64,000 nt of DNA from Rhodobacteraceae bacterium EhC02 (GTDB lineage Bacteria > Pseudomonadota > Alphaproteobacteria > Rhodobacterales > Rhodobacteraceae): assembly GCA_001650895.1 (NCBI GenBank), contig LXYH01000005.1, positions 1 through 64,000 on the forward strand, in the 5' to 3' direction. The first letter of the stretch is position 1. Each line of letters begins with the position of its first letter. The translations under genes were made by a program, and so were the position numbers. Shown here piece by piece: positions 1 to 64,000 of the stretch. The notes below the pieces were generated by a model, which did no database searches, was not told the DNA's origin, and saw only the letters and a list, made by a program, of their open reading frames with translations.

Positions 1-1
1 A

Positions 2-127
2 TTAGGACGCTAACCGGGTCAGTTCTCGGTGGAAATCAACACTGATCGTAGCTATCTACCTTCAAAGGTAAGAAGCTTTCTGGACTTTTTGGCTGGGCCA
101 GATGGGTTCTCCGCTGCTTTGCAGTAA
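2..127 (+). pseudogene. C-terminal remnant of a LysR-type regulator
   Basis: The reading frame from about base 14 to the stop at 125-127 encodes a segment containing YLPSKVRSFLDFLAG, the usual end of a LysR-type effector domain (hydrophobic strand, then a K-V-R-x-F-x-D-F-L helix). A TAA at 11-13 interrupts that frame, while the first 18 bases continue the homology in the neighbouring frame, so there is a frameshift as well as the window edge. No helix-turn-helix lies in the window, so whether the upstream part is intact cannot be judged. The surrounding 900 bases also look decayed. Assignment rests on the C-terminal motif alone. Confidence 0.5.
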
Positions 128-743
128 TGTACCAATAACCAGGTGTATGACTTGGTGGCACAAGACCAATGGCTCAAAAAGATACTACCGCGCAAGACGG
201 GGCTGGGTGCAGATCACAGCGTTAGTTCTATTCTCGTCATTACTGTTTTTGCGTCAATTGCAAGGCGCAGAAAGCGGCCACAATATCCAGAAGTGTCGAC
301 GGCAGCAAAATCCCGCGTCGTGACCCTTGAGACGAGGTGCAGCGAATGTCCTAAGGCGACATCCGCTCTTGTTGAAGTCTCGCCTTCAACAACTGGGTTT
401 CTTGCTGGCTTTGGAAATCGAAGACTGGTCTTAATCGATTATATATCAGGTGGTTATAGATGGAGAAGGTTCGACGTCAGGCCCATCCCCTCCGCCACTA
501 CCCCGATCTCTGCCCCAAGTTTACGGCTTTCGCGAATAAATCTGCGCGATTTCCGTGCTTTGCGCGCGGTACTCTTGTGGTGAGACGGCGCAAGACGTCC
601 TTTCCTTTGTCATGCCCCGGCCAGCATCGGTCGCTTCTGGGGCGTGGTTTGGTTCCACCTGCGCCAGCAAGGTACAGAGTTCTGCCAGACCAAAATCACC
701 TGAGGCGGGCAGGGCGCTTTCGTAGCTTGTCGGGAAGACAAAA
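128..743. other. Degenerate intergenic stretch without a supported gene
   Basis: Open frames exist on both strands, but none shows a recognisable domain, a convincing ribosome-binding site or coding-like codon use. The stretch sits between two gene remnants (a LysR tail and an IS6 transposase head), and I read it as decaying DNA. The only clear structure is the short hairpin at 369-392. Confidence 0.5.
369..392. repeat. Perfect 9-bp inverted repeat (hairpin)
   Basis: TTGTTGAAG at 369-377 and CTTCAACAA at 384-392 are exact inverted copies around a 6-base loop. No T-run follows on either strand beyond TTT at 398-400, so a terminator function is uncertain. It lies in otherwise non-coding DNA. 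Confidence 0.35.
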
Positions 744-908
744 CGCGCATCATTCAGCAACTTCAAAACCAGTCCGGAGATCATCCGTCTTGCCGTGTTG
801 CTGTATGCCCGGTTTCCGCGGTCACTTCGCTGCGTGGAAGATTTGCTGCACGAACGCAGCATCGATGTCAGCCATCAAGCTGTCAGATTCCGGTGGCATC
901 GGTCCTGA
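744..908 (+). pseudogene. N-terminal fragment of an IS6-family transposase
   Basis: Translation from 762 gives FKTSPEIIRLAVLLYARFP, then SLRCVEDLLHERSIDVSHQ, then AVRFRWHRS and a stop at 906-908. This is the diagnostic start of IS6-family transposases: the F-K-T-S-P-E-I-I-R block, then the V-E-D-L-L-x-E-R-G-I-x-V-S-H-x-x-V-R-x-W helix-turn-helix region. An adjacent frame (GPD after base 901) seems to continue for a few codons, suggesting a frameshift as well. No start codon or DDE catalytic core is present. The fragment ends about 20 bases before the 3' end of the regulator gene at 930-1889. The matching C-terminal part of the same family lies about 16 kb away at 17203-17391 in the same orientation. 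Confidence 0.8.
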
Positions 909-929
909 CCATGATGCAAGAAACCCGCA

Positions 930-1889
930 TCATTCAAATTCGCTCAGTCGGTTTCTTCGCCACTTCAACGGCGATTGGCCGAAGGCTGATTTGAAAGTTG
1001 TTGATAGATGGGCTTGATTGGCAAAACCGGTGAGTTCGGCCAATTCACTGATCGGCAAGTGTGTGGTCGCCAGAAGCGATTTTGCAGTTTCGAGGCGGAT
1101 CATGCGATACTCCTCCATGACTGTTCGGCCGATGTGCTCTCGAAAAAGCCTGTGAAGTTGACGAACCGACAAGCCGGATAGCTCGGCCAATTGTGCTTGG
1201 TCCAATGGGTCCGCGATGTGCGTGTCCATATAGCCGAGCGCGGCTTCGACGGCTTGGGGCAGGGCTCCGTAACGTGCCGTGATGGAAGCTGTTTGAGGTG
1301 CATCAGCGCTTCGGATTTCGGTTTGAATAAACCAATTGGAGATCCTCTGCGCGAAAGCCATCCCATGGTCGCGTGAAATGATTGCGTGCATCATGTCGAG
1401 TGGTGCGGAGCCGCCAGCGCAGGTGTATCGCGTTCGGTCAATGACAAACAATCGTCGTTCGAGCAGCCATGTTCCCGGCATGGCATCAAAGTCGGCATAA
1501 TGGTGCCAGTGAACAGTGAACCGATGTCGATCCAGTAATCCCGCGCGTGCGAGGATCACTGACCCACCCGAAATCCCGCCAACCGCAATGCCTGAAGCGT
1601 CCAGTCGCCTTAACCACGCAAGGAAAGCCTGGTTCTGAACGGATCGCGGATTGCCCCCCGCAACGACGAAAACCAGATCGAAATCATGATCCACGCTATC
1701 GTAGGGTCGGGTGGAAAACTGTGAGCCCAGAGAAGAGACGGCCGTCTGCCCAGATAGGGAAAGCAGGGTGATTTCATAGGGCGGATGTTCAGAGAACTGG
1801 TTGGCAGCACGCAATGGTTCAAGCGCTGATGCCGTGGACATCAATGCAAATCCATCCAGCAAGACAAAGGCGATTTTCCTGAACTGCAT
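930..1889 (-). CDS. GATase1/AraC-family transcriptional regulator (GlxA/GbdR-like)
   Basis: A 319-residue protein. Residues about 1-180 form a DJ-1/PfpI (class I glutamine amidotransferase-like) domain and about 215-315 an AraC-type DNA-binding domain with two helix-turn-helix motifs (LAELSGLSVRQLHRLF and ISELAELTGFANQAHL). The usual nucleophile-elbow Cys of the amidotransferase fold is replaced (GGISGGS), as expected for a ligand-sensing rather than enzymatic domain. Known members of this architecture include GbdR, SouR and CdhR, which control glycine betaine, sarcosine and carnitine use. It is transcribed away from the soxBDAG-type operon with 97 bases between the start codons, so it is the likely activator of that operon. 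The ATG at 1889 was chosen because the fold begins directly there (MQFRKIAFVLLDGF); the frame stays open further upstream but would run into soxB. Confidence 0.88.
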   Translation of the reverse strand: MQFRKIAFVLLDGFALMSTASALEPLRAANQFSEHPPYEITLLSLSGQTAVSSLGSQFSTRPYDSVDHDFDLVFVVAGGNPRSVQNQAFLAWLRRLDASGIAVGGISGGSVILARAGLLDRHRFTVHWHHYADFDAMPGTWLLERRLFVIDRTRYTCAGGSAPLDMMHAIISRDHGMAFAQRISNWFIQTEIRSADAPQTASITARYGALPQAVEAALGYMDTHIADPLDQAQLAELSGLSVRQLHRLFREHIGRTVMEEYRMIRLETAKSLLATTHLPISELAELTGFANQAHLSTTFKSAFGQSPLKWRRNRLSEFE

Positions 1890-1986
1890 GCTTGGTGTGT
1901 CTATTTTCAATAAATAAATGTCAAACTTATAAAAAAAATTTTCGCCTGCCTCGGGTAGAAGAAGACAGAGTTCGAAGGGGCATAGA
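1890..1986. promoter_or_regulatory. Divergent promoter region, regulator / soxB
   Basis: The 97 bases between the divergent start codons are AT-rich, with an A-run and T-run around 1929-1945. They must hold both promoters and probably the operator of the GbdR-like regulator. I could not define individual boxes with confidence. A purine-rich GAAGGGG at 1974-1980 precedes the soxB ATG at usable spacing. Confidence 0.45.
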
Positions 1987-3237
1987 ATGCGGTTTTCCGG
2001 TTTCCGGGTCATCAAAGAGGCCTTTACAGGCCATAAGGGCTGGGGGCCTCTATGGAGAGATCCTGCGCCCAAGCCCGAGTATGATTTTGTGATCATCGGG
2101 GGCGGTGGTCATGGACTGGCGACAGCTTATTACCTCGCAAAGACCTTTGGCAGATCGCGGGTTGCCGTGCTCGAGAAAGGGTGGCTGGGGTCCGGAAACA
2201 TAGGACGAAATACAACGATCATTCGGTCCAACTATCTCTTGCCAGGCAATGAACCTTTCTATGAATTCTCCATGAAACTATGGGAAAATCTGGAGCAAGA
2301 AACGAACTTTAACTCGATGGTTTCTCAGCGGGGGATCATAAACCTGATCCACACTGATGCGCAACGCGATGCGTATCGTCGTCGCGGGAATGCCATGATT
2401 CTGGCGGGTGCCGACGCAGAGCTGTTGTCCCCGGATGAGCTGCGCAAAAAGGTTCCGTTCTTGAACTATGATAACGCGCGTTTCCCGATCAAAGGGGGGC
2501 TTTTGCAGAAACGTGCAGGCACTGCGCGCCATGATGGCGTGGCTTGGGGGTACGCGCGTGGCGCGGATACCCATGGTGTCGACATCATCCAGAACTGCGA
2601 AGTCACGGGGATGCGGATCAAGAGCGGGAAAATCCTCGGCGTTGAAACAACGAGAGGATATATCGCAGCAGGCAAAGTTGGTGTTGCGGTCGCAGGAAAC
2701 TCCAGCCGCGTCATGCACATGGCTGGAATGAGACTTCCTATCGAAAGCCACGTTCTACAGGCCTTTGTGTCGGAAGGGTTAAAGCCGGTCATTCCGGGTG
2801 TCATCACATTTGGAGCCGGACATTTCTATGTCAGCCAATCTGACAAGGGTGGGTTGGTGTTTGGTGGCGATATCGATGGCTATAATTCTTATGCGCAGCG
2901 CGGCAACCTGCCGGTCGTCGAGGACGTGCTGGAGGGTGGAATGGCGCTTATGCCGATGATCGGGCGTGCTCGGCTCTTGCGGAGTTGGGGGGGGATCATG
3001 GACATGTCGATGGACGGTTCGCCAATCATTGATCGGACTTCCATAGACGGTCTCTATTTCAATGGGGGGTGGTGCTACGGCGGCTTCAAGGCGACGCCCG
3101 CATCTGGCTATGCCTTCGCACATCTTCTCGCGACAGATCGTTCCCATGAGACAGCGCGAGCTTATCGGTTCGATCGGTTCGCACGTGGCTATCCTATTGA
3201 TGAAAAGGGCGTTGGTGCCCAACCTAACCTGCACTAA
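1987..3237 (+). CDS. soxB: Sarcosine oxidase beta-subunit family protein
   Basis: A 416-residue FAD-dependent oxidoreductase of the SoxB family. The dinucleotide-binding motif VIIGGGGHGLATAYYLA lies at about residues 35-51. His182 in the RHDGVAWGYAR segment matches the histidine that carries covalent FMN in heterotetrameric sarcosine oxidases. The C-terminal GG-CYGGFKATPASG segment is also typical. In the known enzyme the beta subunit oxidises the N-methyl group of sarcosine at FAD, passes electrons to FMN and then oxygen, and sends the methylene to folate on the alpha subunit. It is the first gene of a tight soxBDAG operon, nine bases before soxD. The altered SoxD next door means that the substrate need not be sarcosine. 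Confidence 0.9.
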   Translation: MRFSGFRVIKEAFTGHKGWGPLWRDPAPKPEYDFVIIGGGGHGLATAYYLAKTFGRSRVAVLEKGWLGSGNIGRNTTIIRSNYLLPGNEPFYEFSMKLWENLEQETNFNSMVSQRGIINLIHTDAQRDAYRRRGNAMILAGADAELLSPDELRKKVPFLNYDNARFPIKGGLLQKRAGTARHDGVAWGYARGADTHGVDIIQNCEVTGMRIKSGKILGVETTRGYIAAGKVGVAVAGNSSRVMHMAGMRLPIESHVLQAFVSEGLKPVIPGVITFGAGHFYVSQSDKGGLVFGGDIDGYNSYAQRGNLPVVEDVLEGGMALMPMIGRARLLRSWGGIMDMSMDGSPIIDRTSIDGLYFNGGWCYGGFKATPASGYAFAHLLATDRSHETARAYRFDRFARGYPIDEKGVGAQPNLH

Positions 3238-3246
3238 GGACCAAAG

Positions 3247-3534
3247 ATGTTGATCCCTCACCCGCTCCTTGGTCTTCGTGATGCTCAAGAATTCACCTAC
3301 CTTGGTGATGCTTCCCTTTTGAACCGCCCGGATGCAGCGTCTGGGGACGCGAGTAACGCGTTCAATGACTATGTTTTTCTGCGTGATAATCCGGCAGGTC
3401 TGCATCGTGAACTTTGGTATCATGAACAAGGGGACCGCTCTTGGCTGATCGTCACCCGCAATACTGTGACACATGAGGTCCTGGGGGCTGAACTTGCCCG
3501 CGACTATATTCTCAAGGCGGAGTTGCCGGCATGA
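3247..3534 (+). CDS. soxD: Sarcosine oxidase delta-subunit family protein lacking the zinc cysteines
   Basis: A 95-residue SoxD homologue, recognisable by EFTY near residue 15, FLRDNPAG-HRE-W in the middle and TRNTVTHEV toward the end. Family members normally bind zinc through a Cys-x-x-Cys near residue 6, a His near 59 and a Cys near 63. Here the first pair reads His5 and Leu8 (IPHPLLGLR), His59 is kept and the last Cys is Asp63 (YHEQGDRSW). The site has therefore lost all three cysteines; it could be empty or rebuilt with His/His/Asp. AAGGA precedes the ATG, and the 3' end overlaps soxA by ATGA. Confidence 0.85.
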   Translation: MLIPHPLLGLRDAQEFTYLGDASLLNRPDAASGDASNAFNDYVFLRDNPAGLHRELWYHEQGDRSWLIVTRNTVTHEVLGAELARDYILKAELPA

Positions 3535-6473
3535 CCCGATTGAGTGGTGGCCTCATCGATCATTCTGCGCCGGTTCAATTTTCGTTTAATGGAAGACCCT
3601 ACACTGGATGCAAAGGTGATACGCTTGCCTCTGCATTACTCGCAAACGGTGTTCAGCTGGTGGGGCGCAGTTTCAAGTACCACCGCCCGCGTGGAGTTCT
3701 GAGCGCGGGGTCTGAAGAGCCGAATGCGCTTGTCACCCTTCACGATGGCGCACGCAAAGAACCAAATACACGCGCCACAGTTACCGAACTCTATGACGGG
3801 TTGGTCGCCCGTAGCCAAAACCATGTTGGTCCATTGAACCGTGACTTCATGGCGGTGAATGATCTGCTGGCACCATTTTTTGCAGCCGGTTTCTACTACA
3901 AGACCTTTATGTGGCCTCGCGCCTTTTGGGAAAAATTGTATGAACCATTGATCCGTCAAGCCGCTGGGCTTGGCCGTCTATCGCTGGAACCCGATCCGGA
4001 TGCCTACGACAAAGGGTTCCTGCACTGCGATCTTCTGGTTGTCGGTGGCGGGGCTGCGGGGCTGGTTGCTGCGTTAGTGGCTGGTCGCGCGGGGGCGCAG
4101 GTCATTCTGGCCGATGAAGATTTCCAGTGGGGTGGGCGCCTGCTGGCGGAAAGTCACCATTTGGACGAGGCGCCCGCGGCCGAATGGGTCGGCAAGGTCA
4201 TCGCGGAACTCAGCGGGCTTGGCAATGTGCGGATCATGCCGCGAACCACTGTATTCGGGGCCTATGATCACGGCATCCATGGTGCCGTTGAGCGGGTATC
4301 CGATCACCTGCCCAACGCCAAAGGGATGGTTCGTCAAACCCTTTGGCGGATTACTGCGAAACGGACGGTTTTGGCCGCTGGCGCAACCGAACGGCATATT
4401 CCATTTGAAAACAACGACCGGCCAGGGATCATGCTGGCTGGCGCAATGCGCGCCTATGCAAATCGTTGGGCAGCTGCGCCGACACGGTCACAAAGCGACC
4501 CGGTCGCGGTTTTCGCAAACAATGATGACGGCCACCGCACGGCGTTGGATCTTTTGGCCAAAGGCATACCGGTTTCGGCTGTCATTGATCCACGGACGGA
4601 TGCGAAACGACTGGGTGACTATGAGCTGATCACCGGTGTGGTTGATGGGACCAAAGGTCGATTGGGCGTGACCGCGATCCGTGTGACGCAAAATGGCAGC
4701 TCCCATTGGATGCCGTGTGGAGCGCTAGGTGTCGCGGGCGGGTGGAACCCGAATGTGCATCTTAGCTCCCATCACAAGAGCAGACCAATTTGGGATGCGA
4801 ACCTTTTGGCCTTTGTTCCAGGAAAAGATTTGCCTGCAGGAATGGTAGTTGCCGGCGCGGCGGTTGGTCAAATGACCACGGCCAAGGCGCTGCGAAGTGG
4901 CATGGATGCCGCCCTCGACAGCTTGGCCGGTCTAGGAATAACCGCAAAGCCGATCGATCTGCCAAGGGCCGAGGATACAGCAGTCACACAATCGGCGTTT
5001 TGGCATGTGGCGGGGAAAGGGCGCGCCTGGGTCGATTTCCAGAACGATGTCACGGTCAAGGATATCGCTCTTGCTCATAAGGAAAACATGCGACCTGTTG
5101 AACATCTCAAGCGTTGGACCACGCTGGGAATGGCTACGGATCAGGGTAAGACCTCGAATATTTCGGCCTTGGCCGTGATGGCTGAACTCACGGGTAAAAC
5201 ACTGCCTGAAACTGGCACGACGGTGTTCAGGCCGCCCTATACTGGTGTGTCCCTCTCGGTGCTGGGGGGCGGCGACACCGGTTCACATTTTCGTCCTACG
5301 CGGTTCACACCGGCGCACAGCTGGAGTGCCCAGAATGGCGCCACCTTTATCGAGGTTGGGGCATGGCTGCGTGCTCAGTATTTTGTGCGACCAGGTGAAA
5401 GCCACTGGCGCCAATCCGTCGACAGAGAAGTATTGGCGGTTCGCGGAAATGTCGGGCTGTGCGATGTCACCACTCTGGGAAAAATTGATGTTCAGGGTGT
5501 TGATGCTGCCGAGTTCCTGAACCGTGTTTACTGTAACATGATGGGAAGCCTGGCGGTTGGTCGTGTGCGGTATGGGCTGATGCTCAGAGAGGACGGGCAT
5601 GCCTATGATGACGGTACTTGCGCGCGGCTTGCCGAAACGCATTTCGTCGTGACAACCACCACGGCGAATGCGGCTCTTGTCTATCGCAACATGGAATTCG
5701 CTCGGCAGTGCCTCTGGCCCGAGTTGGATGTGCATCTGATATCGACAACGGATGCCTGGGCACAGATTGCTGTCGCTGGTCCCAAGTCGCGAGAACTGTT
5801 GTCACGCATTGTCGATGATTTTGATTTATCGAACGAGGCATTCCCCTTTATGGCCTGCGCAGAATTGACCGTTTGCAAGGGTCTAAGGGCGCGCTTGTTC
5901 CGCATATCGTTCTCAGGGGAGCTGGCCTATGAAATTGCGGTTCCTGCGCGCTTTGGGAACGCATTGATGGAGCGCTTGATGCAACGTGGTGTCGATCTGG
6001 GCGTGACGGCCTATGGTACTGAAGCGCTGGGTGTCATGCGGATCGAAAAAGGTCACGCCGCTGGCGCAGAGTTGAACGGCCAAACCACGGCTCAAATGTT
6101 GTCTCTTGGGCGGATGGTGTCGCAAAAGAAAGACAGCATTGGTGCCGTCATGTCGCGCCGGGAAGGGCTTGAACTGGATAAAAGGCGCTTGGTCGGGTTC
6201 AGACCATCGAACCCAGCAGAGGTAATCGCACCGGGGTCGCATTTGTTTGCCGCAGGTACAGAACGCACCATGCAATCAGACCAGGGCTGGATCACATCCG
6301 CCGCCTATTCACCACATGTCGGTTCGTCAATCGGCCTTGGCTTTCTGGAGGAGGGCGATGTTCGATTGGGCGAAGTCGTGATAGCGGCCAATCCATTGGA
6401 GGGACGTGAGGTTCGTGTAGAAGTCGTTTCGCCACATTTCGTTGACCCCGATGGAGACCGTCTCCGTGACTGA
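3531..6473 (+). CDS. soxA: Sarcosine oxidase alpha-subunit family protein
   Basis: A 980-residue protein with full SoxA architecture. An N-terminal ferredoxin-like/2Fe-2S-fold part without cluster cysteines carries the family block LVGRSFKYHRPRG and SAGSEEPNAL. A FAD/NAD-binding Rossmann region follows (VVGGGAAGLVAALVAGRAGA, about residues 168-187). The C-terminal third resembles GcvT aminomethyltransferases (TTLGKIDVQG, YGTEALGVMRIEKGH) and binds tetrahydrofolate. In the known complex this subunit binds NAD and converts the imine to glycine plus methylene-tetrahydrofolate. Length is normal and no frameshift is visible. It starts inside the soxD stop codon (ATGA) and overlaps soxG, so the four subunits are translationally coupled. 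Confidence 0.93.
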   Translation: MTRLSGGLIDHSAPVQFSFNGRPYTGCKGDTLASALLANGVQLVGRSFKYHRPRGVLSAGSEEPNALVTLHDGARKEPNTRATVTELYDGLVARSQNHVGPLNRDFMAVNDLLAPFFAAGFYYKTFMWPRAFWEKLYEPLIRQAAGLGRLSLEPDPDAYDKGFLHCDLLVVGGGAAGLVAALVAGRAGAQVILADEDFQWGGRLLAESHHLDEAPAAEWVGKVIAELSGLGNVRIMPRTTVFGAYDHGIHGAVERVSDHLPNAKGMVRQTLWRITAKRTVLAAGATERHIPFENNDRPGIMLAGAMRAYANRWAAAPTRSQSDPVAVFANNDDGHRTALDLLAKGIPVSAVIDPRTDAKRLGDYELITGVVDGTKGRLGVTAIRVTQNGSSHWMPCGALGVAGGWNPNVHLSSHHKSRPIWDANLLAFVPGKDLPAGMVVAGAAVGQMTTAKALRSGMDAALDSLAGLGITAKPIDLPRAEDTAVTQSAFWHVAGKGRAWVDFQNDVTVKDIALAHKENMRPVEHLKRWTTLGMATDQGKTSNISALAVMAELTGKTLPETGTTVFRPPYTGVSLSVLGGGDTGSHFRPTRFTPAHSWSAQNGATFIEVGAWLRAQYFVRPGESHWRQSVDREVLAVRGNVGLCDVTTLGKIDVQGVDAAEFLNRVYCNMMGSLAVGRVRYGLMLREDGHAYDDGTCARLAETHFVVTTTTANAALVYRNMEFARQCLWPELDVHLISTTDAWAQIAVAGPKSRELLSRIVDDFDLSNEAFPFMACAELTVCKGLRARLFRISFSGELAYEIAVPARFGNALMERLMQRGVDLGVTAYGTEALGVMRIEKGHAAGAELNGQTTAQMLSLGRMVSQKKDSIGAVMSRREGLELDKRRLVGFRPSNPAEVIAPGSHLFAAGTERTMQSDQGWITSAAYSPHVGSSIGLGFLEEGDVRLGEVVIAANPLEGREVRVEVVSPHFVDPDGDRLRD

Positions 6474-7020
6474 TCTGGCTGCCATCACCGCGCTTGGAGA
6501 GTCCGCCCCGTTTCGTGCCGAAATCGGAGCGCTCACACTCATCGAAAACAGTAATCTCGCGCTGGCCTCGTTGAGTGTGCCACGCGGTCAGAATGTTCCG
6601 ATGATCTTTGAAATGACCCTGCCCGAAGTTGGGCAGTGGCAAGCTGGTGCAGATATTTCTGCCTTTTGGACTGCCCCGAACCAATGGATTATCGAAGGCC
6701 ACAACCGCGCAAATGAAGATTTTGCAGAATTGGTAAAGCGCGCTGCCCCCGACTGTTGTGTCACAGAGCAAACTGACGGTTGGGTCGCCTTCGATATTTT
6801 TTCGAATGACGGGTCAAAACCCATCGCGGATTTATTGGAAAAATTGGTGAACATCGATGTCAACGCCCTGAAAACTGGGACAGCAGTGAGGACGGGTCTC
6901 CATCATATGAGTGTTTACCTGATCCGACGTCGTGACGAACAAATCACGATTGTCGGAATGAGGTCCCTGGCTGGAGCCTTGTGCCACGCTCTCGAAACGG
7001 CGGCGATGCGGCTAAGATAG
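6451..7020 (+). CDS. soxG: Sarcosine oxidase gamma-subunit family protein
   Basis: A 189-residue SoxG-like protein, the least conserved subunit of the heterotetramer and related to the GcvT fold. Recognition rests on the segment WTAPNQWIIEG and the C-terminal GTAVRTGLHHMSVYLIRR, plus position directly after soxA. The ATG at 6451 overlaps soxA by 23 bases; a GTG at 6466 or a TTG at 6442 are alternatives. The stop overlaps the 3' end of the convergent LysR gene by nine bases, so the two transcripts are complementary at their ends and no separate terminator fits between them. Confidence 0.85.
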   Translation: METVSVTDLAAITALGESAPFRAEIGALTLIENSNLALASLSVPRGQNVPMIFEMTLPEVGQWQAGADISAFWTAPNQWIIEGHNRANEDFAELVKRAAPDCCVTEQTDGWVAFDIFSNDGSKPIADLLEKLVNIDVNALKTGTAVRTGLHHMSVYLIRRRDEQITIVGMRSLAGALCHALETAAMRLR

Positions 7021-7914
7021 GGTTATGACGTCATGATCAGACAGGCGGTGCGTGGTGTCGTGAATAATGGTGACAGCCTCGTCTATGAACCGCGAGGATG
7101 AGGTCTGTTCGCGCACGTAGAGGTACACATTGCGCATATCAGGCAGGTCAGAGATGGTTCTGAACGCCAACCCCTCTGGCGCGATTTCCGTGACGAGTTG
7201 AGGTAGCACCGTTACCCAATCGCTCTGTCGAACCATGGCCAAAAGCGACTGCGTGTTGTGAACGGTGATGTCCGCTTTACCCAAGCTCTCGGCAAACGCG
7301 GGTGTCTCGATCTGTTCACACAATGCGTTGCGCAAAAATGGGGCGGTAAAGACGTCTTCAATCCTCAGCGGTCCAGGTTTGTGAACCAAAGGGTGATTTG
7401 CTGACATGACGAGGCCGAATTGATCACTGAACAACAGTGTTGTCTTTATCCCGTTTAATGTTTTTCGCGCCGAAGCTATGCCAATGTCGGCCCAGCTTTG
7501 TCCGATCGATTCAAGGACTTGCTGCGTATCAGTGTCGCGCAATTCGATCTTTAACGAAGGGTGGCGTTCTGAAAGTGTGCGGACAAGTTCGGGAAAAACC
7601 GAAATGGCCACTGACGGAACGGCAGTTATTCGAAGGATGCCCTGGGGCGAGCGCGCGGATTTTTCAATAGCCGCAATCGTGTTGTCGAACTGGCTGATTT
7701 GGCTCAGGCCAAGTCGCAAAACCTGTTCGCCCAGCGGCGTGAGACGGTTTTTGCGTTCGCTCTCAAACAGTGGATTGGCCAAGTGAGCCTCGAGTTGTTT
7801 CAGTGTCATGGAGACTGCTGATTGTGTCCGCCCCAATTGATCCGCCGCGTCAGATAGGTTGCCGGCCTGCGCCACTGCGCAGAAGCTGCGCAGCATTTCG
7901 ATCTTTATGCTCAT
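7012..7914 (-). CDS. LysR-family transcriptional regulator
   Basis: A 300-residue LysR-type regulator. The winged helix-turn-helix is at residues about 4-62 (MLRSFCAVAQAGNLSDAADQ, then LGRTQSAVSMTLKQLE), and the effector-binding domain covers about 90-290. It is transcribed divergently from the aldehyde dehydrogenase operon across about 100 bases. That is the usual LysR arrangement and makes the downstream operon its likely target; its inducer is unknown. The ATG at 7914 puts the helix-turn-helix at the normal distance from the N-terminus. Its 3' end overlaps soxG by nine bases. Confidence 0.9.
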   Translation of the reverse strand: MSIKIEMLRSFCAVAQAGNLSDAADQLGRTQSAVSMTLKQLEAHLANPLFESERKNRLTPLGEQVLRLGLSQISQFDNTIAAIEKSARSPQGILRITAVPSVAISVFPELVRTLSERHPSLKIELRDTDTQQVLESIGQSWADIGIASARKTLNGIKTTLLFSDQFGLVMSANHPLVHKPGPLRIEDVFTAPFLRNALCEQIETPAFAESLGKADITVHNTQSLLAMVRQSDWVTVLPQLVTEIAPEGLAFRTISDLPDMRNVYLYVREQTSSSRFIDEAVTIIHDTTHRLSDHDVITLS

Positions 7915-8015
7915 GGCTTCAGAAATCCTGAAATTTATTTCAACAATTCGAGTTTGACTGATGTGGGTGAAATTGTCCACCATGGCGCACACAACAGAAA
8001 AGATTGAGATGGACC
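7915..8015. promoter_or_regulatory. Divergent promoter region between LysR gene and dehydrogenase operon
   Basis: The 101-base gap holds ATTTCA near 7935 and TGAAAT near 7967 as an interrupted inverted repeat. This is compatible with, but not proof of, a LysR binding region. No other open frame lies here. Confidence 0.35.
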
Positions 8016-9458
8016 GTGCTGCATAGGAACCTGATTGCTGGCGAATGGCTGGCTGGCGAAAGTGAAATCGAAAACCGCAGCCCTTCGGATTTGAGTGACT
8101 TGATTGGCCTTTACGCGCAAGCGAGTTGCGACCAGCTTGATGCGACGCTGGATCAGGCACAGCAGGCACAGCGCGAGTGGGCAGCCTATGGAATCGAACG
8201 CAAGCAAGCGGTCTTGATGAGCATTGGCAACGAGATGATGGCGCGTGCCGAAGAGTTGGGAACGCTGTTGAGCCGTGAAGAGGGCAAGCCGATTGCTGAG
8301 GGCAAAGGCGAGGTCTACCGCGCGGGACAGTTTTTCACCTACTACGCAGCTGAATGTCTGCGCCAAATCGGGGAAAATGCCGACTCTGTGCGCCCCAATA
8401 TCGAAGTGGATGTTCGGCGCGAACCGATCGGTGTGGTTGCCGTTATCAGTCCGTGGAATTTCCCAACCGCAACGGCATCTTGGAAAATTGCACCTGCGCT
8501 TTGCTATGGCAACGCGGTCGTGTGGAAGCCTGCCAATATGACGCCGGCCTCAGCCTATGCGTTGACCGAAATTATTTCACGCCAGGATATCCCTAAGGGC
8601 CTCTTTAGTCTGGTGATGGGATCGGGCAGCAGCATTGGCCAGCGCCTTGTGGAAAGCGCCAAGGTGAACGCCGTGACGTTCACCGGCTCTGTCCCTGTCG
8701 GCAAAGGGATCGCCGCCGCGGCCATCCAGAACCTCACAAAAGTTCAAATGGAGATGGGGTCAAAAAACGCTCTGGCGGTCATGGATGATGCGGATCTCGA
8801 TCTTGCGGTCACTCTGGCTCTGGGTGGTGCTTTTGGCGGCACGGGACAGAAATGCACAGCGTCGTCACGACTGGTTGTTCATGATGCGATCCACGGTGCC
8901 TTTGTCGAAAAGCTTGTTGCGGGAGCCAAAGCGATGAAGGTCGGTCATGCGCTTGAGGCCGGCACACAAATGGGACCGGTGGTCAGCGCGACACAGTTGG
9001 CCGAAAACTTGGCCTATGTTGATCTTGGCAAATCTGAAGGGGCGGAGCTGGCCTGTGGTGGTGAGCGTCTTGAGATGCCGCATGACGGGTTTTACATGTC
9101 TCCGGGCGTTTTCCTTAGCACGCGCAACGATTTTCGCATCAACCGAGAAGAAATGTTTGCGCCTCTGACATCTGTCATCAAGGTTGGCTGCTATGATGAA
9201 GCCTTGTCGGTTGTAAATGATACCCACTTTGGCCTGACATCGGGGATCGTCACCAGGAGCCTCGCTCGCGCAACGCATTTCCGCCGCAACGCGCGTACTG
9301 GTGTCGTAACCATCAACTTGCCTACCGCGGGTACCGATTACCATGTGCCCTTTGGCGGTCGGGGAGATAGTTCTTATGGATCGCGCGAACAGGGCAAGGC
9401 AGCTGCTGAGTTCTATACGACCGTAAAAACAGCGTATATCAGCGCAGGTCCGGTGTGA
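8016..9458 (+). CDS. Aldehyde dehydrogenase, 2-oxoglutarate-semialdehyde dehydrogenase-like
   Basis: A 480-residue NAD(P)-dependent aldehyde dehydrogenase. The segments NLIAGEW at the start, REPIGVVAVISPWNFPTATA, KPANMTPASAYALTEIISR, MEMGSKNALAV (general-base Glu) and GGTGQKCTASSR (catalytic Cys) follow the pattern of 2,5-dioxopentanoate (alpha-ketoglutaric semialdehyde) dehydrogenases, which form 2-oxoglutarate in hydroxyproline and pentose routes. Substrate identity is inferred from family resemblance only. I chose the GTG at 8016 because GAGATGG lies just upstream; a TTG at 8004 in the same frame is possible and no ATG is available. It heads a tightly packed operon with the M19-like gene, overlapping it by one base. 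Confidence 0.85.
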   Translation: MLHRNLIAGEWLAGESEIENRSPSDLSDLIGLYAQASCDQLDATLDQAQQAQREWAAYGIERKQAVLMSIGNEMMARAEELGTLLSREEGKPIAEGKGEVYRAGQFFTYYAAECLRQIGENADSVRPNIEVDVRREPIGVVAVISPWNFPTATASWKIAPALCYGNAVVWKPANMTPASAYALTEIISRQDIPKGLFSLVMGSGSSIGQRLVESAKVNAVTFTGSVPVGKGIAAAAIQNLTKVQMEMGSKNALAVMDDADLDLAVTLALGGAFGGTGQKCTASSRLVVHDAIHGAFVEKLVAGAKAMKVGHALEAGTQMGPVVSATQLAENLAYVDLGKSEGAELACGGERLEMPHDGFYMSPGVFLSTRNDFRINREEMFAPLTSVIKVGCYDEALSVVNDTHFGLTSGIVTRSLARATHFRRNARTGVVTINLPTAGTDYHVPFGGRGDSSYGSREQGKAAAEFYTTVKTAYISAGPV

Positions 9459-10441
9459 TGCGTATCGATGCCCTTCAATATGCGAACTGGTCAGAAGAGA
9501 TTTTCCAACAGCTGCGCGAGGGGGGCGTGGACGCGATCCACGTCACTATCGCCTATCATGAGAACTTTCGTGAAACGGTTCTGAATTTCGAACGGTGGAA
9601 CCGCTGGTTCGAGCAATATGAACATTTGATCATGAAAGGTCTTTGGGCGCGCGATATTGATCGTGCGCGCGAAACAGGCCGGACGGCCGTGTTTTTCGGA
9701 TTTCAGAATCCGTCGCCGATGGAAGACGATATCGGGTTGGTTGAAATACTGCACACGCTCGGCGCGCGTTTCATGCAGTTGACCTATAACAACCAATCAT
9801 TGCTGGCGACCGGATGCTACGAGGCTGAGGACTCCGGCATAACCAGGATGGGGCGTCAGGTCATCAAGGAAATGAACCGCGTCGGCCTTGTCATCGACAT
9901 GAGCCATTCGGGGGATCGCTCAACCATCGAGGCCGCGGATATATCGGAACGGCCCATCGTGATCACCCATGCCAATCCGTTTGAATGGTCCCCCGCTTTG
10001 AGGAATAAAAAGGACAATGTCATCCGTGCAGTCACTGAAAACGGCGGGATGATTGGATTTTCGCTTTATCCACACCATCTCAAGGACAAATCAAACTGTT
10101 CTATAGAGGAGTTCTGCGGGATGGTGGCACGTGCGGCGGATCGCTTTGGGGTCAAGAACATCGGAATTGGCTCTGACTTGTGTCAGAACCAGCCCGACAG
10201 CGTTGTCGAGTGGATGCGCGTCGGTCGGTGGAGCAAAGACATCGACTATGGAGAAGGCTCCGCCACGGCAGCGGGGTTCCCTCCGATGCCACACTGGTTC
10301 AAGGACAACCGCGACTTTGGCAACCTCGAGCGGGGTCTGCGCGACGTCGGAATGAATGCCGAAGAGATTGCAGCGGTCATGGGGAAAAATTGGTATCGCT
10401 TTTTTGAAGAGAACTTTGTCCCGCAAGGCACCCTGAAATGA
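9458..10441 (+). CDS. M19 (renal dipeptidase)-family protein with an altered metal site
   Basis: A 327-residue member of the M19 amidohydrolase family, shown by MGRQVIKEMNRVGLVIDMSH and IVITHANP (His150 and His171, second-metal ligands) and IGIGSDL near residue 238. The first metal site of true dipeptidases needs His-x-Asp near the N-terminus and a bridging Glu. Here the N-terminus reads MRIDALQYANW and the Glu region reads FFGFQNPSP, so His, Asp and Glu are replaced by Leu6, Tyr8 and Gln83. The protein is therefore unlikely to be an ordinary binuclear dipeptidase; a one-metal hydrolase on a small amide or ring substrate is possible. The ATG at 9458 overlaps the dehydrogenase stop; the 3' end overlaps the next gene by ATGA. 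Confidence 0.85.
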   Translation: MRIDALQYANWSEEIFQQLREGGVDAIHVTIAYHENFRETVLNFERWNRWFEQYEHLIMKGLWARDIDRARETGRTAVFFGFQNPSPMEDDIGLVEILHTLGARFMQLTYNNQSLLATGCYEAEDSGITRMGRQVIKEMNRVGLVIDMSHSGDRSTIEAADISERPIVITHANPFEWSPALRNKKDNVIRAVTENGGMIGFSLYPHHLKDKSNCSIEEFCGMVARAADRFGVKNIGIGSDLCQNQPDSVVEWMRVGRWSKDIDYGEGSATAAGFPPMPHWFKDNRDFGNLERGLRDVGMNAEEIAAVMGKNWYRFFEENFVPQGTLK

Positions 10442-12105
10442 TCGCGCGCCGTTCTCCAGATGTGGTGATGACACTCGCCCGTCTTGGATCTCTGCATCAA
10501 TCACGGTTGAGTTTTATGCGGCAGTTGACGCGGCGGATGGCGCGTGAGGCATGGACGTTCCGGACACATACCTTCGACATTGACGATCAGGGGGTTGGCC
10601 ATGCGGTGTATACCGCACAGGGCCCGGAACGTGTCTATTCCCTGGTTGCCTTTGCCCATGATTTGCCGCCCGAGATGCGGTCTGACCGCGTCATTGCAAC
10701 GGCTTGGGATGCGACGTTCACGCTATTTGACGGTGTTCCCTCCGCCGAAGACATTGATCGCCTTTCGCAGAATATACCTGTCCAGGAAGCTGGCCGTGTG
10801 AGTGAGCGGGAGTTGACGGTAAGCCGTGCCAATCGATCTGTAAGGCTGTGGGAGCACTTTGTTGATGCTTTGGCAGCGGGGCAACAACCTGATCCTGATC
10901 AACTCGAAGCAGTTGGGTACTTGATGCGCACAACGGCTGTTTACGGGTCCGGCAAGCTTGGTGCTGCTGATCGCGAAGTGATCGAAAATCGTCCTGAAAT
11001 GCAGGCGCCATTTCAGGCTGAAATGCTGACTGTGTACCTTATCCGTTGGTTCGTTCGGGATCTCGTCGAACATATGGCCCGTGCAAAAGGCGGCGCTAAC
11101 GCCGTGCGGCTGGATCCCGGTATGGCGCGGCGGCTTGGGATCGGGAACTCGACCGGGTTGGGCATGGCGCCGTTCATCGTCAATCACCCAGTGCTGTTCA
11201 ATAATTGGATCATGGCGCGAGAAGAAGCCATTGCCCGTGTGCGTAGCATTGATCAGGCCGCTGAGGATGATGTCACATGTTTCACCGACTTGCTCGGGCG
11301 CGCCGAGATATCCGTTGCGGCCTGGCGCACTGAGCATCCGGTTCAGATCGCAAAGCTGAATGATCTCAAGGCCGATATCGGAATTCTCAAATCTCATCTG
11401 ATGTCTGTCAATTGGAACGCCCACCTGCCTTGGGATGATCTTTTGAATTGGTCCGAAGGTCATCTTTCCTCAGAAGGTCAGGAGTGGTTGGCTTCGCTTG
11501 TGCTGGAGCCTTATGGCGATATCGTTGACGGGCTATGCAGTTGCATGGCCGACAGCTATTCGCAGGCCAACATCATCAATGGTGCAATGCCTCTTAAGGA
11601 TGTGCGTGAATTGATCGAACAAAGCTTTGGATGGGCTTTGGCGGTTGATTGGGCCGATCCGGCGCAGACGGCGCTGGCTTGGTATGTGTCGGAAGAAAAG
11701 CTCGAACCGCGTTTGGGCAATCGGTTCGAGGAGCCGATCGCATCCTACGAACAACCGCTCGCTCCTGCACGGGACGCTGCTGAAGCCTATCGAAAGGCCG
11801 GAAAATTTCCGGGCGATGCGACGACAGCTGCATTTCTGGAAAAACACCCCGAATGCAGACACACTGTTCGACGTGCTCAGATGGCCCGTTTCGCACCCTA
11901 TGCGGAAATTCGGTCCAACACGATTGCATCAGATGTTTTGCCGATCGACATGTTGCGGGCAAAACTTTCATTTTTCGGGGTAACACATTTTGACCCTCGT
12001 TCTGATCGGTGGGTGCGGGTGTGTATGTATGCAGGCGCGCCATATCCTTTGGACTTGAGTAGTCACAACTTTGACCACTGGATCTATCCCGAGGCCATCC
12101 AATGA
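10438..12105 (+). CDS. Conserved-looking protein of unknown function, 555 residues
   Basis: I do not recognise this family. The protein is 555 residues, probably cytoplasmic (no signal peptide or membrane segment), largely helical and acidic. Visible landmarks are a central segment RRLGIGNSTGLGMAPFIVNH, a CSCMADSYSQANIINGAMPL stretch near residue 370, HPECRHTVRRAQMARFAPYA near 485, and an aromatic C-terminus (SSHNFDHWIYPEAIQ). It overlaps the M19-like gene upstream and the DUF3726 gene downstream by ATGA each, so all three are translationally coupled and probably work on one substrate. No nucleotide-binding or classical catalytic motif is evident. It could be an enzyme of the pathway or a scaffold for DUF3726. 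Confidence 0.85.
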   Translation: MIARRSPDVVMTLARLGSLHQSRLSFMRQLTRRMAREAWTFRTHTFDIDDQGVGHAVYTAQGPERVYSLVAFAHDLPPEMRSDRVIATAWDATFTLFDGVPSAEDIDRLSQNIPVQEAGRVSERELTVSRANRSVRLWEHFVDALAAGQQPDPDQLEAVGYLMRTTAVYGSGKLGAADREVIENRPEMQAPFQAEMLTVYLIRWFVRDLVEHMARAKGGANAVRLDPGMARRLGIGNSTGLGMAPFIVNHPVLFNNWIMAREEAIARVRSIDQAAEDDVTCFTDLLGRAEISVAAWRTEHPVQIAKLNDLKADIGILKSHLMSVNWNAHLPWDDLLNWSEGHLSSEGQEWLASLVLEPYGDIVDGLCSCMADSYSQANIINGAMPLKDVRELIEQSFGWALAVDWADPAQTALAWYVSEEKLEPRLGNRFEEPIASYEQPLAPARDAAEAYRKAGKFPGDATTAAFLEKHPECRHTVRRAQMARFAPYAEIRSNTIASDVLPIDMLRAKLSFFGVTHFDPRSDRWVRVCMYAGAPYPLDLSSHNFDHWIYPEAIQ

Positions 12106-12674
12106 CCATGTCGCTCAATGAAGTGGATGCGATGGTCCGCAAGGCTGCGCGTGGCGCTGGCCTTGATTGGGGTTTGGCAGAAGAGGCGGGTCGTGCCGCA
12201 CGGTGGCTGTGTGCCCAGGGACAGGACGGTGTCGGTGCCGCGGCCAAGGCCTTGGCGGGCCCCAAAACGGATCGCTGTACTGTTTCGTCGGGTGCGCGTT
12301 TGGCAGACTGTGCTGCCGACTTGCGCAATGGTCCAGCCCGGTTCAAGGATGTGTTGACCCCCCAGCTGTTTTTACCGTTTGCCGCCCTGGCCGCAAAAAT
12401 GTTGCAGGTGACGATTGAAGTCGACTGTGATGGGCATCGCGCCATGACTGATGGGCAGTCCTTGACCCTGTCAGATGACTTTCCCGATCACGCATCGATT
12501 GTAACCGTTCGCGTGATTGATGTCCCGGTTGGCATCGAGTGCCCGATGTCTCGCGCAATGCCGGATCCGGAAGACTGGGCTCAACTGGAAGCCCTCGCAA
12601 AGCTTACCTATGCCCCGGCAACCGATGAAAGCCGCCTGAATGGCGCTGGTGCCGGATTGTCCGACAATGATTGA
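12102..12674 (+). CDS. DUF3726 family protein
   Basis: A 190-residue protein whose N-terminus (SLNEVDAMVRKAARGAGLDW, then GLAEEAGRAARWL) matches the DUF3726 family pattern. No biochemical function is known to me for this family. The remainder is alanine-rich, with two short Asp/His-containing strands (DCDGHRAM; DFPDHASIVTVRVIDVP) that hint at a mixed alpha/beta fold. It overlaps the 555-residue protein upstream by four bases and is 12 bases from the Ldh2-family gene downstream. The strict coupling to the 555-residue protein suggests that the two form a complex. Confidence 0.8.
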   Translation: MTMSLNEVDAMVRKAARGAGLDWGLAEEAGRAARWLCAQGQDGVGAAAKALAGPKTDRCTVSSGARLADCAADLRNGPARFKDVLTPQLFLPFAALAAKMLQVTIEVDCDGHRAMTDGQSLTLSDDFPDHASIVTVRVIDVPVGIECPMSRAMPDPEDWAQLEALAKLTYAPATDESRLNGAGAGLSDND

Positions 12675-12686
12675 TCAGAGGCTCCC

Positions 12687-13697
12687 ATGATTGAAACCCG
12701 CACAATGTCGCTACAAGCGATTGAAGAACTTGCAATGCGCGCACTTGTGGCAGCAGGAACCTCGGAAAAAAACGCACGTTCTCTTGCTATCGCGACTGCA
12801 GCGACCGAAGCTGACGGCGTGTCGAGCCACGGGCTTGCCTATATCCCGATCTACTGTGAGCATGTGCAATGTGGCAAGGTCGATGGACAGGCCGTTCCGC
12901 TGCTCACGCGCCCTCGGCCTGGAGTGGTGAAAGTGGATGCGGCAACCGGATTTCCTCATGCTGCAATTGATCAAGGTTTCGCTCAGCTCATCCCGCTTGC
13001 CAAGGAATTGGGAGTTGCCGCTCTGGCAATCGACAACAGCTATAACTGTGGTGTGCTGGGGTATCACACCTACCGCCTTGCAAAGGCGGGTTTGGTAGGA
13101 ATTGGGTTTACCAATGCCCCTGCCTCGATTGCGCCATCTGGAGGGGCAAAGCCGGTCGTCGGAACGAACCCATTTTCTGTCGCTGTACCAAGCGAGAATG
13201 GCGAACCCGTCATTCTGATTGATCAATCGGCAAGTACGATCGCAAAGTCCGAAGTGATGAAACATGCACGTGAGGGGCGGCCCATTCCGGTTGGATGGGC
13301 TCTCGACCCAGAAGGCAATCCGACGACAGACCCTCAGGTTGGCTTGAAAGGGTCAATGTCACCGTCGGGTGGTTACAAGGGTGTCGGTATCGCCTTGCTG
13401 ACCGAATTGATGGCGGCAGCGCTGACGGGCGCAACCTTGGGTGTTGATGCTTCACCGTTTTCCGGAACCGCGGGCGGACCCCCGAAGACCGGACAGTTCT
13501 TTCTAGCTATCGATCCGGCGGCCACTTCGGGTGGGCATTTTGCTGATCGTGTGTCACGCCTCGTATCGGTGTTCCACGATCAAGACGGTGCTCATCTTCC
13601 CGGTGATGGGCGTCGCGCAAAAAGAGCCAAGGCACAGCTCGCTGGTGTCGCAGTAAATGTCGCGATCCTCGATAAAATCGACGCAATCATCAACTGA
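12687..13697 (+). CDS. Ldh2/malate dehydrogenase-family NAD(P)-dependent oxidoreductase
   Basis: A 336-residue member of the malate/L-lactate dehydrogenase type 2 family (YlbC/DpkA/AllD fold). The catalytic His sits in SSHGL near residue 50, and further family blocks are SYNCGVLGYHTY, GTNPFSVAVP, WALDPEGNPTTDP and GGYKGVGIALL. Characterised relatives reduce 2-oxo acids, ureidoglycolate, or cyclic imines such as delta1-pyrroline- and delta1-piperideine-2-carboxylate, and one makes N-methyl-L-amino acids. The neighbouring N-demethylating oxidase and betaine importer make an imine or N-methylamino-acid substrate attractive, but this is inference. It is the last gene of the operon and is followed by a hairpin. 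Confidence 0.88.
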   Translation: MIETRTMSLQAIEELAMRALVAAGTSEKNARSLAIATAATEADGVSSHGLAYIPIYCEHVQCGKVDGQAVPLLTRPRPGVVKVDAATGFPHAAIDQGFAQLIPLAKELGVAALAIDNSYNCGVLGYHTYRLAKAGLVGIGFTNAPASIAPSGGAKPVVGTNPFSVAVPSENGEPVILIDQSASTIAKSEVMKHAREGRPIPVGWALDPEGNPTTDPQVGLKGSMSPSGGYKGVGIALLTELMAAALTGATLGVDASPFSGTAGGPPKTGQFFLAIDPAATSGGHFADRVSRLVSVFHDQDGAHLPGDGRRAKRAKAQLAGVAVNVAILDKIDAIIN

Positions 13698-13727
13698 GTT
13701 GGCGTGAGCTTGTGAGAGAATTCTGGA

Positions 13728-13762
13728 AGGCGGACACCACAGAAATGGTGTGGTCTCCGCCT
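13728..13762 (+). terminator. Hairpin after the dehydrogenase operon
   Basis: Bases 13728-13741 and 13749-13762 pair over 14 positions with one mismatch around a 7-base loop, 30 bases after the Ldh2-family stop. There is no T-run, so it may be a weak or factor-assisted terminator or an mRNA-stabilising hairpin. Confidence 0.55.
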
Positions 13763-14026
13763 ATCCATGCGCTTGGGTTCTGTTGCTTTCCCACTTCAAT
13801 AAATGTGTAACTGAGTTTAGAAATATTTGTTTGCCTGAAGGCCCTTCTTCCTGAATATTTGACAGGCCTGTTGCTCGGTTTTGGCGTGGTCCTTGCTGAA
13901 TTTAAGAGTGCAAATGAAATGGCCGTCGTCGCATCGCGCAAACGCAATGCGAAATGAAAATTTGCAGTTTGCGGCGGGAACAAGCCGTTCTGCACTGGAA
14001 CTCAGAAATACTCAGGGAGAGTAAAT
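13763..14026 (+). promoter_or_regulatory. Upstream region of the betaine-type importer
   Basis: No gene is supported in this 264-base leader. A TTGACA at 13859-13864 could be a -35 element, but I see no good -10 at standard distance. AGGGAGAG at 14014-14021 is a clear ribosome-binding site for the ATG at 14027. Confidence 0.4.
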
Positions 14027-14989
14027 ATGAAAAAACTACTGCTTGCCGGCGCTTTTGGCGCACTTGCTGCTCCGACTGCGGCCCTGGCCGAATGCGGTGA
14101 GGTTTCGGTTGCCGAAATGAACTGGTCATCTGCCTCTATCATCAGCAAGATCACTGAATTCTTGATGGTTCAAGGCTATGGCTGCGACGTCACTTTGGTG
14201 CCCTCTGCAACGACCACTGCGGTAACGTCGTTGGCAGAAAACAATGAACCGGATGTTGTGCCGGAACTCTGGGTCAATTCGGCACCGCTTTACAACCAGC
14301 TTGAAGCTGAAGGTAAGGCAATCACCGCAGCGAACGTTTTCTCTGATGGTGGTACCGAAGCCTGGTTTGTTCCAGATTACGTCGTCGCGGAACACCCTGA
14401 ATTGGCGACCATCGATGGTATTCTTGCCAATCCCGAATTGGTTGGTGGCCGTTTCCATAACTGTCCCGATGGTTGGGGCTGCCGTATCGCCAACGACAAT
14501 CTGGTAAAAGCGTTCGACTTTGCCGGGCATGGTATGGAAGTGTTCAACCACGGTTCGGGTGAAACGCTGGCGGCTGCAATGGCATCGGCTTATGAAAACA
14601 AAGAGCCGTTCTTTGGCTACATGTATGGCCCGACTGCCGTTCTGGGACGTTACGCGATGGTTGCCGTAGACATGGGGCCATATGATGCCGATATCCACGC
14701 ATGCAACCAGACGGTTGATTGTGCGACACCGGCCAAATCGTCCTATCCTGCTGCACCGGTCTTGACGGTTGTGACTGCAGATTTTGCCGAGCGTAACCCC
14801 GAGGCCTTTGATCTCGTCAGCAAGATCACTTTCACATCGCTCGAACTGAGCCAGCTTTTGGCATGGCAGGCCGACAACGGTGCATCCTCCGAAGAAGCCG
14901 CAGTCCATTTTCTCATGCAAAACAAGGACACTGTCATGGGGTGGGTCAGCGAAGAAGCCGCTGCCAAATTGAGCGCGATCCTCAAGTAA
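14027..14989 (+). CDS. ABC transporter substrate-binding protein, glycine betaine/proline type (OpuAC family)
   Basis: A 320-residue periplasmic protein with a signal peptide (MKKLLLAGAFGALAAPTAAL, cleavage after ALA). The mature part follows the OpuAC fold: AEMNWSSASI, PDVVPELWVNS, TEAWFVPDYV and CPDGWGCRIAN supply the tryptophans that normally cage a quaternary ammonium group. Cys pairs (HNCPDGWGC and CNQTVDC) may form disulfides in the periplasm. The transport ligand is most likely a betaine or other N-methylated zwitterion, which fits the demethylating oxidase upstream. A strong terminator-like hairpin separates it from the permease gene, so it is probably made in excess of the membrane parts. 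Confidence 0.9.
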   Translation: MKKLLLAGAFGALAAPTAALAECGEVSVAEMNWSSASIISKITEFLMVQGYGCDVTLVPSATTTAVTSLAENNEPDVVPELWVNSAPLYNQLEAEGKAITAANVFSDGGTEAWFVPDYVVAEHPELATIDGILANPELVGGRFHNCPDGWGCRIANDNLVKAFDFAGHGMEVFNHGSGETLAAAMASAYENKEPFFGYMYGPTAVLGRYAMVAVDMGPYDADIHACNQTVDCATPAKSSYPAAPVLTVVTADFAERNPEAFDLVSKITFTSLELSQLLAWQADNGASSEEAAVHFLMQNKDTVMGWVSEEAAAKLSAILK

Positions 14990-14997
14990 ACCAAATG

Positions 14998-15031
14998 CTG
15001 GGGCGGATATGAATCCGCCCCAGTTTTTTTT
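14998..15031 (+). terminator. Intrinsic terminator between binding-protein and permease genes
   Basis: A perfect 11-bp stem (CTGGGGCGGAT at 14998-15008 with ATCCGCCCCAG at 15013-15023), a 4-base loop and eight T residues (15024-15031). It begins nine bases after the binding-protein stop and precedes the permease start by 31 bases. It most likely causes partial termination inside the operon. Confidence 0.88.
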
Positions 15032-15062
15032 AATTGCATGAGTATGCAAAGAGGTCGGTCTG

Positions 15063-16112
15063 ATGGCGACATATGATTTTATCTTTGATGGCGCGGGTCT
15101 TAGGGACTGGTGCGGCGTCAAGGTGTCAACTGGACCGGTAACCATGGCCGAGCTTCTTGCGGGCGCAGGAAAGACTGAAAGCGGAAGCTTCTGGGATAAA
15201 GCGCTGGCCTTACCATTCCCGTCCTTGGACGCATTGAACGAAGCCTGTCCGTCGCTTGCGCGGACCCGTGATTTGACCAAGGCCGTCGAAAACGGATTCC
15301 TGGGTGCGAAAGACAGCCTGAAAGTTGTTCTTGACCCGTTGACCCAGCCACTGAGTTGGTTGCTCGAGGGCGCTCTCTGGCTCTTTGATGCGACGCCATG
15401 GTGGTTGATGATACCGCTGATCCTTCTGCTTGTGCATTTTGCGTCCAAATCTATCCAGCTGGTTGGTTTCGTGGCCTCTGCACTCTTGTTCCTGTCGTTT
15501 ATCGACCACTACTCATTCGCGATGGAGACGCTGTCGATCATCTTTGTCTGCGCGACACTCTGTGTGATATTCGGCGTGCCTATTGGCATTGCGATGTCTC
15601 GAAGTGATCGCATGCAGCGGATCATGATCCCGATATTGGATATGCTCCAAACCTTGCCAACGTTCGTTTATCTGATCCCGCTGATTTTCCTGTTCTCGGT
15701 GACTGAACCGAAACTCTACGGTATTGCGATAATCCTGTATGCCATTGTTCCTGTTGTCAGATTGACGGATCTGGGCATCCGGCTTGTCAATAAGGAAGTG
15801 ATCGAGGCCGCAGACGCCTTTGGCATGACCAAACGTCAGAAGCTCTACAGCGTTCAAATCCCTTTGGCGCTGCCCAACATTATGGCTGGCGTGAACCAGA
15901 CGATCATGATGAGCCTTGCCATGGTGGTGATTGCGTCGCTTGTTTCGGCCCCTGGTTTGGGCGTGTTGGTATTGCGCGGCATCCGCAACTTGGAGCTTGG
16001 TGTCGGGCTGGTTGCAGGCCTTGGAATCGTATTGCTCGCCGTCATTCTTGACCGCGTGACCAAGGCAGCGCTGGCGCGTGTAAATGCGTCGAATAGCGTC
16101 CCGCGCCACTAA
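15063..16112 (+). CDS. ABC transporter permease, glycine betaine/proline type (OpuAB/ProW family)
   Basis: A 349-residue integral membrane protein. About 115 soluble residues precede the membrane part, which starts near WWLMIPLILLLVHFA and has about six to seven segments. The binding-protein-dependent permease signature with the EAADAFGMTKRQKLYSVQIP coupling helix lies near residue 260, followed by LALPNIMAGVNQTIMMSLAM, typical of ProW-type permeases. The long N-terminal extension occurs in this family. It partners the binding protein and the ATPase on either side; the ATPase start lies 10 bases after its stop. Confidence 0.92.
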   Translation: MATYDFIFDGAGLRDWCGVKVSTGPVTMAELLAGAGKTESGSFWDKALALPFPSLDALNEACPSLARTRDLTKAVENGFLGAKDSLKVVLDPLTQPLSWLLEGALWLFDATPWWLMIPLILLLVHFASKSIQLVGFVASALLFLSFIDHYSFAMETLSIIFVCATLCVIFGVPIGIAMSRSDRMQRIMIPILDMLQTLPTFVYLIPLIFLFSVTEPKLYGIAIILYAIVPVVRLTDLGIRLVNKEVIEAADAFGMTKRQKLYSVQIPLALPNIMAGVNQTIMMSLAMVVIASLVSAPGLGVLVLRGIRNLELGVGLVAGLGIVLLAVILDRVTKAALARVNASNSVPRH

Positions 16113-16122
16113 GGATCGAAAA

Positions 16123-17187
16123 ATGACAGACCAGGTAAGCATCTCGATCCGCAATCTCTACAAAATATTCGGGTCCAACCCGCAAGACGCGCTCGAGAAA
16201 GTATACAATGGCGCGAGTAAAAAAGAACTGATGGACCAGTACCGCCATGTCTTGGGACTGAGCGATATCAATGTTGATATGCACGCAGGCAAGATAACAG
16301 TGATCATGGGCCTATCGGGCTCGGGTAAATCTACTTTGATCCGCCACGTGAACCGATTGATTGAACCGACCGCCGGTGAAATTTGGGTCGACGGTGAGAA
16401 CGTACTTGATTTTTCGGAGGAACGCCTCCGCGAAATGCGCCGCTCAAGCATGTCGATGGTGTTTCAACACTTTGCTCTGTTGCCGCATCGCACTGTCTTG
16501 GACAACACGGGATTGGCCCAGTCCGTACGCGGCGAGAACAAGCAGGGCTATGAAAAGGATGCGTTGAAATGGCTCGAGCGTGTTGGGCTGGGCGGGCAGG
16601 GAGGTCAGTACCCGCATCAACTTTCCGGAGGCATGCAGCAGCGCGTCGGTATCGCGCGCGCTTTGACATCTAACGCGCCAATCATGCTCATGGACGAAGC
16701 TTTTTCTGCGCTCGATCCGCTGATCCGCACCGATATGCAAGATCTTCTGTTGGAGCTGCAAGACGAGTTGCATAAAACCATCGTTTTTATCAGTCACGAT
16801 CTCGACGAGGCACTAAAGCTGGCCGATCATTTGGTTATTCTGAAAGATGGTCGAGTGGTTCAACAGGGTGAGCCGCAGGAGATTTTGTTGCATCCGAATG
16901 ATCCCTACATCGTCGATTTCATTTCGGACATTAACCGCGCCCGTGTACTGCGGGTCAGATCGATCATGATGGCCTTAGGGTCAGATTTGGAAAGACCGAT
17001 CGTTGGAGAGGTCGACGCCGAAGATACTCTTGAATCAGTGATTGCGCGATCGGGTGGTGATGCCGACCAGAACTTCCGTGTCATGACCGATGGTGTACCA
17101 GTTGGCTTTGTCAGTATGCGGTCTCTGGTGCGGGCTTTGGTTCCGTCGAGTGCCAGCGCCGGTGGAATGCGCAGCAAAGCAAGCTGA
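16123..17187 (+). CDS. ABC transporter ATP-binding protein, glycine betaine/proline type (OpuAA/ProV family)
   Basis: A 354-residue ATPase: Walker [10 protein letters not shown], signature [10 protein letters not shown], Walker [13 protein letters not shown] and the switch His in [18 protein letters not shown]-terminal extension of about 100 residues has the CBS-like region found in ProV/OpuAA, which senses ionic strength in studied homologues. The N-terminal block [14 protein letters not shown] is also typical. The ATG at 16123 (GGATCG ahead of it) is preferred over the in-frame ATG at 16084, which would overlap the permease. The stop at 17185-17187 is followed almost at once by IS6 transposase remnant sequence. 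Confidence 0.92.
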
Positions 17188-17202
17188 ATGGGGTTTTGGC
17201 TG

Positions 17203-17391
17203 TGTGGCCTGAAACCCATCTTGCTGCCATTCCGAGGTCAAGAACGGGCCATGTTCCGTTTCCGGCGCATCCGAAGTCCGCAGAAATTCGCTGCTGGTCA
17301 CGCCTGCGTCTACATTCACTTCAATCATGAAAGCAGCCCCTCAAGTCGATTCAATTTCAAACTCAACCACGCCGTTGCTCTTGCCGCGTAG
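17203..17391 (+). pseudogene. C-terminal fragment of an IS6-family transposase
   Basis: The frame reads LLPFRGQERAMFRFRRIRSP, QKFAAGHACVYIHFNHES and FKLNHAVALAA before a stop at 17389-17391. This is the characteristic end of IS6-family transposases (LPFRRRERAMLRFRRM-LQKF-HNHFN-R--FK-NR-AALAEWR). The final Trp codon is TAG here, which ends the frame; homology then seems to continue a few codons. The DDE core is absent. The left edge is uncertain within about 20 bases. Orientation matches the N-terminal fragment at 744-908. Confidence 0.8.
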
Positions 17392-17847
17392 CGCGGTGTC
17401 TGCGCGGCACAATGGGCAGCATTGCTGTCCTGGCAGAAACTGGTTCGAATTCGTCTGGCAGCACCACTTTCGCATCGCGCGGCTCACCAAGATCATGACC
17501 TTGAATCCAGCCAGCGCGCCACTGTCTGCCACCCGCCGACAGTCCGGCATCGGTTTGACTCCGTCTTCCATAGAGCTGGTTCCGGTTCCAGCATTGATGC
17601 TCTGCCCTTATTCGGACAATCCCATGTTTGGTTGAACCGAGACTGGGTTGACATGATCCGACACCTGGTTGCCTTGGGAAATTCAGTCTTTTCCAAAGAC
17701 GCGCCGCAGTGGCGAAAGGGTGCGGGGCAAGGCCGCCGGCTCGGAAGGTAACCACTTTTTCCGATCTATTCGGTGGTCGAAGTCGTGCCTCACATGAAAC
17801 CGGCGGTGATCCCGCCCCTCGGCAACCCAGGTGAATGCAGCAGGGCA
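17392..17847. other. Non-coding stretch between IS6 remnant and chemotaxis genes
   Basis: Short frames are open on both strands but have no recognisable domain or start signal. The first 100 bases may still belong to the insertion-sequence tail. A small GGCGG/CCGCC hairpin at 17802-17816 lies downstream of the leftward mcp gene and might help termination. I see no RNA gene. Confidence 0.4.
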
Positions 17848-19803
17848 TCAAAACTCTGCCCAGGTTCCGCTCAAACGCAACTTGTCGGTCCGGGCGCTGC
17901 GCGCTGCATTTGCAGCGGCGGGTGCCCAGTCCACGATCTTTGCCTCGACGGCCACCTCCGGGCCGGCGGTTCGCGGCGCCACGCCGAGTGATTTTCCGTC
18001 CTGCGATGCGCGAATGATCCGAAAGTGCGAAAGCGCAATCATCAGGTCTTCGGATCGGGACTGCAACGTTACCGCCGCGGCCGAGGTTTCTTCGGCGGCA
18101 GCACTATTCTGCTGAGTGACATGATCGAGTTGATTGACACCCGAATTCACCTCGGCCAGACCTCGCGCCTGTTCCGTCGCGGCCAGCGCAATGTCGGCCA
18201 CGAGATTGGCAGCCTCACTGGCGCGTCCGAGAATCTCGGCAAGACTCTCCCCCGTTCGACGCACAAGCGCCGAGCCTTCAGCGACCTGTTGCGTACTCTC
18301 GGAGATGAGGCCCTTTATCTCTCGTGCGGAATCAGAGGCGCGCTGCGCCAGCAAACGCACTTCGGAAGCGACCACGGCAAAGCCGCGCCCGGCTTCGCCT
18401 GCCCGGGCGGCCTCTACGCCCGCATTGAGCGCCAGCAGGTTTGTCTGGAAGGCGATGTCCTCGATGACCCCGATGATACGGGTGATCTGTTCGGAACCAC
18501 GTTCTATCCCCTGCATGGCCGTCACGGCCTCGCGCACGATCTCGCTGCCGCGTTCGGCGCCGGTCCGGTTGCCGAAGCTTGCTTCCTGTGCACGGGTCGC
18601 GCGTTCCGCGGTCGAGCGCACCGATTCTGTCAGTTCTGTCAGCGCCGCGGCCGATTCCTCGAGCGTTGCGGCCTGGGTTTCGGCGCGACCTGACAAATCG
18701 CGGCTGGCCGATGCAATTTCAGAAGAGCTGTCGCGGACCGCGCGGGCGATATCGGTGACCTGGCCCATCATGTCGTTCACGCGGTCGACCGCGGCATTGT
18801 AGCTTTGCCGCAACGGCTCGTGCTCATGGGGGAACGGGTTTTCGGCCGGGGACGGGATCGGCATCGTCAGATCGCCATCGGCCAGGCGGCTGAGGCCGCT
18901 GCGCAGGTCGTCCACGACGCGGGTCAATTGCGTGCTTTTTTCCTCGCGCTCTGCATCCTGCAAGGCGGCCTTGCGGGCAACCTCCGCCCCTTTGATCAGA
19001 TCGTCCCGCAGTTCGATGCAGGCACGCGTCAGCGCGCCGATATCGTCGACGGCAGTGGCCTCGGCGATTGCGATCTCGTAATCGCGTGCAGCAAGGCGCT
19101 CGACCACATGACCGAGATCGCGGAGCGGACGCATCTGGCGGATCACGAAAAGATAACCGCCCGCTACTGTCAGTATCAGGATACCGAGGACTGGAAGCAA
19201 CAAGGCCATGACGAAGTCGCGTATGGTTGCAGCGAATTGAGCCTGAGGCACGCCTGCGAATACGGATCCTACCACACGCCCGTTGGAGTCAAAAACGGGT
19301 TCATAGAGTGTATCATAAGGTGTGCCGATGATGTCGACCCGCCCGGCAAAGATATTGCCGGACACCAGCGCGGCATGGGCCGGACCATTCGGATCCAGCA
19401 CGGTTCCCACGGCACGGCTGCCATCGGGCCGCTGAACGCTGGTCATGATCCGCTGAAATTCACCGGAAGCAGGATTGCGATCGAAATAGGTTACATGCGT
19501 CCCCGTGACCTCGCTGATGCGGTCGAAAAGCTCGGCCCGGATGAAAACAGTGCCTTCACCACGAACCAGGCCACTCAGGGCGCCGGCCCGTGGCGCGGCA
19601 CCGTTCAAGGCCGATGTTTCCTCGGGGAGCACTTCCGCAAGGTAGATCATCGCGCCATGGAGGCGCTCCGACATATGCGCGAGCTCCTCATTGTAGCGCT
19701 TGAAGATGTAGATCGACGTCAGTGTGACCGTCAGCATCAGTAGTGCCATCGAAAAGACCGTCACGATCTTGGTGGACAGCGACATGCGGGCGAGGATTTT
19801 CAT
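17848..19803 (-). CDS. Methyl-accepting chemotaxis protein
   Basis: A 651-residue transmembrane chemoreceptor. TM1 is at about residues 13-34, a periplasmic single-Cache-like sensor at about 35-190, TM2 at about 192-215, then HAMP and a long coiled-coil signalling domain with the conserved hairpin tip ([20 protein letters not shown] near residue 480). The protein ends in GTWAEF, which fits the xWxxF pentapeptide that tethers CheR and CheB on major receptors. Last gene of a leftward cheB-cheD-mcp unit, 40 bases after cheD. The sensed ligand cannot be read from the sequence. Confidence 0.95.
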
Positions 19804-19843
19804 CCGTGGTTCTCCTTGGTTCAGGCGGCGCGCTGCGCCGAGA

Positions 19844-20362
19844 TCAGAATAGTTCGATGGAGCCTGTCGGCGGTGTGGGTGCGATCGGCGAGGTCCGTGG
19901 ATCGTTCAGATCCCTCAGCAACATCTGTTGCGCCTTTCCCATGGCCGGCCAGAACCGGACCCGGCGCGCGGCCGATCCACCCAGGCTGTGCGCGCGAAGG
20001 ATGATGCCTTCGCTGCGTAGAAAGGCGACCGCGGCCTCTCCGTTGCGCCGCCCAATGTCGGGCAGGCCTGCCATCATGCGCGCCCCGCCGAAAAGCTTTG
20101 CTTCCAGCCGGTCCCGCAGGGCACCACGCTTGAGCAGACTGTTGACCAGCTGCTCCATCGCGGCGGAGGCGTGGCGGATGTCGCCCCGCGCCTCGCCATC
20201 GGGCAGAAGAAAGTGGTTCATGCCGCCGATGCCGCGCACCGGGTCATAGAGGCAGGCCGCGACACAGGAGCCAAGAACGGTCGTCATCAGCACATCGCGT
20301 CGGTCGTCGACATGGTGTTCGCCTTGAATGACGTGGATGGTCTGCGACGTTATTGTGTTCAT
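19844..20362 (-). CDS. cheD: Chemoreceptor glutamine deamidase CheD
   Basis: A 172-residue CheD. The catalytic Cys and His are visible in [14 protein letters not shown] and [11 protein letters not shown], and KLFGGARM is the third family block. CheD deamidates receptor glutamines to glutamates to set receptor activity. The start codon overlaps the cheB stop by ATGA, and the gene lies directly upstream of the only receptor gene in the cluster. Confidence 0.95.
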
Positions 20363-21366
20363 CTTGTTGCCCCCGTCACAGTGCCTGTCGCGGGTGCCGC
20401 ATGACCGTCGAGAAGGGCTGGTCCGATCCGGTCTAGTGTGAGGATGCGTAACGCTGCTCCGGCTTCTGCCGCGGCCCGTGGCATGCCCCAGACGATGCTG
20501 CTTTCGCGATCCTGCGCGATCGTCAGCGCCCCCGCTCGCCGCAACGCGCCAAGACCTGCCGCCCCGTCGTTGCCCATGCCGGTCAGAAGTGCAGCCGCAA
20601 CGCCTGCCCCTCGCTGTACGGCCGATTCGAACAGCGGATCAACTGCTGGACGATGACCATTCCGGGGAGGCGCCTCGACCAGGCGGCAGCGTAGGGTGCC
20701 GTGGCCTGCGACCGTCAGGTGCCGGTTGGCATCCGCCGCGATGTAGACGGTGCCGCGTGACAGCGTTTCGCCATCAGCGGCGGAGACGACGCGTGGCCCA
20801 TAACGGTTGTGGAGGCGCTGTACGAAACCCGGGACGAACCCGTCTCGGATGTGCTGCACGACAACTGTCGGCGGGCAGTCGGCCGGAAAGCTGGAGAGTA
20901 CGGTCTCGATCGCTTTGACCCCGCCGGTAGAGGCGCCGATCAGGATCAGATCGGGCAAGCCGATGTCACCTGAGGCGGGCGTCAGGTGGCTGCGTGTATC
21001 TGCGAGGCGCGCGAGCAGATCGGACAGGCTGTCGTTGGGATGGAGCGGCACGCAAGGCAGGCCGCGGCGCAGCGGGCTGTCCACGATTGGTTCGCCCACT
21101 GCGCTGTAAAGCAGCAGGGTCGCACCGATCAGCCTGGCAAGCCGCACAACTCCCTCGAATTCTGGCTCGCGCAGGAAATCGACCGACAACACCATGACGC
21201 AGGGCGTTGTTTCCTCTGCCACTGGATAGACCTGTGCCAGTGAGCTCGCCACGATCACCTGGTGTCGACTGTTGTGACGAAGAAGCTGCATCCGCCGGCC
21301 TGCATGCGCGTCGGCCACCAGCACGGGGCGTGAGAATTGGGGTCGTTCTGCCTTGTCCTGCATCAT
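20359..21366 (-). CDS. cheB: Chemotaxis methylesterase CheB with a degenerate receiver domain
   Basis: A 335-residue protein. The C-terminal methylesterase (about 140-325) has the catalytic Ser in LILIGASTGG, His in VVVQHIRDG and Asp in LTGMGNDGAAG. The N-terminal half is receiver-like in length but lacks the usual residues: the acidic pair reads VADAHAGR instead of VDDS, the phosphoacceptor region is VLSVDF without the following MP, and the Lys of the KP loop is missing (CVPLHP). It therefore may not be phosphorylated by CheA. Start at the ATG 21366; an upstream in-frame GTG at 21390 is possible. First gene of the leftward unit, divergent from the STAS-cheY-cheA unit. Confidence 0.92.
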   Translation of the reverse strand: MMQDKAERPQFSRPVLVADAHAGRRMQLLRHNSRHQVIVASSLAQVYPVAEETTPCVMVLSVDFLREPEFEGVVRLARLIGATLLLYSAVGEPIVDSPLRRGLPCVPLHPNDSLSDLLARLADTRSHLTPASGDIGLPDLILIGASTGGVKAIETVLSSFPADCPPTVVVQHIRDGFVPGFVQRLHNRYGPRVVSAADGETLSRGTVYIAADANRHLTVAGHGTLRCRLVEAPPRNGHRPAVDPLFESAVQRGAGVAAALLTGMGNDGAAGLGALRRAGALTIAQDRESSIVWGMPRAAAEAGAALRILTLDRIGPALLDGHAAPATGTVTGATR

Positions 21367-21587
21367 CAAGCTCGCTCTCGATCCGACCACGACATTAGGA
21401 TCTGCGAGTGAACAAATGCTTTACCGGCAAAGAGATACCTCAAATTGGAAGCATCTGCCGAAAAAGCCTGAGGCGGAAACTCCCTGTTAAGCTCTGGCTG
21501 TCAGATTGGGCATTGGATCGGTGGTCGGAAAGGACCGACGGCGCGATGGATGCGCGCCCCGCAGATACGGAACAGGAAAGGGCAGAG
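21367..21587. promoter_or_regulatory. Divergent promoter region of the chemotaxis cluster
   Basis: About 220 bases separate cheB from the STAS gene. A frame is open upstream of the STAS ATG (from 21408), but it lacks domain content, so I treat it as leader. AGGAAAGGG at 21574-21582 is a good ribosome-binding site for the ATG at 21588 and fixes that start. Confidence 0.5.
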
Positions 21588-21887
21588 ATGATCGAACGCT
21601 TCACACTTCCCGCGCGGCTGGATACCTCGGCTGCAGCGTCGCTCGTTCAGGAACTTCTGCCTTTCAGGGGGCAAGCGCTGGAGATTGATGCTTCGGCGGT
21701 CGAGGTGCTGGGCGCCCGGGCTGCCGAGGTCATCATTGCCGCTGGTCGCCAGTGGGCAGAGGACGGGATCCCCTTCGCCATCGTTGCCATGTCCGAGCGT
21801 TACAGCATGACCTGCGATGCACTGGGACTGTCCCCTGAGGCGCCCTGGGTTGGCAACGCAACACTGGTGACGGGTTCGACCACATGA
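21588..21887 (+). CDS. STAS-domain protein at the head of the che operon
   Basis: A 99-residue single STAS domain (FTLPARLDTSAAASLVQELL, LEIDASAVEVLGARAAEVII, and an SERYSMTCDALGL loop). It overlaps cheY by ATGA. A small STAS protein at this position in the che operon of Sinorhizobium (CheS) binds CheA and speeds dephosphorylation of the sink regulator CheY1; position and size make this a possible counterpart. The usual anti-anti-sigma phosphoserine is not obvious. Function in chemotaxis is inferred from context. Confidence 0.8.
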   Translation: MIERFTLPARLDTSAAASLVQELLPFRGQALEIDASAVEVLGARAAEVIIAAGRQWAEDGIPFAIVAMSERYSMTCDALGLSPEAPWVGNATLVTGSTT

Positions 21888-22252
21888 AATTCCGCATCCT
21901 TGTCATCGATGACAGCCCGACGATGCGCGGCCTCGTGACCGCGGCGCTTGAACCCGCCGGGTTCGAGATTCATCAGGCGCAGGACGGGGTGAACGGTCTT
22001 GATCGCCTGGCCGCTGCGGACCCGCATCTGGTTATCACCGACATAAATATGCCGCGTCTCGACGGGTTTGGGGTGATCCAAGGTATCCGGACGGGGGCTA
22101 CGAATGCCAGCGTGCCGATCCTTGTCCTTACAACCGAGGCGGGGGGCGACCTGAAAGACCGGGCGCGTCGCTCGGGTGCGACGGGCTGGATCGTCAAACC
22201 CTTCGACGAAGCGCGCCTGATCTCGACCATCAACCTTGTTCTGGGTGTCTGA
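21884..22252 (+). CDS. cheY: Chemotaxis response regulator CheY
   Basis: A 122-residue single receiver domain: acidic pair in VIDDSPTMR, phosphoacceptor Asp in LVITDINMPRLDG (about residue 53), conserved Thr in VLTTEAG and Lys in WIVKPFDEARL. Located directly upstream of cheA. Two CheY proteins are encoded in this operon. In alphaproteobacteria without CheZ one CheY usually drives the motor and the other drains phosphate; which role this one has cannot be decided from sequence alone. Confidence 0.93.
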   Translation: MKFRILVIDDSPTMRGLVTAALEPAGFEIHQAQDGVNGLDRLAAADPHLVITDINMPRLDGFGVIQGIRTGATNASVPILVLTTEAGGDLKDRARRSGATGWIVKPFDEARLISTINLVLGV

Positions 22253-22254
22253 CC

Positions 22255-24411
22255 ATGCCGCAAAGGGATGACCTGCGTGCTGCATTCTTTGAAGAATGCG
22301 AAGATCTGCTGGCCCAGATGGGTGACGGGCTGGCGCTGATGTCCGATGCGGCCGATACGCCGGAACTCGAGACCCTGCATTCCGTATTCCGCGCAGTGCA
22401 TTCAATCAAGGGAGGGGCAGGGGCCTTCGGGTTGAACGGTCTCGTGGATTTCGCCCATGCTTTCGAGACGGTGCTCGACCTGATGCGAAGTGGCCGCTTG
22501 AGCATCGGCAGCACGGGTATGCCCACTCTGTTGCGGGCTTATGACGTGCTGTCAGATCTTGTTGCCGCCGCGCGTGATGGCGTGACCGAACCTTCGTCCA
22601 TGGCTGCGATTCTTGTCGAACTCGACATCCTGGCTGACGGGGGCGGTGCCGATGAAGAGGACATCGAATTCGTGCCTGTTCCTCTTGATCTTTCCCTGCC
22701 CTTCGCGTCCCCTGTCGAACCCGAGCCTGCGCCGCTGGGCTACATGATCGCCTTCGCGCCCAGTGCAGCCCTCTACTTGGCCGGGCACGAGCCTGCGGCG
22801 CTTCTGCGCGCACTTGTCCGGTTGGGCTCTGCTCGGGTCATTCCCGATACCGATGAGGTCTCGCCGCTCGCAGCCTTCGACCCGGGATCAACAGCGCTCC
22901 GATGGCAGTTGGAACTGTCCACATGCGCATCGCGCGATGAGGTCGATGCGATCCTCGACACCGTTTCCCATCTCGCCGATGTCATGATCGCGCCCCTCGT
23001 GACCCATGCCGCCGGGATGGAGGAGGAGGCGAGCACGCAGTCTCGGCCTTCCCTGCCGGATCAGGTTCCAAGCGAGCCGGGCCCCATTGCATCGCTAGCG
23101 ATGTCGAATAGTGACCCGGTCCCGGTCATGGAGGCCCGAGTAAAGGGCATGGACGCGGCACCTGCCTCCCCCATCCGCGGCCAGCCCGAGGCCACACCGG
23201 TGCAAATGCCAGTCGCTTCGACAATTCGGGTCAACCTCGATCGGGTCGATCGACTCATCAACCAGATAGGCGAGCTTGTGATCATGGAAGCGATGCTGTC
23301 CCAAGCGATTACCAACGCCCAGATCGAGGATGGCGGCGACATCGCCAATGGCCTCGAAGGGATAAAGAACCTGGCTGCCAGTATCCAGGAAAGCGTGATG
23401 TCGATCCGCGCGCAGCCGCTGAAGCCGGTTTTCCAGAGGATGCAGCGGATCACCCGCGAGGCGGCGGATGCCACGGGTAAATCCGTTCGCCTGCAGACCA
23501 TAGGCGAGGGCAACGAGGTTGACAAAACGGTGATCGAACGCCTTGTCGACCCGCTTACCCACATGATCCGCAATTCCGTCGACCACGGGATCGAGACAGC
23601 CGAGCGTCGCCGCTCCGTCGGAAAGCCAGCGGAAGGGCTGATCACGCTGTCGGCAGCGCACCGTTCCGGCCGGGTAATCATCGATATCACTGACGATGGC
23701 GCAGGTATTGACCGCGCCCGCGTGCGGCAGATCGCCGAAGAGCGGGGACTGGTAGCGCCGGGTGCGCATCTTGCGCCCTCTGACATCGACAACCTTCTGT
23801 TCATGCCAGGCTTTTCCTCGAAGGAAGAGGTTTCAGCCTTGTCCGGGCGAGGCGTCGGGCTTGACGTCGTGCGGCGCGAGATCCAGGCCCTCGGCGGTCG
23901 GGTCACGATCCAGTCCGTTCCTGGCCAGGGTACGACATTCACCATCGCGCTGCCACTGACGCTGGCCGTACTGGAAGGAATGCTGATCGATGTCGGAGGC
24001 GAAACCATGGTGCTGCCCCTGTCCTCGATCGTCGAGACGATGCGCCCCGCGTCTGTACAGGTCCAATACCTTGGTCGGGCAGCGCGCATGGTTGCAAGCA
24101 GGGGCGCGCTGATCCCGATCATCGATCTTGCGGAAAGCTTTGGCTTCGATCCGGTCGGGCCGCTCGAACAGGCGATCCTGATCATCGTGGAATATGATGC
24201 GGATCGTTGCGTCGCTCTGGCCGTGAACCAGATCCACGATCAGCGTCAGGTCGTGATCAAGAGCCTCGAAGACAATTACGGAGATGTGCCGGGCATTTCG
24301 GCGGCAACCATCCTCGGTGATGGTCGCATTGCTCTCATCATCGATCCTGAAGAAATCGTGCAGTCCGCTGCTGCCGAAAGTCTTGCCCTCCCTCATGTTG
24401 CGAACGGATAA
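22255..24411 (+). CDS. cheA: Chemotaxis histidine kinase CheA
   Basis: A 718-residue CheA. The HPt domain at the N-terminus carries the phosphorylated His in FRAVHSIKGGAGAFGL (about residue 46). A variable Pro/Glu-rich P2-like region covers about 125-320. The P3 dimerisation helices begin near STIRVNLDRVDRLINQIGEL. The HATPase has its N box in HMIRNSVDHGIE, G1 in DDGAGIDRARV and G2 in GRGVGLDVVRRE, and a CheW-like P5 domain ends the protein. It autophosphorylates under receptor control and donates phosphate to both CheY proteins. Two bases separate it from cheY and three from cheW. Confidence 0.96.
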   Translation: MPQRDDLRAAFFEECEDLLAQMGDGLALMSDAADTPELETLHSVFRAVHSIKGGAGAFGLNGLVDFAHAFETVLDLMRSGRLSIGSTGMPTLLRAYDVLSDLVAAARDGVTEPSSMAAILVELDILADGGGADEEDIEFVPVPLDLSLPFASPVEPEPAPLGYMIAFAPSAALYLAGHEPAALLRALVRLGSARVIPDTDEVSPLAAFDPGSTALRWQLELSTCASRDEVDAILDTVSHLADVMIAPLVTHAAGMEEEASTQSRPSLPDQVPSEPGPIASLAMSNSDPVPVMEARVKGMDAAPASPIRGQPEATPVQMPVASTIRVNLDRVDRLINQIGELVIMEAMLSQAITNAQIEDGGDIANGLEGIKNLAASIQESVMSIRAQPLKPVFQRMQRITREAADATGKSVRLQTIGEGNEVDKTVIERLVDPLTHMIRNSVDHGIETAERRRSVGKPAEGLITLSAAHRSGRVIIDITDDGAGIDRARVRQIAEERGLVAPGAHLAPSDIDNLLFMPGFSSKEEVSALSGRGVGLDVVRREIQALGGRVTIQSVPGQGTTFTIALPLTLAVLEGMLIDVGGETMVLPLSSIVETMRPASVQVQYLGRAARMVASRGALIPIIDLAESFGFDPVGPLEQAILIIVEYDADRCVALAVNQIHDQRQVVIKSLEDNYGDVPGISAATILGDGRIALIIDPEEIVQSAAAESLALPHVANG

Positions 24412-24414
24412 GCC

Positions 24415-24888
24415 ATGCGCCAAATGCTGATTGAGCACACGCCTGACCAGAGCGATGTCGTCTCGTTCCGGATCGGTGACCAGGACTATTGCATCGATAT
24501 CGACGTCGTCCGCGAGATCCGCGGCTGGTCGCCGACGACGGTGTTGCCTCACTCGCCCCCCCATATAACCGGCGTGATCAACTTGCGCGGAACCGTTGTT
24601 GCAGTGGTCGATCTTGCGGCACGCCTCGGCTTGCCCCAGACGGTGCCCACGCCACGGCATGTTGTGATCATCGTATCCGTGAACAGTCAGACGGTCGGCC
24701 TGCTCGCCGATGTCGTCTCGGATATCCTCGGTATAGATGAAGGCTCGGTGAAGCCTGTGCCTGACGTTGGACCGGATCCCACCCGCGCCTTCATCACCAA
24801 CCTCATAACGCATGATGATGGCCGGATCTTGCGCAAGCTGGACATGGACAAGATCCTGCCGCGATCTGCCGGAGGGCAGCCATCGTGA
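24415..24888 (+). CDS. cheW: Chemotaxis adaptor CheW
   Basis: A 157-residue CheW-like domain protein (VSFRIGDQDYCIDIDVVREI, then HITGVINLRGTVVAVVDLAA) that couples CheA to receptors. It is the only separate CheW in the window and lies directly after cheA in the same operon. Confidence 0.95.
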   Translation: MRQMLIEHTPDQSDVVSFRIGDQDYCIDIDVVREIRGWSPTTVLPHSPPHITGVINLRGTVVAVVDLAARLGLPQTVPTPRHVVIIVSVNSQTVGLLADVVSDILGIDEGSVKPVPDVGPDPTRAFITNLITHDDGRILRKLDMDKILPRSAGGQPS

Positions 24889-24922
24889 ACTTTGGCACTG
24901 TGGTGAAGCATGAGGTTCTGGC

Positions 24923-25843
24923 GTGAACTCCCCCATGCAGGACGCCAGAATGCGCTGGTCGGGCGAAGCGACCATGTCGCTGTCGGATACCGATTTCGCG
25001 ACACTCGCGGCACTTATCCATCGAGAGACCGGGATCGTGATCGGCGAGACCAAACGCAGCATGCTGATTTCGCGCCTTACGCGCAGGTTGAGGCAGCTGA
25101 TGTTGCCCGGCTTTACGGCCTATATCCGGCTCGTCACCTCTCCGGAGGGTGAGGAAGAGCGTTCGGCGCTGATCTCGGCGATTACCACGAACGTGACAGG
25201 CTTCTACAGGGAACCGCACCATTTCGAGTCACTGGTGCGCATGGCGCCAGACCTTCTGGCCCGCGCCAAGTCCGGCAACCGGGTGCGGCTTTGGTCGGCA
25301 GGCTGTTCGACCGGGCAGGAGGCCTGCAGCATTGCTGCGGCGCTGCTTGACGCCATTCCCGACTTCTCGCGCCAGGATGTGTTGATCCTTGCCACGGATA
25401 TCGATCCGAAGGTGATCGAGCAGGCCCGCAGCGGGGAGTATGACCGCGGGCTGCTTGGTGATGCGCCACCGCTCGCACTGCGAAACTGTATCGAGGACGG
25501 TTCGGTGCCGGGGCGGTTCGCCACCGTCCCCGCGCTGCGTGACCTGATCCGGTTCGAAGTCTTGAACCTGTTGGGGCCTTGGCCCTTCCAGGGATCCTTC
25601 GACGTGATCTTCTGCCGGAACGTCTTCATCTATTTCGACGATGAAACACGCCGCAGGCTCCTCATGCGTTTCGCGGCGCGCCTGCGGGCTGGTGGTACGC
25701 TCTTTCTGGGCCATTCCGAACGCCTCGACGTGGCGCTGGAGCCCTACTTCGACTCGGTGGGTTGGACCGAATACCGGCGATCGGGCCGAACGATCACAGA
25801 CACCGACCTTTTGTCGGGACTGCAGCACGATGGAAGGAACTGA
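24923..25843 (+). CDS. cheR: Chemotaxis protein methyltransferase CheR
   Basis: A 306-residue S-adenosylmethionine-dependent receptor methyltransferase. The N-terminal helical domain spans about residues 18-95, and the SAM-binding domain begins near VRLWSAGCSTGQEACSIA (motif I) with ILATDIDPKVIEQA and FDVIFCRNVFIYFD further on. It methylates receptor glutamates, opposite CheB. I use the GTG at 24923, which has GAGG seven bases upstream; ATG codons at 24935 and 24974 in the same frame would shorten only the N-terminal tail. Confidence 0.93.
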   Translation: MNSPMQDARMRWSGEATMSLSDTDFATLAALIHRETGIVIGETKRSMLISRLTRRLRQLMLPGFTAYIRLVTSPEGEEERSALISAITTNVTGFYREPHHFESLVRMAPDLLARAKSGNRVRLWSAGCSTGQEACSIAAALLDAIPDFSRQDVLILATDIDPKVIEQARSGEYDRGLLGDAPPLALRNCIEDGSVPGRFATVPALRDLIRFEVLNLLGPWPFQGSFDVIFCRNVFIYFDDETRRRLLMRFAARLRAGGTLFLGHSERLDVALEPYFDSVGWTEYRRSGRTITDTDLLSGLQHDGRN

Positions 25844-25848
25844 AAACC

Positions 25849-26235
25849 ATGTCGCTCAAGAACTCGCTCCAACTGATGGTGGTAGATGACATGACGATCA
25901 GTCGTGGACTGGTCGAGCAATCACTTCTCGAGATCGGGATTCGCAATGTCCAGTACGAGAAGGACGGAGCGATGGCGCTGAAACGTCTGACGGCGGCCCC
26001 GGTGCATCTGGTGCTCTCGGACTACAACATGCCCGGAATGGATGGGATTGCTTTGCTCGAGGCGCTACGCTTGAACCGCTCGACGCAGAGGATCGGCTTC
26101 ATCCTGATGACCGGGCGCGCGGACCGCGCGCTGATCGAACGAGGCCATTTCCTCGGGATGAACAATTTCATCGCCAAGCCGTTTTCCACTCTCAGCCTCA
26201 AGGTCTGCATCGAAAAGGTGGTAGGTCCACTGTGA
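25849..26235 (+). CDS. Second CheY-type response regulator
   Basis: A 128-residue receiver protein: acidic pair in MVVDDMTISR, phosphoacceptor in VLSDYNMPGMDG, Thr in LMTGRA and Lys in FIAKPFSTLSL. It follows cheR by five bases and overlaps the next small gene by GTGA. By analogy with other alphaproteobacterial clusters it is the likely partner of the first CheY in a motor-regulator/phosphate-sink pair. Confidence 0.9.
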   Translation: MSLKNSLQLMVVDDMTISRGLVEQSLLEIGIRNVQYEKDGAMALKRLTAAPVHLVLSDYNMPGMDGIALLEALRLNRSTQRIGFILMTGRADRALIERGHFLGMNNFIAKPFSTLSLKVCIEKVVGPL

Positions 26236-26651
26236 TCGTGATCGATGAAAGCCAGCAAGAGGCAACCGCGACACACGAGGTCGCTGATGTTGTCCCGGTC
26301 CACGACCTGCTTGCAGCCTGCGCACGGGAGGCTGCGCGGATTGCGCTTGCGGCTGAAAAGCTCGATACGTCGATGGGGGCGCTGCTGTCCCACTTTGCGG
26401 GCAAGCCTGATGGCGTCCGGACGGATGACACGCATGTCCGCACCTTGGCCCAGGACTTGCAGGACGCCGACCGGATCCGTCAGGAGTTGTCCGGGCTCGC
26501 CCGTGCGCTTAATCTTGCTGTCGCGGCGCAATCGATGACAGCGCTACTGTCCGCCGAACAGGTGCGGACGTGCACGCCACTTGGCACATTGCAAACCCGG
26601 CTTTTGTCACAGCGCAGCGCAGATAACCTGTCGGGGAGCGACAGGGCATGA
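26232..26651 (+). CDS. Small helical protein of unknown function closing the che operon
   Basis: A 139-residue, probably all-helical soluble protein starting at a GTG that overlaps the preceding stop. The helices around LLAACAREAARIALAAEKLD and DLQDADRIRQELSGLARALN have heptad-like hydrophobic spacing. I do not recognise a named family. In Sinorhizobium a small unknown gene (cheT) closes the che operon, so a positional counterpart is possible. Translational coupling to the second CheY suggests that it affects that regulator. Confidence 0.7.
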   Translation: MIVIDESQQEATATHEVADVVPVHDLLAACAREAARIALAAEKLDTSMGALLSHFAGKPDGVRTDDTHVRTLAQDLQDADRIRQELSGLARALNLAVAAQSMTALLSAEQVRTCTPLGTLQTRLLSQRSADNLSGSDRA

Positions 26652-27351
26652 CGGCCAACCTTACTGTCACACGGACCATTCTGCATCGCGAAGTCGGATC
26701 AGACACTTTGAACGCGCAGCAAAGCTGATGATCTGTCCGATATCTGGATGCCAGGCTACACCAGTGGGCACCATGGCGACGGGGACTGTCGGTTTCCAGA
26801 CACGAAAGGATCAGGACATGCAGGTCCACAAGAGCAGCGATGGCACTGATGATCGCGTAGAGGGCCGCTTTCGATGGTATCGCGACCTGCAGATGTCATG
26901 ATTGCTGCGGCCACTGCGGAAAGAGAGCACATGCATCGCGCCGGCAGCCGTCATCAAAATGCATATGGCAACGCTTGGTGAAAATCGTCGACTGATACAA
27001 TGATTTATCTGAAGCACGGGGCGGCGAGGCATCGTGAATGTCATTTTCCAATCCTGTCGCAGTGGGCAATTCAGCGATCGAATAAGCCCCCTGATCTAGT
27101 GTCCCAAACCGTCCAGCCCGCATGCGGCAGAGCCTGGCCGTTCTGCCGGAGGGGGACGGCCTTCGCTTGGGCAACAAGAACGAAGTGACCGCCACCACCG
27201 ACGCCGGGCGGCACGGTTCTGACCGCAAAAGGGGCAGGTCTGCTGCAAAGATGATCGGAACGGAGGGCCAGTGCACACCATGGTCCGGGCGCAGGGCCAA
27301 AGAGGTCGGCAGAGATTTGTCAGCGGGGCAGGGATGTGCTTGGTTGGCCTG
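26652..27351. other. 700-base stretch without a supported gene
   Basis: The stretch between the chemotaxis operon and the GH13 gene contains only short frames without domains. A 27-codon frame at 26818-26901 has AAAGGA ahead of its ATG but no other support. No tRNA-like fold, strong terminator or repeat was found by eye. The promoter of the GH13 gene should lie in its right-hand part. Confidence 0.4.
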
Positions 27352-29115
27352 ATGGATACACAGGCCCCGAAGAAGTCCGACACGCATTCATTCGACCGCG
27401 CGCTGGCGGCATTGGTGGCGCGCATCTACCCGGATCATGATCCTGCCGATCTGGCGCGACAGTGCATGGCCGCCTTCTGGCCCGATGGCCTGCATCGCCG
27501 CAAAAGGGCCCGGACCAGGGACAACCGACTGTGGTCGCAGGGCGACGTGCTGCTGATCACCTATGGCAATTCGCTGCTGGACGGATCCCACAAGCCGCTG
27601 GACCTGCTGAACGATTTCCTGCACCGCTACCTTCGCGACATGGTCAACGGCGTGCATGTGCTGCCGTTCTTTCCCTATACTTCGGATGACGGGTTCGCGG
27701 TGACCGATTTCCGCGCGGTCAACACGCAGTTGGGCGACTGGTCCGACATCAACCGCATCGCCGGGACGTTCAACCTGATGTCGGACCTGGTGCTGAACCA
27801 CGTGTCCAGCCAGGGCCCCTGGTTCAACGCCTATCGGCAGGGCAAGCCACCGCATGACCGGTTCTTCTTCGAGGCCTCGCCCGAGGATGACCTGGGCATG
27901 GTGGTGCGCCCGCGCACCACGCCGCTGCTGCAGCCTGTCGAGACCGCGAACGGCCTGCGCCATGTCTGGTGCACTTTCAGCCATGACCAGATCGACCTGG
28001 ATTTTCGCAACCCCGAAGTCTTGCTGGAATTCCTGTGGATCATCCGCCTGCATCTGGACAATGGCGTGCGGATCATCCGGCTGGATGCGGTGGCTTTCCT
28101 CTGGAAAGAAGTCGGATCGCCCTCGGTCCATCTGCCGCAGACCCATGCCATCGTGAAACTGATCCGGCTGCTGTGTGATTATGCCGTCGAACCCGTGATC
28201 CTGGTGACCGAGACCAATGTCCCCAAGGCCGAGAACCTGAGCTATTTTGGCAAGGGCGACGAGGCGCATGTGATCTACAACTTCCCCCTGCCGCCGCTGA
28301 TCCTGCATGCGATGATGTCGGGATCGGCAAGGCATCTGGTGGAATGGCAACGCAGGATGCCGCCCGCGCCGCTGGGCTGCGCCTATCTGAATTTCACCGC
28401 CAGCCATGACGGGATCGGGATGCGCCCGGCCGAGGGGTTGCTGTCGGCCGCCGATCAGGCCGCGGTGATCCAGACCGTGCAGCGGATCGGCGGGCTGGTG
28501 TCCATGCGCGCCCTGCCCGGCGGGGGCGAGGCGCCTTATGAACTGAACACCACCTTCTTCGACGCGATGCGCCAGACGCTGGAAGGGCCGGATGATCACC
28601 ATATCGCCCGTTTCCTGTGTTCGCAGACCATCGTGATGTCGCTTGAAGGGATCCCCGCTTTCTATATCCATTCGATGCTGGCGACCCCGAATGATCACGA
28701 GAGTGTCGAGAAGCGGGGCATGAACCGGGCGATCAATCGGCATCGTTGGGACTATCCCGCGCTGCAGGACAGGCTGGCGGACCCCGCCACTGATCAGGCG
28801 CAGGTCATGCAGGGGCTGCGCGTGCGCCTGCGTATCCGGCGGCGGCAGGCCGCGTTCCATCCCAATGCCACGCAATTCACCATCCATACCGGCGATGACC
28901 GCCTGTTCGGCCTGTGGCGGCAAAGCCTGGACCGGCAGCAGTCGATCTTTGCGCTGCACAATGTCAGCGCCGATACGGTGACGCTGCCGATCATGCGCCT
29001 GAACCTGATCGAGGACGAAGACTGGACCGATCTTCTGACGGGGGCGGCGATCGATGACCAGGACATCGTCCTGGCCCCCTATCAATGCCTCTGGATCAGC
29101 AATCTGCGCTACTGA
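27352..29115 (+). CDS. GH13 sucrose-phosphorylase-family enzyme, likely glucosylglycerate phosphorylase
   Basis: A 587-residue glycoside hydrolase family 13 protein of the sucrose phosphorylase subfamily. Catalytic residues read as Asp245 (IIRLDAVAFLWKE, nucleophile), Glu287 (ILVTETNVPKAEN, acid/base) and Asp353 (FTASHDGIGMRPAEG). Early blocks HVLPFFPYTSDDGFAVTDF and DLVLNHVSSQGPWF are also family-typical. It converges on a glucosyl-3-phosphoglycerate synthase/phosphatase pair, so phosphorolysis of glucosylglycerate to glucose 1-phosphate and glycerate fits better than sucrose. Start taken at ATG 27352; an ATG at 27334 with GGGG upstream is an alternative. Its stop overlaps the convergent synthase gene by seven bases. 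Confidence 0.85.
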   Translation: MDTQAPKKSDTHSFDRALAALVARIYPDHDPADLARQCMAAFWPDGLHRRKRARTRDNRLWSQGDVLLITYGNSLLDGSHKPLDLLNDFLHRYLRDMVNGVHVLPFFPYTSDDGFAVTDFRAVNTQLGDWSDINRIAGTFNLMSDLVLNHVSSQGPWFNAYRQGKPPHDRFFFEASPEDDLGMVVRPRTTPLLQPVETANGLRHVWCTFSHDQIDLDFRNPEVLLEFLWIIRLHLDNGVRIIRLDAVAFLWKEVGSPSVHLPQTHAIVKLIRLLCDYAVEPVILVTETNVPKAENLSYFGKGDEAHVIYNFPLPPLILHAMMSGSARHLVEWQRRMPPAPLGCAYLNFTASHDGIGMRPAEGLLSAADQAAVIQTVQRIGGLVSMRALPGGGEAPYELNTTFFDAMRQTLEGPDDHHIARFLCSQTIVMSLEGIPAFYIHSMLATPNDHESVEKRGMNRAINRHRWDYPALQDRLADPATDQAQVMQGLRVRLRIRRRQAAFHPNATQFTIHTGDDRLFGLWRQSLDRQQSIFALHNVSADTVTLPIMRLNLIEDEDWTDLLTGAAIDDQDIVLAPYQCLWISNLRY

Positions 29116-30329
29116 TGCTCTTCCGCGTCCCGGGCCACGGCGGTCTGAAGGTCACGCAGGAAGTCAGGGTCCGCCGCGTGGATCCGGTTCCATGTCGGGA
29201 TGAACGGCGTCTCGTGCGGGTTCTCGAGGAATGTCTGACCTGCGCGCATGATGTTTTCGGCGAACAGTTCGATCGAGGCTTCCTCGCCGTGCCGGTCCAG
29301 CGTCAGGCCGTTCATCTTCGCGTCCGAATGATAGGCCTCAAGCAGGTCCAGCGCGCTGCGGTAATAGGTGGCCTTGAGGGTGCGGAAGACATTGTTGGTG
29401 AAGACGGTGCCATCCGCCGCCAGCTTGCGAAAGATCGCCTTGCAGATATCGGTGGACATGCGGTTCAGCCCGGTTGTCGCGTCCTCGGGGCTGAGGGTCT
29501 GGTGCTTGTGATCATAGGCATCCGCGATCTCGACCTGGCAGACGGCGGAGGGTGCCAGGTTGCGCCAGGCCTCGGACAGCACGCCGATTTCCAGCCCCCA
29601 GTCCGAAGGAATGCGCAGGTCGGGCAGGATATTGGTGCGCATGGCGAATTCGCCCGACAGCGGATAGCGGAAGCTGCGCAGGTAATCGAGATAGTCGCGA
29701 TCCCCCACCACGCGCTTGAGCGCGATCAGCAGCGGGCTGACCAGCAGCCGCGTGACCCGCCCGTTCAGCTTGTCCTGGCCGATGCGCGCATAATACCCCT
29801 TGGCGACCTGGAACGGAAAGGTCGGGTTGGCGACCGGATAGATCAGCCGCGCCAGCAGTTCGTTGGTATAGGTCAGGATATCGCAATCATGGATCGCCAT
29901 GACCGCACTGTCCTGGCAGCCGATCAGATAGCCGATCGAGGTCCAGACATTCTTTCCCTTGCCGGGTTCGGCGGGGCCAAGACCCATGCTGGCCAGCCGC
30001 GCCTCCATTTCTTGCATCCGGGGGCTGTCGTTCCAGATCACCACGTGGTTCTGGCCAAGGGCTGCAAAGAAATCGCGGGCATGGCGGAACTGCGCGGCAT
30101 CGGCCCGGTCCAGGCCGATGATGATCCGGTGCAGATAGGTGACGCGCGACAGCTCGGACAGGATCTGCGGCATCGCTTCCGTCTCAAGCTCGGAATAAAG
30201 GCAGGGCAGGATCAGCGACATCTTGCGGGTCTGCGCGAAGGTCTCCAGCTCGTAGGTCATGTCCGGCAGGGCGCGCGTCCGCAGATTGTGCAGCGTGGCG
30301 ATGTGCCCGTTCTGATGAAAATCAACCAT
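29109..30329 (-). CDS. Glucosyl-3-phosphoglycerate synthase-like glycosyltransferase
   Basis: A 406-residue soluble GT-A-type glycosyltransferase of the GpgS/mannosylglycerate synthase kind. The nucleotide-sugar/metal motif is Asp-Cys-Asp in AVMAIHDCDILTYTNELLAR near residue 140, followed by a GKNVW block, a conserved YPLSGEFAMR acceptor region and DWGLEIGVLSE. It would transfer glucose from an NDP-glucose to 3-phosphoglycerate. The start ATG at 30329 overlaps the phosphatase gene by eight bases, giving a coupled synthase-phosphatase pair. Activity as glucosyl- rather than mannosyl-transferase is inferred. Confidence 0.82.
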   Translation of the reverse strand: MVDFHQNGHIATLHNLRTRALPDMTYELETFAQTRKMSLILPCLYSELETEAMPQILSELSRVTYLHRIIIGLDRADAAQFRHARDFFAALGQNHVVIWNDSPRMQEMEARLASMGLGPAEPGKGKNVWTSIGYLIGCQDSAVMAIHDCDILTYTNELLARLIYPVANPTFPFQVAKGYYARIGQDKLNGRVTRLLVSPLLIALKRVVGDRDYLDYLRSFRYPLSGEFAMRTNILPDLRIPSDWGLEIGVLSEAWRNLAPSAVCQVEIADAYDHKHQTLSPEDATTGLNRMSTDICKAIFRKLAADGTVFTNNVFRTLKATYYRSALDLLEAYHSDAKMNGLTLDRHGEEASIELFAENIMRAGQTFLENPHETPFIPTWNRIHAADPDFLRDLQTAVARDAEEHQ

Positions 30330-31122
30330 GACCTTGCCTATCCTTCTGCAGGCCAAGCCTGTCGAGTAGCGCCAGAACGGCCCTGTTCCAGCCCACCGGG
30401 CCGGGCCGATCCGTGCGGATGATCCGCCCTGTATCCTCGCCCCGAAGGCGGGGCAGGGGGCTGTGATGCGGATTGCCGACGATCACGCCGATATCGGCCG
30501 CCTCCAGCATCTCGATGTCATTGGGGGCGTCGCCCAGGGCGATTGTCCGCGCCGGTCGGTAATGGGCGATCACTTCGGCCATGCGGTCTGCCTTGCTGCC
30601 GCCGACGGACAGGGTCAGAAAACGCCCGCCTTGCCGGGCGGTCACGCCGCGCGCGCCCAGGGCCGCGACAAAGGCCGCCCGCCCGGCATCGTCCCCCAGC
30701 CAGAGCCCCGGCTCGGAAAAATCACGCGCCTTCGCCCTTGCCGCATCGTCACGTGACAAGCCCGTCAGATCCATCACCTCGGACAGATGCATGTCGGTGA
30801 AGCCACGAAAGCCCTGCCTCAGGGCCGGGGGCAGGCGGTCCAGCTCCCGGCGCAGCGCGGCATGATCGCCTGGTCCTGCCCCTTGCCGCGCACCGATCAG
30901 CCCGCAGCCGTTCTCGCAAATGGCCAGATGACCCGTCAGGCCCAAGCGATCCTGCAACTGCGCGATTTCCGCTGCGGTCTTGCTGCTGGACAGCACGACG
31001 GGCGCACCGATCCGGGCCAGTTCCGCAAGCGCCGGTCTTGCCGGTTCCCAATCATAGGTGACATGGTCCAGCAAGGTCCCGTCAAGATCGGTGAAGACAA
31101 CGAGAGGTATTGATGTCGTCAT
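30322..31122 (-). CDS. HAD-family glucosyl/mannosyl-3-phosphoglycerate phosphatase
   Basis: A 266-residue HAD phosphatase of the IIB cap type (MpgP/YedP family). Motif I is FTDLDGTLLD with the Asp nucleophile near residue 11, motif II the Ser-rich VVLSSSKTAAEI, and motif IV GDAPNDIEMLEAAD. It would remove the phosphate from glucosyl-3-phosphoglycerate to give glucosylglycerate, a compatible solute. First gene of the leftward pair. The ATG at 31122 was chosen because motif I then lies at the usual distance from the N-terminus. Confidence 0.87.
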   Translation of the reverse strand: MTTSIPLVVFTDLDGTLLDHVTYDWEPARPALAELARIGAPVVLSSSKTAAEIAQLQDRLGLTGHLAICENGCGLIGARQGAGPGDHAALRRELDRLPPALRQGFRGFTDMHLSEVMDLTGLSRDDAARAKARDFSEPGLWLGDDAGRAAFVAALGARGVTARQGGRFLTLSVGGSKADRMAEVIAHYRPARTIALGDAPNDIEMLEAADIGVIVGNPHHSPLPRLRGEDTGRIIRTDRPGPVGWNRAVLALLDRLGLQKDRQGHG

Positions 31123-31330
31123 GCCCTCAAGTTTCACGGTCCCGTGCCGAAGTCGCAAGAATTAAGTGGCTATCTGGCCGGGATTTGACCGCCTGACGCC
31201 CGGTTGGCCCGTTTTTCGCCCATTGCCGCCGGAACGGCCGCAGGCCGCGCAGTTCCGCTTTCCAATTCCGCGCCGCCTCACGTAGAACCGCTGCAACGGG
31301 GGAAGACCCGGAACAGCAAGGACATTTCCG

Positions 31331-32254
31331 ATGATCGTGAACGCCGGACCAAAGACCTGCCATTGGGGTTTCTTCAATGCCGATCTGCCGCCTGTTGCCA
31401 CCGTGGCAAGCGGTGACGAGGTGACCATCAACACCGTCTCGGGCGGGCCGAACGTTCTGCCGGGGCCGGGCTTTGATGTGCCGCCCGAATTGCTGGAAAT
31501 CCATGCCGCCGGCGTGCCAACCGTGCCGGGCCATATCCTGACCGGGCCCGTTGCCGTGGAAGGCGCCATGCCGGGCGACGTGCTGCAGGTGGATATCCTT
31601 GATGTGCGGCTGCGCCAGAACTGGGGCTATACCTTCATCCGGCCCCTGTCAGGCACCCTGCCGCAGGATTTTCCGCAGTATCACCACATGACCGTCCCGC
31701 TGGACGTCGCGCGGTCCGAGGCGACACTGCCCTGGGGGCTGAAGCTGCCGCTTGCGCCCTTCTTTGGCGTAATGGCCGTGGCACCGCCTGCCGCATGGGG
31801 TCGGATCTCGACGATCGAGCCGCGCGCCCATGGCGGCAACCTGGACAACAAGGAACTGGTGGCGGGCACCACGCTTTACCTGCCTGTCCACGCCGAAGGG
31901 GCGCTGTTTTCCTGCGGTGACGGGCATGGCGCGCAAGGCGACGGCGAGGTCTGCGTGACCGCGATCGAAACCGCCTTGCAGGGGCGCTTTCGCCTGACGA
32001 TCCGCCGCGACATGGACGTGACATACCCCGAGGCGGAAACCCCGACCCATCTGATCACCATGGGCATGCATGCCGATCTGGACCGCTGCGTCGAGATCGC
32101 ATTGCGCCGGATGATCACGCTGGTGGCGGCGCGGTCCGGCATCTCGCGCGAAGAGGCTTACATGCTGTGCTCGCTGGCGGGCGATCTGCGGATCACGCAG
32201 ACCGTCAACCGCGAGAAGGGCGTGCACATGATGATGGCCAAGGCACTGCTTTAG
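31331..32254 (+). CDS. Acetamidase/formamidase family protein
   Basis: A 307-residue member of the FmdA/AmdA family of zinc-dependent amidases. Family blocks are TCHWGFFNADLPPVATVASG, the GHILTGPVAVEGAMPGDVLQ beta region, NLDNKELVAGTTLYLPV and SCGDGHGAQGDGEVC with the metal-binding His/Asp/Glu. Characterised members hydrolyse formamide or short amides, but the family is broad and the substrate here is open. It stands alone on the plus strand, four bases before the end of a convergent enolase-superfamily gene, so the neighbours may share a catabolic route. Confidence 0.9.
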   Translation: MIVNAGPKTCHWGFFNADLPPVATVASGDEVTINTVSGGPNVLPGPGFDVPPELLEIHAAGVPTVPGHILTGPVAVEGAMPGDVLQVDILDVRLRQNWGYTFIRPLSGTLPQDFPQYHHMTVPLDVARSEATLPWGLKLPLAPFFGVMAVAPPAAWGRISTIEPRAHGGNLDNKELVAGTTLYLPVHAEGALFSCGDGHGAQGDGEVCVTAIETALQGRFRLTIRRDMDVTYPEAETPTHLITMGMHADLDRCVEIALRRMITLVAARSGISREEAYMLCSLAGDLRITQTVNREKGVHMMMAKALL

Positions 32255-32258
32255 GGCG

Positions 32259-33416
32259 TCAGGTGCCGCTGGCCTTGTGATAGAGCGCGCCGTAGGCGCT
32301 GGGCCGGAAACTGTCCAGCGCGGCTTCGGTATAGGTCGCGCGCTCCAGCCAGGCGGGGTTGATCTCCAGCCCCCAGCCGGGTGTGTCGGTGACGGTCACA
32401 TGCCCGTCCGACACGGCAAAGGGCTGTCCAAGGAACAGGTCGCGCTGCCACGGGTAATAGTCGTCCCCCTCGATCGACAGTTCGAGGTATTTGCCCGCAT
32501 TCGGGATCGCCGCCAGAAGATGCATGGTGCACATGGTGACAAGTGACAGGTTGGCCGCATGCGGTGTGCAGGGCAGTCCGGCCGCTTCGGCCATGCGCGC
32601 CACCTGCAAGGTCCGCGCCATGCCGCCCAGGTACATCACGTCGGGCTGCACCACATCCAAGGCGCGCATGTCGATCATCCGGCCCCATGTCGACAGGTCC
32701 CAGTCCTGTTCGCCGCCGGTCACATCGACCTCAAGCGCCTGGGTCACGGCGCGCGTCGCCTCGAGGTCCCAGTAGGGGACGGGTTCCTCATAGTGGCCGA
32801 TCCCGTGATCCTGCAGCATCCGGCCCACCGCGATGGCGCGCGGTACCGAAAAGCCGGAATTCGCATCGACCAGCTTGTCGATCCCGTCGCCCAGGGCGCG
32901 GGCCATCACCGGAATGATCTCTTCGGTGCGACCGGGCCATTCATCAACATCCTCGCCGCATTCCGCGCCGATGCGCCACTTGGCGGCGGTAAAACCCTGT
33001 TCGGCGCAAAGCCGGGTCAGGCGTTCGGCCTCATCGGCGGGGGTGATGTCGCGCTTCATCGAACTGGCATAGGCGCGGATGCGGCCGGGCGCGCCGCCCA
33101 GCAGGCTGGCCACGGATTTGCCCGCCCGCCGCCCCGCCATGTCCCACAGGGCCGTGTCCAGCCCGGCCAGCGCACGGCAGCGATAGGTGCCGGGATATTT
33201 GTGCTCGCGCCGCTCGATCAGATGCACTAGCCCCGCGATGTCCTCGCAATCCGCGCCAAGCGCCCAGGGCACGATCTGGCGATGCAGGACCAGCGCCGTG
33301 ATGTCGGCGTTATAGGTCGAGGTCTGCCCCCAGCCGAATGCGCCATCATCGGCGGTGATGCGCACGAAACAGACGAATTCGGTATGAAAGGTCTCGATAC
33401 GGGCGATCTTGGGCAA
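32259..33416 (-). CDS. Mandelate racemase/muconate lactonizing enzyme-family protein
   Basis: A 385-residue enolase-superfamily enzyme. The N-terminal capping domain spans about 1-120. In the barrel, metal ligands appear as Asp in KLVDANSGFS, Glu in HYEEPVPYWD and Glu in VTGGEQDWD. The KWRIG strand provides a possible Lys base and CTPHAANLS a possible His base, the layout of acid-sugar dehydratases of the mandelate racemase group. The substrate is unknown. The start is a TTG at 33416, supported by AAGGAGG five bases upstream. It is divergent from the LysR gene at 33554, its likely regulator. Confidence 0.9.
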   Translation of the reverse strand: MPKIARIETFHTEFVCFVRITADDGAFGWGQTSTYNADITALVLHRQIVPWALGADCEDIAGLVHLIERREHKYPGTYRCRALAGLDTALWDMAGRRAGKSVASLLGGAPGRIRAYASSMKRDITPADEAERLTRLCAEQGFTAAKWRIGAECGEDVDEWPGRTEEIIPVMARALGDGIDKLVDANSGFSVPRAIAVGRMLQDHGIGHYEEPVPYWDLEATRAVTQALEVDVTGGEQDWDLSTWGRMIDMRALDVVQPDVMYLGGMARTLQVARMAEAAGLPCTPHAANLSLVTMCTMHLLAAIPNAGKYLELSIEGDDYYPWQRDLFLGQPFAVSDGHVTVTDTPGWGLEINPAWLERATYTEAALDSFRPSAYGALYHKASGT

Positions 33417-33553
33417 TCCGGCCTCCTTGGGTCTACGGCCAAAGCCTAGGGCGAGCCGCGGCCACTGGCAATGCCGCTTGGGCCCACCACGCTTGACAGG
33501 GGCCGGGCGGGGCGTTTCTCTGGCCCGCGTCCTGTAAGCATCAAAGGCGGATC
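33417..33553. promoter_or_regulatory. Divergent promoter region, enolase-superfamily gene / LysR gene
   Basis: This 137-base gap must hold both promoters. It carries AAGGAGG on the minus strand (33422-33428), the ribosome-binding site that supports the TTG start of the enolase-superfamily gene. No clear operator palindrome was seen. Confidence 0.4.
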
Positions 33554-34474
33554 ATGAACCAGGCGTTTTCCAGGCTGCGCATGCGCCACCTGCGTTGCTT
33601 TCAGGCTGTGGCCCTGCACGGGTCGGTGACAGCCGCCGCCGAGCGTCTGGGCAGTTCGCAGCCTGCCCTTTCGCGCACCCTGTCCGAGCTTGAGGCGCTG
33701 ATCGGCCAGCCTCTGTTTCACCGCACCGGGCGTGGCCTGTCCCTGACCGAGGCCGGCACGGCCCTGCGCCGGCATGTCGATACCGCGCTGTCGCAGCTTG
33801 AGGCAGGCACGCGGCTTGCGGCGGGCGGCTCGCCCGTGCCGGTTGTGGCGATCGGGATGCTGCCCAATGTCTCGCGGACCCTGGCGGTCGAGGCTGCGGC
33901 CAGTTTCAAGGTAGAGGCGCCCGAGGTCGATCTGCGCCTTTACTGGGCGTCGATCCCCGAACTTGTCGCACGTCTGCACCGGGCCGAGATCGACTTTATC
34001 ATCGGGCGGCTGCTGGCGCTGGACTACATGCCCGGCATCCGGTTCGAGCATCTTTACTTCGAACCGCTGATCTTCGTGGTGGATCGCGATCATCCTTTCG
34101 CGGCAGCACCCGAAGCCGTGACACTTGAAGACATCCGGGCCGGTCTGGTCGTAGTGCCGATGCCCGGCACGATCATCCGCATGGAGCTGGACAAGTTCGT
34201 GACCGCGCGCGGCCATGGCCCCTTTCCCAACAAGATCGAGACCGTGTCCTTCGAGTTCACACGCACTTTCCTGTCCTCCAGTCACGCGGTGGCCTGCGTC
34301 CCCCTTGGCGCCGTGCGGGGCGAACTGGCAGAGGGCCGGCTGGTGCGGCTGGGCCTGCAGAGCGAAGAACTGATGGGTTCGGTCGGCATGACCTATGCCA
34401 GTGACCGCAGTCCGACGCCCGAAGCCGCGCTGCTGCGCGACCACATGCGCCGCGCTGCCCAAGTCTATGCCTGA
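33554..34474 (+). CDS. LysR-family transcriptional regulator
   Basis: A 306-residue LysR regulator. The helix-turn-helix lies at about residues 11-70 (LRCFQAVALHGSVTAAAERL, GSSQPALSRTLSELE), followed by a standard effector domain (PVVAIGMLPNVSRTLAVEAA onward). The general look is that of the GbpR/PcaQ branch. It lies between a divergent enolase-superfamily gene and a co-directional sulfatase-TAXI-TRAP operon, so it may control either or both. Confidence 0.92.
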   Translation: MNQAFSRLRMRHLRCFQAVALHGSVTAAAERLGSSQPALSRTLSELEALIGQPLFHRTGRGLSLTEAGTALRRHVDTALSQLEAGTRLAAGGSPVPVVAIGMLPNVSRTLAVEAAASFKVEAPEVDLRLYWASIPELVARLHRAEIDFIIGRLLALDYMPGIRFEHLYFEPLIFVVDRDHPFAAAPEAVTLEDIRAGLVVVPMPGTIIRMELDKFVTARGHGPFPNKIETVSFEFTRTFLSSSHAVACVPLGAVRGELAEGRLVRLGLQSEELMGSVGMTYASDRSPTPEAALLRDHMRRAAQVYA

Positions 34475-34598
34475 TATGCCGAAAATGATATGACGTGATT
34501 GCGTAATCTATTTCCGCAACGCTGTCTTGGCTGCTAGCCTGACCCCAAGGGACCGCGCGAAACAAGCATCGGACCTTGCAGGGAGGGGATCAGCGCCG

Positions 34599-36275
34599 AT
34601 GGCAAAGCCACGGAACATTCTGTTCATCATGTTTGACCAGCTGCGGTGGGATTACCTGTCCTGTTATGGTCATCCGCATCTGAAAACCCCGCAAATCGAC
34701 CGGCTGGCGGCGATGGGGGTCCGGTTCGACCGCGCCTATATCCAGTCGCCGCTCTGCGGGCCCTCGCGGATGTCGACCTATACCGGGCGCTATGTGCATT
34801 CGCACGGGGCCAGTTGGAACAATGTGCCGCTGAAGGTTGGCGAGCTGACCATGGGCGACCATTTGCGCGACCTCGGCATGGGCTGCTGGCTGGTCGGCAA
34901 GACCCATATGAAGGCCGACGCCGAAGGCATGCGCCGCCTTGGGCTGGAACCCGACAGCGTGATCGGTGCGCGCGTGTCGGAATGTGGTTTCGACATCTTC
35001 GAGCGCGACGACGGCATGCGCCCCGAGGGCCCTGACGGCTACTACGATCCCGGCGGTGCGCTGAAATACAACGCGTACCTGCGCGAAAAGGGTTATGAGG
35101 GCGACAACCCCTGGCATGACCATGCCAATTCCGGCATCGATGACGATGGCAATGTGCTGTCGGGCTGGTTCCTCAACAACTCGGATAAGCCCGCCAATAT
35201 CCGCGAAGAAGACAGCGAAACCCCCTATCTGACGCGGCGCGGGATGGAGTTCATCGCGGGGGCCAGCCAGCCCTGGTGCTGCCACCTCAGCTATATCAAG
35301 CCGCACTGGCCCTATATCGTGCCCGAACCCTATGCCTCGATGTTCGGGCCGCAGGATTTCCTGCCCCGCGTGGCCACGCAAGCCGAACGCGAGACGGATC
35401 ACCCTGTCTTCAAGGGATTTCAGAACGCGCCAGTGGGTCGCGCCTTTGCGCGTGACGATACGCGCGACAAGGTCTTGCGTGCCTACATGGGCCTGATCAA
35501 GCAATGCGACGACCAGATGGGCGTGCTGTTCGACTGGCTGGAAAACACCGGGCGCATGGACGACACGCTGATCGTCGTCACCTCGGATCACGGCGACTTC
35601 ATGGGTGATCACTGGATGGGCGAAAAGACCTTTTTCCAGGATGCCAGCGTGCGGGTGCCACTGATCATCTATGACCCCTCGGAAGAGGCCGATGCCGCGC
35701 GCGGCACGGTCTGCGATGCGCTGGTCGAATGCATCGACCTGTTGCCCACTTTCGTCGATGTGGCAGGCGGCGACGCCGCCCGGCTGGATCATGTCCTCGA
35801 GGGGCGCTCTCTCTTGCCGCTGCTGCGTGGTGGCGATGCGCCCGCCCGCGATGCGGTTTTCTGCGAATACGACTATTCCGCCACGCCGCTGGCCGGCAAG
35901 CTGGGTCTGCATCCCAAGGACGCGCGGATGTTCATGGTCTTCGACGGGCATTGGAAGATGGTCCATTTCGAAGGCGGGTTCCGCCCGATGCTGTTCGATC
36001 TGGACAACGACCCCGGCGAGGTCTCGGATCTTGGTGCATCCGAGGCGCATGCCGATATCCGGCAGACACTTTATGACAAGCTGTTCGCCTGGGCGCGTCG
36101 TCCGGGCGCGCGCACCACGATCACCAATGCCACGCTGATGGCGGCGCGGGGCAAGACCGCGCGCAAGGGCGTTCTGATCGGTATCGTCGAGGAGGGCGAT
36201 CTGGAGCCGGAACTGGTGGCCAAATACGTGGGCCGCAGGGTCCGTGACATGCGAGGAACAGGATCAAGGGACTGA
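34599..36275 (+). CDS. Sulfatase-family hydrolase (alkaline phosphatase superfamily)
   Basis: A 558-residue protein. The N-terminal metal motif reads NILFIMFDQLRWDYLSCYG, and the sulfatase signature is SPLCGPSRMSTYTGR with Cys53 as the formylglycine precursor. VTSDHGDFMGDHWMGEKTFF gives the second metal region. No signal peptide is seen, so it acts in the cytoplasm. Relatives include choline sulfatase, arylsulfatases and phosphonate monoester hydrolases; sequence alone does not tell sulfate esters from phosphonate or phosphate esters. GGGAGGGG lies ahead of the ATG at 34599. It is followed after 50 bases by a TAXI binding protein, suggesting that the imported compound is its substrate. Maturation would need a sulfatase-modifying enzyme, none of which is in the window. 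Confidence 0.88.
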   Translation: MAKPRNILFIMFDQLRWDYLSCYGHPHLKTPQIDRLAAMGVRFDRAYIQSPLCGPSRMSTYTGRYVHSHGASWNNVPLKVGELTMGDHLRDLGMGCWLVGKTHMKADAEGMRRLGLEPDSVIGARVSECGFDIFERDDGMRPEGPDGYYDPGGALKYNAYLREKGYEGDNPWHDHANSGIDDDGNVLSGWFLNNSDKPANIREEDSETPYLTRRGMEFIAGASQPWCCHLSYIKPHWPYIVPEPYASMFGPQDFLPRVATQAERETDHPVFKGFQNAPVGRAFARDDTRDKVLRAYMGLIKQCDDQMGVLFDWLENTGRMDDTLIVVTSDHGDFMGDHWMGEKTFFQDASVRVPLIIYDPSEEADAARGTVCDALVECIDLLPTFVDVAGGDAARLDHVLEGRSLLPLLRGGDAPARDAVFCEYDYSATPLAGKLGLHPKDARMFMVFDGHWKMVHFEGGFRPMLFDLDNDPGEVSDLGASEAHADIRQTLYDKLFAWARRPGARTTITNATLMAARGKTARKGVLIGIVEEGDLEPELVAKYVGRRVRDMRGTGSRD

Positions 36276-36325
36276 ACAGAGCGGGGCAGGAGGAGGCCCC
36301 GCCATAAATCAAAGGGAGAGGACAC

Positions 36326-37381
36326 ATGTTTTCAAGATCGACACGGACGACCGCCATGATTGCCGGCCTGATGCTGAGTGGCCAGATGGCCATGGCGCAG
36401 GCCAACCTGACAGTCGAGACATCCAGCGCGGGGAATTCGCCGCATCTGTCCACGCTGCATCTGGCCGATGTCGTGGGCCGCATGGGGATTGCGAACCTGC
36501 AGGTGCAGGAAGGGCAGACCGCCACCAATTCCATGCTCAACGTGGCCGAGGGAAAGTCGGATATCGCGACCGCCCCGACGCTGCTGCATTTCCTGCTGGA
36601 AAAGGGCCGTGGCCCCTTCAGCAGCGTGGGTGAACGTGGCCAGGAAATCGCGCCGAACGTCAAGGTTCTCTATACCTATAATGCAGGGGCATATGGCCTC
36701 TTTGCGCCGGTCGTGTCGGGGATCAACAGCTATACCGATATCAAGGGGCGCACGGTCTGGAACGGCCCGCCCTCGGGTGCGGCGCTGACCGTTGGACGCC
36801 AGACCCTGCAGCTGGGATCCGGCGGTTTCAAGGATGGCGAAGACTACAAGGGTCTGCAGACCAACTGGGGACAGCTGCCCACCACTCTGGTCGATGGGTC
36901 CGCCGAAGCCTTCATGGTGCCGATCACTTTTCCGTCCGATCGCGTCGTGACCGCGCTGGCGGCGGGCAATGTCAACATCATCTCGTTTCCCAAGGAGATC
37001 TGGGAAAGCGAAGGGATGCAGAAATTCCTCAAGGCCCCCGGCAATGCGCCGGTCGTCATCAAGGGCGAGGAAATGGGATATGCCGAGGGAAGCGGCGTCA
37101 CGCTGATTTCCGAGGACGGGATGTTCCGGTCGCCGGGCGTGCCTTTCGCAACCGTGGCGCGCGCCGACCTGCCCGATGACGTGGTCAAGGCCATCGTCGC
37201 GGCATATATCGCAACCCTGCCCGAGTTGAAGACGCGCTCGCCCTATGCGGGGAACGTGAACTATGACGTGGTCGATGCCGATGTGACCGGCCTGTGCAAT
37301 GGCCTGTCGCTGAAATACCACCCCGGCGCGGTCGCGGCCTGGGAAGAGGCGGGATATGCCATCCCGGACTGCGCGAAGTGA
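36326..37381 (+). CDS. TAXI-family TRAP transporter solute-binding protein
   Basis: A 351-residue periplasmic protein with a signal peptide ending near MAMAQA. The mature part matches TAXI solute receptors (SSAGNSPHLSTLHLADVVGR, a GKSDIATAPTLLHFLLE block, KGRTVWNGPPSGAALTVGR, and a C-terminal YHPGAVAAWEEAGY). AAAGGGAGAGG precedes the start. It delivers its ligand to the fused permease encoded next. The ligand is unknown; proximity to the sulfatase suggests a sulfated or phosphorylated organic acid. Confidence 0.88.
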   Translation: MFSRSTRTTAMIAGLMLSGQMAMAQANLTVETSSAGNSPHLSTLHLADVVGRMGIANLQVQEGQTATNSMLNVAEGKSDIATAPTLLHFLLEKGRGPFSSVGERGQEIAPNVKVLYTYNAGAYGLFAPVVSGINSYTDIKGRTVWNGPPSGAALTVGRQTLQLGSGGFKDGEDYKGLQTNWGQLPTTLVDGSAEAFMVPITFPSDRVVTALAAGNVNIISFPKEIWESEGMQKFLKAPGNAPVVIKGEEMGYAEGSGVTLISEDGMFRSPGVPFATVARADLPDDVVKAIVAAYIATLPELKTRSPYAGNVNYDVVDADVTGLCNGLSLKYHPGAVAAWEEAGYAIPDCAK

Positions 37382-37441
37382 TCCGGCGGGGGCGGCCCGG
37401 CCGCCCCCTTGCCCCCCGTTCCCCAGACCACCGAGGCCGTC

Positions 37442-39793
37442 ATGACCACGACCGACACCGGGCGTCGCCCTGACGTTACGCTGAAACGCATCGCGCGGGT
37501 CCTTGGGCTGGTGCTGGTGGGGATCGGCCTTCTGAACACCATCCCGTCGATACCGGGTCTGGACAGCTTCTTTCAGGACCTGAGCGACAACCCCGCCTTC
37601 GCCATCCGCAAGTTTCCCTATCAGTGGCTCTACCCGCTGGCCTTCGTGCTGATGATGACGATTGTCGCCCTGCACCATTCCTTCTGGGCCGATTTTCGCG
37701 CCCGCGAGGTTGGCCCGCTCAAGCTGCGCCTGGGCGCGATCATGGATGTCCTGCTGGTTGTCACGGCTCTTGTCGTGTCCCTGTCCTACATGATCGAGAT
37801 CGACTCGATCTGCCTGATCGACCGGGCCACTGGGCTGCGCGCCGACCTGCTGGCGCGCGCCCTGGAAGAGGAAAAGGAATTCGCCGCGCTCTATGGCCTG
37901 CCCGAGCCGAATTCGGTCGAGGATCCCGCCTGCGTGCAGACGCTGGGCGGCTGGATCTTCGTCGTGGTCGGCGGGGCGCTGGCGGTTTTCCTGGGCTATA
38001 ACGTGCGCGTCTGGGGGTTTCCCCTGGTCGCGGTGGCGATCCTGATCGCGGCCTATACCCTGGCCACGGTGCTGGTGTGGTATGCCTTCGGGGCCGACGA
38101 CATGAACAAGTACCTGATCACCAAGCTGGGCGGCGAACCGCGCAGCCTGATGGACGGGCGCCCCAATGTGGAAGACATCCTGGTCAACAACGCGCAGGGC
38201 CTGATGGGCCGCTTCATGGGCATCCTGCTGAATTCGGTCTTTCCCTATATCGTGCTTGGCTCGCTCTTCGGCATTTCGGCCGGGGGCAAGTCGCTGATCA
38301 AGCTGGCGTTCCTGTGGACGCGGCGCCTGCGCGGCGGCCCCGCCCATGCCGCCATCGTGTCATCGGCGCTGTTCGGCACCATTTCGGGCGGTCCGGTCGT
38401 CAACGTGCTGTCAACGGGCGTCCTGACGATCCCCATGATGCTGAAGCGCGGCTTTGGCCGGGTCTTTTCCGGCGGGGTCGAGGCCGCGGCCTCGTCCGGG
38501 GGGCAGATCATGCCGCCGGTGATGGGTGTGGCGGCCTTCGTGCTGGCTGCGATGACCGTGACCCCCTACCGCGAGGTGGTCTTTGCCGCGATCATCCCGG
38601 CGCTGGCCTATTTCGGCTGTCTGTTCCTGACCGTGGTCTTCGAGGCCCGCAAGCAGGGGATCGAGGCGGTCGGCGACAAGACCCCCGACATGCTGCTGAC
38701 CGGACAGGACAAGCTGAACCTGGTGATGATCTTCGCCCCGATCCTGTTGATCCTGGTGCTGCTGGTCACGCCCAAGGATGCGGTCGGATGCGGGCCGCTG
38801 GGCGCATTTCTGGGGGTCGAGCAGATCTGGCTGAACGGCATATGCCGGGCCGAGAACCTGCCCTGGATCTATCAGCTGATCCAGAATTCGGCCGGCGACG
38901 CGGGATCGGCGGGCTGGTGGGCGCTGGTGCTGCTGTCTTGCCTGTTTTTCCTTGATCCCGAATTCCGCAAGCGGCCCGGCCAGTTGATCGATGCGCTGGC
39001 TGACGCGGGCGTCACCATTTCGACGCTCTACCTGATGTTCCTGTCTGTTTCGATCATCGACTTCTGCCTGAATTTCACCGGACTGTCCGGCTTCATCGCG
39101 CGCGATGTCCTTGGCATGTTGCGCGCCTTCGGGCCGGATTTGCAGACGGATGGCGTCTTCCTTTTCGCGGCCCTTTTCGTGACCATGCTGATGGCGATCC
39201 TGCTGGGCATGGGCATGCCCACGGTGCCGGCCTATGTGAATGTGGCGCTGCTTATGGGGCCGCTGGTCGTGGGGCTGGGCATCGCCACGTTCACCGCGCA
39301 TATGTTCATCTTCTTCTTTGCCGTGGCCTCGGCCATCACACCACCCGTGGCCATTGCCGCCTTTGCCGCGGCTTCGATCACGCGGGCCGATCCGATGGCG
39401 ACGGGGTTTTCGGCCGTGCGATCGGGTGTGGTGATGTTCGTGCTGCCCTTCGTCTTTGCCTTTTATCCCGAACTTCTGCTGATCGATGCGGCCAAGTTGG
39501 ATCCCGCCGCGCCGCCGGGATCAGCGGTGTTCCTGCAGGGCTATGGCCCGGGTGTGGATTGGGCCGCGCTGGCGCTGTTGCTGCCACGGCTGGGGATCGG
39601 GCTTTACCTGATCGCCAGCGCTCTGACCCGGTATGACCGCCACGCGCTGGCCAGTTGGGAAACCGCCTTGCGGCTTGCCTTGGCGGTGATCGTGCTGATG
39701 CGCGATCCGCTCTGGTTCGGGCCGGGGTTGGCGGTCACGCTGCTTTATCTGCTGTGGCATGCCTATCTGGCACGTGACCCCAAACCGGCCTGA
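37442..39793 (+). CDS. Fused TRAP transporter permease (DctQ-DctM fusion)
   Basis: A 783-residue integral membrane protein joining the small 4-TM and large 12-TM TRAP subunits, the usual partner of TAXI binding proteins. Landmarks: the first hydrophobic segment near residue 15, a periplasmic-type loop around 130-155, the DctM block SALFGTISGGPVVNVLSTG, GGVEAAASSGGQIMPPVMGV, and LLGMGMPTVPAYVNVAL near the C-terminus. It uses a sodium or proton gradient for uptake. The ATG at 37442 is preferred over an in-frame TTG at 37409. Its last 31 bases overlap a leftward LysR remnant. Confidence 0.92.
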   Translation: MTTTDTGRRPDVTLKRIARVLGLVLVGIGLLNTIPSIPGLDSFFQDLSDNPAFAIRKFPYQWLYPLAFVLMMTIVALHHSFWADFRAREVGPLKLRLGAIMDVLLVVTALVVSLSYMIEIDSICLIDRATGLRADLLARALEEEKEFAALYGLPEPNSVEDPACVQTLGGWIFVVVGGALAVFLGYNVRVWGFPLVAVAILIAAYTLATVLVWYAFGADDMNKYLITKLGGEPRSLMDGRPNVEDILVNNAQGLMGRFMGILLNSVFPYIVLGSLFGISAGGKSLIKLAFLWTRRLRGGPAHAAIVSSALFGTISGGPVVNVLSTGVLTIPMMLKRGFGRVFSGGVEAAASSGGQIMPPVMGVAAFVLAAMTVTPYREVVFAAIIPALAYFGCLFLTVVFEARKQGIEAVGDKTPDMLLTGQDKLNLVMIFAPILLILVLLVTPKDAVGCGPLGAFLGVEQIWLNGICRAENLPWIYQLIQNSAGDAGSAGWWALVLLSCLFFLDPEFRKRPGQLIDALADAGVTISTLYLMFLSVSIIDFCLNFTGLSGFIARDVLGMLRAFGPDLQTDGVFLFAALFVTMLMAILLGMGMPTVPAYVNVALLMGPLVVGLGIATFTAHMFIFFFAVASAITPPVAIAAFAAASITRADPMATGFSAVRSGVVMFVLPFVFAFYPELLLIDAAKLDPAAPPGSAVFLQGYGPGVDWAALALLLPRLGIGLYLIASALTRYDRHALASWETALRLALAVIVLMRDPLWFGPGLAVTLLYLLWHAYLARDPKPA

Positions 39794-40011
39794 GGTTGTT
39801 GGGCACGGGACGCGATACCTTGCATGACAACTTGGGCGCAGAGCGCGGTGAACCTGACCAGGCTGGCTGAGGCAGGCACCTCTTCCAGCCGGCCGACCGA
39901 GGCCGCGATGGCTGCCGGTGACAGACCCAGAAGGCGGGCTGCCTGCGCGATCCCGCCTGCATTGGTGACCGCCACGAAATGCTCCAGTTGGCGCAATGTG
40001 TACTTAAGCAA
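39763..40011 (-). pseudogene. LysR regulator remnant (helix-turn-helix plus short tail)
   Basis: An 82-codon frame starts like a complete LysR helix-turn-helix (MLKYTLRQLEHFVAVTNAGG, IAQAARLLGLSPAAIAASVG, RLEE) but then jumps to EVPASASLVRFTALCAQVV. The second part resembles the C-terminal helix of LysR proteins rather than the wing and linker. The simplest reading is an in-frame internal deletion that removed the effector domain, or decay followed by fusion with unrelated bases. Its stop lies inside the end of the TRAP permease gene. A functional solo helix-turn-helix is unlikely but not excluded. It is divergent from the TauD-like gene, which may have lost its regulator. Confidence 0.65.
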
Positions 40012-40098
40012 GAAAAAACGTCCTTGTAGCGTTGAATAATCGTCTTTGCCAACCTTTGCACGCTGGATAGCCTTGTGTCATGCGCGAAAGGACATCCC
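40012..40098. promoter_or_regulatory. Divergent region, LysR remnant / TauD-like gene
   Basis: An 87-base gap between the remnant start and the dioxygenase ATG. GCGAAAGGA ahead of 40099 is a good ribosome-binding site. No operator is obvious. Confidence 0.35.
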
Positions 40099-40932
40099 AT
40101 GCACATCAGAAAGTTGACGGGCCTGTTCGGGGCCGAGATTTCCGGCGCGGATCTGCGTGATCCGGCCTGCTTTGACGCCATCAAAGAGGCGTTCATCCAG
40201 TATTCGGTGATCGTGATCAGGGGGCAAAGACTGACGCCGGACGACCATCTGGCCTTTGCCCGGCGGTTTGGTCCGATCAACGTCAACCGTTTCTTCACCA
40301 AGCTTGAAAGCCATCCCGAGGTTGCCCTGGTCCTCAAGGAAAAGGATCAGAAAGGTGCAATCGGCGAGGAGTGGCATACCGATCATTCCTACGATGTTGC
40401 GCCTGCGACGGGGTCGATCCTGCATGCGCTCGAGGTGCCTCCACATGGTGGCGACACGGTCTTTGTCTCGATGGCGGATGTCTTCGAAAGCCTGTCGGAA
40501 CCGGTGCGCCGGATGCTGCGTGGCTTGTCTGCATGGCATTCCTCGCGGCATGTCTTCGGGGAAACGCAAGGCAACTCGGAAGCGGCGCAGTCCGGTCGCA
40601 TCGGCAATGCAGCACTTGCCACACAGGATGTCCTGCATCCGGTCGTGATCCGGCACCCGCTTTCGGGACGTGAGGGGCTGTTCGTGAATCCGCAGTTCAC
40701 CACGAGGATCGAGGGGCTTTTGCCGGGGGAATCCGCCGCCATCCTCGAGATGATCTATGCGCAATGCCGCAAACCGGAATACCAGGCGCGCGTCTCATGG
40801 AATGTCGGTGATGTCACGATGTGGGACAATCGGGCGACCTGGCACAAGGCGATCAACGACTATCACGGGTATCGCCGCTACATGCACCGCGTCACTGTCG
40901 AAGGTTGCGCCCTGCAACCTGCGCAGGCCTGA
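40099..40932 (+). CDS. TauD/TfdA-family 2-oxoglutarate-dependent dioxygenase
   Basis: A 277-residue Fe(II)/2-oxoglutarate dioxygenase. The facial triad is His-x-Asp in GEEWHTDHSYD (about residues 95-97) and the distal His in NRATWHKAIND; the oxoglutarate-binding Arg is in RRYMHRVTVEG. HALEVPPHGGDTVFVSM is the usual core strand. Members cleave taurine, sulfonates, sulfate esters or aryloxyacetates, or hydroxylate small acids; the substrate is not readable here. It stands alone, divergent from a LysR remnant. The ATG at 40099 follows AAAGGA; an upstream in-frame codon at 40075 is less likely. Confidence 0.9.
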   Translation: MHIRKLTGLFGAEISGADLRDPACFDAIKEAFIQYSVIVIRGQRLTPDDHLAFARRFGPINVNRFFTKLESHPEVALVLKEKDQKGAIGEEWHTDHSYDVAPATGSILHALEVPPHGGDTVFVSMADVFESLSEPVRRMLRGLSAWHSSRHVFGETQGNSEAAQSGRIGNAALATQDVLHPVVIRHPLSGREGLFVNPQFTTRIEGLLPGESAAILEMIYAQCRKPEYQARVSWNVGDVTMWDNRATWHKAINDYHGYRRYMHRVTVEGCALQPAQA

Positions 40933-41029
40933 TCAACAGGCAGGTCGGGCGCGTCCGTCACCCGCATCTGCGCAATCAGGCGATATTCCCTGCGAAAAAT
41001 AACGCTTGCAACCTGCAGGGGGCTTTGGC

Positions 41030-41051
41030 GATATGTTCCGGAAAACATATC
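41030..41051. promoter_or_regulatory. Palindromic operator-like site upstream of modA
   Basis: GATATGTT at 41030-41037 and AACATATC at 41044-41051 form a perfect 8-bp inverted repeat around six bases, ending 18 bases before the modA start. ModE-type Mo-boxes are AT-rich palindromes of similar layout in front of molybdate importers, so molybdate-dependent repression is plausible. The sequence is not a textbook ModE match. No modE gene is in the window. Confidence 0.6.
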
Positions 41052-41069
41052 TGAGAGAGTCTTCCCCCC

Positions 41070-41840
41070 ATGTTTGGGCCTGCCATTCGTCGCCTTGCCC
41101 TTGCCCTGGCCCTTCTGCCAGCAGCACCGCTTTGCGCGACGGCGGCAGAGGTGACGGTTTTCGCGGCCTCCAGCCTGACCGATGCGCTGGGCCGCGTGGC
41201 CGATGCCTGGACTGCTGCAACAGGTCACCGGGTGGTCTTGTCCTTTGCCGGGTCATCGGCCCTTGCGCGCCAGATCCAGCAGGGGGCGCCCGCGGATCTG
41301 TACATCTCGGCCAGCCAGGACTGGATGGATGCGGTCGCAGCCACGGGCGATCTGCGCGCGGGCACGCGGCGCGACATCCTGGCCAACAGTCTGGTGCTGA
41401 TCGCCCATGGCGGCGATGCGGCCCCCGTGACACTGGACAGCGCGCTGGACCTTGCAGGTCTGCTGGGGGACGGGCGGCTGTCGATGGCGCTGGTCGATGC
41501 GGTGCCGGCGGGTATCTACGGCAAGGCCGCGCTGCAGCACCTGGGCCTGTGGGACAGCGTGGCCGCGAAGGTCGCGCAATCCGACAACGTGCGCGCGGCG
41601 CTGGCTTTCGTCGCCCGGAACGAGGCGCCCCTCGGCATCGTCTATGCCACCGATGCGGCGGTCGCGGAGGCTGTCGGCATCGTCGCCACCTTTCCCGCCG
41701 ACAGCCATGCGCCGATCACCTATCCCGCCGCGATCACCGCGCAATCGCAAAGCCCCGTGGCGCAGGACTTCCTTGATTACCTGTCATCGGACGCGGCACG
41801 GGTGATCTGGCGTGATTTCGGCTTCGGGTTTCCCGGCTGA
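41070..41840 (+). CDS. modA: Molybdate ABC transporter substrate-binding protein
   Basis: A 256-residue periplasmic molybdate-binding protein with a signal peptide of about 25 residues (cut near ATA/AEV). Family blocks: VTVFAASSLTDALGRVADAW, FAGSSALARQIQQGAPADLY and ALVDAVPAGIYGKAALQHLG. First gene of modABC, with the modB ATG overlapping its stop (TGATG). A palindrome lies just upstream. Confidence 0.95.
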   Translation: MFGPAIRRLALALALLPAAPLCATAAEVTVFAASSLTDALGRVADAWTAATGHRVVLSFAGSSALARQIQQGAPADLYISASQDWMDAVAATGDLRAGTRRDILANSLVLIAHGGDAAPVTLDSALDLAGLLGDGRLSMALVDAVPAGIYGKAALQHLGLWDSVAAKVAQSDNVRAALAFVARNEAPLGIVYATDAAVAEAVGIVATFPADSHAPITYPAAITAQSQSPVAQDFLDYLSSDAARVIWRDFGFGFPG

Positions 41841-42550
41841 TGTGGGCCGACTGGACAAGCTGGCTTGGCCCCGAGGAATGGCAGGCTGTGCGCCTGTCCC
41901 TGCGCGTGTCGTTCTGGGCCACGCTCATCAGCCTGCCGCCCGGCATCTTCATTGCCTATGCGCTGGCGCGCTGGTCCTTTCCGGGCAAGCAGGTGCTGAA
42001 CGGGATCGTCCATCTGCCGCTGATCCTGCCTCCCGTCGTCACGGGCTACCTGCTGCTTCTGGCCTTCGGGCGGCGCGGCCCCGTGGGTGAATGGCTGGAG
42101 CAATGGTTCGGCATCGTGCTGTCCTTCCGCTGGACAGGTGCGGCGCTGGCAGCGGGCATCATGGCCTTTCCGCTGATGGTCCGCGCCATACGCCTGGCGA
42201 TCGAAGCAGTCGATCCCAAGCTTGAGGCGGCGGCCAGCACGCTTGGCGCCTCGCCCGCATGGGTCTTTGTCACCATCACCCTGCCGCTGATCCTGCCGGG
42301 GATCATCGCGGGCTGGATCCTGGCCTTTGCCAAGGCGATGGGCGAATTCGGCGCGACCATCACCTTCGTGTCGAACATTCCGGGTCAGACGCAGACCATC
42401 CCCTCGGCCATCTATGCCCTGCTGCAGGTCCCGGGCGCCGAGGATCGCGCCGGACGCATGGTGATCGTCGCGGTCGTGATTGCCATGGCGGCATTGCTTC
42501 TGTCCGAAGTCGCCGCGCGGCGGGTGGCCAGACGGGTGGCGGGCCGATGA
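41840..42550 (+). CDS. modB: Molybdate ABC transporter permease
   Basis: A 236-residue inner-membrane permease with about five to six segments and the coupling helix LEAAASTLGASPAWVFVTIT. LPLILPPVVTGYLLLLAFGR is typical of ModB. It overlaps modA and modC by one and four bases, indicating one transcript and coupled translation. Confidence 0.95.
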   Translation: MWADWTSWLGPEEWQAVRLSLRVSFWATLISLPPGIFIAYALARWSFPGKQVLNGIVHLPLILPPVVTGYLLLLAFGRRGPVGEWLEQWFGIVLSFRWTGAALAAGIMAFPLMVRAIRLAIEAVDPKLEAAASTLGASPAWVFVTITLPLILPGIIAGWILAFAKAMGEFGATITFVSNIPGQTQTIPSAIYALLQVPGAEDRAGRMVIVAVVIAMAALLLSEVAARRVARRVAGR

Positions 42551-43635
42551 CGTTGCAGGTTTCGCTCAGGCATCAATTCGCGGGTTTCGACCTGGACGTG
42601 GCCTTCGAGGCGCCGCCGGGCGTCACCGTGCTTTTTGGTCCGTCGGGGTCGGGAAAGAGCACGGTGATCAATGCGGTCGCCGGACTTTTGCGCCCGGACA
42701 GGGGGCGGATCGTCACCGATGACCTGGTGCTGTTGGACACCGATGCGCGCAGGGTCCTGCCCCCGCACAAGCGTCGCCTGGGCTATGTCTTTCAGGAGGG
42801 GCGGCTTTTCCCGCATCTGAGCGTCAGGCAGAACCTGTTGTTCGGGCGCTGGTTCGCCCCCCGCGACGCGCGGGGCGAAAGCCTTGACCGGGTGGTGGAA
42901 CTCCTCGGGTTGGAACATCTGCTGGACCGCCGCCCCGGCGCCTTGTCGGGTGGCGAAAAGCAACGCGTCGCGATCGGGCGCGCCCTGCTGGCAGCCCCCA
43001 GGCTGATCCTCGCGGATGAGCCCCTGGCCGCATTGGATGAGACCCGCAAGGCCGAGATCCTGCCCTATTTCGAAAGGCTGCGCGACGAGGTGGCGGTGCC
43101 CATCCTCTACGTCAGCCATGCCTCTGCCGAAGTGGCCCGACTGGCCACCACCGTGGTGGCGTTGCGCGCGGGCAGGGTCGCGGCGGTCGGCCCACCCGCG
43201 CAGGTGCTGGGCGATGTGGCGGCCGTCGGCGCGCGCGGGGCCTCGTCGATCCTGACGGCGCGGGTTGTCGCCCACCATGCCGATGGCCTGTCCCAGCTTG
43301 CCGCCGGAGAGGTGCCGCTCTGGTTGCCCCGGATCGAGGCCGCGCCGGGCCGGGTGGTGCGGGTGCGCATTGCGGCGCAGGACGTGATCCTGGCCACCGA
43401 GGTGCCACGGGGAATATCGGCGTTGAACATCCTGTCCGGCACGATCACCGAGATCCGCCGCGGCCAGGGCCCCGGCGTCATGGTCACCCTGGACATCGGC
43501 GGCCAAAGGCTGAGCGCGCGGATCACCCGCCGGTCGGCCGAAGCGATGGGGCTGTCCGAGGGGCAGACCTGTCATGCGGTTCTGAAATCCGTGGCCGTCG
43601 CGCCCGAGGATGTGGGCACCGGCACAAGGGGGTGA
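42547..43635 (+). CDS. modC: Molybdate ABC transporter ATP-binding protein
   Basis: A 362-residue ATPase with Walker A LFGPSGSGKST, signature LSGGEKQRVAIGRAL, Walker B LILADEPLAALD and a C-terminal Mop/TOBE domain (about 290-355, LNILSGTITEIRRGQGPG), which in ModC binds oxyanion and gates activity. The ATG at 42547 overlaps the modB stop; earlier in-frame codons lie inside modB. Confidence 0.95.
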   Translation: MTLQVSLRHQFAGFDLDVAFEAPPGVTVLFGPSGSGKSTVINAVAGLLRPDRGRIVTDDLVLLDTDARRVLPPHKRRLGYVFQEGRLFPHLSVRQNLLFGRWFAPRDARGESLDRVVELLGLEHLLDRRPGALSGGEKQRVAIGRALLAAPRLILADEPLAALDETRKAEILPYFERLRDEVAVPILYVSHASAEVARLATTVVALRAGRVAAVGPPAQVLGDVAAVGARGASSILTARVVAHHADGLSQLAAGEVPLWLPRIEAAPGRVVRVRIAAQDVILATEVPRGISALNILSGTITEIRRGQGPGVMVTLDIGGQRLSARITRRSAEAMGLSEGQTCHAVLKSVAVAPEDVGTGTRG

Positions 43636-43665
43636 GCGCGACCTGCCTGGCGCGGTCCCTGCCGT

Positions 43666-44866
<1,201 letters not shown>

Positions 44867-44877
<11 letters not shown>

Positions 44878-45586
44878 GGCTTTTCCCCCGCGCGGTGGGC
44901 GTGTCCCGCGCGATCCGCCCGTCCACCATCCAGATGATCCGGTCGGCATAGGCGGCCATGTCGTCTTCATGGGTGACCATCACGATGGTCAGCCCGCCCC
45001 TGGCCCGCAACTGGCCCAGCAGCTCCATGATCTCGACCGAGCGGTGGGTGTCCAGGTTGCCCGTGGGTTCATCGGCCAGGATCAGGTCCGGTGCGCCCGC
45101 CAGCGCGCGCGCGATGGCGACCCGCTGCTGCTGACCGCCCGACAGTTCCGAAGGGTCGTGATGCGACCGGCCGGACAGACCGACCTGGTCCAGTGCCCGC
45201 ATGGCGCGCGCATGCCGTTCCGCACGCGGCAAGCCCTTGTAGATCAATGGTAATTCGACATTTTCCAGCGCGGTGGCGCGCGGCAGCAGGTTGAAGCCCT
45301 GGAACACGAAGCCAAGGTAATGCCGCCTGAGCAAGGCACGTTGATCGCGGTCAAGTCCCGCGACATCCACACCGTTGAACAGGTACCGCCCGGATGTCGG
45401 CGGATCAAGGCAGCCGATCACGTTCAGGGCCGTCGACTTGCCCGACCCGCTGGGCCCCATGATGGCGACGAACTCGCCCGCCCGAATGGTCAGGTCGACA
45501 CCGTCCAGCGCGCGGACTTCCGTCTCGTCCTGCCCGTAGACGCGGGTGATGCCCTGCAACGCGATCAGTGGGGGGCTGTCCTGCAT
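44867..45586 (-). CDS. MacB-like ABC transporter ATP-binding protein
   Basis: A 239-residue ATPase of the LolD/MacB group: Walker A MGPSGSGKST, signature LSGGQQQRVAIARAL, Walker B LILADEPTGNLD and YLGFVFQGFNLLPRATALEN as Q-loop region. It sits between the permease (overlap 11 bases) and the membrane-fusion gene (gap 4 bases) in one leftward operon. Confidence 0.94.
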
Positions 45587-45590
45587 GTTC

Positions 45591-46838
45591 CTATCCGGCC
45601 TGTCCGGTGATCACGGCCTCGCCCTCGGCCAGGTCCCCGCCGGTGATTTCCGTCATGCGGCCATCGCTGCTGCCGATCGTGACCGGCACCTCAACCGCGG
45701 CGCCTGCACGTAGCACCCAGACCGCGGGGCCGCTCCCATCGTCCTGTCGAGGGGCGGGCCTTTCGGGCATGATCAACCCCAGGAGCCCGCCACCCGCGCG
45801 TTCCTCGCTTGTCGCGGGCGGAGCATAGCGCAGGGCGGCATTGGGAACGCTCAGCACGCCCGCGCGTTGTTCCACGATGATGTCGGCCGTTGCAGTCATG
45901 CCGGGGCGCAAGGACAGGTCCTTGTTGTCGACACTGAGGACCGCGACATAGCTGACGACCCCATCCAGCGGTTCCGACGCATAACGGATCATTCGGATGG
46001 TTGCGGGAAAGCTGCGCCGGTCGAAGGCATCGACCGTGAAAACCGCCGCATCACCTTCCGAGACAAGGCCGATATCGGCCTCGTCTATGGCGACCTGCGC
46101 CTCCATCTGGGTCAGGTCCTCGGCGATGGTGAACAGAACCGGCGCGGACAGGGACGAGGCGACGATCTGCCCGACGGATGCCGTGCGATCCAGCACGATG
46201 CCGTTGATGGGGGCGCAGATGCAGCCCTTGTCCAGATCGGCCTTGACCAGTTTCAGATTGGCGCGCGCCACGTTCAACTCTGCGTCGGCCACGCTCAGAT
46301 CGGCCTGCGCGCGGTAGAAGGCGGCGCGTCGTGTCAGCAGGGCCTGCGGGCTTGTCACGCCGCGCTGTTCCAGCGCCACGGCGCTGTCATAGCTGTCGCG
46401 CTGTTCGGCCAGCGACGTTTCGGCCCGGCGCAACCGTGCGATGGCGGCCGTGACATTGGCTTCGGCCACGGCTTTCTGCGCCTCCAGCTTCGTAGTGTCC
46501 AGGCTGGCCAGCGCCTGGCCCACGGCGACCCTGTCATTGAAATCGACATGAACGGCGCGGATCGTCCCCGACAGTTCGGAAGAAATGTCCACCGTGTTGG
46601 TCGGCTCCAGCGTGCCGGTGGCCGACACCCTGACCACCAGATCGCCGCGGCTGACCGTTTCGGTGCGATACTGCGGTTCGGCCTTGCGGTCCGTCCAGCG
46701 CACCAGTCCCCACAGCGCCAGAACGCAAGCCACCACGGACAGGCTTGCCCAGAACCATGCCGAAAGCCCGCGCCGCCTGCGCCCCAGTTGCAGGGTGCGG
46801 CTGATCGCGGCCTGCTTGTCGTCCGAATGATCTGCCAT
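45591..46838 (-). CDS. MacA-like periplasmic adaptor (membrane fusion protein)
   Basis: A 415-residue HlyD/RND-type adaptor. An N-terminal membrane anchor lies at about 28-48, then a lipoyl/barrel-sandwich half (GDLVVRVSATGTLEPTNTVD), a coiled-coil hairpin with alanine-rich helices (LASLDTTKLEAQKAVAEANV to about residue 200), the second lipoyl half (CICAPINGIVLDRTASVGQI) and a beta-barrel region. First gene of the leftward exporter operon. The ATG at 46838 was preferred because it places the anchor near the N-terminus. Confidence 0.92.
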   Translation of the reverse strand: MADHSDDKQAAISRTLQLGRRRRGLSAWFWASLSVVACVLALWGLVRWTDRKAEPQYRTETVSRGDLVVRVSATGTLEPTNTVDISSELSGTIRAVHVDFNDRVAVGQALASLDTTKLEAQKAVAEANVTAAIARLRRAETSLAEQRDSYDSAVALEQRGVTSPQALLTRRAAFYRAQADLSVADAELNVARANLKLVKADLDKGCICAPINGIVLDRTASVGQIVASSLSAPVLFTIAEDLTQMEAQVAIDEADIGLVSEGDAAVFTVDAFDRRSFPATIRMIRYASEPLDGVVSYVAVLSVDNKDLSLRPGMTATADIIVEQRAGVLSVPNAALRYAPPATSEERAGGGLLGLIMPERPAPRQDDGSGPAVWVLRAGAAVEVPVTIGSSDGRMTEITGGDLAEGEAVITGQAG

Positions 46839-47107
46839 GCGCCAACCCCGTCGTGCCATGTGGATCTGCCTATCCCATGCCGGCGGATCATGGATTGATG
46901 CAGGTCAACCTTGGGGCTTGTGGCGAATGGGTCTTTTCGCGCATGCATTGTCGCCTGTCCGTGCGTCCTCGGCAAAACCGCCTCGAAGATCGCCTTTCGC
47001 GGTGTCAGAATGGCGGGGTCCGGCCCGGCATTGCGGTTGCCGATTGAAAAGCCAACTGGCTTTGGGTTTATGGGGCAAAAGCGTTCGTGCCGCAGAAAGA
47101 GTGATTG

Positions 47108-48883
47108 ATGACCCTTGAACAGATATTCATGCTTGTCCTTCTGGCGGCTGTCTTCATCAGTTTCTTCAAGGAGTTCTATCCGCCCGAAGTGACGGCGCTT
47201 GGCGCCTCTGCGGCCCTGCTGGCCACGGGGATCATCCAGACCGGCGATTTCCTGACCGTGTTCAGTTCGCCCGCGCCGATCACCATTGCCATGATGTTCA
47301 TCATTTCGGCCGCATTGGAACGGACCGGGGTGCTGATGGTGCTGGGCGGCATTCTCAAGCGCAAGGCGCGCGGCTCGTTCCTGCGCGCCATGGTGCTGAT
47401 GATGGTGGGCGCGATGGGCGCATCGGCCTTCATGAACAACACGCCCGTGGTGATCCTGCTGACACCGATCATGATCTCGATGTCGGCCTCGGTCGGGGTT
47501 GCGCCTTCACGGTTCCTGATCCCGCTGTCCTATGCCGCGATCTTCGGTGGCACGCTGACACTGGTGGGCACCTCGACCAACATCCTGATGAGCGGTGTGG
47601 CGCGCGACGCGGGCCAGCCCGCGATCTCGATGTTCGAGATGACCCTGCCGGGGCTGATCTTCGCGGGCGTGGGCATGGTCTACATGATCTTTGCCGGCCG
47701 CTACCTGCTGCCGGATCGGGCGTCCCTGTCCAGCATGATGGGCAAGGAAAGCAAGCGCAAGTTCATGGCGCGCCTGCTGATCCCGCATGAATCGAAATAT
47801 ATCGGCAAGCGCCTGTCCGAACTGCCTTTCAACAAGCTGGAAACGCGCATCCTCGACGTGGTGCGCGGTGAGGTGTCGATGCGGCGCACCCTCAAGGACA
47901 TGACGCTGGAAGCCGGCGACCGGATCGTTCTGAAGACCGGCACGGGCGAGATCCTGGGCCTCAAGGAAAACGGGCAGGTGGCGTTCCGCGACATCGACGA
48001 TCACGCCTTCGAACCCGTGACCGCCGACCAGACCATCACGATGGAGGCAAGCGTCGGCCCGAATTCGCACCTGCGCGGGCGGCCCATCAAGGACCTCAAG
48101 CTGCGCCGCAAATACGGCGTCTACCTGATGGCGGTGCACCGCGCCGAGCAGAACATCTCGCAGGATCTGCCGGAACTGCGGCTGCAGTTCGCCGATACGC
48201 TGCTGCTGGAAGGCCCTCCCGAAGGGCTTCAGCGCCTGATGGAAGACGGCGGGATCATCAACCTGTCGGCCCCGTCCGAACGGGCGACCCGCTGGTCCAA
48301 GGCACCCATCGCCATCGCCACGATCATGGCCGTGATGGTGCTTGCCGCGTTCGAGGTGATGCCGATTGCCGGGCTGGCCGTGATCGGTGCGGTCGTGGTG
48401 ATGCTGACCCGCTGCGTCGATCCGGAAGAGGCTTTTGATGCGATCGACTGGCGTATCCTGTTCCTGATTTTCGGCATGCTGGGTCTGTCCATGGGGCTGG
48501 ATGCAACGGGCACGGCGCAGTTGATCGTCTCGGGGGTGGTCAGTTCGCTTGGCGATGCCGGGCCGCTTCTGATCCTGGCGGCGGTGTATTTCGTCACCAG
48601 TCTGCTGACGGAGATGGTGTCCAACAATGCGGTCGCGGTCCTTGTCGGCCCCATCGCGATCGCCCTTGCGGTCCAGCTGGGGTTCGATCCGCGCCCCTTC
48701 ATCATGGCTGTCATGTTCGCCGCCTCGGCCAGTTTCGCGACGCCGATCGGCTATCAGACGAACACCTTCGTCTACAGCGCCGGGGGCTATCGCTTTGCCG
48801 ATTTCATCAAGGTCGGATTGCCGCTGAACATCATCTTCGGGATCGTGGCGATTGCGATCATTCCGCTGTTCTTTCCGTTCTGA
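47108..48883 (+). CDS. DASS/SLC13-family transporter with two TrkA-C (RCK_C) domains
   Basis: A 591-residue membrane protein with two hydrophobic halves (about residues 1-205 and 395-590) split by a soluble middle that carries two RCK_C-type domains (GKRLSELPFNKLETRILDVV; GRPIKDLKLRRKYGVYLMAV). The membrane part shows SLC13 features: MNNTPVVILLTPIMISMSAS in the first half and TEMVSNNAVAVLVGPIAIAL in the second, the paired Asn-Asn-Thr/Ser motifs used for sodium and carboxylate or sulfate binding. The substrate is unassigned. It is followed by a GMC oxidoreductase after 140 bases. Confidence 0.9.
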   Translation: MTLEQIFMLVLLAAVFISFFKEFYPPEVTALGASAALLATGIIQTGDFLTVFSSPAPITIAMMFIISAALERTGVLMVLGGILKRKARGSFLRAMVLMMVGAMGASAFMNNTPVVILLTPIMISMSASVGVAPSRFLIPLSYAAIFGGTLTLVGTSTNILMSGVARDAGQPAISMFEMTLPGLIFAGVGMVYMIFAGRYLLPDRASLSSMMGKESKRKFMARLLIPHESKYIGKRLSELPFNKLETRILDVVRGEVSMRRTLKDMTLEAGDRIVLKTGTGEILGLKENGQVAFRDIDDHAFEPVTADQTITMEASVGPNSHLRGRPIKDLKLRRKYGVYLMAVHRAEQNISQDLPELRLQFADTLLLEGPPEGLQRLMEDGGIINLSAPSERATRWSKAPIAIATIMAVMVLAAFEVMPIAGLAVIGAVVVMLTRCVDPEEAFDAIDWRILFLIFGMLGLSMGLDATGTAQLIVSGVVSSLGDAGPLLILAAVYFVTSLLTEMVSNNAVAVLVGPIAIALAVQLGFDPRPFIMAVMFAASASFATPIGYQTNTFVYSAGGYRFADFIKVGLPLNIIFGIVAIAIIPLFFPF

Positions 48884-49023
48884 GGGCAGGACCGGCATGT
48901 TTGGCACCGTCACGCAACTGTCGTTTTTCGCCGCGTCGGTCCGGGGTGGCGGCGCTATGGTGCGCGGCAAGGGTCCGGGTTCGCGAATGGATGCGGCCGG
49001 GATGACAAGCGCAGGGGTATGAC

Positions 49024-50640
49024 GTGCACGAAGTCGACTATGTGATCGTGGGGGCCGGGTCGGCCGGATCGGTTCTGGCCAACAGGCTGAGCGGGGATGC
49101 CCGCAACCGGGTGTTGCTGCTGGAAGCCGGCGGTTCGGACCTGACCTTCTGGGTGCAGGTTCCCATCGGATACGGCAAGGTCTATTACGACGAGCGGGTG
49201 AACTGGAAATACACCACCGAGCCTGACCCCAACCGCAACGGCAACCGGTCCTACTGGCCGCGCGGCAAGGTGCTGGGCGGATCAAGCTCGATCAACGCGA
49301 TGGTCTATGTGCGTGGCCATCCCTCTGACTATGCCGAATGGAACGCGGTCGCACCCGGCTGGGGATGGGATGATGTTGCCCCGGTCTTCAAGCGGATGGA
49401 AGATTGGGACGGACCCGCGAACCCGCTGCGTGGAACTGGTGGCCCGCTGCATGTGCATGACGTGACGCAGGACGTGCACCCGCTGACGCGCATGTACCTT
49501 CAGGCGGCCGAGCAGGCGGGATATCCCACCAACCCCGATTACAACGCATCCGACATGGAGGGGGCGGCCCTCTACCAGATCACCACCAAGGGCGGGCTGC
49601 GCGCCTCGGCGGCGCGCGCCTATCTGCGCCCGGCGATGAAGCGTGCGAACCTCAGGGTCGAAACCCGCGCCCATGTGACAAGGGTCATCTTCGAGGGGCG
49701 TCGCGCCGTCGGAGTCGAATATGTGCAGAATGGCCGCACGCTGACGGCGCGGGCGCGCGCCGAGGTGATCCTGTCGGGCGGGGCGATCAATTCCCCGCAA
49801 CTGCTGCAATTGTCGGGTATCGGTCCCGGCGCGGTGTTGCAGCGCCACGGTGTTGCGGTGCTGCATGATGCGCCCCATGTGGGGCGCAACCTGTCCGATC
49901 ACCTTGGCGCGGATGCGCTGTATCGCGCGCGGGTGCCCAGCCTGAACCAGGAACTCAACCCGCTGATGGGCAAGCTCTGGGCGGGGCTGCGCTATGTATT
50001 GACGCGCAAGGGGCCGCTGTCGCTCAGCCTCAATCAGGGGGGCGGGTTCATCCGGCTGATGGAAGGTGCCACGCGGCCTGACCTGCAACTCTACTTCTCG
50101 CCCGTCAGCTATACCCGCGCACCGGTGGGCACGCGCCCTCTGATGAACCCCGATCCCTTTCCGGGCTTCCTGCTGGGCTTCAACCCCTGCAAGCCGACCA
50201 GCACGGGCTACCTGCAGATCTGTTCGCCCGATCCTTTCGCGGCGCCCGAGATGCACACCAACTACCTTGATACCGACTATGACCGTGCGGTCATGCTGGC
50301 GGGCTACCGGCTGATGCGCAAGATCGCACGGACGCCCGCGATGGCCGCCGTGATCGAGGACGAGATCACGCCGGGCTGGGACGTGGACAGCGACGAGGCG
50401 CTGGCCGACGTGATACGCGAAAAGTCATGGACCGTGTTCCACCAATGCGGCACCTGCCGGATGGGGGCCGACCCTGCGCAATCCGTGGTCGATGCGCGGT
50501 TGCGCGTGCATGGCGTGGACGGGCTGCGTGTGGCCGATGCCGCGATTTTCCCGACGATCCCTTCAGGCAACACGAATGCCCCCGCGATCATGGTCGGCGA
50601 AAAGGCATCCGATCTGATCCTGGAAGATGCCCGGCGCTGA
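49024..50640 (+). CDS. GMC-family FAD oxidoreductase (choline/alcohol dehydrogenase-like)
   Basis: A 538-residue flavoprotein of the glucose-methanol-choline family starting at a GTG. The FAD motif is YVIVGAGSAGSVLANRLSGD at residues 6-25, the first GMC signature LGGSSSINAMVYVRGHPSDY, the second GAINSPQLLQLSGIGP, and the active-site region VFHQCGTCRMG with its His, followed by FPTIPSGNTNAPAIMVGEKA. The usual Pro-Val before Gly-Thr-Cys-Arg is Gln-Cys here. Substrate probably a primary alcohol or choline-like compound; a dedicated betaine-aldehyde dehydrogenase is not adjacent, which argues against a plain bet operon. Confidence 0.92.
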   Translation: MHEVDYVIVGAGSAGSVLANRLSGDARNRVLLLEAGGSDLTFWVQVPIGYGKVYYDERVNWKYTTEPDPNRNGNRSYWPRGKVLGGSSSINAMVYVRGHPSDYAEWNAVAPGWGWDDVAPVFKRMEDWDGPANPLRGTGGPLHVHDVTQDVHPLTRMYLQAAEQAGYPTNPDYNASDMEGAALYQITTKGGLRASAARAYLRPAMKRANLRVETRAHVTRVIFEGRRAVGVEYVQNGRTLTARARAEVILSGGAINSPQLLQLSGIGPGAVLQRHGVAVLHDAPHVGRNLSDHLGADALYRARVPSLNQELNPLMGKLWAGLRYVLTRKGPLSLSLNQGGGFIRLMEGATRPDLQLYFSPVSYTRAPVGTRPLMNPDPFPGFLLGFNPCKPTSTGYLQICSPDPFAAPEMHTNYLDTDYDRAVMLAGYRLMRKIARTPAMAAVIEDEITPGWDVDSDEALADVIREKSWTVFHQCGTCRMGADPAQSVVDARLRVHGVDGLRVADAAIFPTIPSGNTNAPAIMVGEKASDLILEDARR

Positions 50641-50661
50641 CATACGCCCCGGGCTTTGCCC

Positions 50662-50994
50662 TCAGTACCTGTAGTCGAAGGTTACCAGCGTGCCGTCAGC
50701 GCGCGTCATGGTGCGGGCATAGATCTCGCGCGGGCCGGGATCGTCATCGACGAAACCATGGACCGTGACCGTCTCGCCGACTTCGGCGGGAACAAGGTTA
50801 GGCCCCACGTAGACGCGGATGTTGCCGCTGCTGTCGCTCAGGCGGAAGGTGTCTTCGTCCAGGATGCGCGCGACCTGGCCCTGAACCGTCACCATCGTTC
50901 CGCGTTCGGCCTTGGACACAGGTGTCATGTCCTTTTGCGCATAGGCTGGAAGGGCCACAAGTGTAATGGCTGCGGTCAGAAACAGATGGCGCAC
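50662..50994 (-). CDS. Small periplasmic OB-fold protein
   Basis: A 110-residue exported protein. A signal peptide (VRHLFLTAAITLVALPAYA) is followed by a beta-rich domain with OB-fold spacing (GTMVTVQGQVARILDEDTF, RLSDSSGNIRVYVGPNLV, EVGETVTVHGFV). The bacterial OB-fold (YgiW/YdeI-type) family is the best fit, with stress-tolerance roles known for some members. The start is a GTG at 50994, supported by AAGGA six bases upstream. Confidence 0.75.
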   Translation of the reverse strand: MRHLFLTAAITLVALPAYAQKDMTPVSKAERGTMVTVQGQVARILDEDTFRLSDSSGNIRVYVGPNLVPAEVGETVTVHGFVDDDPGPREIYARTMTRADGTLVTFDYRY

Positions 50995-51104
50995 GGGATA
51001 TCCTTTCAATGTTGACGCACCGGAATGCATGTCAGATGGGGGCAGGATTTCCCCGCGCAATCGCCAGCCGATAACATCGGCGTCAGTGTCGCGTTATCCG
51101 GGTG

Positions 51105-51728
51105 TCACACCCTCGGCGGGCGGCTCTTGTAGACCGGCAGGCGCCAGCCGAAAGCCAGTGATCCCGCGCGCAGGATCCATGTCAGCAGGGCGCAGGCGGC
51201 CAGCATCACAAGGGTGTCCGCACCAAGCGCGCGCACGATCAGCGCGGCCCCGGCACCCGCAAACGCAGCCGAGGCATAAAGCTCTCCCTGTTTCAGGACC
51301 AGCGGCACCTCGTTGCAGACCACGTCGCGCATCAACCCGCCAAGGCAACCCGTGACCATGCCCATGATCAGCACGATCGCGGCGGGCTGATCCATGCCGA
51401 TGGCCACACCCACGCCCGCAGGCACCGCCACGGCCAGCGCAAGGCTATCCAGCCAGATCAGCGCGCGGTAGCGGCTTTCCAGAAGATGCGCGGTGAAGAA
51501 CACCACCAGCGCCGCCGTGCAGGCGATGGCGATATAGGTAGGTTCTGCCACCCAGAAGACCGTGTCGCGGTTCAGAAGCACGTCGCGCAGCGTGCCGCCG
51601 CCCACCGCCGTCAGGCAGGCGATGAAGAAGAACCCCACGATATCCAGCTGCGCCCGCGACGCGACCAGGGCACCCGTCAGCGCAAAGACCAGCACCGAGG
51701 CATAGTCCAGCAGGACCAGCAGGCTCAT
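51105..51728 (-). CDS. TRIC-type cation channel family protein (UPF0126/YadS)
   Basis: A 207-residue membrane protein with seven predicted segments built from two repeats, each with the glycine-rich Gly-Gly-x-x-Arg-Asp motif ([20 protein letters not shown] and [19 protein letters not shown]). This is the bacterial trimeric intracellular cation channel family. It overlaps rnhA by ATGA, so the two share a transcript. Confidence 0.9.
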
Positions 51729-52195
51729 CGGCCCGCTTTCCCGTTCACCTTGAACGGCGCCATGCCCGCGCGTGCCAGTTCATCGGCGCGCTCGTTCTCG
51801 GGGTGGCCGGCATGACCCTTGACCCATTCCCAGGTCACCTTGTGCCGCGCCTGCGCCGCGTCCAGCCGCTGCCACAGCTCGACATTCTTGACGGGCTTGC
51901 GGTCCGCCGTGCGCCAGCCGTTCTTTTTCCAGCCGTGAATCCACGCGGTCACACCGTTCTTCACATAGGCGCTGTCAGTGACGATGGTGATCTGGCTGGG
52001 CCGTTCCAGCGCCTCGAGCGCGTTGATCGCGGCCAGCAGTTCCATGCGGTTGTTGGTCGTATCGGCCTCGCCGCCGTTCAACTCGCGTTCCTTGATGATC
52101 TTGCCGTCGCGCACCGCGCGCATCAGCGCACCCCAGCCGCCGGGGCCGGGATTGCCCGAACAGGCCCCATCCGTATAGGCGAAAAGCTGTGTCAT
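51725..52195 (-). CDS. rnhA: Ribonuclease HI
   Basis: A 156-residue RNase HI that cleaves RNA in RNA-DNA hybrids. Catalytic acids are visible in [19 protein letters not shown] (Asp), [10 protein letters not shown] (Glu), [11 protein letters not shown] (Asp) and [11 protein letters not shown] (Asp); the basic handle [14 protein letters not shown] is present. The ATG at 52195 overlaps the GST gene stop. Confidence 0.97.
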
Positions 52196-52812
52196 GGCGC
52201 ATGGTCCAGGGTGACGTGGCCGGGCAGGGCAGCCATGCGCCCGCACCATTCGGTGATGCGGGGAAAGCGCGCCATGTCATAGCCGCCGCGCGTGTCCGCC
52301 GTGCAGGTATAGCCGTAAAGCGCAATATCGGCGAGGGTCGGGCCTGCCCCGCAGAACCAGTCCTGCCCCGCCAGCGCATCCTCCATCAGGGCAAGGATCG
52401 CATGGCCCTCGTCCAGCAGTGTGGCCATGCGTTCGGGCGTGGCTTGCGCCGCCCTGTGCGGATAGCAGCGCAGTGCCGCGCGCACCGCGATCACCGACTC
52501 GTGGCGGTTTTGTTCGAAGAACATCCATGACAGCATATGTGCCTGCGCCAACGGATCCGTGGGCACCCAAGTCGTGCCGGTTCCCAGATACCACAGGATT
52601 GCGTTGGATTCGTTCAGCACCTGCCCATCTGCCAGATGCAGCACCGGAACCTTGCCCAGCGGTGCCTTGCCCTCGGCCTTGGCCTGCGCCAGCGCGTCCG
52701 AACCGGCTTCGCAAGGCACATGGCGGTACGCGCGCCCCTGAAGCGCCAGCAGCAGCCGCACCTTGTAGCTGTTGCCGGATGAGGGCATCGAGTAGAGGGT
52801 CATCTGGGTCAT
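52192..52812 (-). CDS. Glutathione S-transferase family protein
   Basis: A 206-residue GST. The thioredoxin-like N-domain includes [14 protein letters not shown] (Ser at the thiol-activating position) and the cis-Pro region [11 protein letters not shown] with the glutathione-binding [10 protein letters not shown]. The C-domain is helical ([12 protein letters not shown]). Role unknown, probably detoxification or a housekeeping thiol transfer. Translationally coupled to rnhA. Confidence 0.92.
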
Positions 52813-52842
52813 GGCAGCATCCTTGATGTGTCGATCTCTATG

Positions 52843-53295
52843 TCAGGCGAAGGCCACGACCGCCAGACAGATCACGACAATCGCGGTCAGAAGCATCCGC
52901 AGGCTCATCCACCATTCCGGGGCAAGTCCCTGCTTCCAGAACATCCAGTCCAGCGCCAGCAGACCAATGAAGCCCGCGATCAGGTTGATCGCCGCACTGA
53001 CCGGCCCGCCGCCTGTCATGAAGAACGCCCAAAGCGCCGGGATCACCGACAGCACATAACCCGAGGCCGCGACCGCCCCGCTTGCCTTGGTGGCGAACCC
53101 CCAGAGCACGCCGGACATGAAGGACAGGATCACCGCGCCGTAGAACAGCCCGATATAAGGACCGGTGAATCGTCCGCCCAGTGTCTGCGCGCTCCATTGG
53201 CTCAGTGGCTCGGACAGAACGGTCACCGCCCCCCAGACAAAGGGGATCAGCCCCGCAAGGCCAAGGATCAGCGCGGAACGGGGAATACCTTGCAT
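52843..53295 (-). CDS. DUF3429-family membrane protein
   Basis: A 150-residue protein with four to five hydrophobic segments (ALILGLAGLIPFVWGAVTVL; YIGLFYGAVILSFMSGVLWG; SVIPALWAFFMTGG; ALDWMFWKQGLAP). The GAVILSFMSGVLWG-F block is typical of DUF3429. No function is known for the family. It follows ispH by eight bases in the same leftward unit. Confidence 0.85.
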   Translation of the reverse strand: MQGIPRSALILGLAGLIPFVWGAVTVLSEPLSQWSAQTLGGRFTGPYIGLFYGAVILSFMSGVLWGFATKASGAVAASGYVLSVIPALWAFFMTGGGPVSAAINLIAGFIGLLALDWMFWKQGLAPEWWMSLRMLLTAIVVICLAVVAFA

Positions 53296-53303
53296 GATCC
53301 GCC

Positions 53304-54254
53304 TCAGGCCGGTTGCCGCAGGACGCGCGGCACCTTGAACTCAACGTTTTCCTCGGCGGTCACGACCTGCTCTACCGTCACGTCGAACCGGTCGCGGAAG
53401 GCATCCACCACCTCGGTGATCAGAACATCCGGGGCCGATGCGCCCGCCGTGATCCCGATGCTGGAAATCCCGTCCAGCGCGCGCCAGTCGATGTCGCTGG
53501 CCCGCTGCACCAGCTGCGCATAGCCGCAACCGGCCCGCGCGCCCACTTCGACGAGACGCCGGGAGTTCGACGAGTTCGGCGCCCCCACGACCAGCATCGC
53601 CTCGCATTTGGGCGCCATCGCCTTGACGGCTTCCTGCCGGTTCGTGGTGGCATAGCAGATGTCTTCCTTGTGCGGCCCCACGATGCCCGGAAATCGCGCC
53701 TTGAGCGCCGCGACCACTTCGGCAGTGTCATCCACGGACAAGGTGGTTTGCGTCACGAACGCCAGCTTTGCCGGATCGCGCACCGCAAGGGCCGCCACAT
53801 CCTGAGGGGTTTCGACCAGCAGCACCTCGCCATCCGGCAATTGTCCCATGGTGCCGATGGTTTCGGGATGCCCGGCATGGCCGATCATGACGATCTGCAG
53901 CCCGTTGTCATGGTGGCGTTCCGCCTCGATATGCACCTTGCTGACCAGCGGGCATGTGGCGTCGACATAGATCATCTGGCGCGCTTGTGCCGTCGCGGGC
54001 ACGGATTTCGGCACGCCATGGGCCGAGAAGATCACGGGGCGGTCGCCGGGCACCTCGTCCAGTTCCTCGACGAATACCGCGCCCTTGGCACGCAGCCCGT
54101 CGACGACGAATTTGTTGTGCACGATTTCATGGCGGACAAAGACGGGCGCGCCCCATTTGTCCAGCGCCATCTCGACGATCTTGATGGCGCGGTCCACGCC
54201 GGCGCAGAACCCGCGGGGTGCAGCCAGATAAAGGGTAAGGGGCGGTTTGGTCAT
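53304..54254 (-). CDS. ispH: 4-hydroxy-3-methylbut-2-enyl diphosphate reductase
   Basis: A 316-residue IspH, the last enzyme of the non-mevalonate isoprenoid route. The three iron-sulfur cysteines lie in [27 protein letters not shown] and [12 protein letters not shown], and the substrate motif [11 protein letters not shown] is present. First gene of a leftward unit with DUF3429, GST, rnhA and TRIC genes, divergent from the cytochrome c gene. Confidence 0.97.
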
Positions 54255-54403
54255 CGCGTTCTCCTGTTACCCGCAGAGGTAAAGCCTGATCCGCCTCGGG
54301 TCCAGTCCCCAAGACGGCAGGGCCGCGATCTCACGGCGCTGTGACTTGCCCGCCAAGGCCCTGTGGCAGATGGTGCGGGCGACAACAGGAAAGGATCGTG
54401 ACG

Positions 54404-54853
54404 ATGCGGATGCGGATGCTGGCCATACTTGCCCTTGCACCCGTGGCGCAGCCGCTGAGCGCTGCGGAGCAGGCCGGTTTCCTGCCGTGGCGCGATGCGG
54501 CGGCGGTGGCGCGGGGGCAGCAGATCTATGGTGAATATTGCGCGGCCTGTCATGGCGCGAACCTTGAAGGACAGCCGGACTGGCAGGTCCGGGGCGATGA
54601 CGGCTATTTGCCCGCACCGCCGCATGATCCCGGCGGTCATACCTGGCATCACCCGGACCAGCAGCTGTTCGACATCACGAAATACGGGATCGAGGCGATG
54701 GTGGGTGGGGGCTATCGCAGCCGCATGTCCGGCTATGGAGACATCCTGACCGATGCCGAGATCGCGGCAACGCTGGCCTATATCAAAAGCACCTGGCCCG
54801 ACCGCGTGATCGAGATCCATGACCAGATCAACGAAAGGGCCGCCGCGAACTGA
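54404..54853 (+). CDS. Periplasmic class I cytochrome c
   Basis: A 149-residue monohaem cytochrome c. A signal peptide (MRMRMLAILALAPVAQPLSA) precedes one haem site CAACH near residue 46; Met in YRSRMSGYG is the likely sixth ligand. Conserved LTDAEIAATLAYIKSTWP closes the fold. The electron partner is not evident from neighbours. AAAGGA lies 11 bases ahead of the ATG at 54404. Confidence 0.92.
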   Translation: MRMRMLAILALAPVAQPLSAAEQAGFLPWRDAAAVARGQQIYGEYCAACHGANLEGQPDWQVRGDDGYLPAPPHDPGGHTWHHPDQQLFDITKYGIEAMVGGGYRSRMSGYGDILTDAEIAATLAYIKSTWPDRVIEIHDQINERAAAN

Positions 54854-54898
54854 TCTGCCGGCAGGCCCGGGGCTGAGCCTCGCCCCGGCTCAAATGGG

Positions 54899-54932
54899 AA
54901 AGGGCGGATTGCCGGTGCAACCCGCCCTTTTT
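54899..54932. terminator. Intrinsic terminator between convergent cytochrome c and NYN genes
   Basis: AAAGGGCGG at 54899-54907 pairs with CCGCCCTTT at 54922-54930; inside, TTGC and GCAA pair to lengthen the stem. A T-run of five (54928-54932) follows on the plus strand and A/T-rich bases on the other, so it can serve both genes. A second GC-rich hairpin lies at 54867-54888. Confidence 0.8.
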
Positions 54933-54972
54933 CCGTGTTCCCGAGGCAGGGGCCGAAAATACGGTCCAGTCC

Positions 54973-55545
54973 TCAGGCTTCGGCCGAGACGCCGTTTTCC
55001 CGCGGCGCCATCATGTCGCGCGGAGGGCGACCGATCACATCCTTGAGCTCGTCCAGTTCGATGAAATTATCGGCCTGGCGGCGCAGTTCGTCCGCGATCA
55101 TGGGGGGCTGGCTGCGGATCGTCGACACGACCGACACCCGCACGCCCTGCCGCTGGAGGCTTTCCACGAGGGGGCGGAAATCGCCGTCGCCGGAGAACAG
55201 AACGATATGATCCACACGCGGGGCCAGCTCCATGGCGTCGACCGTCAGCTCGATGTCCATGTTGCCCTTGACCTTCCGGCGTCCCTGGCCGTCGGTGTAT
55301 TCCTTGGCGGGTTTCGTCACCATCGTGTAGCCATTGTAGTGCAGCCAGTCGACAAGGGGGCGGATCGGCGAATATTCGTCGTTTTCCAGCAGCGCCGTGT
55401 AGTAGAATGCACGCACCAGCTTGCCGCGACGCATGAATTCCTGGCGGAGCAGTTTGTAGTCTATGTCGAACCCAAGCGAGCGAGCGGCCGCGTATAGATT
55501 CGATCCATCGATGAACAGCGCAAGCCGTTCGTCCTTGTAAAACAT
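54973..55545 (-). CDS. NYN-domain (PIN-like) protein
   Basis: A 190-residue NYN-domain protein of the LabA/DUF88 type. Acidic residues of the nuclease-like pocket are in LALFIDGSNLYAAARSLG, KGNMDIELTVDAMEL and IVLFSGDGDFRPLVESL. Such proteins are predicted RNases or RNA-binding proteins. In Rhodobacterales it commonly sits next to folK, as here, in divergent orientation. Confidence 0.9.
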   Translation of the reverse strand: MFYKDERLALFIDGSNLYAAARSLGFDIDYKLLRQEFMRRGKLVRAFYYTALLENDEYSPIRPLVDWLHYNGYTMVTKPAKEYTDGQGRRKVKGNMDIELTVDAMELAPRVDHIVLFSGDGDFRPLVESLQRQGVRVSVVSTIRSQPPMIADELRRQADNFIELDELKDVIGRPPRDMMAPRENGVSAEA

Positions 55546-55730
55546 TTTAGGGTCCTTCCGGGTTCCGTCCCGTCGCGGCAATGGGTAGGGTGAGTGGTGG
55601 GTCAGAACAAAAAAATGGGTAATCGCGAGTGGTGCGAGGTGTAAAATACGCGACAGGTGGCGGTGAAATTAGGCTGAGCCTGTTCTGATCGCAAGCCATT
55701 AAGGACTTATCGAAAGATAGATGCAAATTC
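55546..55730. promoter_or_regulatory. Divergent promoter region, NYN gene / folK
   Basis: The 185-base gap is AT-richer than its surroundings, with A-runs near 55608-55613 and 55640-55650. It must carry both promoters. I could not name boxes with confidence. Confidence 0.4.
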
Positions 55731-56312
55731 ATGTCGGTTCACGAATATCTCATCGCCCTCGGCGGCAATCTTCCCGGACAGGACGGCGGCGCGGACCGGA
55801 CATTGCGCGCCGCGCTCGACGATATCGCGGCCTCGGGTCTGCAGGTGCTGGCCGTCAGCCGTTTTTTCGACACCCCCTGCTTTCCCGCGGGTGCGGGTCC
55901 CGATTACGTGAATGCCGCGGCACGTGTGGCAGCTGACAAGACCCCGCAGGAGGTGCTTGAGATCCTGCACCGGATCGAGGACCGACATGGCCGCAAACGC
56001 TTGCAGCGCTGGGGGATGCGCACTCTTGATCTGGATCTTCTTGCCGCCGGTGACACGGTTCTGCCGAATGCGGCGACCCAGACCGCATGGCGCGACCTTC
56101 CGGCCGAGCGTCAGGCGCAGGACATGCCCGACCGGCTGATCCTGCCTCATCCCAGGCTTCAGGATCGCGCTTTCGTGCTGGTCCCGCTCTGCGACGTGGC
56201 ACCCGACTGGGTGCATCCGCTGACCGGCCAGACCGTGTCGCAGATGTGCGCGGCGCTTGCCCCCGCAGACCGGGCGGCGGTGCGACCCGCGCAATCGGGA
56301 CCCTGCCAATAG
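55731..56312 (+). CDS. folK: 2-amino-4-hydroxy-6-hydroxymethyldihydropteridine diphosphokinase
   Basis: A 193-residue HPPK of folate synthesis. Signature residues: LIALGGNLPGQDGG at the N-terminus, RWGMRTLDLDLLAAG with the metal-binding Asp pair, and LPHPRLQDRAFVLVPLCDVA. It precedes rpoZ by about 100 bases. Confidence 0.94.
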   Translation: MSVHEYLIALGGNLPGQDGGADRTLRAALDDIAASGLQVLAVSRFFDTPCFPAGAGPDYVNAAARVAADKTPQEVLEILHRIEDRHGRKRLQRWGMRTLDLDLLAAGDTVLPNAATQTAWRDLPAERQAQDMPDRLILPHPRLQDRAFVLVPLCDVAPDWVHPLTGQTVSQMCAALAPADRAAVRPAQSGPCQ

Positions 56313-56409
56313 CGGCTTGTAAATGGCATCGATCCAGCCTAGATAGCGGGTTTCTACAAGGTACACCGTGGCGTGTATCTACACGACATCCGCTGATTGG
56401 AGTGATCTC

Positions 56410-56769
56410 ATGGCCCGCGTAACCGTTGAAGACTGCGTAGACAAGGTTCCGAACCGGTTCGAACTGGTGATGCTTGCCGCACACCGGGCGCGTGAAATCG
56501 CTTCTGGCGCAGCCCTTACCGTGGATCGCGACAAGGACAAGAACCCCGTCGTCGCCCTGCGCGAAATCGCAGAGGAAACCCAGTCCGCCGGCGAACTGCG
56601 CGAGCGCCTGATCGAATCGAACCAGAACCAGATCGAGGTCGACGAGCCCGAGGATGATTCGATGGCCCTGCTGATGGGTGGCGGCGAAGCGGCCGACAAG
56701 CCGATGGACGATGACATGTCCGAGGAAAAACTGCTGCGCGCCCTGATGGAAGCACAGGGCCAGGGCTGA
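56410..56769 (+). CDS. rpoZ: DNA-directed RNA polymerase omega subunit
   Basis: A protein of about 119 residues with the omega fold at the N-terminus ([44 protein letters not shown]) and the acidic C-terminal tail usual in alphaproteobacteria. It lies directly before the rsh gene, as in most proteobacteria. Confidence 0.97.
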
Positions 56770-56798
56770 GGCCCGCGCGCAGGAAGGAAGCGGACGGA

Positions 56799-58931
56799 AT
56801 GATCGCGGTTGAAGACCTGATCGCACTGGTCCGCAACTACAACCCCAAGACCAACGAGGCGCTGATCCGCGCGGCCTATGACTATGGCCGCGCCTTGCAC
56901 GAGGGTCAGTTCCGCCAGTCGGGTGAGCCGTATTTCACCCATCCCGTCGCCGTGGCGGCGATCCTGACCGAGCAGCGGCTGGACGATGCCACCATCGTGA
57001 CGGCGCTCTTGCATGACACGATCGAGGATACCAAGGCATCCTATGCCGAGGTGGCCGAACGCTTCGGTACCGAGATCGCCGATCTGGTCGATGGCGTGAC
57101 CAAGCTGACGAACCTGCAACTGTCATCAAGCGAGACCCAGCAGGCCGAGAACTTCCGCAAGCTGTTCATGGCCATGTCCAAGGATCTGCGCGTGATCCTG
57201 GTCAAGCTGGCCGACCGTCTGCACAACATGCGCACCATCAAGGCCATGCGCCCCGAGAAGCAGGCCAAGAAAGCGCGCGAGACGATGGATATCTTCGCGC
57301 CGCTGGCTGGCCGCATGGGCATGCAATGGATGCGCGAGGAGCTCGAGGATCTGGCCTTCAAGGTCCTCAACCCCGAAGGTCGCGCCTCGATCATGCGCCG
57401 CTTCATCACCCTGCAGAAGGAAACCGGCGATGTGATCCACCGCATCACCGGCGACATGCGTTCGGAACTCGAAAAGGCCGGCGTCGAGGCGCAGGTTTTC
57501 GGGCGGGCCAAGAAGCCCTATTCGATCTGGCGCAAGATGGAAGAAAAGGAGATGGGGTTCTCGCGCCTCTCCGACATCTACGGGTTCCGCGTGATCACCC
57601 TGTCCGAGGAAGATTGCTACCGTGCACTGGGCGTGATCCATCAGCGCTGGCGCGCCGTTCCGGGACGGTTCAAGGATTACATCAGCCAGCCGAAATCCAA
57701 CGGCTACCGGTCCATTCACACCACCGTTTCGGGGCGCGACGGCAAGCGGGTCGAGGTGCAGATCCGCACCCGGCAGATGCACGATGTGGCCGAAACCGGC
57801 GTTGCCGCGCATTGGTCCTATCGCGATGGCGTGCGAACGCAGAACCCCTTTGCCGTTGATCCCGCCAAATGGATCGCGGGCCTGTCCGAACAGTTCGACG
57901 CCGAAGAGGATCACCACGAATTCCTCGAGGCGGTAAAGCTCGAGATGTATTCGGATCAGGTCTTCTGCTTCACGCCCAAGGGCGATGTGGTGAAACTGCC
58001 GCGCGGCGCGACACCCATCGATTTCGCCTATGCGATCCACACCCGGATCGGGAACGCCTGCGTGGGTGCCAAGATCGACGGGATGCGCGTGCCGCTCTGG
58101 ACCCGGATCAAGAACGGCCAGTCGGTCGAGATCATCACAGCGCAGGGCCAGATCCCGCAGGCCACATGGCTTGAAATCGCCACCACCGGCAAGGCCAAGG
58201 CCGCCATCCGCCGCGCCCTGCGCGAGGTCGACCGCGGCCGTTTCATCAAGCTGGGGCAAGAGCTGGCGCGATCCGCATTCGAGCATCTGGGCAAGAAGGC
58301 CACCGACAAGGTGCTGGATACCGCCGCGCGCCATCTGCGTCTGGACGGGCGCGACGAGGTGCTGGCGCGCCTTGGCAGCGCCGAACTGAGTGCGCGCGAG
58401 GTGGTGCGCTCGGTCTATCCCGACCTGACGCCGGATCAGACGGACGAGATCGACACCAAGCGCGCCGTGATCGGTCTTTCGCCCGAGCAGAATTTCGACC
58501 GCGCCCGCTGCTGCCAGCCCCTTCCGGGCGAGCGTATCGTGGGCATCACCTTCCGCGGCAAGGGCGTGGTGGTGCATGCCATCGATTGCGAGGCCCTGAC
58601 CGCCTACGAGGATCAGCCCGACCGCTGGCTGGACCTGCATTGGCATTCGGGCAAGCACCCGCCGATCCACACCGCCACCCTTAACCTGACCATCGGCAAT
58701 GACGCGGGCGTGCTGGGGCGCATCTGCACGCTGATCGGTGAACAGAAGGCCAACATCTCGGACTTGCAATTCGTGGATCGCAAGCCAGATTTCTATCGAC
58801 TCCTGATCGAAGTCGATTTGCGGGATGCCGAACACCTGCACTCCGTCATTTCCGCTCTTGAGGCGGAAAGCGACGTGGCCGCAGTCGAAAGGTTTCGGGA
58901 TCCATCCCGTGCCGGCGCGTCGAACGGGTAG
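56799..58931 (+). CDS. rsh: Bifunctional (p)ppGpp synthetase/hydrolase (RelA/SpoT homologue)
   Basis: A 710-residue RSH enzyme controlling the stringent response. The HD hydrolase region has His47 in YFTHPVAVAAIL and the His-Asp pair in ALLHDTIEDTKAS (about residue 71). The synthetase domain contains FSRLSDIYGFRVITLSEEDC; TGS begins near SDQVFCFTPKGDVVKLPRGA; a CC region (FDRARCCQPLPGERIVGITF) and a C-terminal ACT domain follow. Both active sites look intact, as expected for the single long RSH of alphaproteobacteria. Thirty bases after rpoZ. Confidence 0.97.
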   Translation: MIAVEDLIALVRNYNPKTNEALIRAAYDYGRALHEGQFRQSGEPYFTHPVAVAAILTEQRLDDATIVTALLHDTIEDTKASYAEVAERFGTEIADLVDGVTKLTNLQLSSSETQQAENFRKLFMAMSKDLRVILVKLADRLHNMRTIKAMRPEKQAKKARETMDIFAPLAGRMGMQWMREELEDLAFKVLNPEGRASIMRRFITLQKETGDVIHRITGDMRSELEKAGVEAQVFGRAKKPYSIWRKMEEKEMGFSRLSDIYGFRVITLSEEDCYRALGVIHQRWRAVPGRFKDYISQPKSNGYRSIHTTVSGRDGKRVEVQIRTRQMHDVAETGVAAHWSYRDGVRTQNPFAVDPAKWIAGLSEQFDAEEDHHEFLEAVKLEMYSDQVFCFTPKGDVVKLPRGATPIDFAYAIHTRIGNACVGAKIDGMRVPLWTRIKNGQSVEIITAQGQIPQATWLEIATTGKAKAAIRRALREVDRGRFIKLGQELARSAFEHLGKKATDKVLDTAARHLRLDGRDEVLARLGSAELSAREVVRSVYPDLTPDQTDEIDTKRAVIGLSPEQNFDRARCCQPLPGERIVGITFRGKGVVVHAIDCEALTAYEDQPDRWLDLHWHSGKHPPIHTATLNLTIGNDAGVLGRICTLIGEQKANISDLQFVDRKPDFYRLLIEVDLRDAEHLHSVISALEAESDVAAVERFRDPSRAGASNG

Positions 58932-58946
58932 AGGAGGAGCAGGTCC

Positions 58947-59609
58947 TTGGTATTCAAGCGCAGGGAAAAGCGTCCGCTCTGGCAGGTCGCGTTCGAATTC
59001 TTCTGGCCGCGCGGCGGCTGGTCGCGTGCGGCGCAATATGTCCGCCACCGCCTTCATCGCCTGCCCGATACGCCGGAAAAGATCGCCCGCGGCATTTTTG
59101 CGGGTGTGTTCACCACCTTCACACCCTTTTACGGCCTGCATTTCCTGACTGCGGCCATCATCGCATTCGTGATGCGCGGCAATATCCTGGCGGCCCTGCT
59201 GGCGACCTTCTTCGGCAATCCGCTGACCTATGTCCCGATCGGCGTCATCTCGATGCGGATGGGATATTTTCTGCTGGGCACGCCGGCGCATTCCGATGAT
59301 CACATCGCGCGCTCGCTGGGCGGCAAGTTCATGGATGCGGGCGAGGCGCTGCAACACAATTTCATGGCCATGTTCACCGATGCCACCGTCGACTGGCACA
59401 GCCTCAAGATCTTCTACGACGAGGTTTTCTTTCCCTATCTGATCGGGGGGATCATTCCGGGCCTTGTCGCGGCGACGATCTGCTACATCATCAGTGTCCC
59501 GCTGATCCGCGCCTATCAGAAACGCCGCAGCGGGGCGATCAAGGCAAAGCTTGCGGCACTCAAGGCCAAGGCCAAGCGCTCGGCCGAGGTGCGCCAGAAA
59601 ACCGATTGA
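58947..59609 (+). CDS. DUF2062 domain-containing membrane protein
   Basis: A 220-residue protein with three to four hydrophobic segments (GIFAGVFTTFTPFYGLHFLT; ILAALLATFFGNPLTYVPIG; LIGGIIPGLVAATICYIISV) and basic ends. The TPFYG-H and GNPLTY blocks define DUF2062. Function unknown. The start is a TTG at 58947 with a strong GAGGAGG ten bases upstream; no better ATG is in frame nearby. It lies between rsh and pdxJ. Confidence 0.88.
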   Translation: MVFKRREKRPLWQVAFEFFWPRGGWSRAAQYVRHRLHRLPDTPEKIARGIFAGVFTTFTPFYGLHFLTAAIIAFVMRGNILAALLATFFGNPLTYVPIGVISMRMGYFLLGTPAHSDDHIARSLGGKFMDAGEALQHNFMAMFTDATVDWHSLKIFYDEVFFPYLIGGIIPGLVAATICYIISVPLIRAYQKRRSGAIKAKLAALKAKAKRSAEVRQKTD

Positions 59610-59627
59610 CCCGAAAGGAAGATTGCG

Positions 59628-60389
59628 ATGAAGCCGCTTGGAAAGCTGCGCCTTGGTGTGAATATCGACCATGTGGCCACTGTGCGGAACGCACGTGGCG
59701 GGGACACGCCTGATCCGCTGCGGGCCGCGAAACTGGCCGAAGAGGCGGGGGCCGACGGCATCACCGCCCACCTGCGCGAAGACAGGCGCCACATCTCGGA
59801 CGCCGATATCGAAGGGCTGATGCAGATGCTGCGCGTGCCGCTGAACTTCGAGATGGCCGCGACCGAGGAAATGCAGCGCATCGCGCTGCGCCACCGCCCG
59901 CATGCCGTCTGCATCGTGCCCGAAAAGCGCGAGGAACGCACGACCGAGGGCGGGCTTGAAGTCGCGCGCGAGGAAAACCGGCTGGCCCATTTCATCGCGC
60001 CCCTGCGCGAGGCGGGCTGCCGCGTGTCGATCTTCATCGCCGCCGATGCCCGCCAGATCGAGGCCGCGCACCGGATCGGTGCGCAGGTGATCGAACTGCA
60101 CTCGGGCGCTTATTGCGATGCCCATCACGAGGGGCGCTTCGATGACCGGGACCGCGAACTCGAAGCCCTGCGCGAGATGTCCAGCTTTGCGCATTCGCTT
60201 GGCCTTGAGGTGCATGTGGGCCATGGCCTGACCTATGATACCGTGAAACCCGTCGCCGCCTTTCCCGAGGTGATGGAGCTGAACATCGGTCATTTCATCA
60301 TCGGCGAGGCGATCTTTCGCGGGCTGGCCCCGGCCATTCACGAAATGCGCCGCCTGATGGACGAGGCCCGCGCCCCCGAACAGGCCTGA
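59628..60389 (+). CDS. pdxJ: Pyridoxine 5'-phosphate synthase
   Basis: A 253-residue PdxJ, which condenses 1-deoxyxylulose 5-phosphate with aminoacetone 3-phosphate in vitamin B6 synthesis. Visible blocks: [54 protein letters not shown] and [22 protein letters not shown] precedes the ATG. Nineteen bases after the DUF2062 gene. Confidence 0.97.
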
Positions 60390-60393
60390 TCCC

Positions 60394-61887
60394 ATGGCCG
60401 CCCGGCGCATGACCCTGTGGCGGCAGGCGGTCCTGCTGCTGGGCATGGGGCTTGCGCTGCTGGCCTTGTGGCAGCTTGAGCGCGCGCGCGCCGGTTTGCA
60501 GATCGACAGGATCAGCGTGGCCGGGACACCCGTCACCCATGCCGCCTTGCCCGGCGCCGAAGGCCCGCTGGTGATCGTCGCACATGGATTTGCAGGGTCG
60601 CGCCAGATGATGCAGGGCTATGCCCTGCCGCTGGCGCGGGCAGGCTATCGTGTCTGGTCCTTCGATTTTCAGGGCCATGGGCGCAACCCGGTGCCGATGT
60701 CCGGTGATGTCACCGTGATCGAAGGCACGACCATGCGCCTTGTCGATCAGACCCTGGCGGTTGTCGCCGCCGCCCGCATGGCCGAAGACTGGGACGGGCC
60801 GGTGGCCTTGCTGGGGCATTCGATGGCGACCGACATCATCATCCGCACCGCTGCCGCCGATCCCGGCATCGGCCCAATCGTGGCGATTTCCGCCTTCTCG
60901 CAGGCCGTCACCCCGGCTTTCCCCGCCGACATGCTGCTGATCAGCGGGCAGGGCGAGCCGCCCCTGCGCCGCTTTGCCCTTGACGCCTTGCGGATGCTGG
61001 ACCCGCAGGCTGCGGAAGGGCAGACGGTGACGGACGGCGCCATCCGGCGCGCGGCTATCGTCGCGCCGGGTGTCGAGCATGTGGGTGTTCTGTTCAGCCG
61101 GGCCGGGCAAGCGGCGGCGCTGGACTGGCTGGACGGGTTCTTTGGCCGCTCCAGCGATGTCAGGCCGCCTGCGACGGGTGGCTGGCTGGCGTTGCTGCTG
61201 GCCGCAATCGTGGCGCTGGCCTGGCCGCTGTCGCGCCGCCTGCCGAAGCGCGCCATGGCGCAACCGTCCGTCAGCCGCAGGCAGCTTGCGCTTGCCGTCC
61301 TGATACCGGCCGCCGTGGCCCCGGTGCTGGCGGTGATGCTGGGCCTGCAGACCCTGCCGGTGCTGGTGGCCGATCATCTGGCGGTGCACCTGTTTGTCTA
61401 TGGTGTGCTGCAACTGGCGATCCTGTGGCGCTGCGGCCTGCGGCCCGGCCCGCTGTCATGGCCTGCGGCAGGTTTCCTGTTGCTCTGGGGGCTGGGCGTC
61501 TTCGGTCTTGCGCTGGATCGCTATGGTGCGAATTTCCTGCCCACGGTCGAACGCGGCTGGATCATCGCGGCGCTGATCCTGGGCGCGGTGCCCTTCATGC
61601 TGGCCGACGCGCTGGTCAGCGGGGCAGGGCATGGCACCTGGGCGCGACGCATCCTGGTGCGGCTGGGATTTATTGCCTCGCTGGGCATCGCTGTGGCGCT
61701 GGATCCCGAAAGGCTGTTCTTCCTGGTGATGATCGCCCCTGTCATCCTGCTGTTCTATGTGATTCATGGTCTCATGGGGCGCTGGGTTGCCCGGCGCAGC
61801 GGTGCTGCGGCAGCGGGACTGGGTCTTGGGCTGGTGCTGGCCTGGGCGCTGGGTGTCAGTTTTCCGCTGTTCAGCGCGGCTGGTTAG
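60394..61887 (+). CDS. Alpha/beta hydrolase fused to a polytopic membrane domain
   Basis: A 497-residue protein. An N-terminal anchor (about 10-28) is followed by an alpha/beta-hydrolase domain at about 45-255 with [20 protein letters not shown] (oxyanion region) and nucleophile elbow LLGHSMATD (Ser near residue 144). The C-terminal half has seven or so membrane segments ([16 protein letters not shown] to [16 protein letters not shown]). The acceptor substrate is unknown; a membrane lipid or envelope ester is a fair guess. It sits between pdxJ and acpS, four bases after pdxJ. An ATG six codons or so downstream is an alternative start. Confidence 0.82.
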
Positions 61888-61900
61888 AAAGGAAAAGGCA

Positions 61901-62314
61901 ATGATCCTGGGCATCGGCACGGACCTTGCGAATATCGACCGCATCAGCGCCACGCTGGAACGTTTCGGCGACCGTTTCCGCAACCGCGTCTTCACCCCCG
62001 TCGAACAGGCCAAGGCCGAAAGGCGCAAGGATGTGGCCGGCACCTACGCCAAGCGCTGGGCTGCCAAGGAAGCCTGTTCCAAGGCGCTGGGCACCGGCCT
62101 GCGCATGGGCATCAGCTGGCGCGACATGGCCGTCACGAACCTGCGCAGCGGCCAGCCGCAGATGCAGGTTACCGGCTGGGCGGCCGAACGCCTGCGCGAG
62201 ATGACACCGCCGGGGCACGAGGCGATCATCCACGTCACCCTGACCGACGATTACCCCTGGGCACAGGCCTTCGTGGTGATCGAGGCGCGCCCCATCGCCG
62301 AAAAAGGCCCCTAA
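61901..62314 (+). CDS. acpS: Holo-[acyl-carrier-protein] synthase
   Basis: A 137-residue AcpS that attaches phosphopantetheine to acyl carrier protein. The metal-binding Asp is in [12 protein letters not shown] and the second motif is [27 protein letters not shown] lies directly ahead of the ATG at 61901, which excludes the longer in-frame extension. Confidence 0.96.
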
Positions 62315-62420
62315 GCGGTAAAACCGGCGGGAAGTGGCGCGGCATTGGGCGCAGCTTGGCTTGACTCGCGCCCCCCCGCCCCTCATGTAGCGCAGACCGC
62401 CCGAGCAGGAGCACGACCCA

Positions 62421-63257
62421 ATGGCCACCGAAGCCAAAAAAGGCAATTCCGTCATCGAGACGATCAAGACCGTCGTTTATGCCCTCCTGATCGCGGGCCT
62501 CTTTCGCACGCTGTTCTTTCAGCCTTTCTGGATCCCGTCAGGGTCGATGAAAGAGACATTGCTGATCGGGGATTTCCTGTTCGTCAACAAGATGACCTAT
62601 GGCTATTCCTTTGCATCCTGCCCCACGATCCGCATTCCCGTGGTCGGGCTGAACATCGACGCGGAAGACATCTGCGGCTTTGTCGGTGGCGACAACACGC
62701 GCCTGTTCGGGGGCGAGCCGCAGCGCGGCGATGTCGTGGTCTTCCGCCATCCGGTGAACGGGCAGGATTACATCAAGCGCCTTGTGGGGCTGCCCGGTGA
62801 AACCGTGCAGGTGATCGGTGGGGTGCTGCATATCAATGGCCAGCCCGTGCAGCTTGAGGATGACGGCATCTTCGAAGAGGTTATGACCGCCCAGGGCCCC
62901 CAGCGCCTGCGTCCGCGCTGCGAGAATGGCCCGGTCGGAGAAGGCGGCGCCTGCCTGAAGTCGCGCCAGATCGAAACCCTGCCGGGCGGGCGCAGCCATA
63001 TCGTGCTGAACATCGCGCGGCAAAGCTCGGATGACACCCCGCTTTATACCGTGCCTGCGGGGCATTTCTTCTTCATGGGCGACAACCGCGACAATTCCAC
63101 CGACAGCCGTGTCCCGCAGCAGGCGGGTGGCGTGGGTTTCGTGCCCTACGAAAACCTGATCGGCCGCGCCGACCGGATCATGTTCTCCTCTGCGGGCAGC
63201 TCGATGCTGGCGTTCTGGACATGGCGCAGCGACCGTTACTTCAAGGGGATCGAGTGA
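62421..63257 (+). CDS. lepB: Signal peptidase I
   Basis: A 278-residue type I signal peptidase. One N-terminal TM segment lies at about 14-32; the catalytic Ser is in [20 protein letters not shown] (about residue 38) and the general-base Lys in [12 protein letters not shown] (about 118). The Gly-Asp-Asn-Arg-Asn-Ser box is present ([14 protein letters not shown]). It cleaves exported preproteins. The stop overlaps the GTG start of rnc. Confidence 0.97.
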
Positions 63258-63937
63258 AGCTTTCCGCGGAACTGAAGGCGCTTGAGGGCCGGATCGGGTA
63301 TCACTTCGACAGGCCCGAACTGCTGCTGCGCGCGGTGACGCATTCCTCGATGTCCTCGGCCACGCGGGACGACAACCAGCGGCTTGAATTCCTGGGCGAT
63401 CGCGTGCTTGGCCTTGTGATGGCCGAAGCCCTGCTGGCCCGTGACGCCAAGGCGACCGAAGGCCAGCTGGCCCCGCGCTACAACGCATTGGTGCGCAAGG
63501 AAGCCTGCGCCGATGTCGCCCGAGAGATCGCGCTGGGCGACGTGCTGAAACTGGGCCGGTCCGAGATGATCTCGGGCGGGCGGCGCAAGCTGGCGCTCTT
63601 GGGCGATGCGATGGAGGCCCTGATCGCGGCCGTCTATCTGGATGCGGGGTTCGATCCCGCGCGCGCCCTGATCCTGCGGCTTTGGGGCGAGCGGATCGGT
63701 GCCGTCGAGGACGATGCCCGCGACGCCAAGACCGCGTTGCAGGAATGGGCGCAGGCCCGTGGCCTGCCGCCGCCGAAATATGTTGAACTCAAACGGTCCG
63801 GGCCAGATCATGCCCCGGTCTTCACAATGGCCGCCCAGCTTGAGACGGGCGACAGCGAAAGCGCCACCGCGGGATCCAAGCGGCAGGCGGAACAGGCGGC
63901 GGCAAAGGCCCTGCTGGACAGATTGGAGAGCGCATGA
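63254..63937 (+). CDS. rnc: Ribonuclease III
   Basis: A 227-residue RNase III with catalytic signature [18 protein letters not shown] near residue 40, further acidic residues in [18 protein letters not shown], and a C-terminal double-stranded-RNA-binding domain (about 155-225). It processes rRNA precursors. Start GTG at 63254 overlaps lepB; the stop overlaps era by ATGA. Confidence 0.97.
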
Positions 63938-64000
63938 CACGCGCAGGATTCGTGGCCCTGATCGGCGAGCCGAACGCAGGCAAATCAACGCTTCTGAACC
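63934..64000 (+). CDS. era: GTPase Era (partial, cut by window end)
   Basis: The first 22 codons are present: [20 protein letters not shown] includes the G1/Walker A motif (GEPNAGKST) of Era, the ribosome-assembly GTPase. The ATG overlaps the rnc stop, the usual rnc-era arrangement. Confidence 0.93.

What the first reader, a model, noticed from the sequence alone, without database searches (positions are those of the whole stretch)
930..17187. Candidate undescribed pathway for an N-methylated amino acid or betaine
One block combines a GbdR-like regulator, a full SoxBDAG-type N-demethylating oxidase, a betaine-type importer, and an operon of KGSA-dehydrogenase-like enzyme, M19-like protein, 555-residue unknown, DUF3726 and an Ldh2-family reductase. 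None of the standard glycine-betaine genes (betaine demethylase, dimethylglycine dehydrogenase, glycine-cleavage or serine genes) is present. Overlapping starts and stops tie the unknown proteins to the enzymes. Uptake, demethylation and processing to a central metabolite can be drawn, but for which substrate is open.
Basis: inference. Interest (0 to 1): 0.82.

Follow-up and report, generated by a model that had tools for sequence, protein, structure and literature searches.

The report
Probable homarine breakdown gene cluster
This stretch probably lets a bacterium import homarine, a common marine compound, and turn it into glutamate; that pathway was reported in 2026, but its ring-opening step seems to rest on proteins of an unknown kind.

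Summary
Three corrections. (1) The SoxBDAG-type oxidase is of the N-methylglutamate dehydrogenase (MgdABCD) type: its close relatives go with gmaS, while this genome has no GmaS over the cut-off and two other soxB genes. (2) The AraC gene is TmaR-like by position and architecture. (3) LysR plus ALDH, M19-like, 555-aa protein, DUF3726 and Ldh2 is a conserved unit in Rhodobacteraceae and relatives, repeatedly beside betaine-type importers (OpuABC or BCCT) and sometimes beside Mgd. This fits breakdown of homarine (N-methylpicolinate) to glutamate through N-methylglutamate, reported in 2026; I saw only a paper citing it, and the operon name homABCDER is recalled. So it is a member of a known kind, not undescribed. 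Substrate and single steps were not shown here. The 555-aa protein has no Pfam or NCBIfam hit and its model no significant PDB match; DUF3726 may be a shortened Ldh2-type partner (weak evidence). Against: 26 of 46 family genomes with the 555-aa gene lack an Mgd-type soxB, and only 3 of the 20 with both have them close together. Divergent relatives sit in other clusters, so the module is probably wider than homarine.

The parts
930..1889 (-). AraC-family regulator, TmaR-like (listed ORF 930-2096; probable start 1889)
   Evidence: DJ-1/PfpI + HTH_18; 42-45% identical to the AraC divergent from Mgd-type soxB in L147, L148, L157, L158; in L148 that gene lies between gmaS and soxB. Identity to TmaR SPO1584 itself not measured.
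1987..3237 (+). mgdA-type (soxB-like) subunit
   Evidence: TIGR01373 672 bits, over cut-off; gmaS-associated type
3247..3534 (+). mgdB-type (soxD-like) subunit
   Evidence: Pfam SoxD; TIGR01374 84 bits, below cut-off 116.5
3531..6473 (+). mgdC-type (soxA-like) subunit
   Evidence: TIGR01372 1270 bits, over cut-off; related to solved sarcosine oxidase alpha chains
6442..7020 (+). mgdD-type (soxG-like) subunit (TTG start)
   Evidence: TIGR01375 37 bits, far below cut-off 144; position
7012..7914 (-). LysR regulator of the operon (listed ORF to 8169; probable start 7914)
   Evidence: HTH_1 and LysR_substrate; LysR in 72 of 80 named loci
8004..9458 (+). aldehyde dehydrogenase (TTG start)
   Evidence: Aldedh; nearest NCBIfam models are 2-oxoglutaric semialdehyde dehydrogenases, below their cut-offs; best PDB sequences are betaine aldehyde dehydrogenases
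9455..10441 (+). altered M19-like hydrolase
   Evidence: Peptidase_M19 1.6e-71; nearest PDB chain 2i5g 'amidohydrolase'
10438..12105 (+). 555-aa protein of unknown fold, candidate ring-opening enzyme
   Evidence: no Pfam or NCBIfam hit; no PDB fold match at E<=0.001
12102..12674 (+). DUF3726 protein, candidate partner of the 555-aa protein
   Evidence: PF12525; beside the 555-aa gene in 41 of the 42 family genomes that have it
12687..13697 (+). Ldh2-family reductase
   Evidence: Ldh_2; best PDB match delta1-piperideine-2-carboxylate reductase 1wtj
14027..14989 (+). importer, substrate-binding protein
   Evidence: OpuAC
15063..16112 (+). importer, permease
   Evidence: BPD_transp_1
16084..17187 (+). 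importer, ATPase
   Evidence: ABC_tran

Best explanation
A cluster for uptake and breakdown of homarine (N-methylpicolinate) to glutamate. The OpuABC importer takes it up. The 555-aa protein, probably with DUF3726, opens the ring between C5 and C6, so that C6 stays on the nitrogen as a formyl group and C5 becomes an aldehyde. ALDH oxidises the aldehyde. The altered M19 hydrolase removes the formyl group and leaves an N-methyl enamine/imine of 2-oxoglutarate. The Ldh2 enzyme reduces it to N-methylglutamate. MgdABCD removes the methyl group, giving glutamate and a one-carbon unit on folate. LysR controls the operon, the TmaR-like AraC controls mgd. Shown here: gene families, conservation of the unit, gmaS-associated type of the oxidase, betaine type of the importers. 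From a citing paper or recall: homarine as substrate, Mgd as last step. Inferred: each step between homarine and N-methylglutamate, and both regulator roles.
For: Mgd-type soxB in 30 of 100 family genomes, GmaS over cut-off in 31, both in 22 (Fisher P 6e-9); gmaS next to such a soxB in G278 and G309, the latter with GATase and glutamate-synthase-type genes; own genome lacks GmaS over the cut-off (best 238.5 against 469.6 bits) and has two other soxB genes. Of 8 genomes with this soxB and no GmaS, 6 have the 555-aa gene. Unit conserved. Beside Mgd genes in L031, L032, L041, L063 and partly L086 of 80 loci, and in P. inhibens, TM1040, G313, G324. Betaine-type importers: OpuABC (window, L031, L119, L126, L131, Aminobacter) or BCCT (P. 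inhibens, TM1040). Ldh2 nearest to a cyclic-imine reductase. A 2026 paper states that Mgd participates in homarine catabolism, citing Ferrer-Gonzalez et al. (passages).
Against: The homarine paper could not be read, so gene-by-gene identity is untested. 26 of 46 family genomes with the 555-aa gene have no soxB of 74% or more; of 20 with both, only G000, G313 and G324 have them within about 12 kb. The 555-aa gene also goes with GmaS (P 0.017), so shared lifestyle may explain part of the association with Mgd (P 0.009; relatedness not corrected). ALDH resembles betaine aldehyde dehydrogenases most among solved structures. PMC8269262 reports that R. pomeroyi grew on homarine less well than on trigonelline, whereas PMC12817926 reports fast homarine drawdown. 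No experiment.
Confidence: 0.82

Rival explanations
1. The same route, but for another N-methylated substrate that ends in N-methylglutamate (for example trigonelline or an N-methylated proline-type betaine).
For: The substrate is not readable from sequence; N-methylglutamate as intermediate and betaine uptake are what the genes support.
Against: The known trigonelline system uses TgnA/TgnB (passage) and no such genes were identified in the block; the citing paper links Mgd to homarine by name.
Confidence: 0.12
2. M19, the 555-aa protein and DUF3726 form one complex that does the whole ring opening and release of the lost carbon, rather than three separate steps.
For: M19 occurs in 28 and DUF3726 in at least 23 of 31 diverse stretches, while a close ALDH occurs in 8 and Ldh2 in 12. 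The strongly conserved DUF3726 tail is poorly placed in the single-chain model, as for a piece that docks on a partner.
Against: M19 is parted from the 555-aa gene by a BCCT gene or lies on the other strand in several loci, and no M19 was found in L164 and L168.
Confidence: 0.3
3. A sarcosine or glycine-betaine demethylation cluster with unrelated neighbours.
For: TIGR01373 and TIGR01372 name the large subunits sarcosine oxidase family; OpuAC importer.
Against: The oxidase is of the gmaS-associated type; another soxB type sits elsewhere in this genome and forms a separate branch (100/98).
Confidence: 0.05

Closest known systems
Homarine catabolism (Ferrer-Gonzalez et al. 2026, doi 10.1038/s41564-026-02313-7; not read; operon name homABCDER recalled)
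   Same: Mgd takes part (citing passage); one regulator plus five further genes (recalled count); marine Rhodobacteraceae.
   Different: Gene-by-gene identity not compared.
N-methylglutamate pathway: GmaS, Mgs, MgdABCD with TmaR (R. pomeroyi SPO1584-1588; PMC13390433, passages)
   Same: Same type of oxidase and an AraC-type gene beside it.
   Different: No GmaS over the cut-off in this genome; the source of N-methylglutamate must be another.
Trigonelline degradation (TgnAB; passage in PMC8269262; further enzymes recalled)
   Same: N-methylpyridinium carboxylate; ring opening, then aldehyde dehydrogenase and hydrolase (recalled).
   Different: No TgnA/TgnB-like gene identified in the block; the paper holds TgnAB unlikely to act on homarine.
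PDB 2i5g amidohydrolase (P. aeruginosa PA5396 and its place beside demethylase genes: recalled)
   Same: Same altered M19 type along the aligned stretch.
   Different: Neighbouring genes differ (recalled).

Membership tests
Homarine catabolic operon | Orthology of all genes to the published hom operon | not testable with these tools
   Paper not held.
Homarine catabolic operon | Coupling to N-methylglutamate dehydrogenase | tested here: met
   Met in the window and in L031, L032, L041, L063, P. inhibens, TM1040, G313, G324; only 20 of 46 family genomes with the 555-aa gene have an Mgd-type soxB at all.
Homarine catabolic operon | Growth on or conversion of homarine | not testable with these tools
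   Needs an experiment.
N-methylglutamate dehydrogenase MgdABCD | Groups with gmaS-linked oxidases apart from the other SoxB type | tested here: met
   the gmaS-linked rows are not themselves one supported clade, and the other type was not itself proven to be sarcosine oxidase.
N-methylglutamate dehydrogenase MgdABCD | Four subunits in the order B, D, A, G | tested here: met
TmaR | AraC-type gene next to mgdABCD, more than 44% identical to SPO1584 in its main clade | tested here: inconclusive
   Type and position met; SPO1584 sequence not at hand.
Peptidase family M19, classical two-metal dipeptidase | N-terminal HxD and the bridging Glu (motifs recalled) | tested here: not met
   IDALQYANW in place of the HxD stretch, Gln84 where GliJ has Glu; H151, H172 and D241 are kept in 41 sequences.
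Ldh2 family, for DUF3726 | Significant sequence or fold match | tested here: inconclusive
   First 13 Foldseek rows are Ldh2 family but E is 0.1-0.7; profile P about 0.001 over 26-54 residues, probability about 20%.
Trigonelline pathway | TgnA/TgnB-type monooxygenase and reductase | tested here: not met
   No such family among the block's Pfam/NCBIfam hits; the rest of the genome not searched.

The most novel reading that the evidence does not exclude
The 555-aa protein, a catalytically reduced Ldh2-derived partner (DUF3726) and a metal-depleted M19 hydrolase form a new kind of enzyme system that opens N-substituted heteroaromatic or related rings, without a recognisable flavin or iron oxygenase. 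Homarine is one substrate only: relatives under IclR control with other importers in Sinorhizobium, Alloyangia and Variovorax, and one in a haloarchaeon, act on other compounds.
Probability: 0.33. Interest if true: 0.78.

Novelty: new member of a known kind. Interest (0 to 1): 0.5.

Why it matters
It turns an 'unknown betaine' cluster into a concrete, testable homarine-to-glutamate route, corrects a sarcosine oxidase label that is probably wrong for this oxidase type in many genomes, and singles out the 555-aa protein, DUF3726 and an altered M19 hydrolase as the unexplained chemistry of degrading an abundant marine compound. Divergent clusters suggest that this chemistry serves other substrates too.

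Tried and rejected
Sarcosine/glycine-betaine demethylation: rejected as main reading. NCBIfam SoxD/SoxG scores as a test between Mgd and the other type: no use, all tested fragments of both types fall below the cut-offs. A PDB fold for the 555-aa protein: none at E<=0.001 (mean pLDDT 80.5, with four poorly predicted stretches). Partners in the DUF3726 position in Alloyangia, S. meliloti and Mesorhizobium: no Pfam hit at 0.01, and profile comparison not significant for the first two. Natrinema partner: Ldh_2 4.8e-9 but just below the gathering score, weak against both profiles (P 0.0095 and 0.015), no PDB sequence match. DUF3726 in the paper library: no paper. The first family search used a wrong accession and says nothing.

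Rows dropped and limits: one search kept 80 of 242 loci. One search counts any tblastn hit in the locus; for ALDH and soxB I set weak hits aside as stated. Diverse class stretches were fetched for 30 of the 32 other genomes with a match (31 stretches, several cut by contig ends). One search was cut in view and contains wrong-frame ORFs, so its counts are minima. One search left out L086 (no complete soxB). One search used 44 of 46 loci for the 555-aa protein, 40 for M19, 29 for DUF3726. Structure alignments used 51 and 48 of the 80 loci. One search's match list was cut at its weak end.
Full report
What is there. ALDH, M19, 555-aa and DUF3726 genes overlap by four bases each; Ldh2 follows after 12 bases and the importer after 329. 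The window is G000:C5:1-64000 of a genome of 4.09 Mb in 60 contigs. The best named match to the 555-aa protein is Marivivens donghaensis (79%), where all 14 genes are found in the same order.

How conserved the unit is. The 555-aa protein has a match in 33 of 240 genomes of the class, 46 of 100 of the family and 22 of 299 of the phylum sample, eight of these outside the class. DUF3726 (PF12525) matches in 42 of the same 100 family genomes; in 41 it lies within 100 bases of a 555-aa match, the exception being G295; five genomes with the 555-aa gene show no DUF3726 match. In the best 80 of 242 named loci: DUF3726 80, M19 78, LysR 72, Ldh2 71, a close ALDH 71. In 31 more diverse class stretches: M19 28, DUF3726 15 by tblastn plus at least 8 by weaker matches, Ldh2 12, a close ALDH 8, all three importer genes 3. 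LysR, ALDH, M19 and the 555-aa gene also lie together in L183, L184, L185 and L188, from outside the class, and in L186.

The oxidase is of the N-methylglutamate dehydrogenase type. Among 100 family genomes, soxB genes at least 74% identical to the window's occur in 30; GmaS, first enzyme of the N-methylglutamate pathway, is over its cut-off in 31; 22 have both (Fisher P 6e-9; relatedness not corrected, though each genome is from another genus). In G309 and G278 gmaS matches end about 20 and 110 bases from such a soxB, and G309 adds GATase and glutamate-synthase-type genes. G000, 99.97% complete, has no GmaS over the cut-off but two further soxB genes, at C4 (69%) and C34 (50%). In a tree of 28 SoxB rows the four 69-70% rows separate with 100/98 support; the window row lies outside them with the gmaS-linked rows, which are not one supported clade themselves. 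Eight genomes have this soxB without GmaS; six of them have the 555-aa gene. So in this organism Mgd seems to need a source of N-methylglutamate other than methylamine, and the next operon is the obvious candidate.

What speaks against a simple picture. 26 of 46 family genomes with the 555-aa gene have no Mgd-type soxB. Of 20 with both, only G000, G313 and G324 have them within about 12 kb. The 555-aa gene is associated with Mgd (P 0.009) but also with GmaS (P 0.017); among genomes without GmaS the association with Mgd has P 0.046. DMGDH-like single-chain proteins lie near some members (L120, L122, L128, L142, L189, L192) and might replace Mgd; this is a guess.

Regulators and importers. The AraC protein is 42-45% identical to AraC proteins divergent from Mgd-type soxB in four stretches, one of them between gmaS and soxB with the same domains. 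PMC13390433 (passages) describes TmaR (SPO1584), an AraC-type activator next to mgdABCD (SPO1585-1588), says that Mgd participates in homarine catabolism, citing Ferrer-Gonzalez et al. 2026, and suggests a TmaR role there. The importer changes but stays betaine-like: OpuABC in the window, L031, Aminobacter aminovorans, L119, L126 and L131, and beside Mgd-type soxB in L152; BCCT inside the operon in P. inhibens and TM1040.

Proposed chemistry (inference). Homarine has seven carbons, N-methylglutamate six; C6, between nitrogen and C5, must go. Cleavage between C5 and C6 leaves an N-formyl group and a C5 aldehyde, as recalled for trigonelline. The families then fit: an ALDH whose nearest NCBIfam models are 2-oxoglutaric semialdehyde dehydrogenases, though 470 bits against a cut-off of 770 and with betaine aldehyde dehydrogenases as best PDB matches; an altered amidohydrolase for the formyl group; an Ldh2 enzyme whose best PDB match is delta1-piperideine-2-carboxylate reductase (best NCBIfam model sulfolactate dehydrogenase, below cut-off; activity of the former on N-methyl imines recalled); and Mgd. 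The ring opener is the 555-aa protein by elimination. In 45 sequences down to 26% identity it keeps 12 arginines in at least 93%, one histidine (96%) and no cysteine, unlike a usual iron site. PMC8269262 holds TgnAB unlikely to act on homarine (passage).

DUF3726. Its model (pLDDT 91) has Ldh2-family chains in the first 13 Foldseek rows, with E 0.1-0.7. Profile comparison with Ldh2 gives P about 0.001 over 26-54 N-terminal residues, probability about 20%. In the haloarchaeon Natrinema the gene after the 555-aa relative hits Ldh_2 at 4.8e-9, 36.2 bits against 38.8. I read DUF3726 as a shortened Ldh2-type partner at about even odds.

Beyond homarine. Relatives at 28-31% identity in S. meliloti pSymB, Alloyangia and Variovorax stand behind an IclR gene and before a partner in the DUF3726 position and an M19 gene, with other importers nearby; Rid-type genes lie near in the first two. 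Likeness of those partners to DUF3726 rests on position and size only. Mesorhizobium and Natrinema show the 555-aa gene and a partner without an M19 match. MttB-type and Rieske proteins flank some class members (L128, L139). These substrates are unknown.

What is known. The homarine pathway is in print by the citation above; I could not read that paper. That its operon is homABCDER, with N-methylglutamate and glutamate as products, is recalled. In the listings of the held library I saw no other paper that looked to be about these genes, and no paper holds 'DUF3726'.

Noticed in passing
L128 (3384-5024, 5155-7653), L139 (47-1240): Some class members of the 555-aa/M19 pair are flanked by MttB-type methyltransferase, Rieske oxygenase (weakly GbcA-like) and DMGDH-like genes instead of Mgd.
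   Followed up: partly
L164:9100-11630: A haloarchaeal plasmid (Natrinema versiforme) carries a 33% relative of the 555-aa protein followed by a 317-aa gene with a sub-threshold Ldh_2 hit, with ALDH and BCCT genes near.
   Followed up: partly
L142:14384-15387: In P. inhibens DSM 17395 the Ldh2 homologue appears as two matches in different frames and is not in the gene table, so it may be broken; the table leaves out pseudogenes.
   Followed up: no
G154 (L112, L129), G240, G423, G501: Some genomes carry two copies of the 555-aa gene, in G154 with quite different neighbours.
   Followed up: no
window 17848-25843: A chemotaxis cluster (Cache-type MCP, CheB, CheA, CheR) lies directly beyond the importer genes.
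   Followed up: no
window 57126-60536 (-): A 1136-residue ORF without a Pfam hit at 1e-8.
   Followed up: no
G000:C34:199891-201105: A third, only 50% identical soxB-like gene set in the same genome, a type found in many family members.
   Followed up: no
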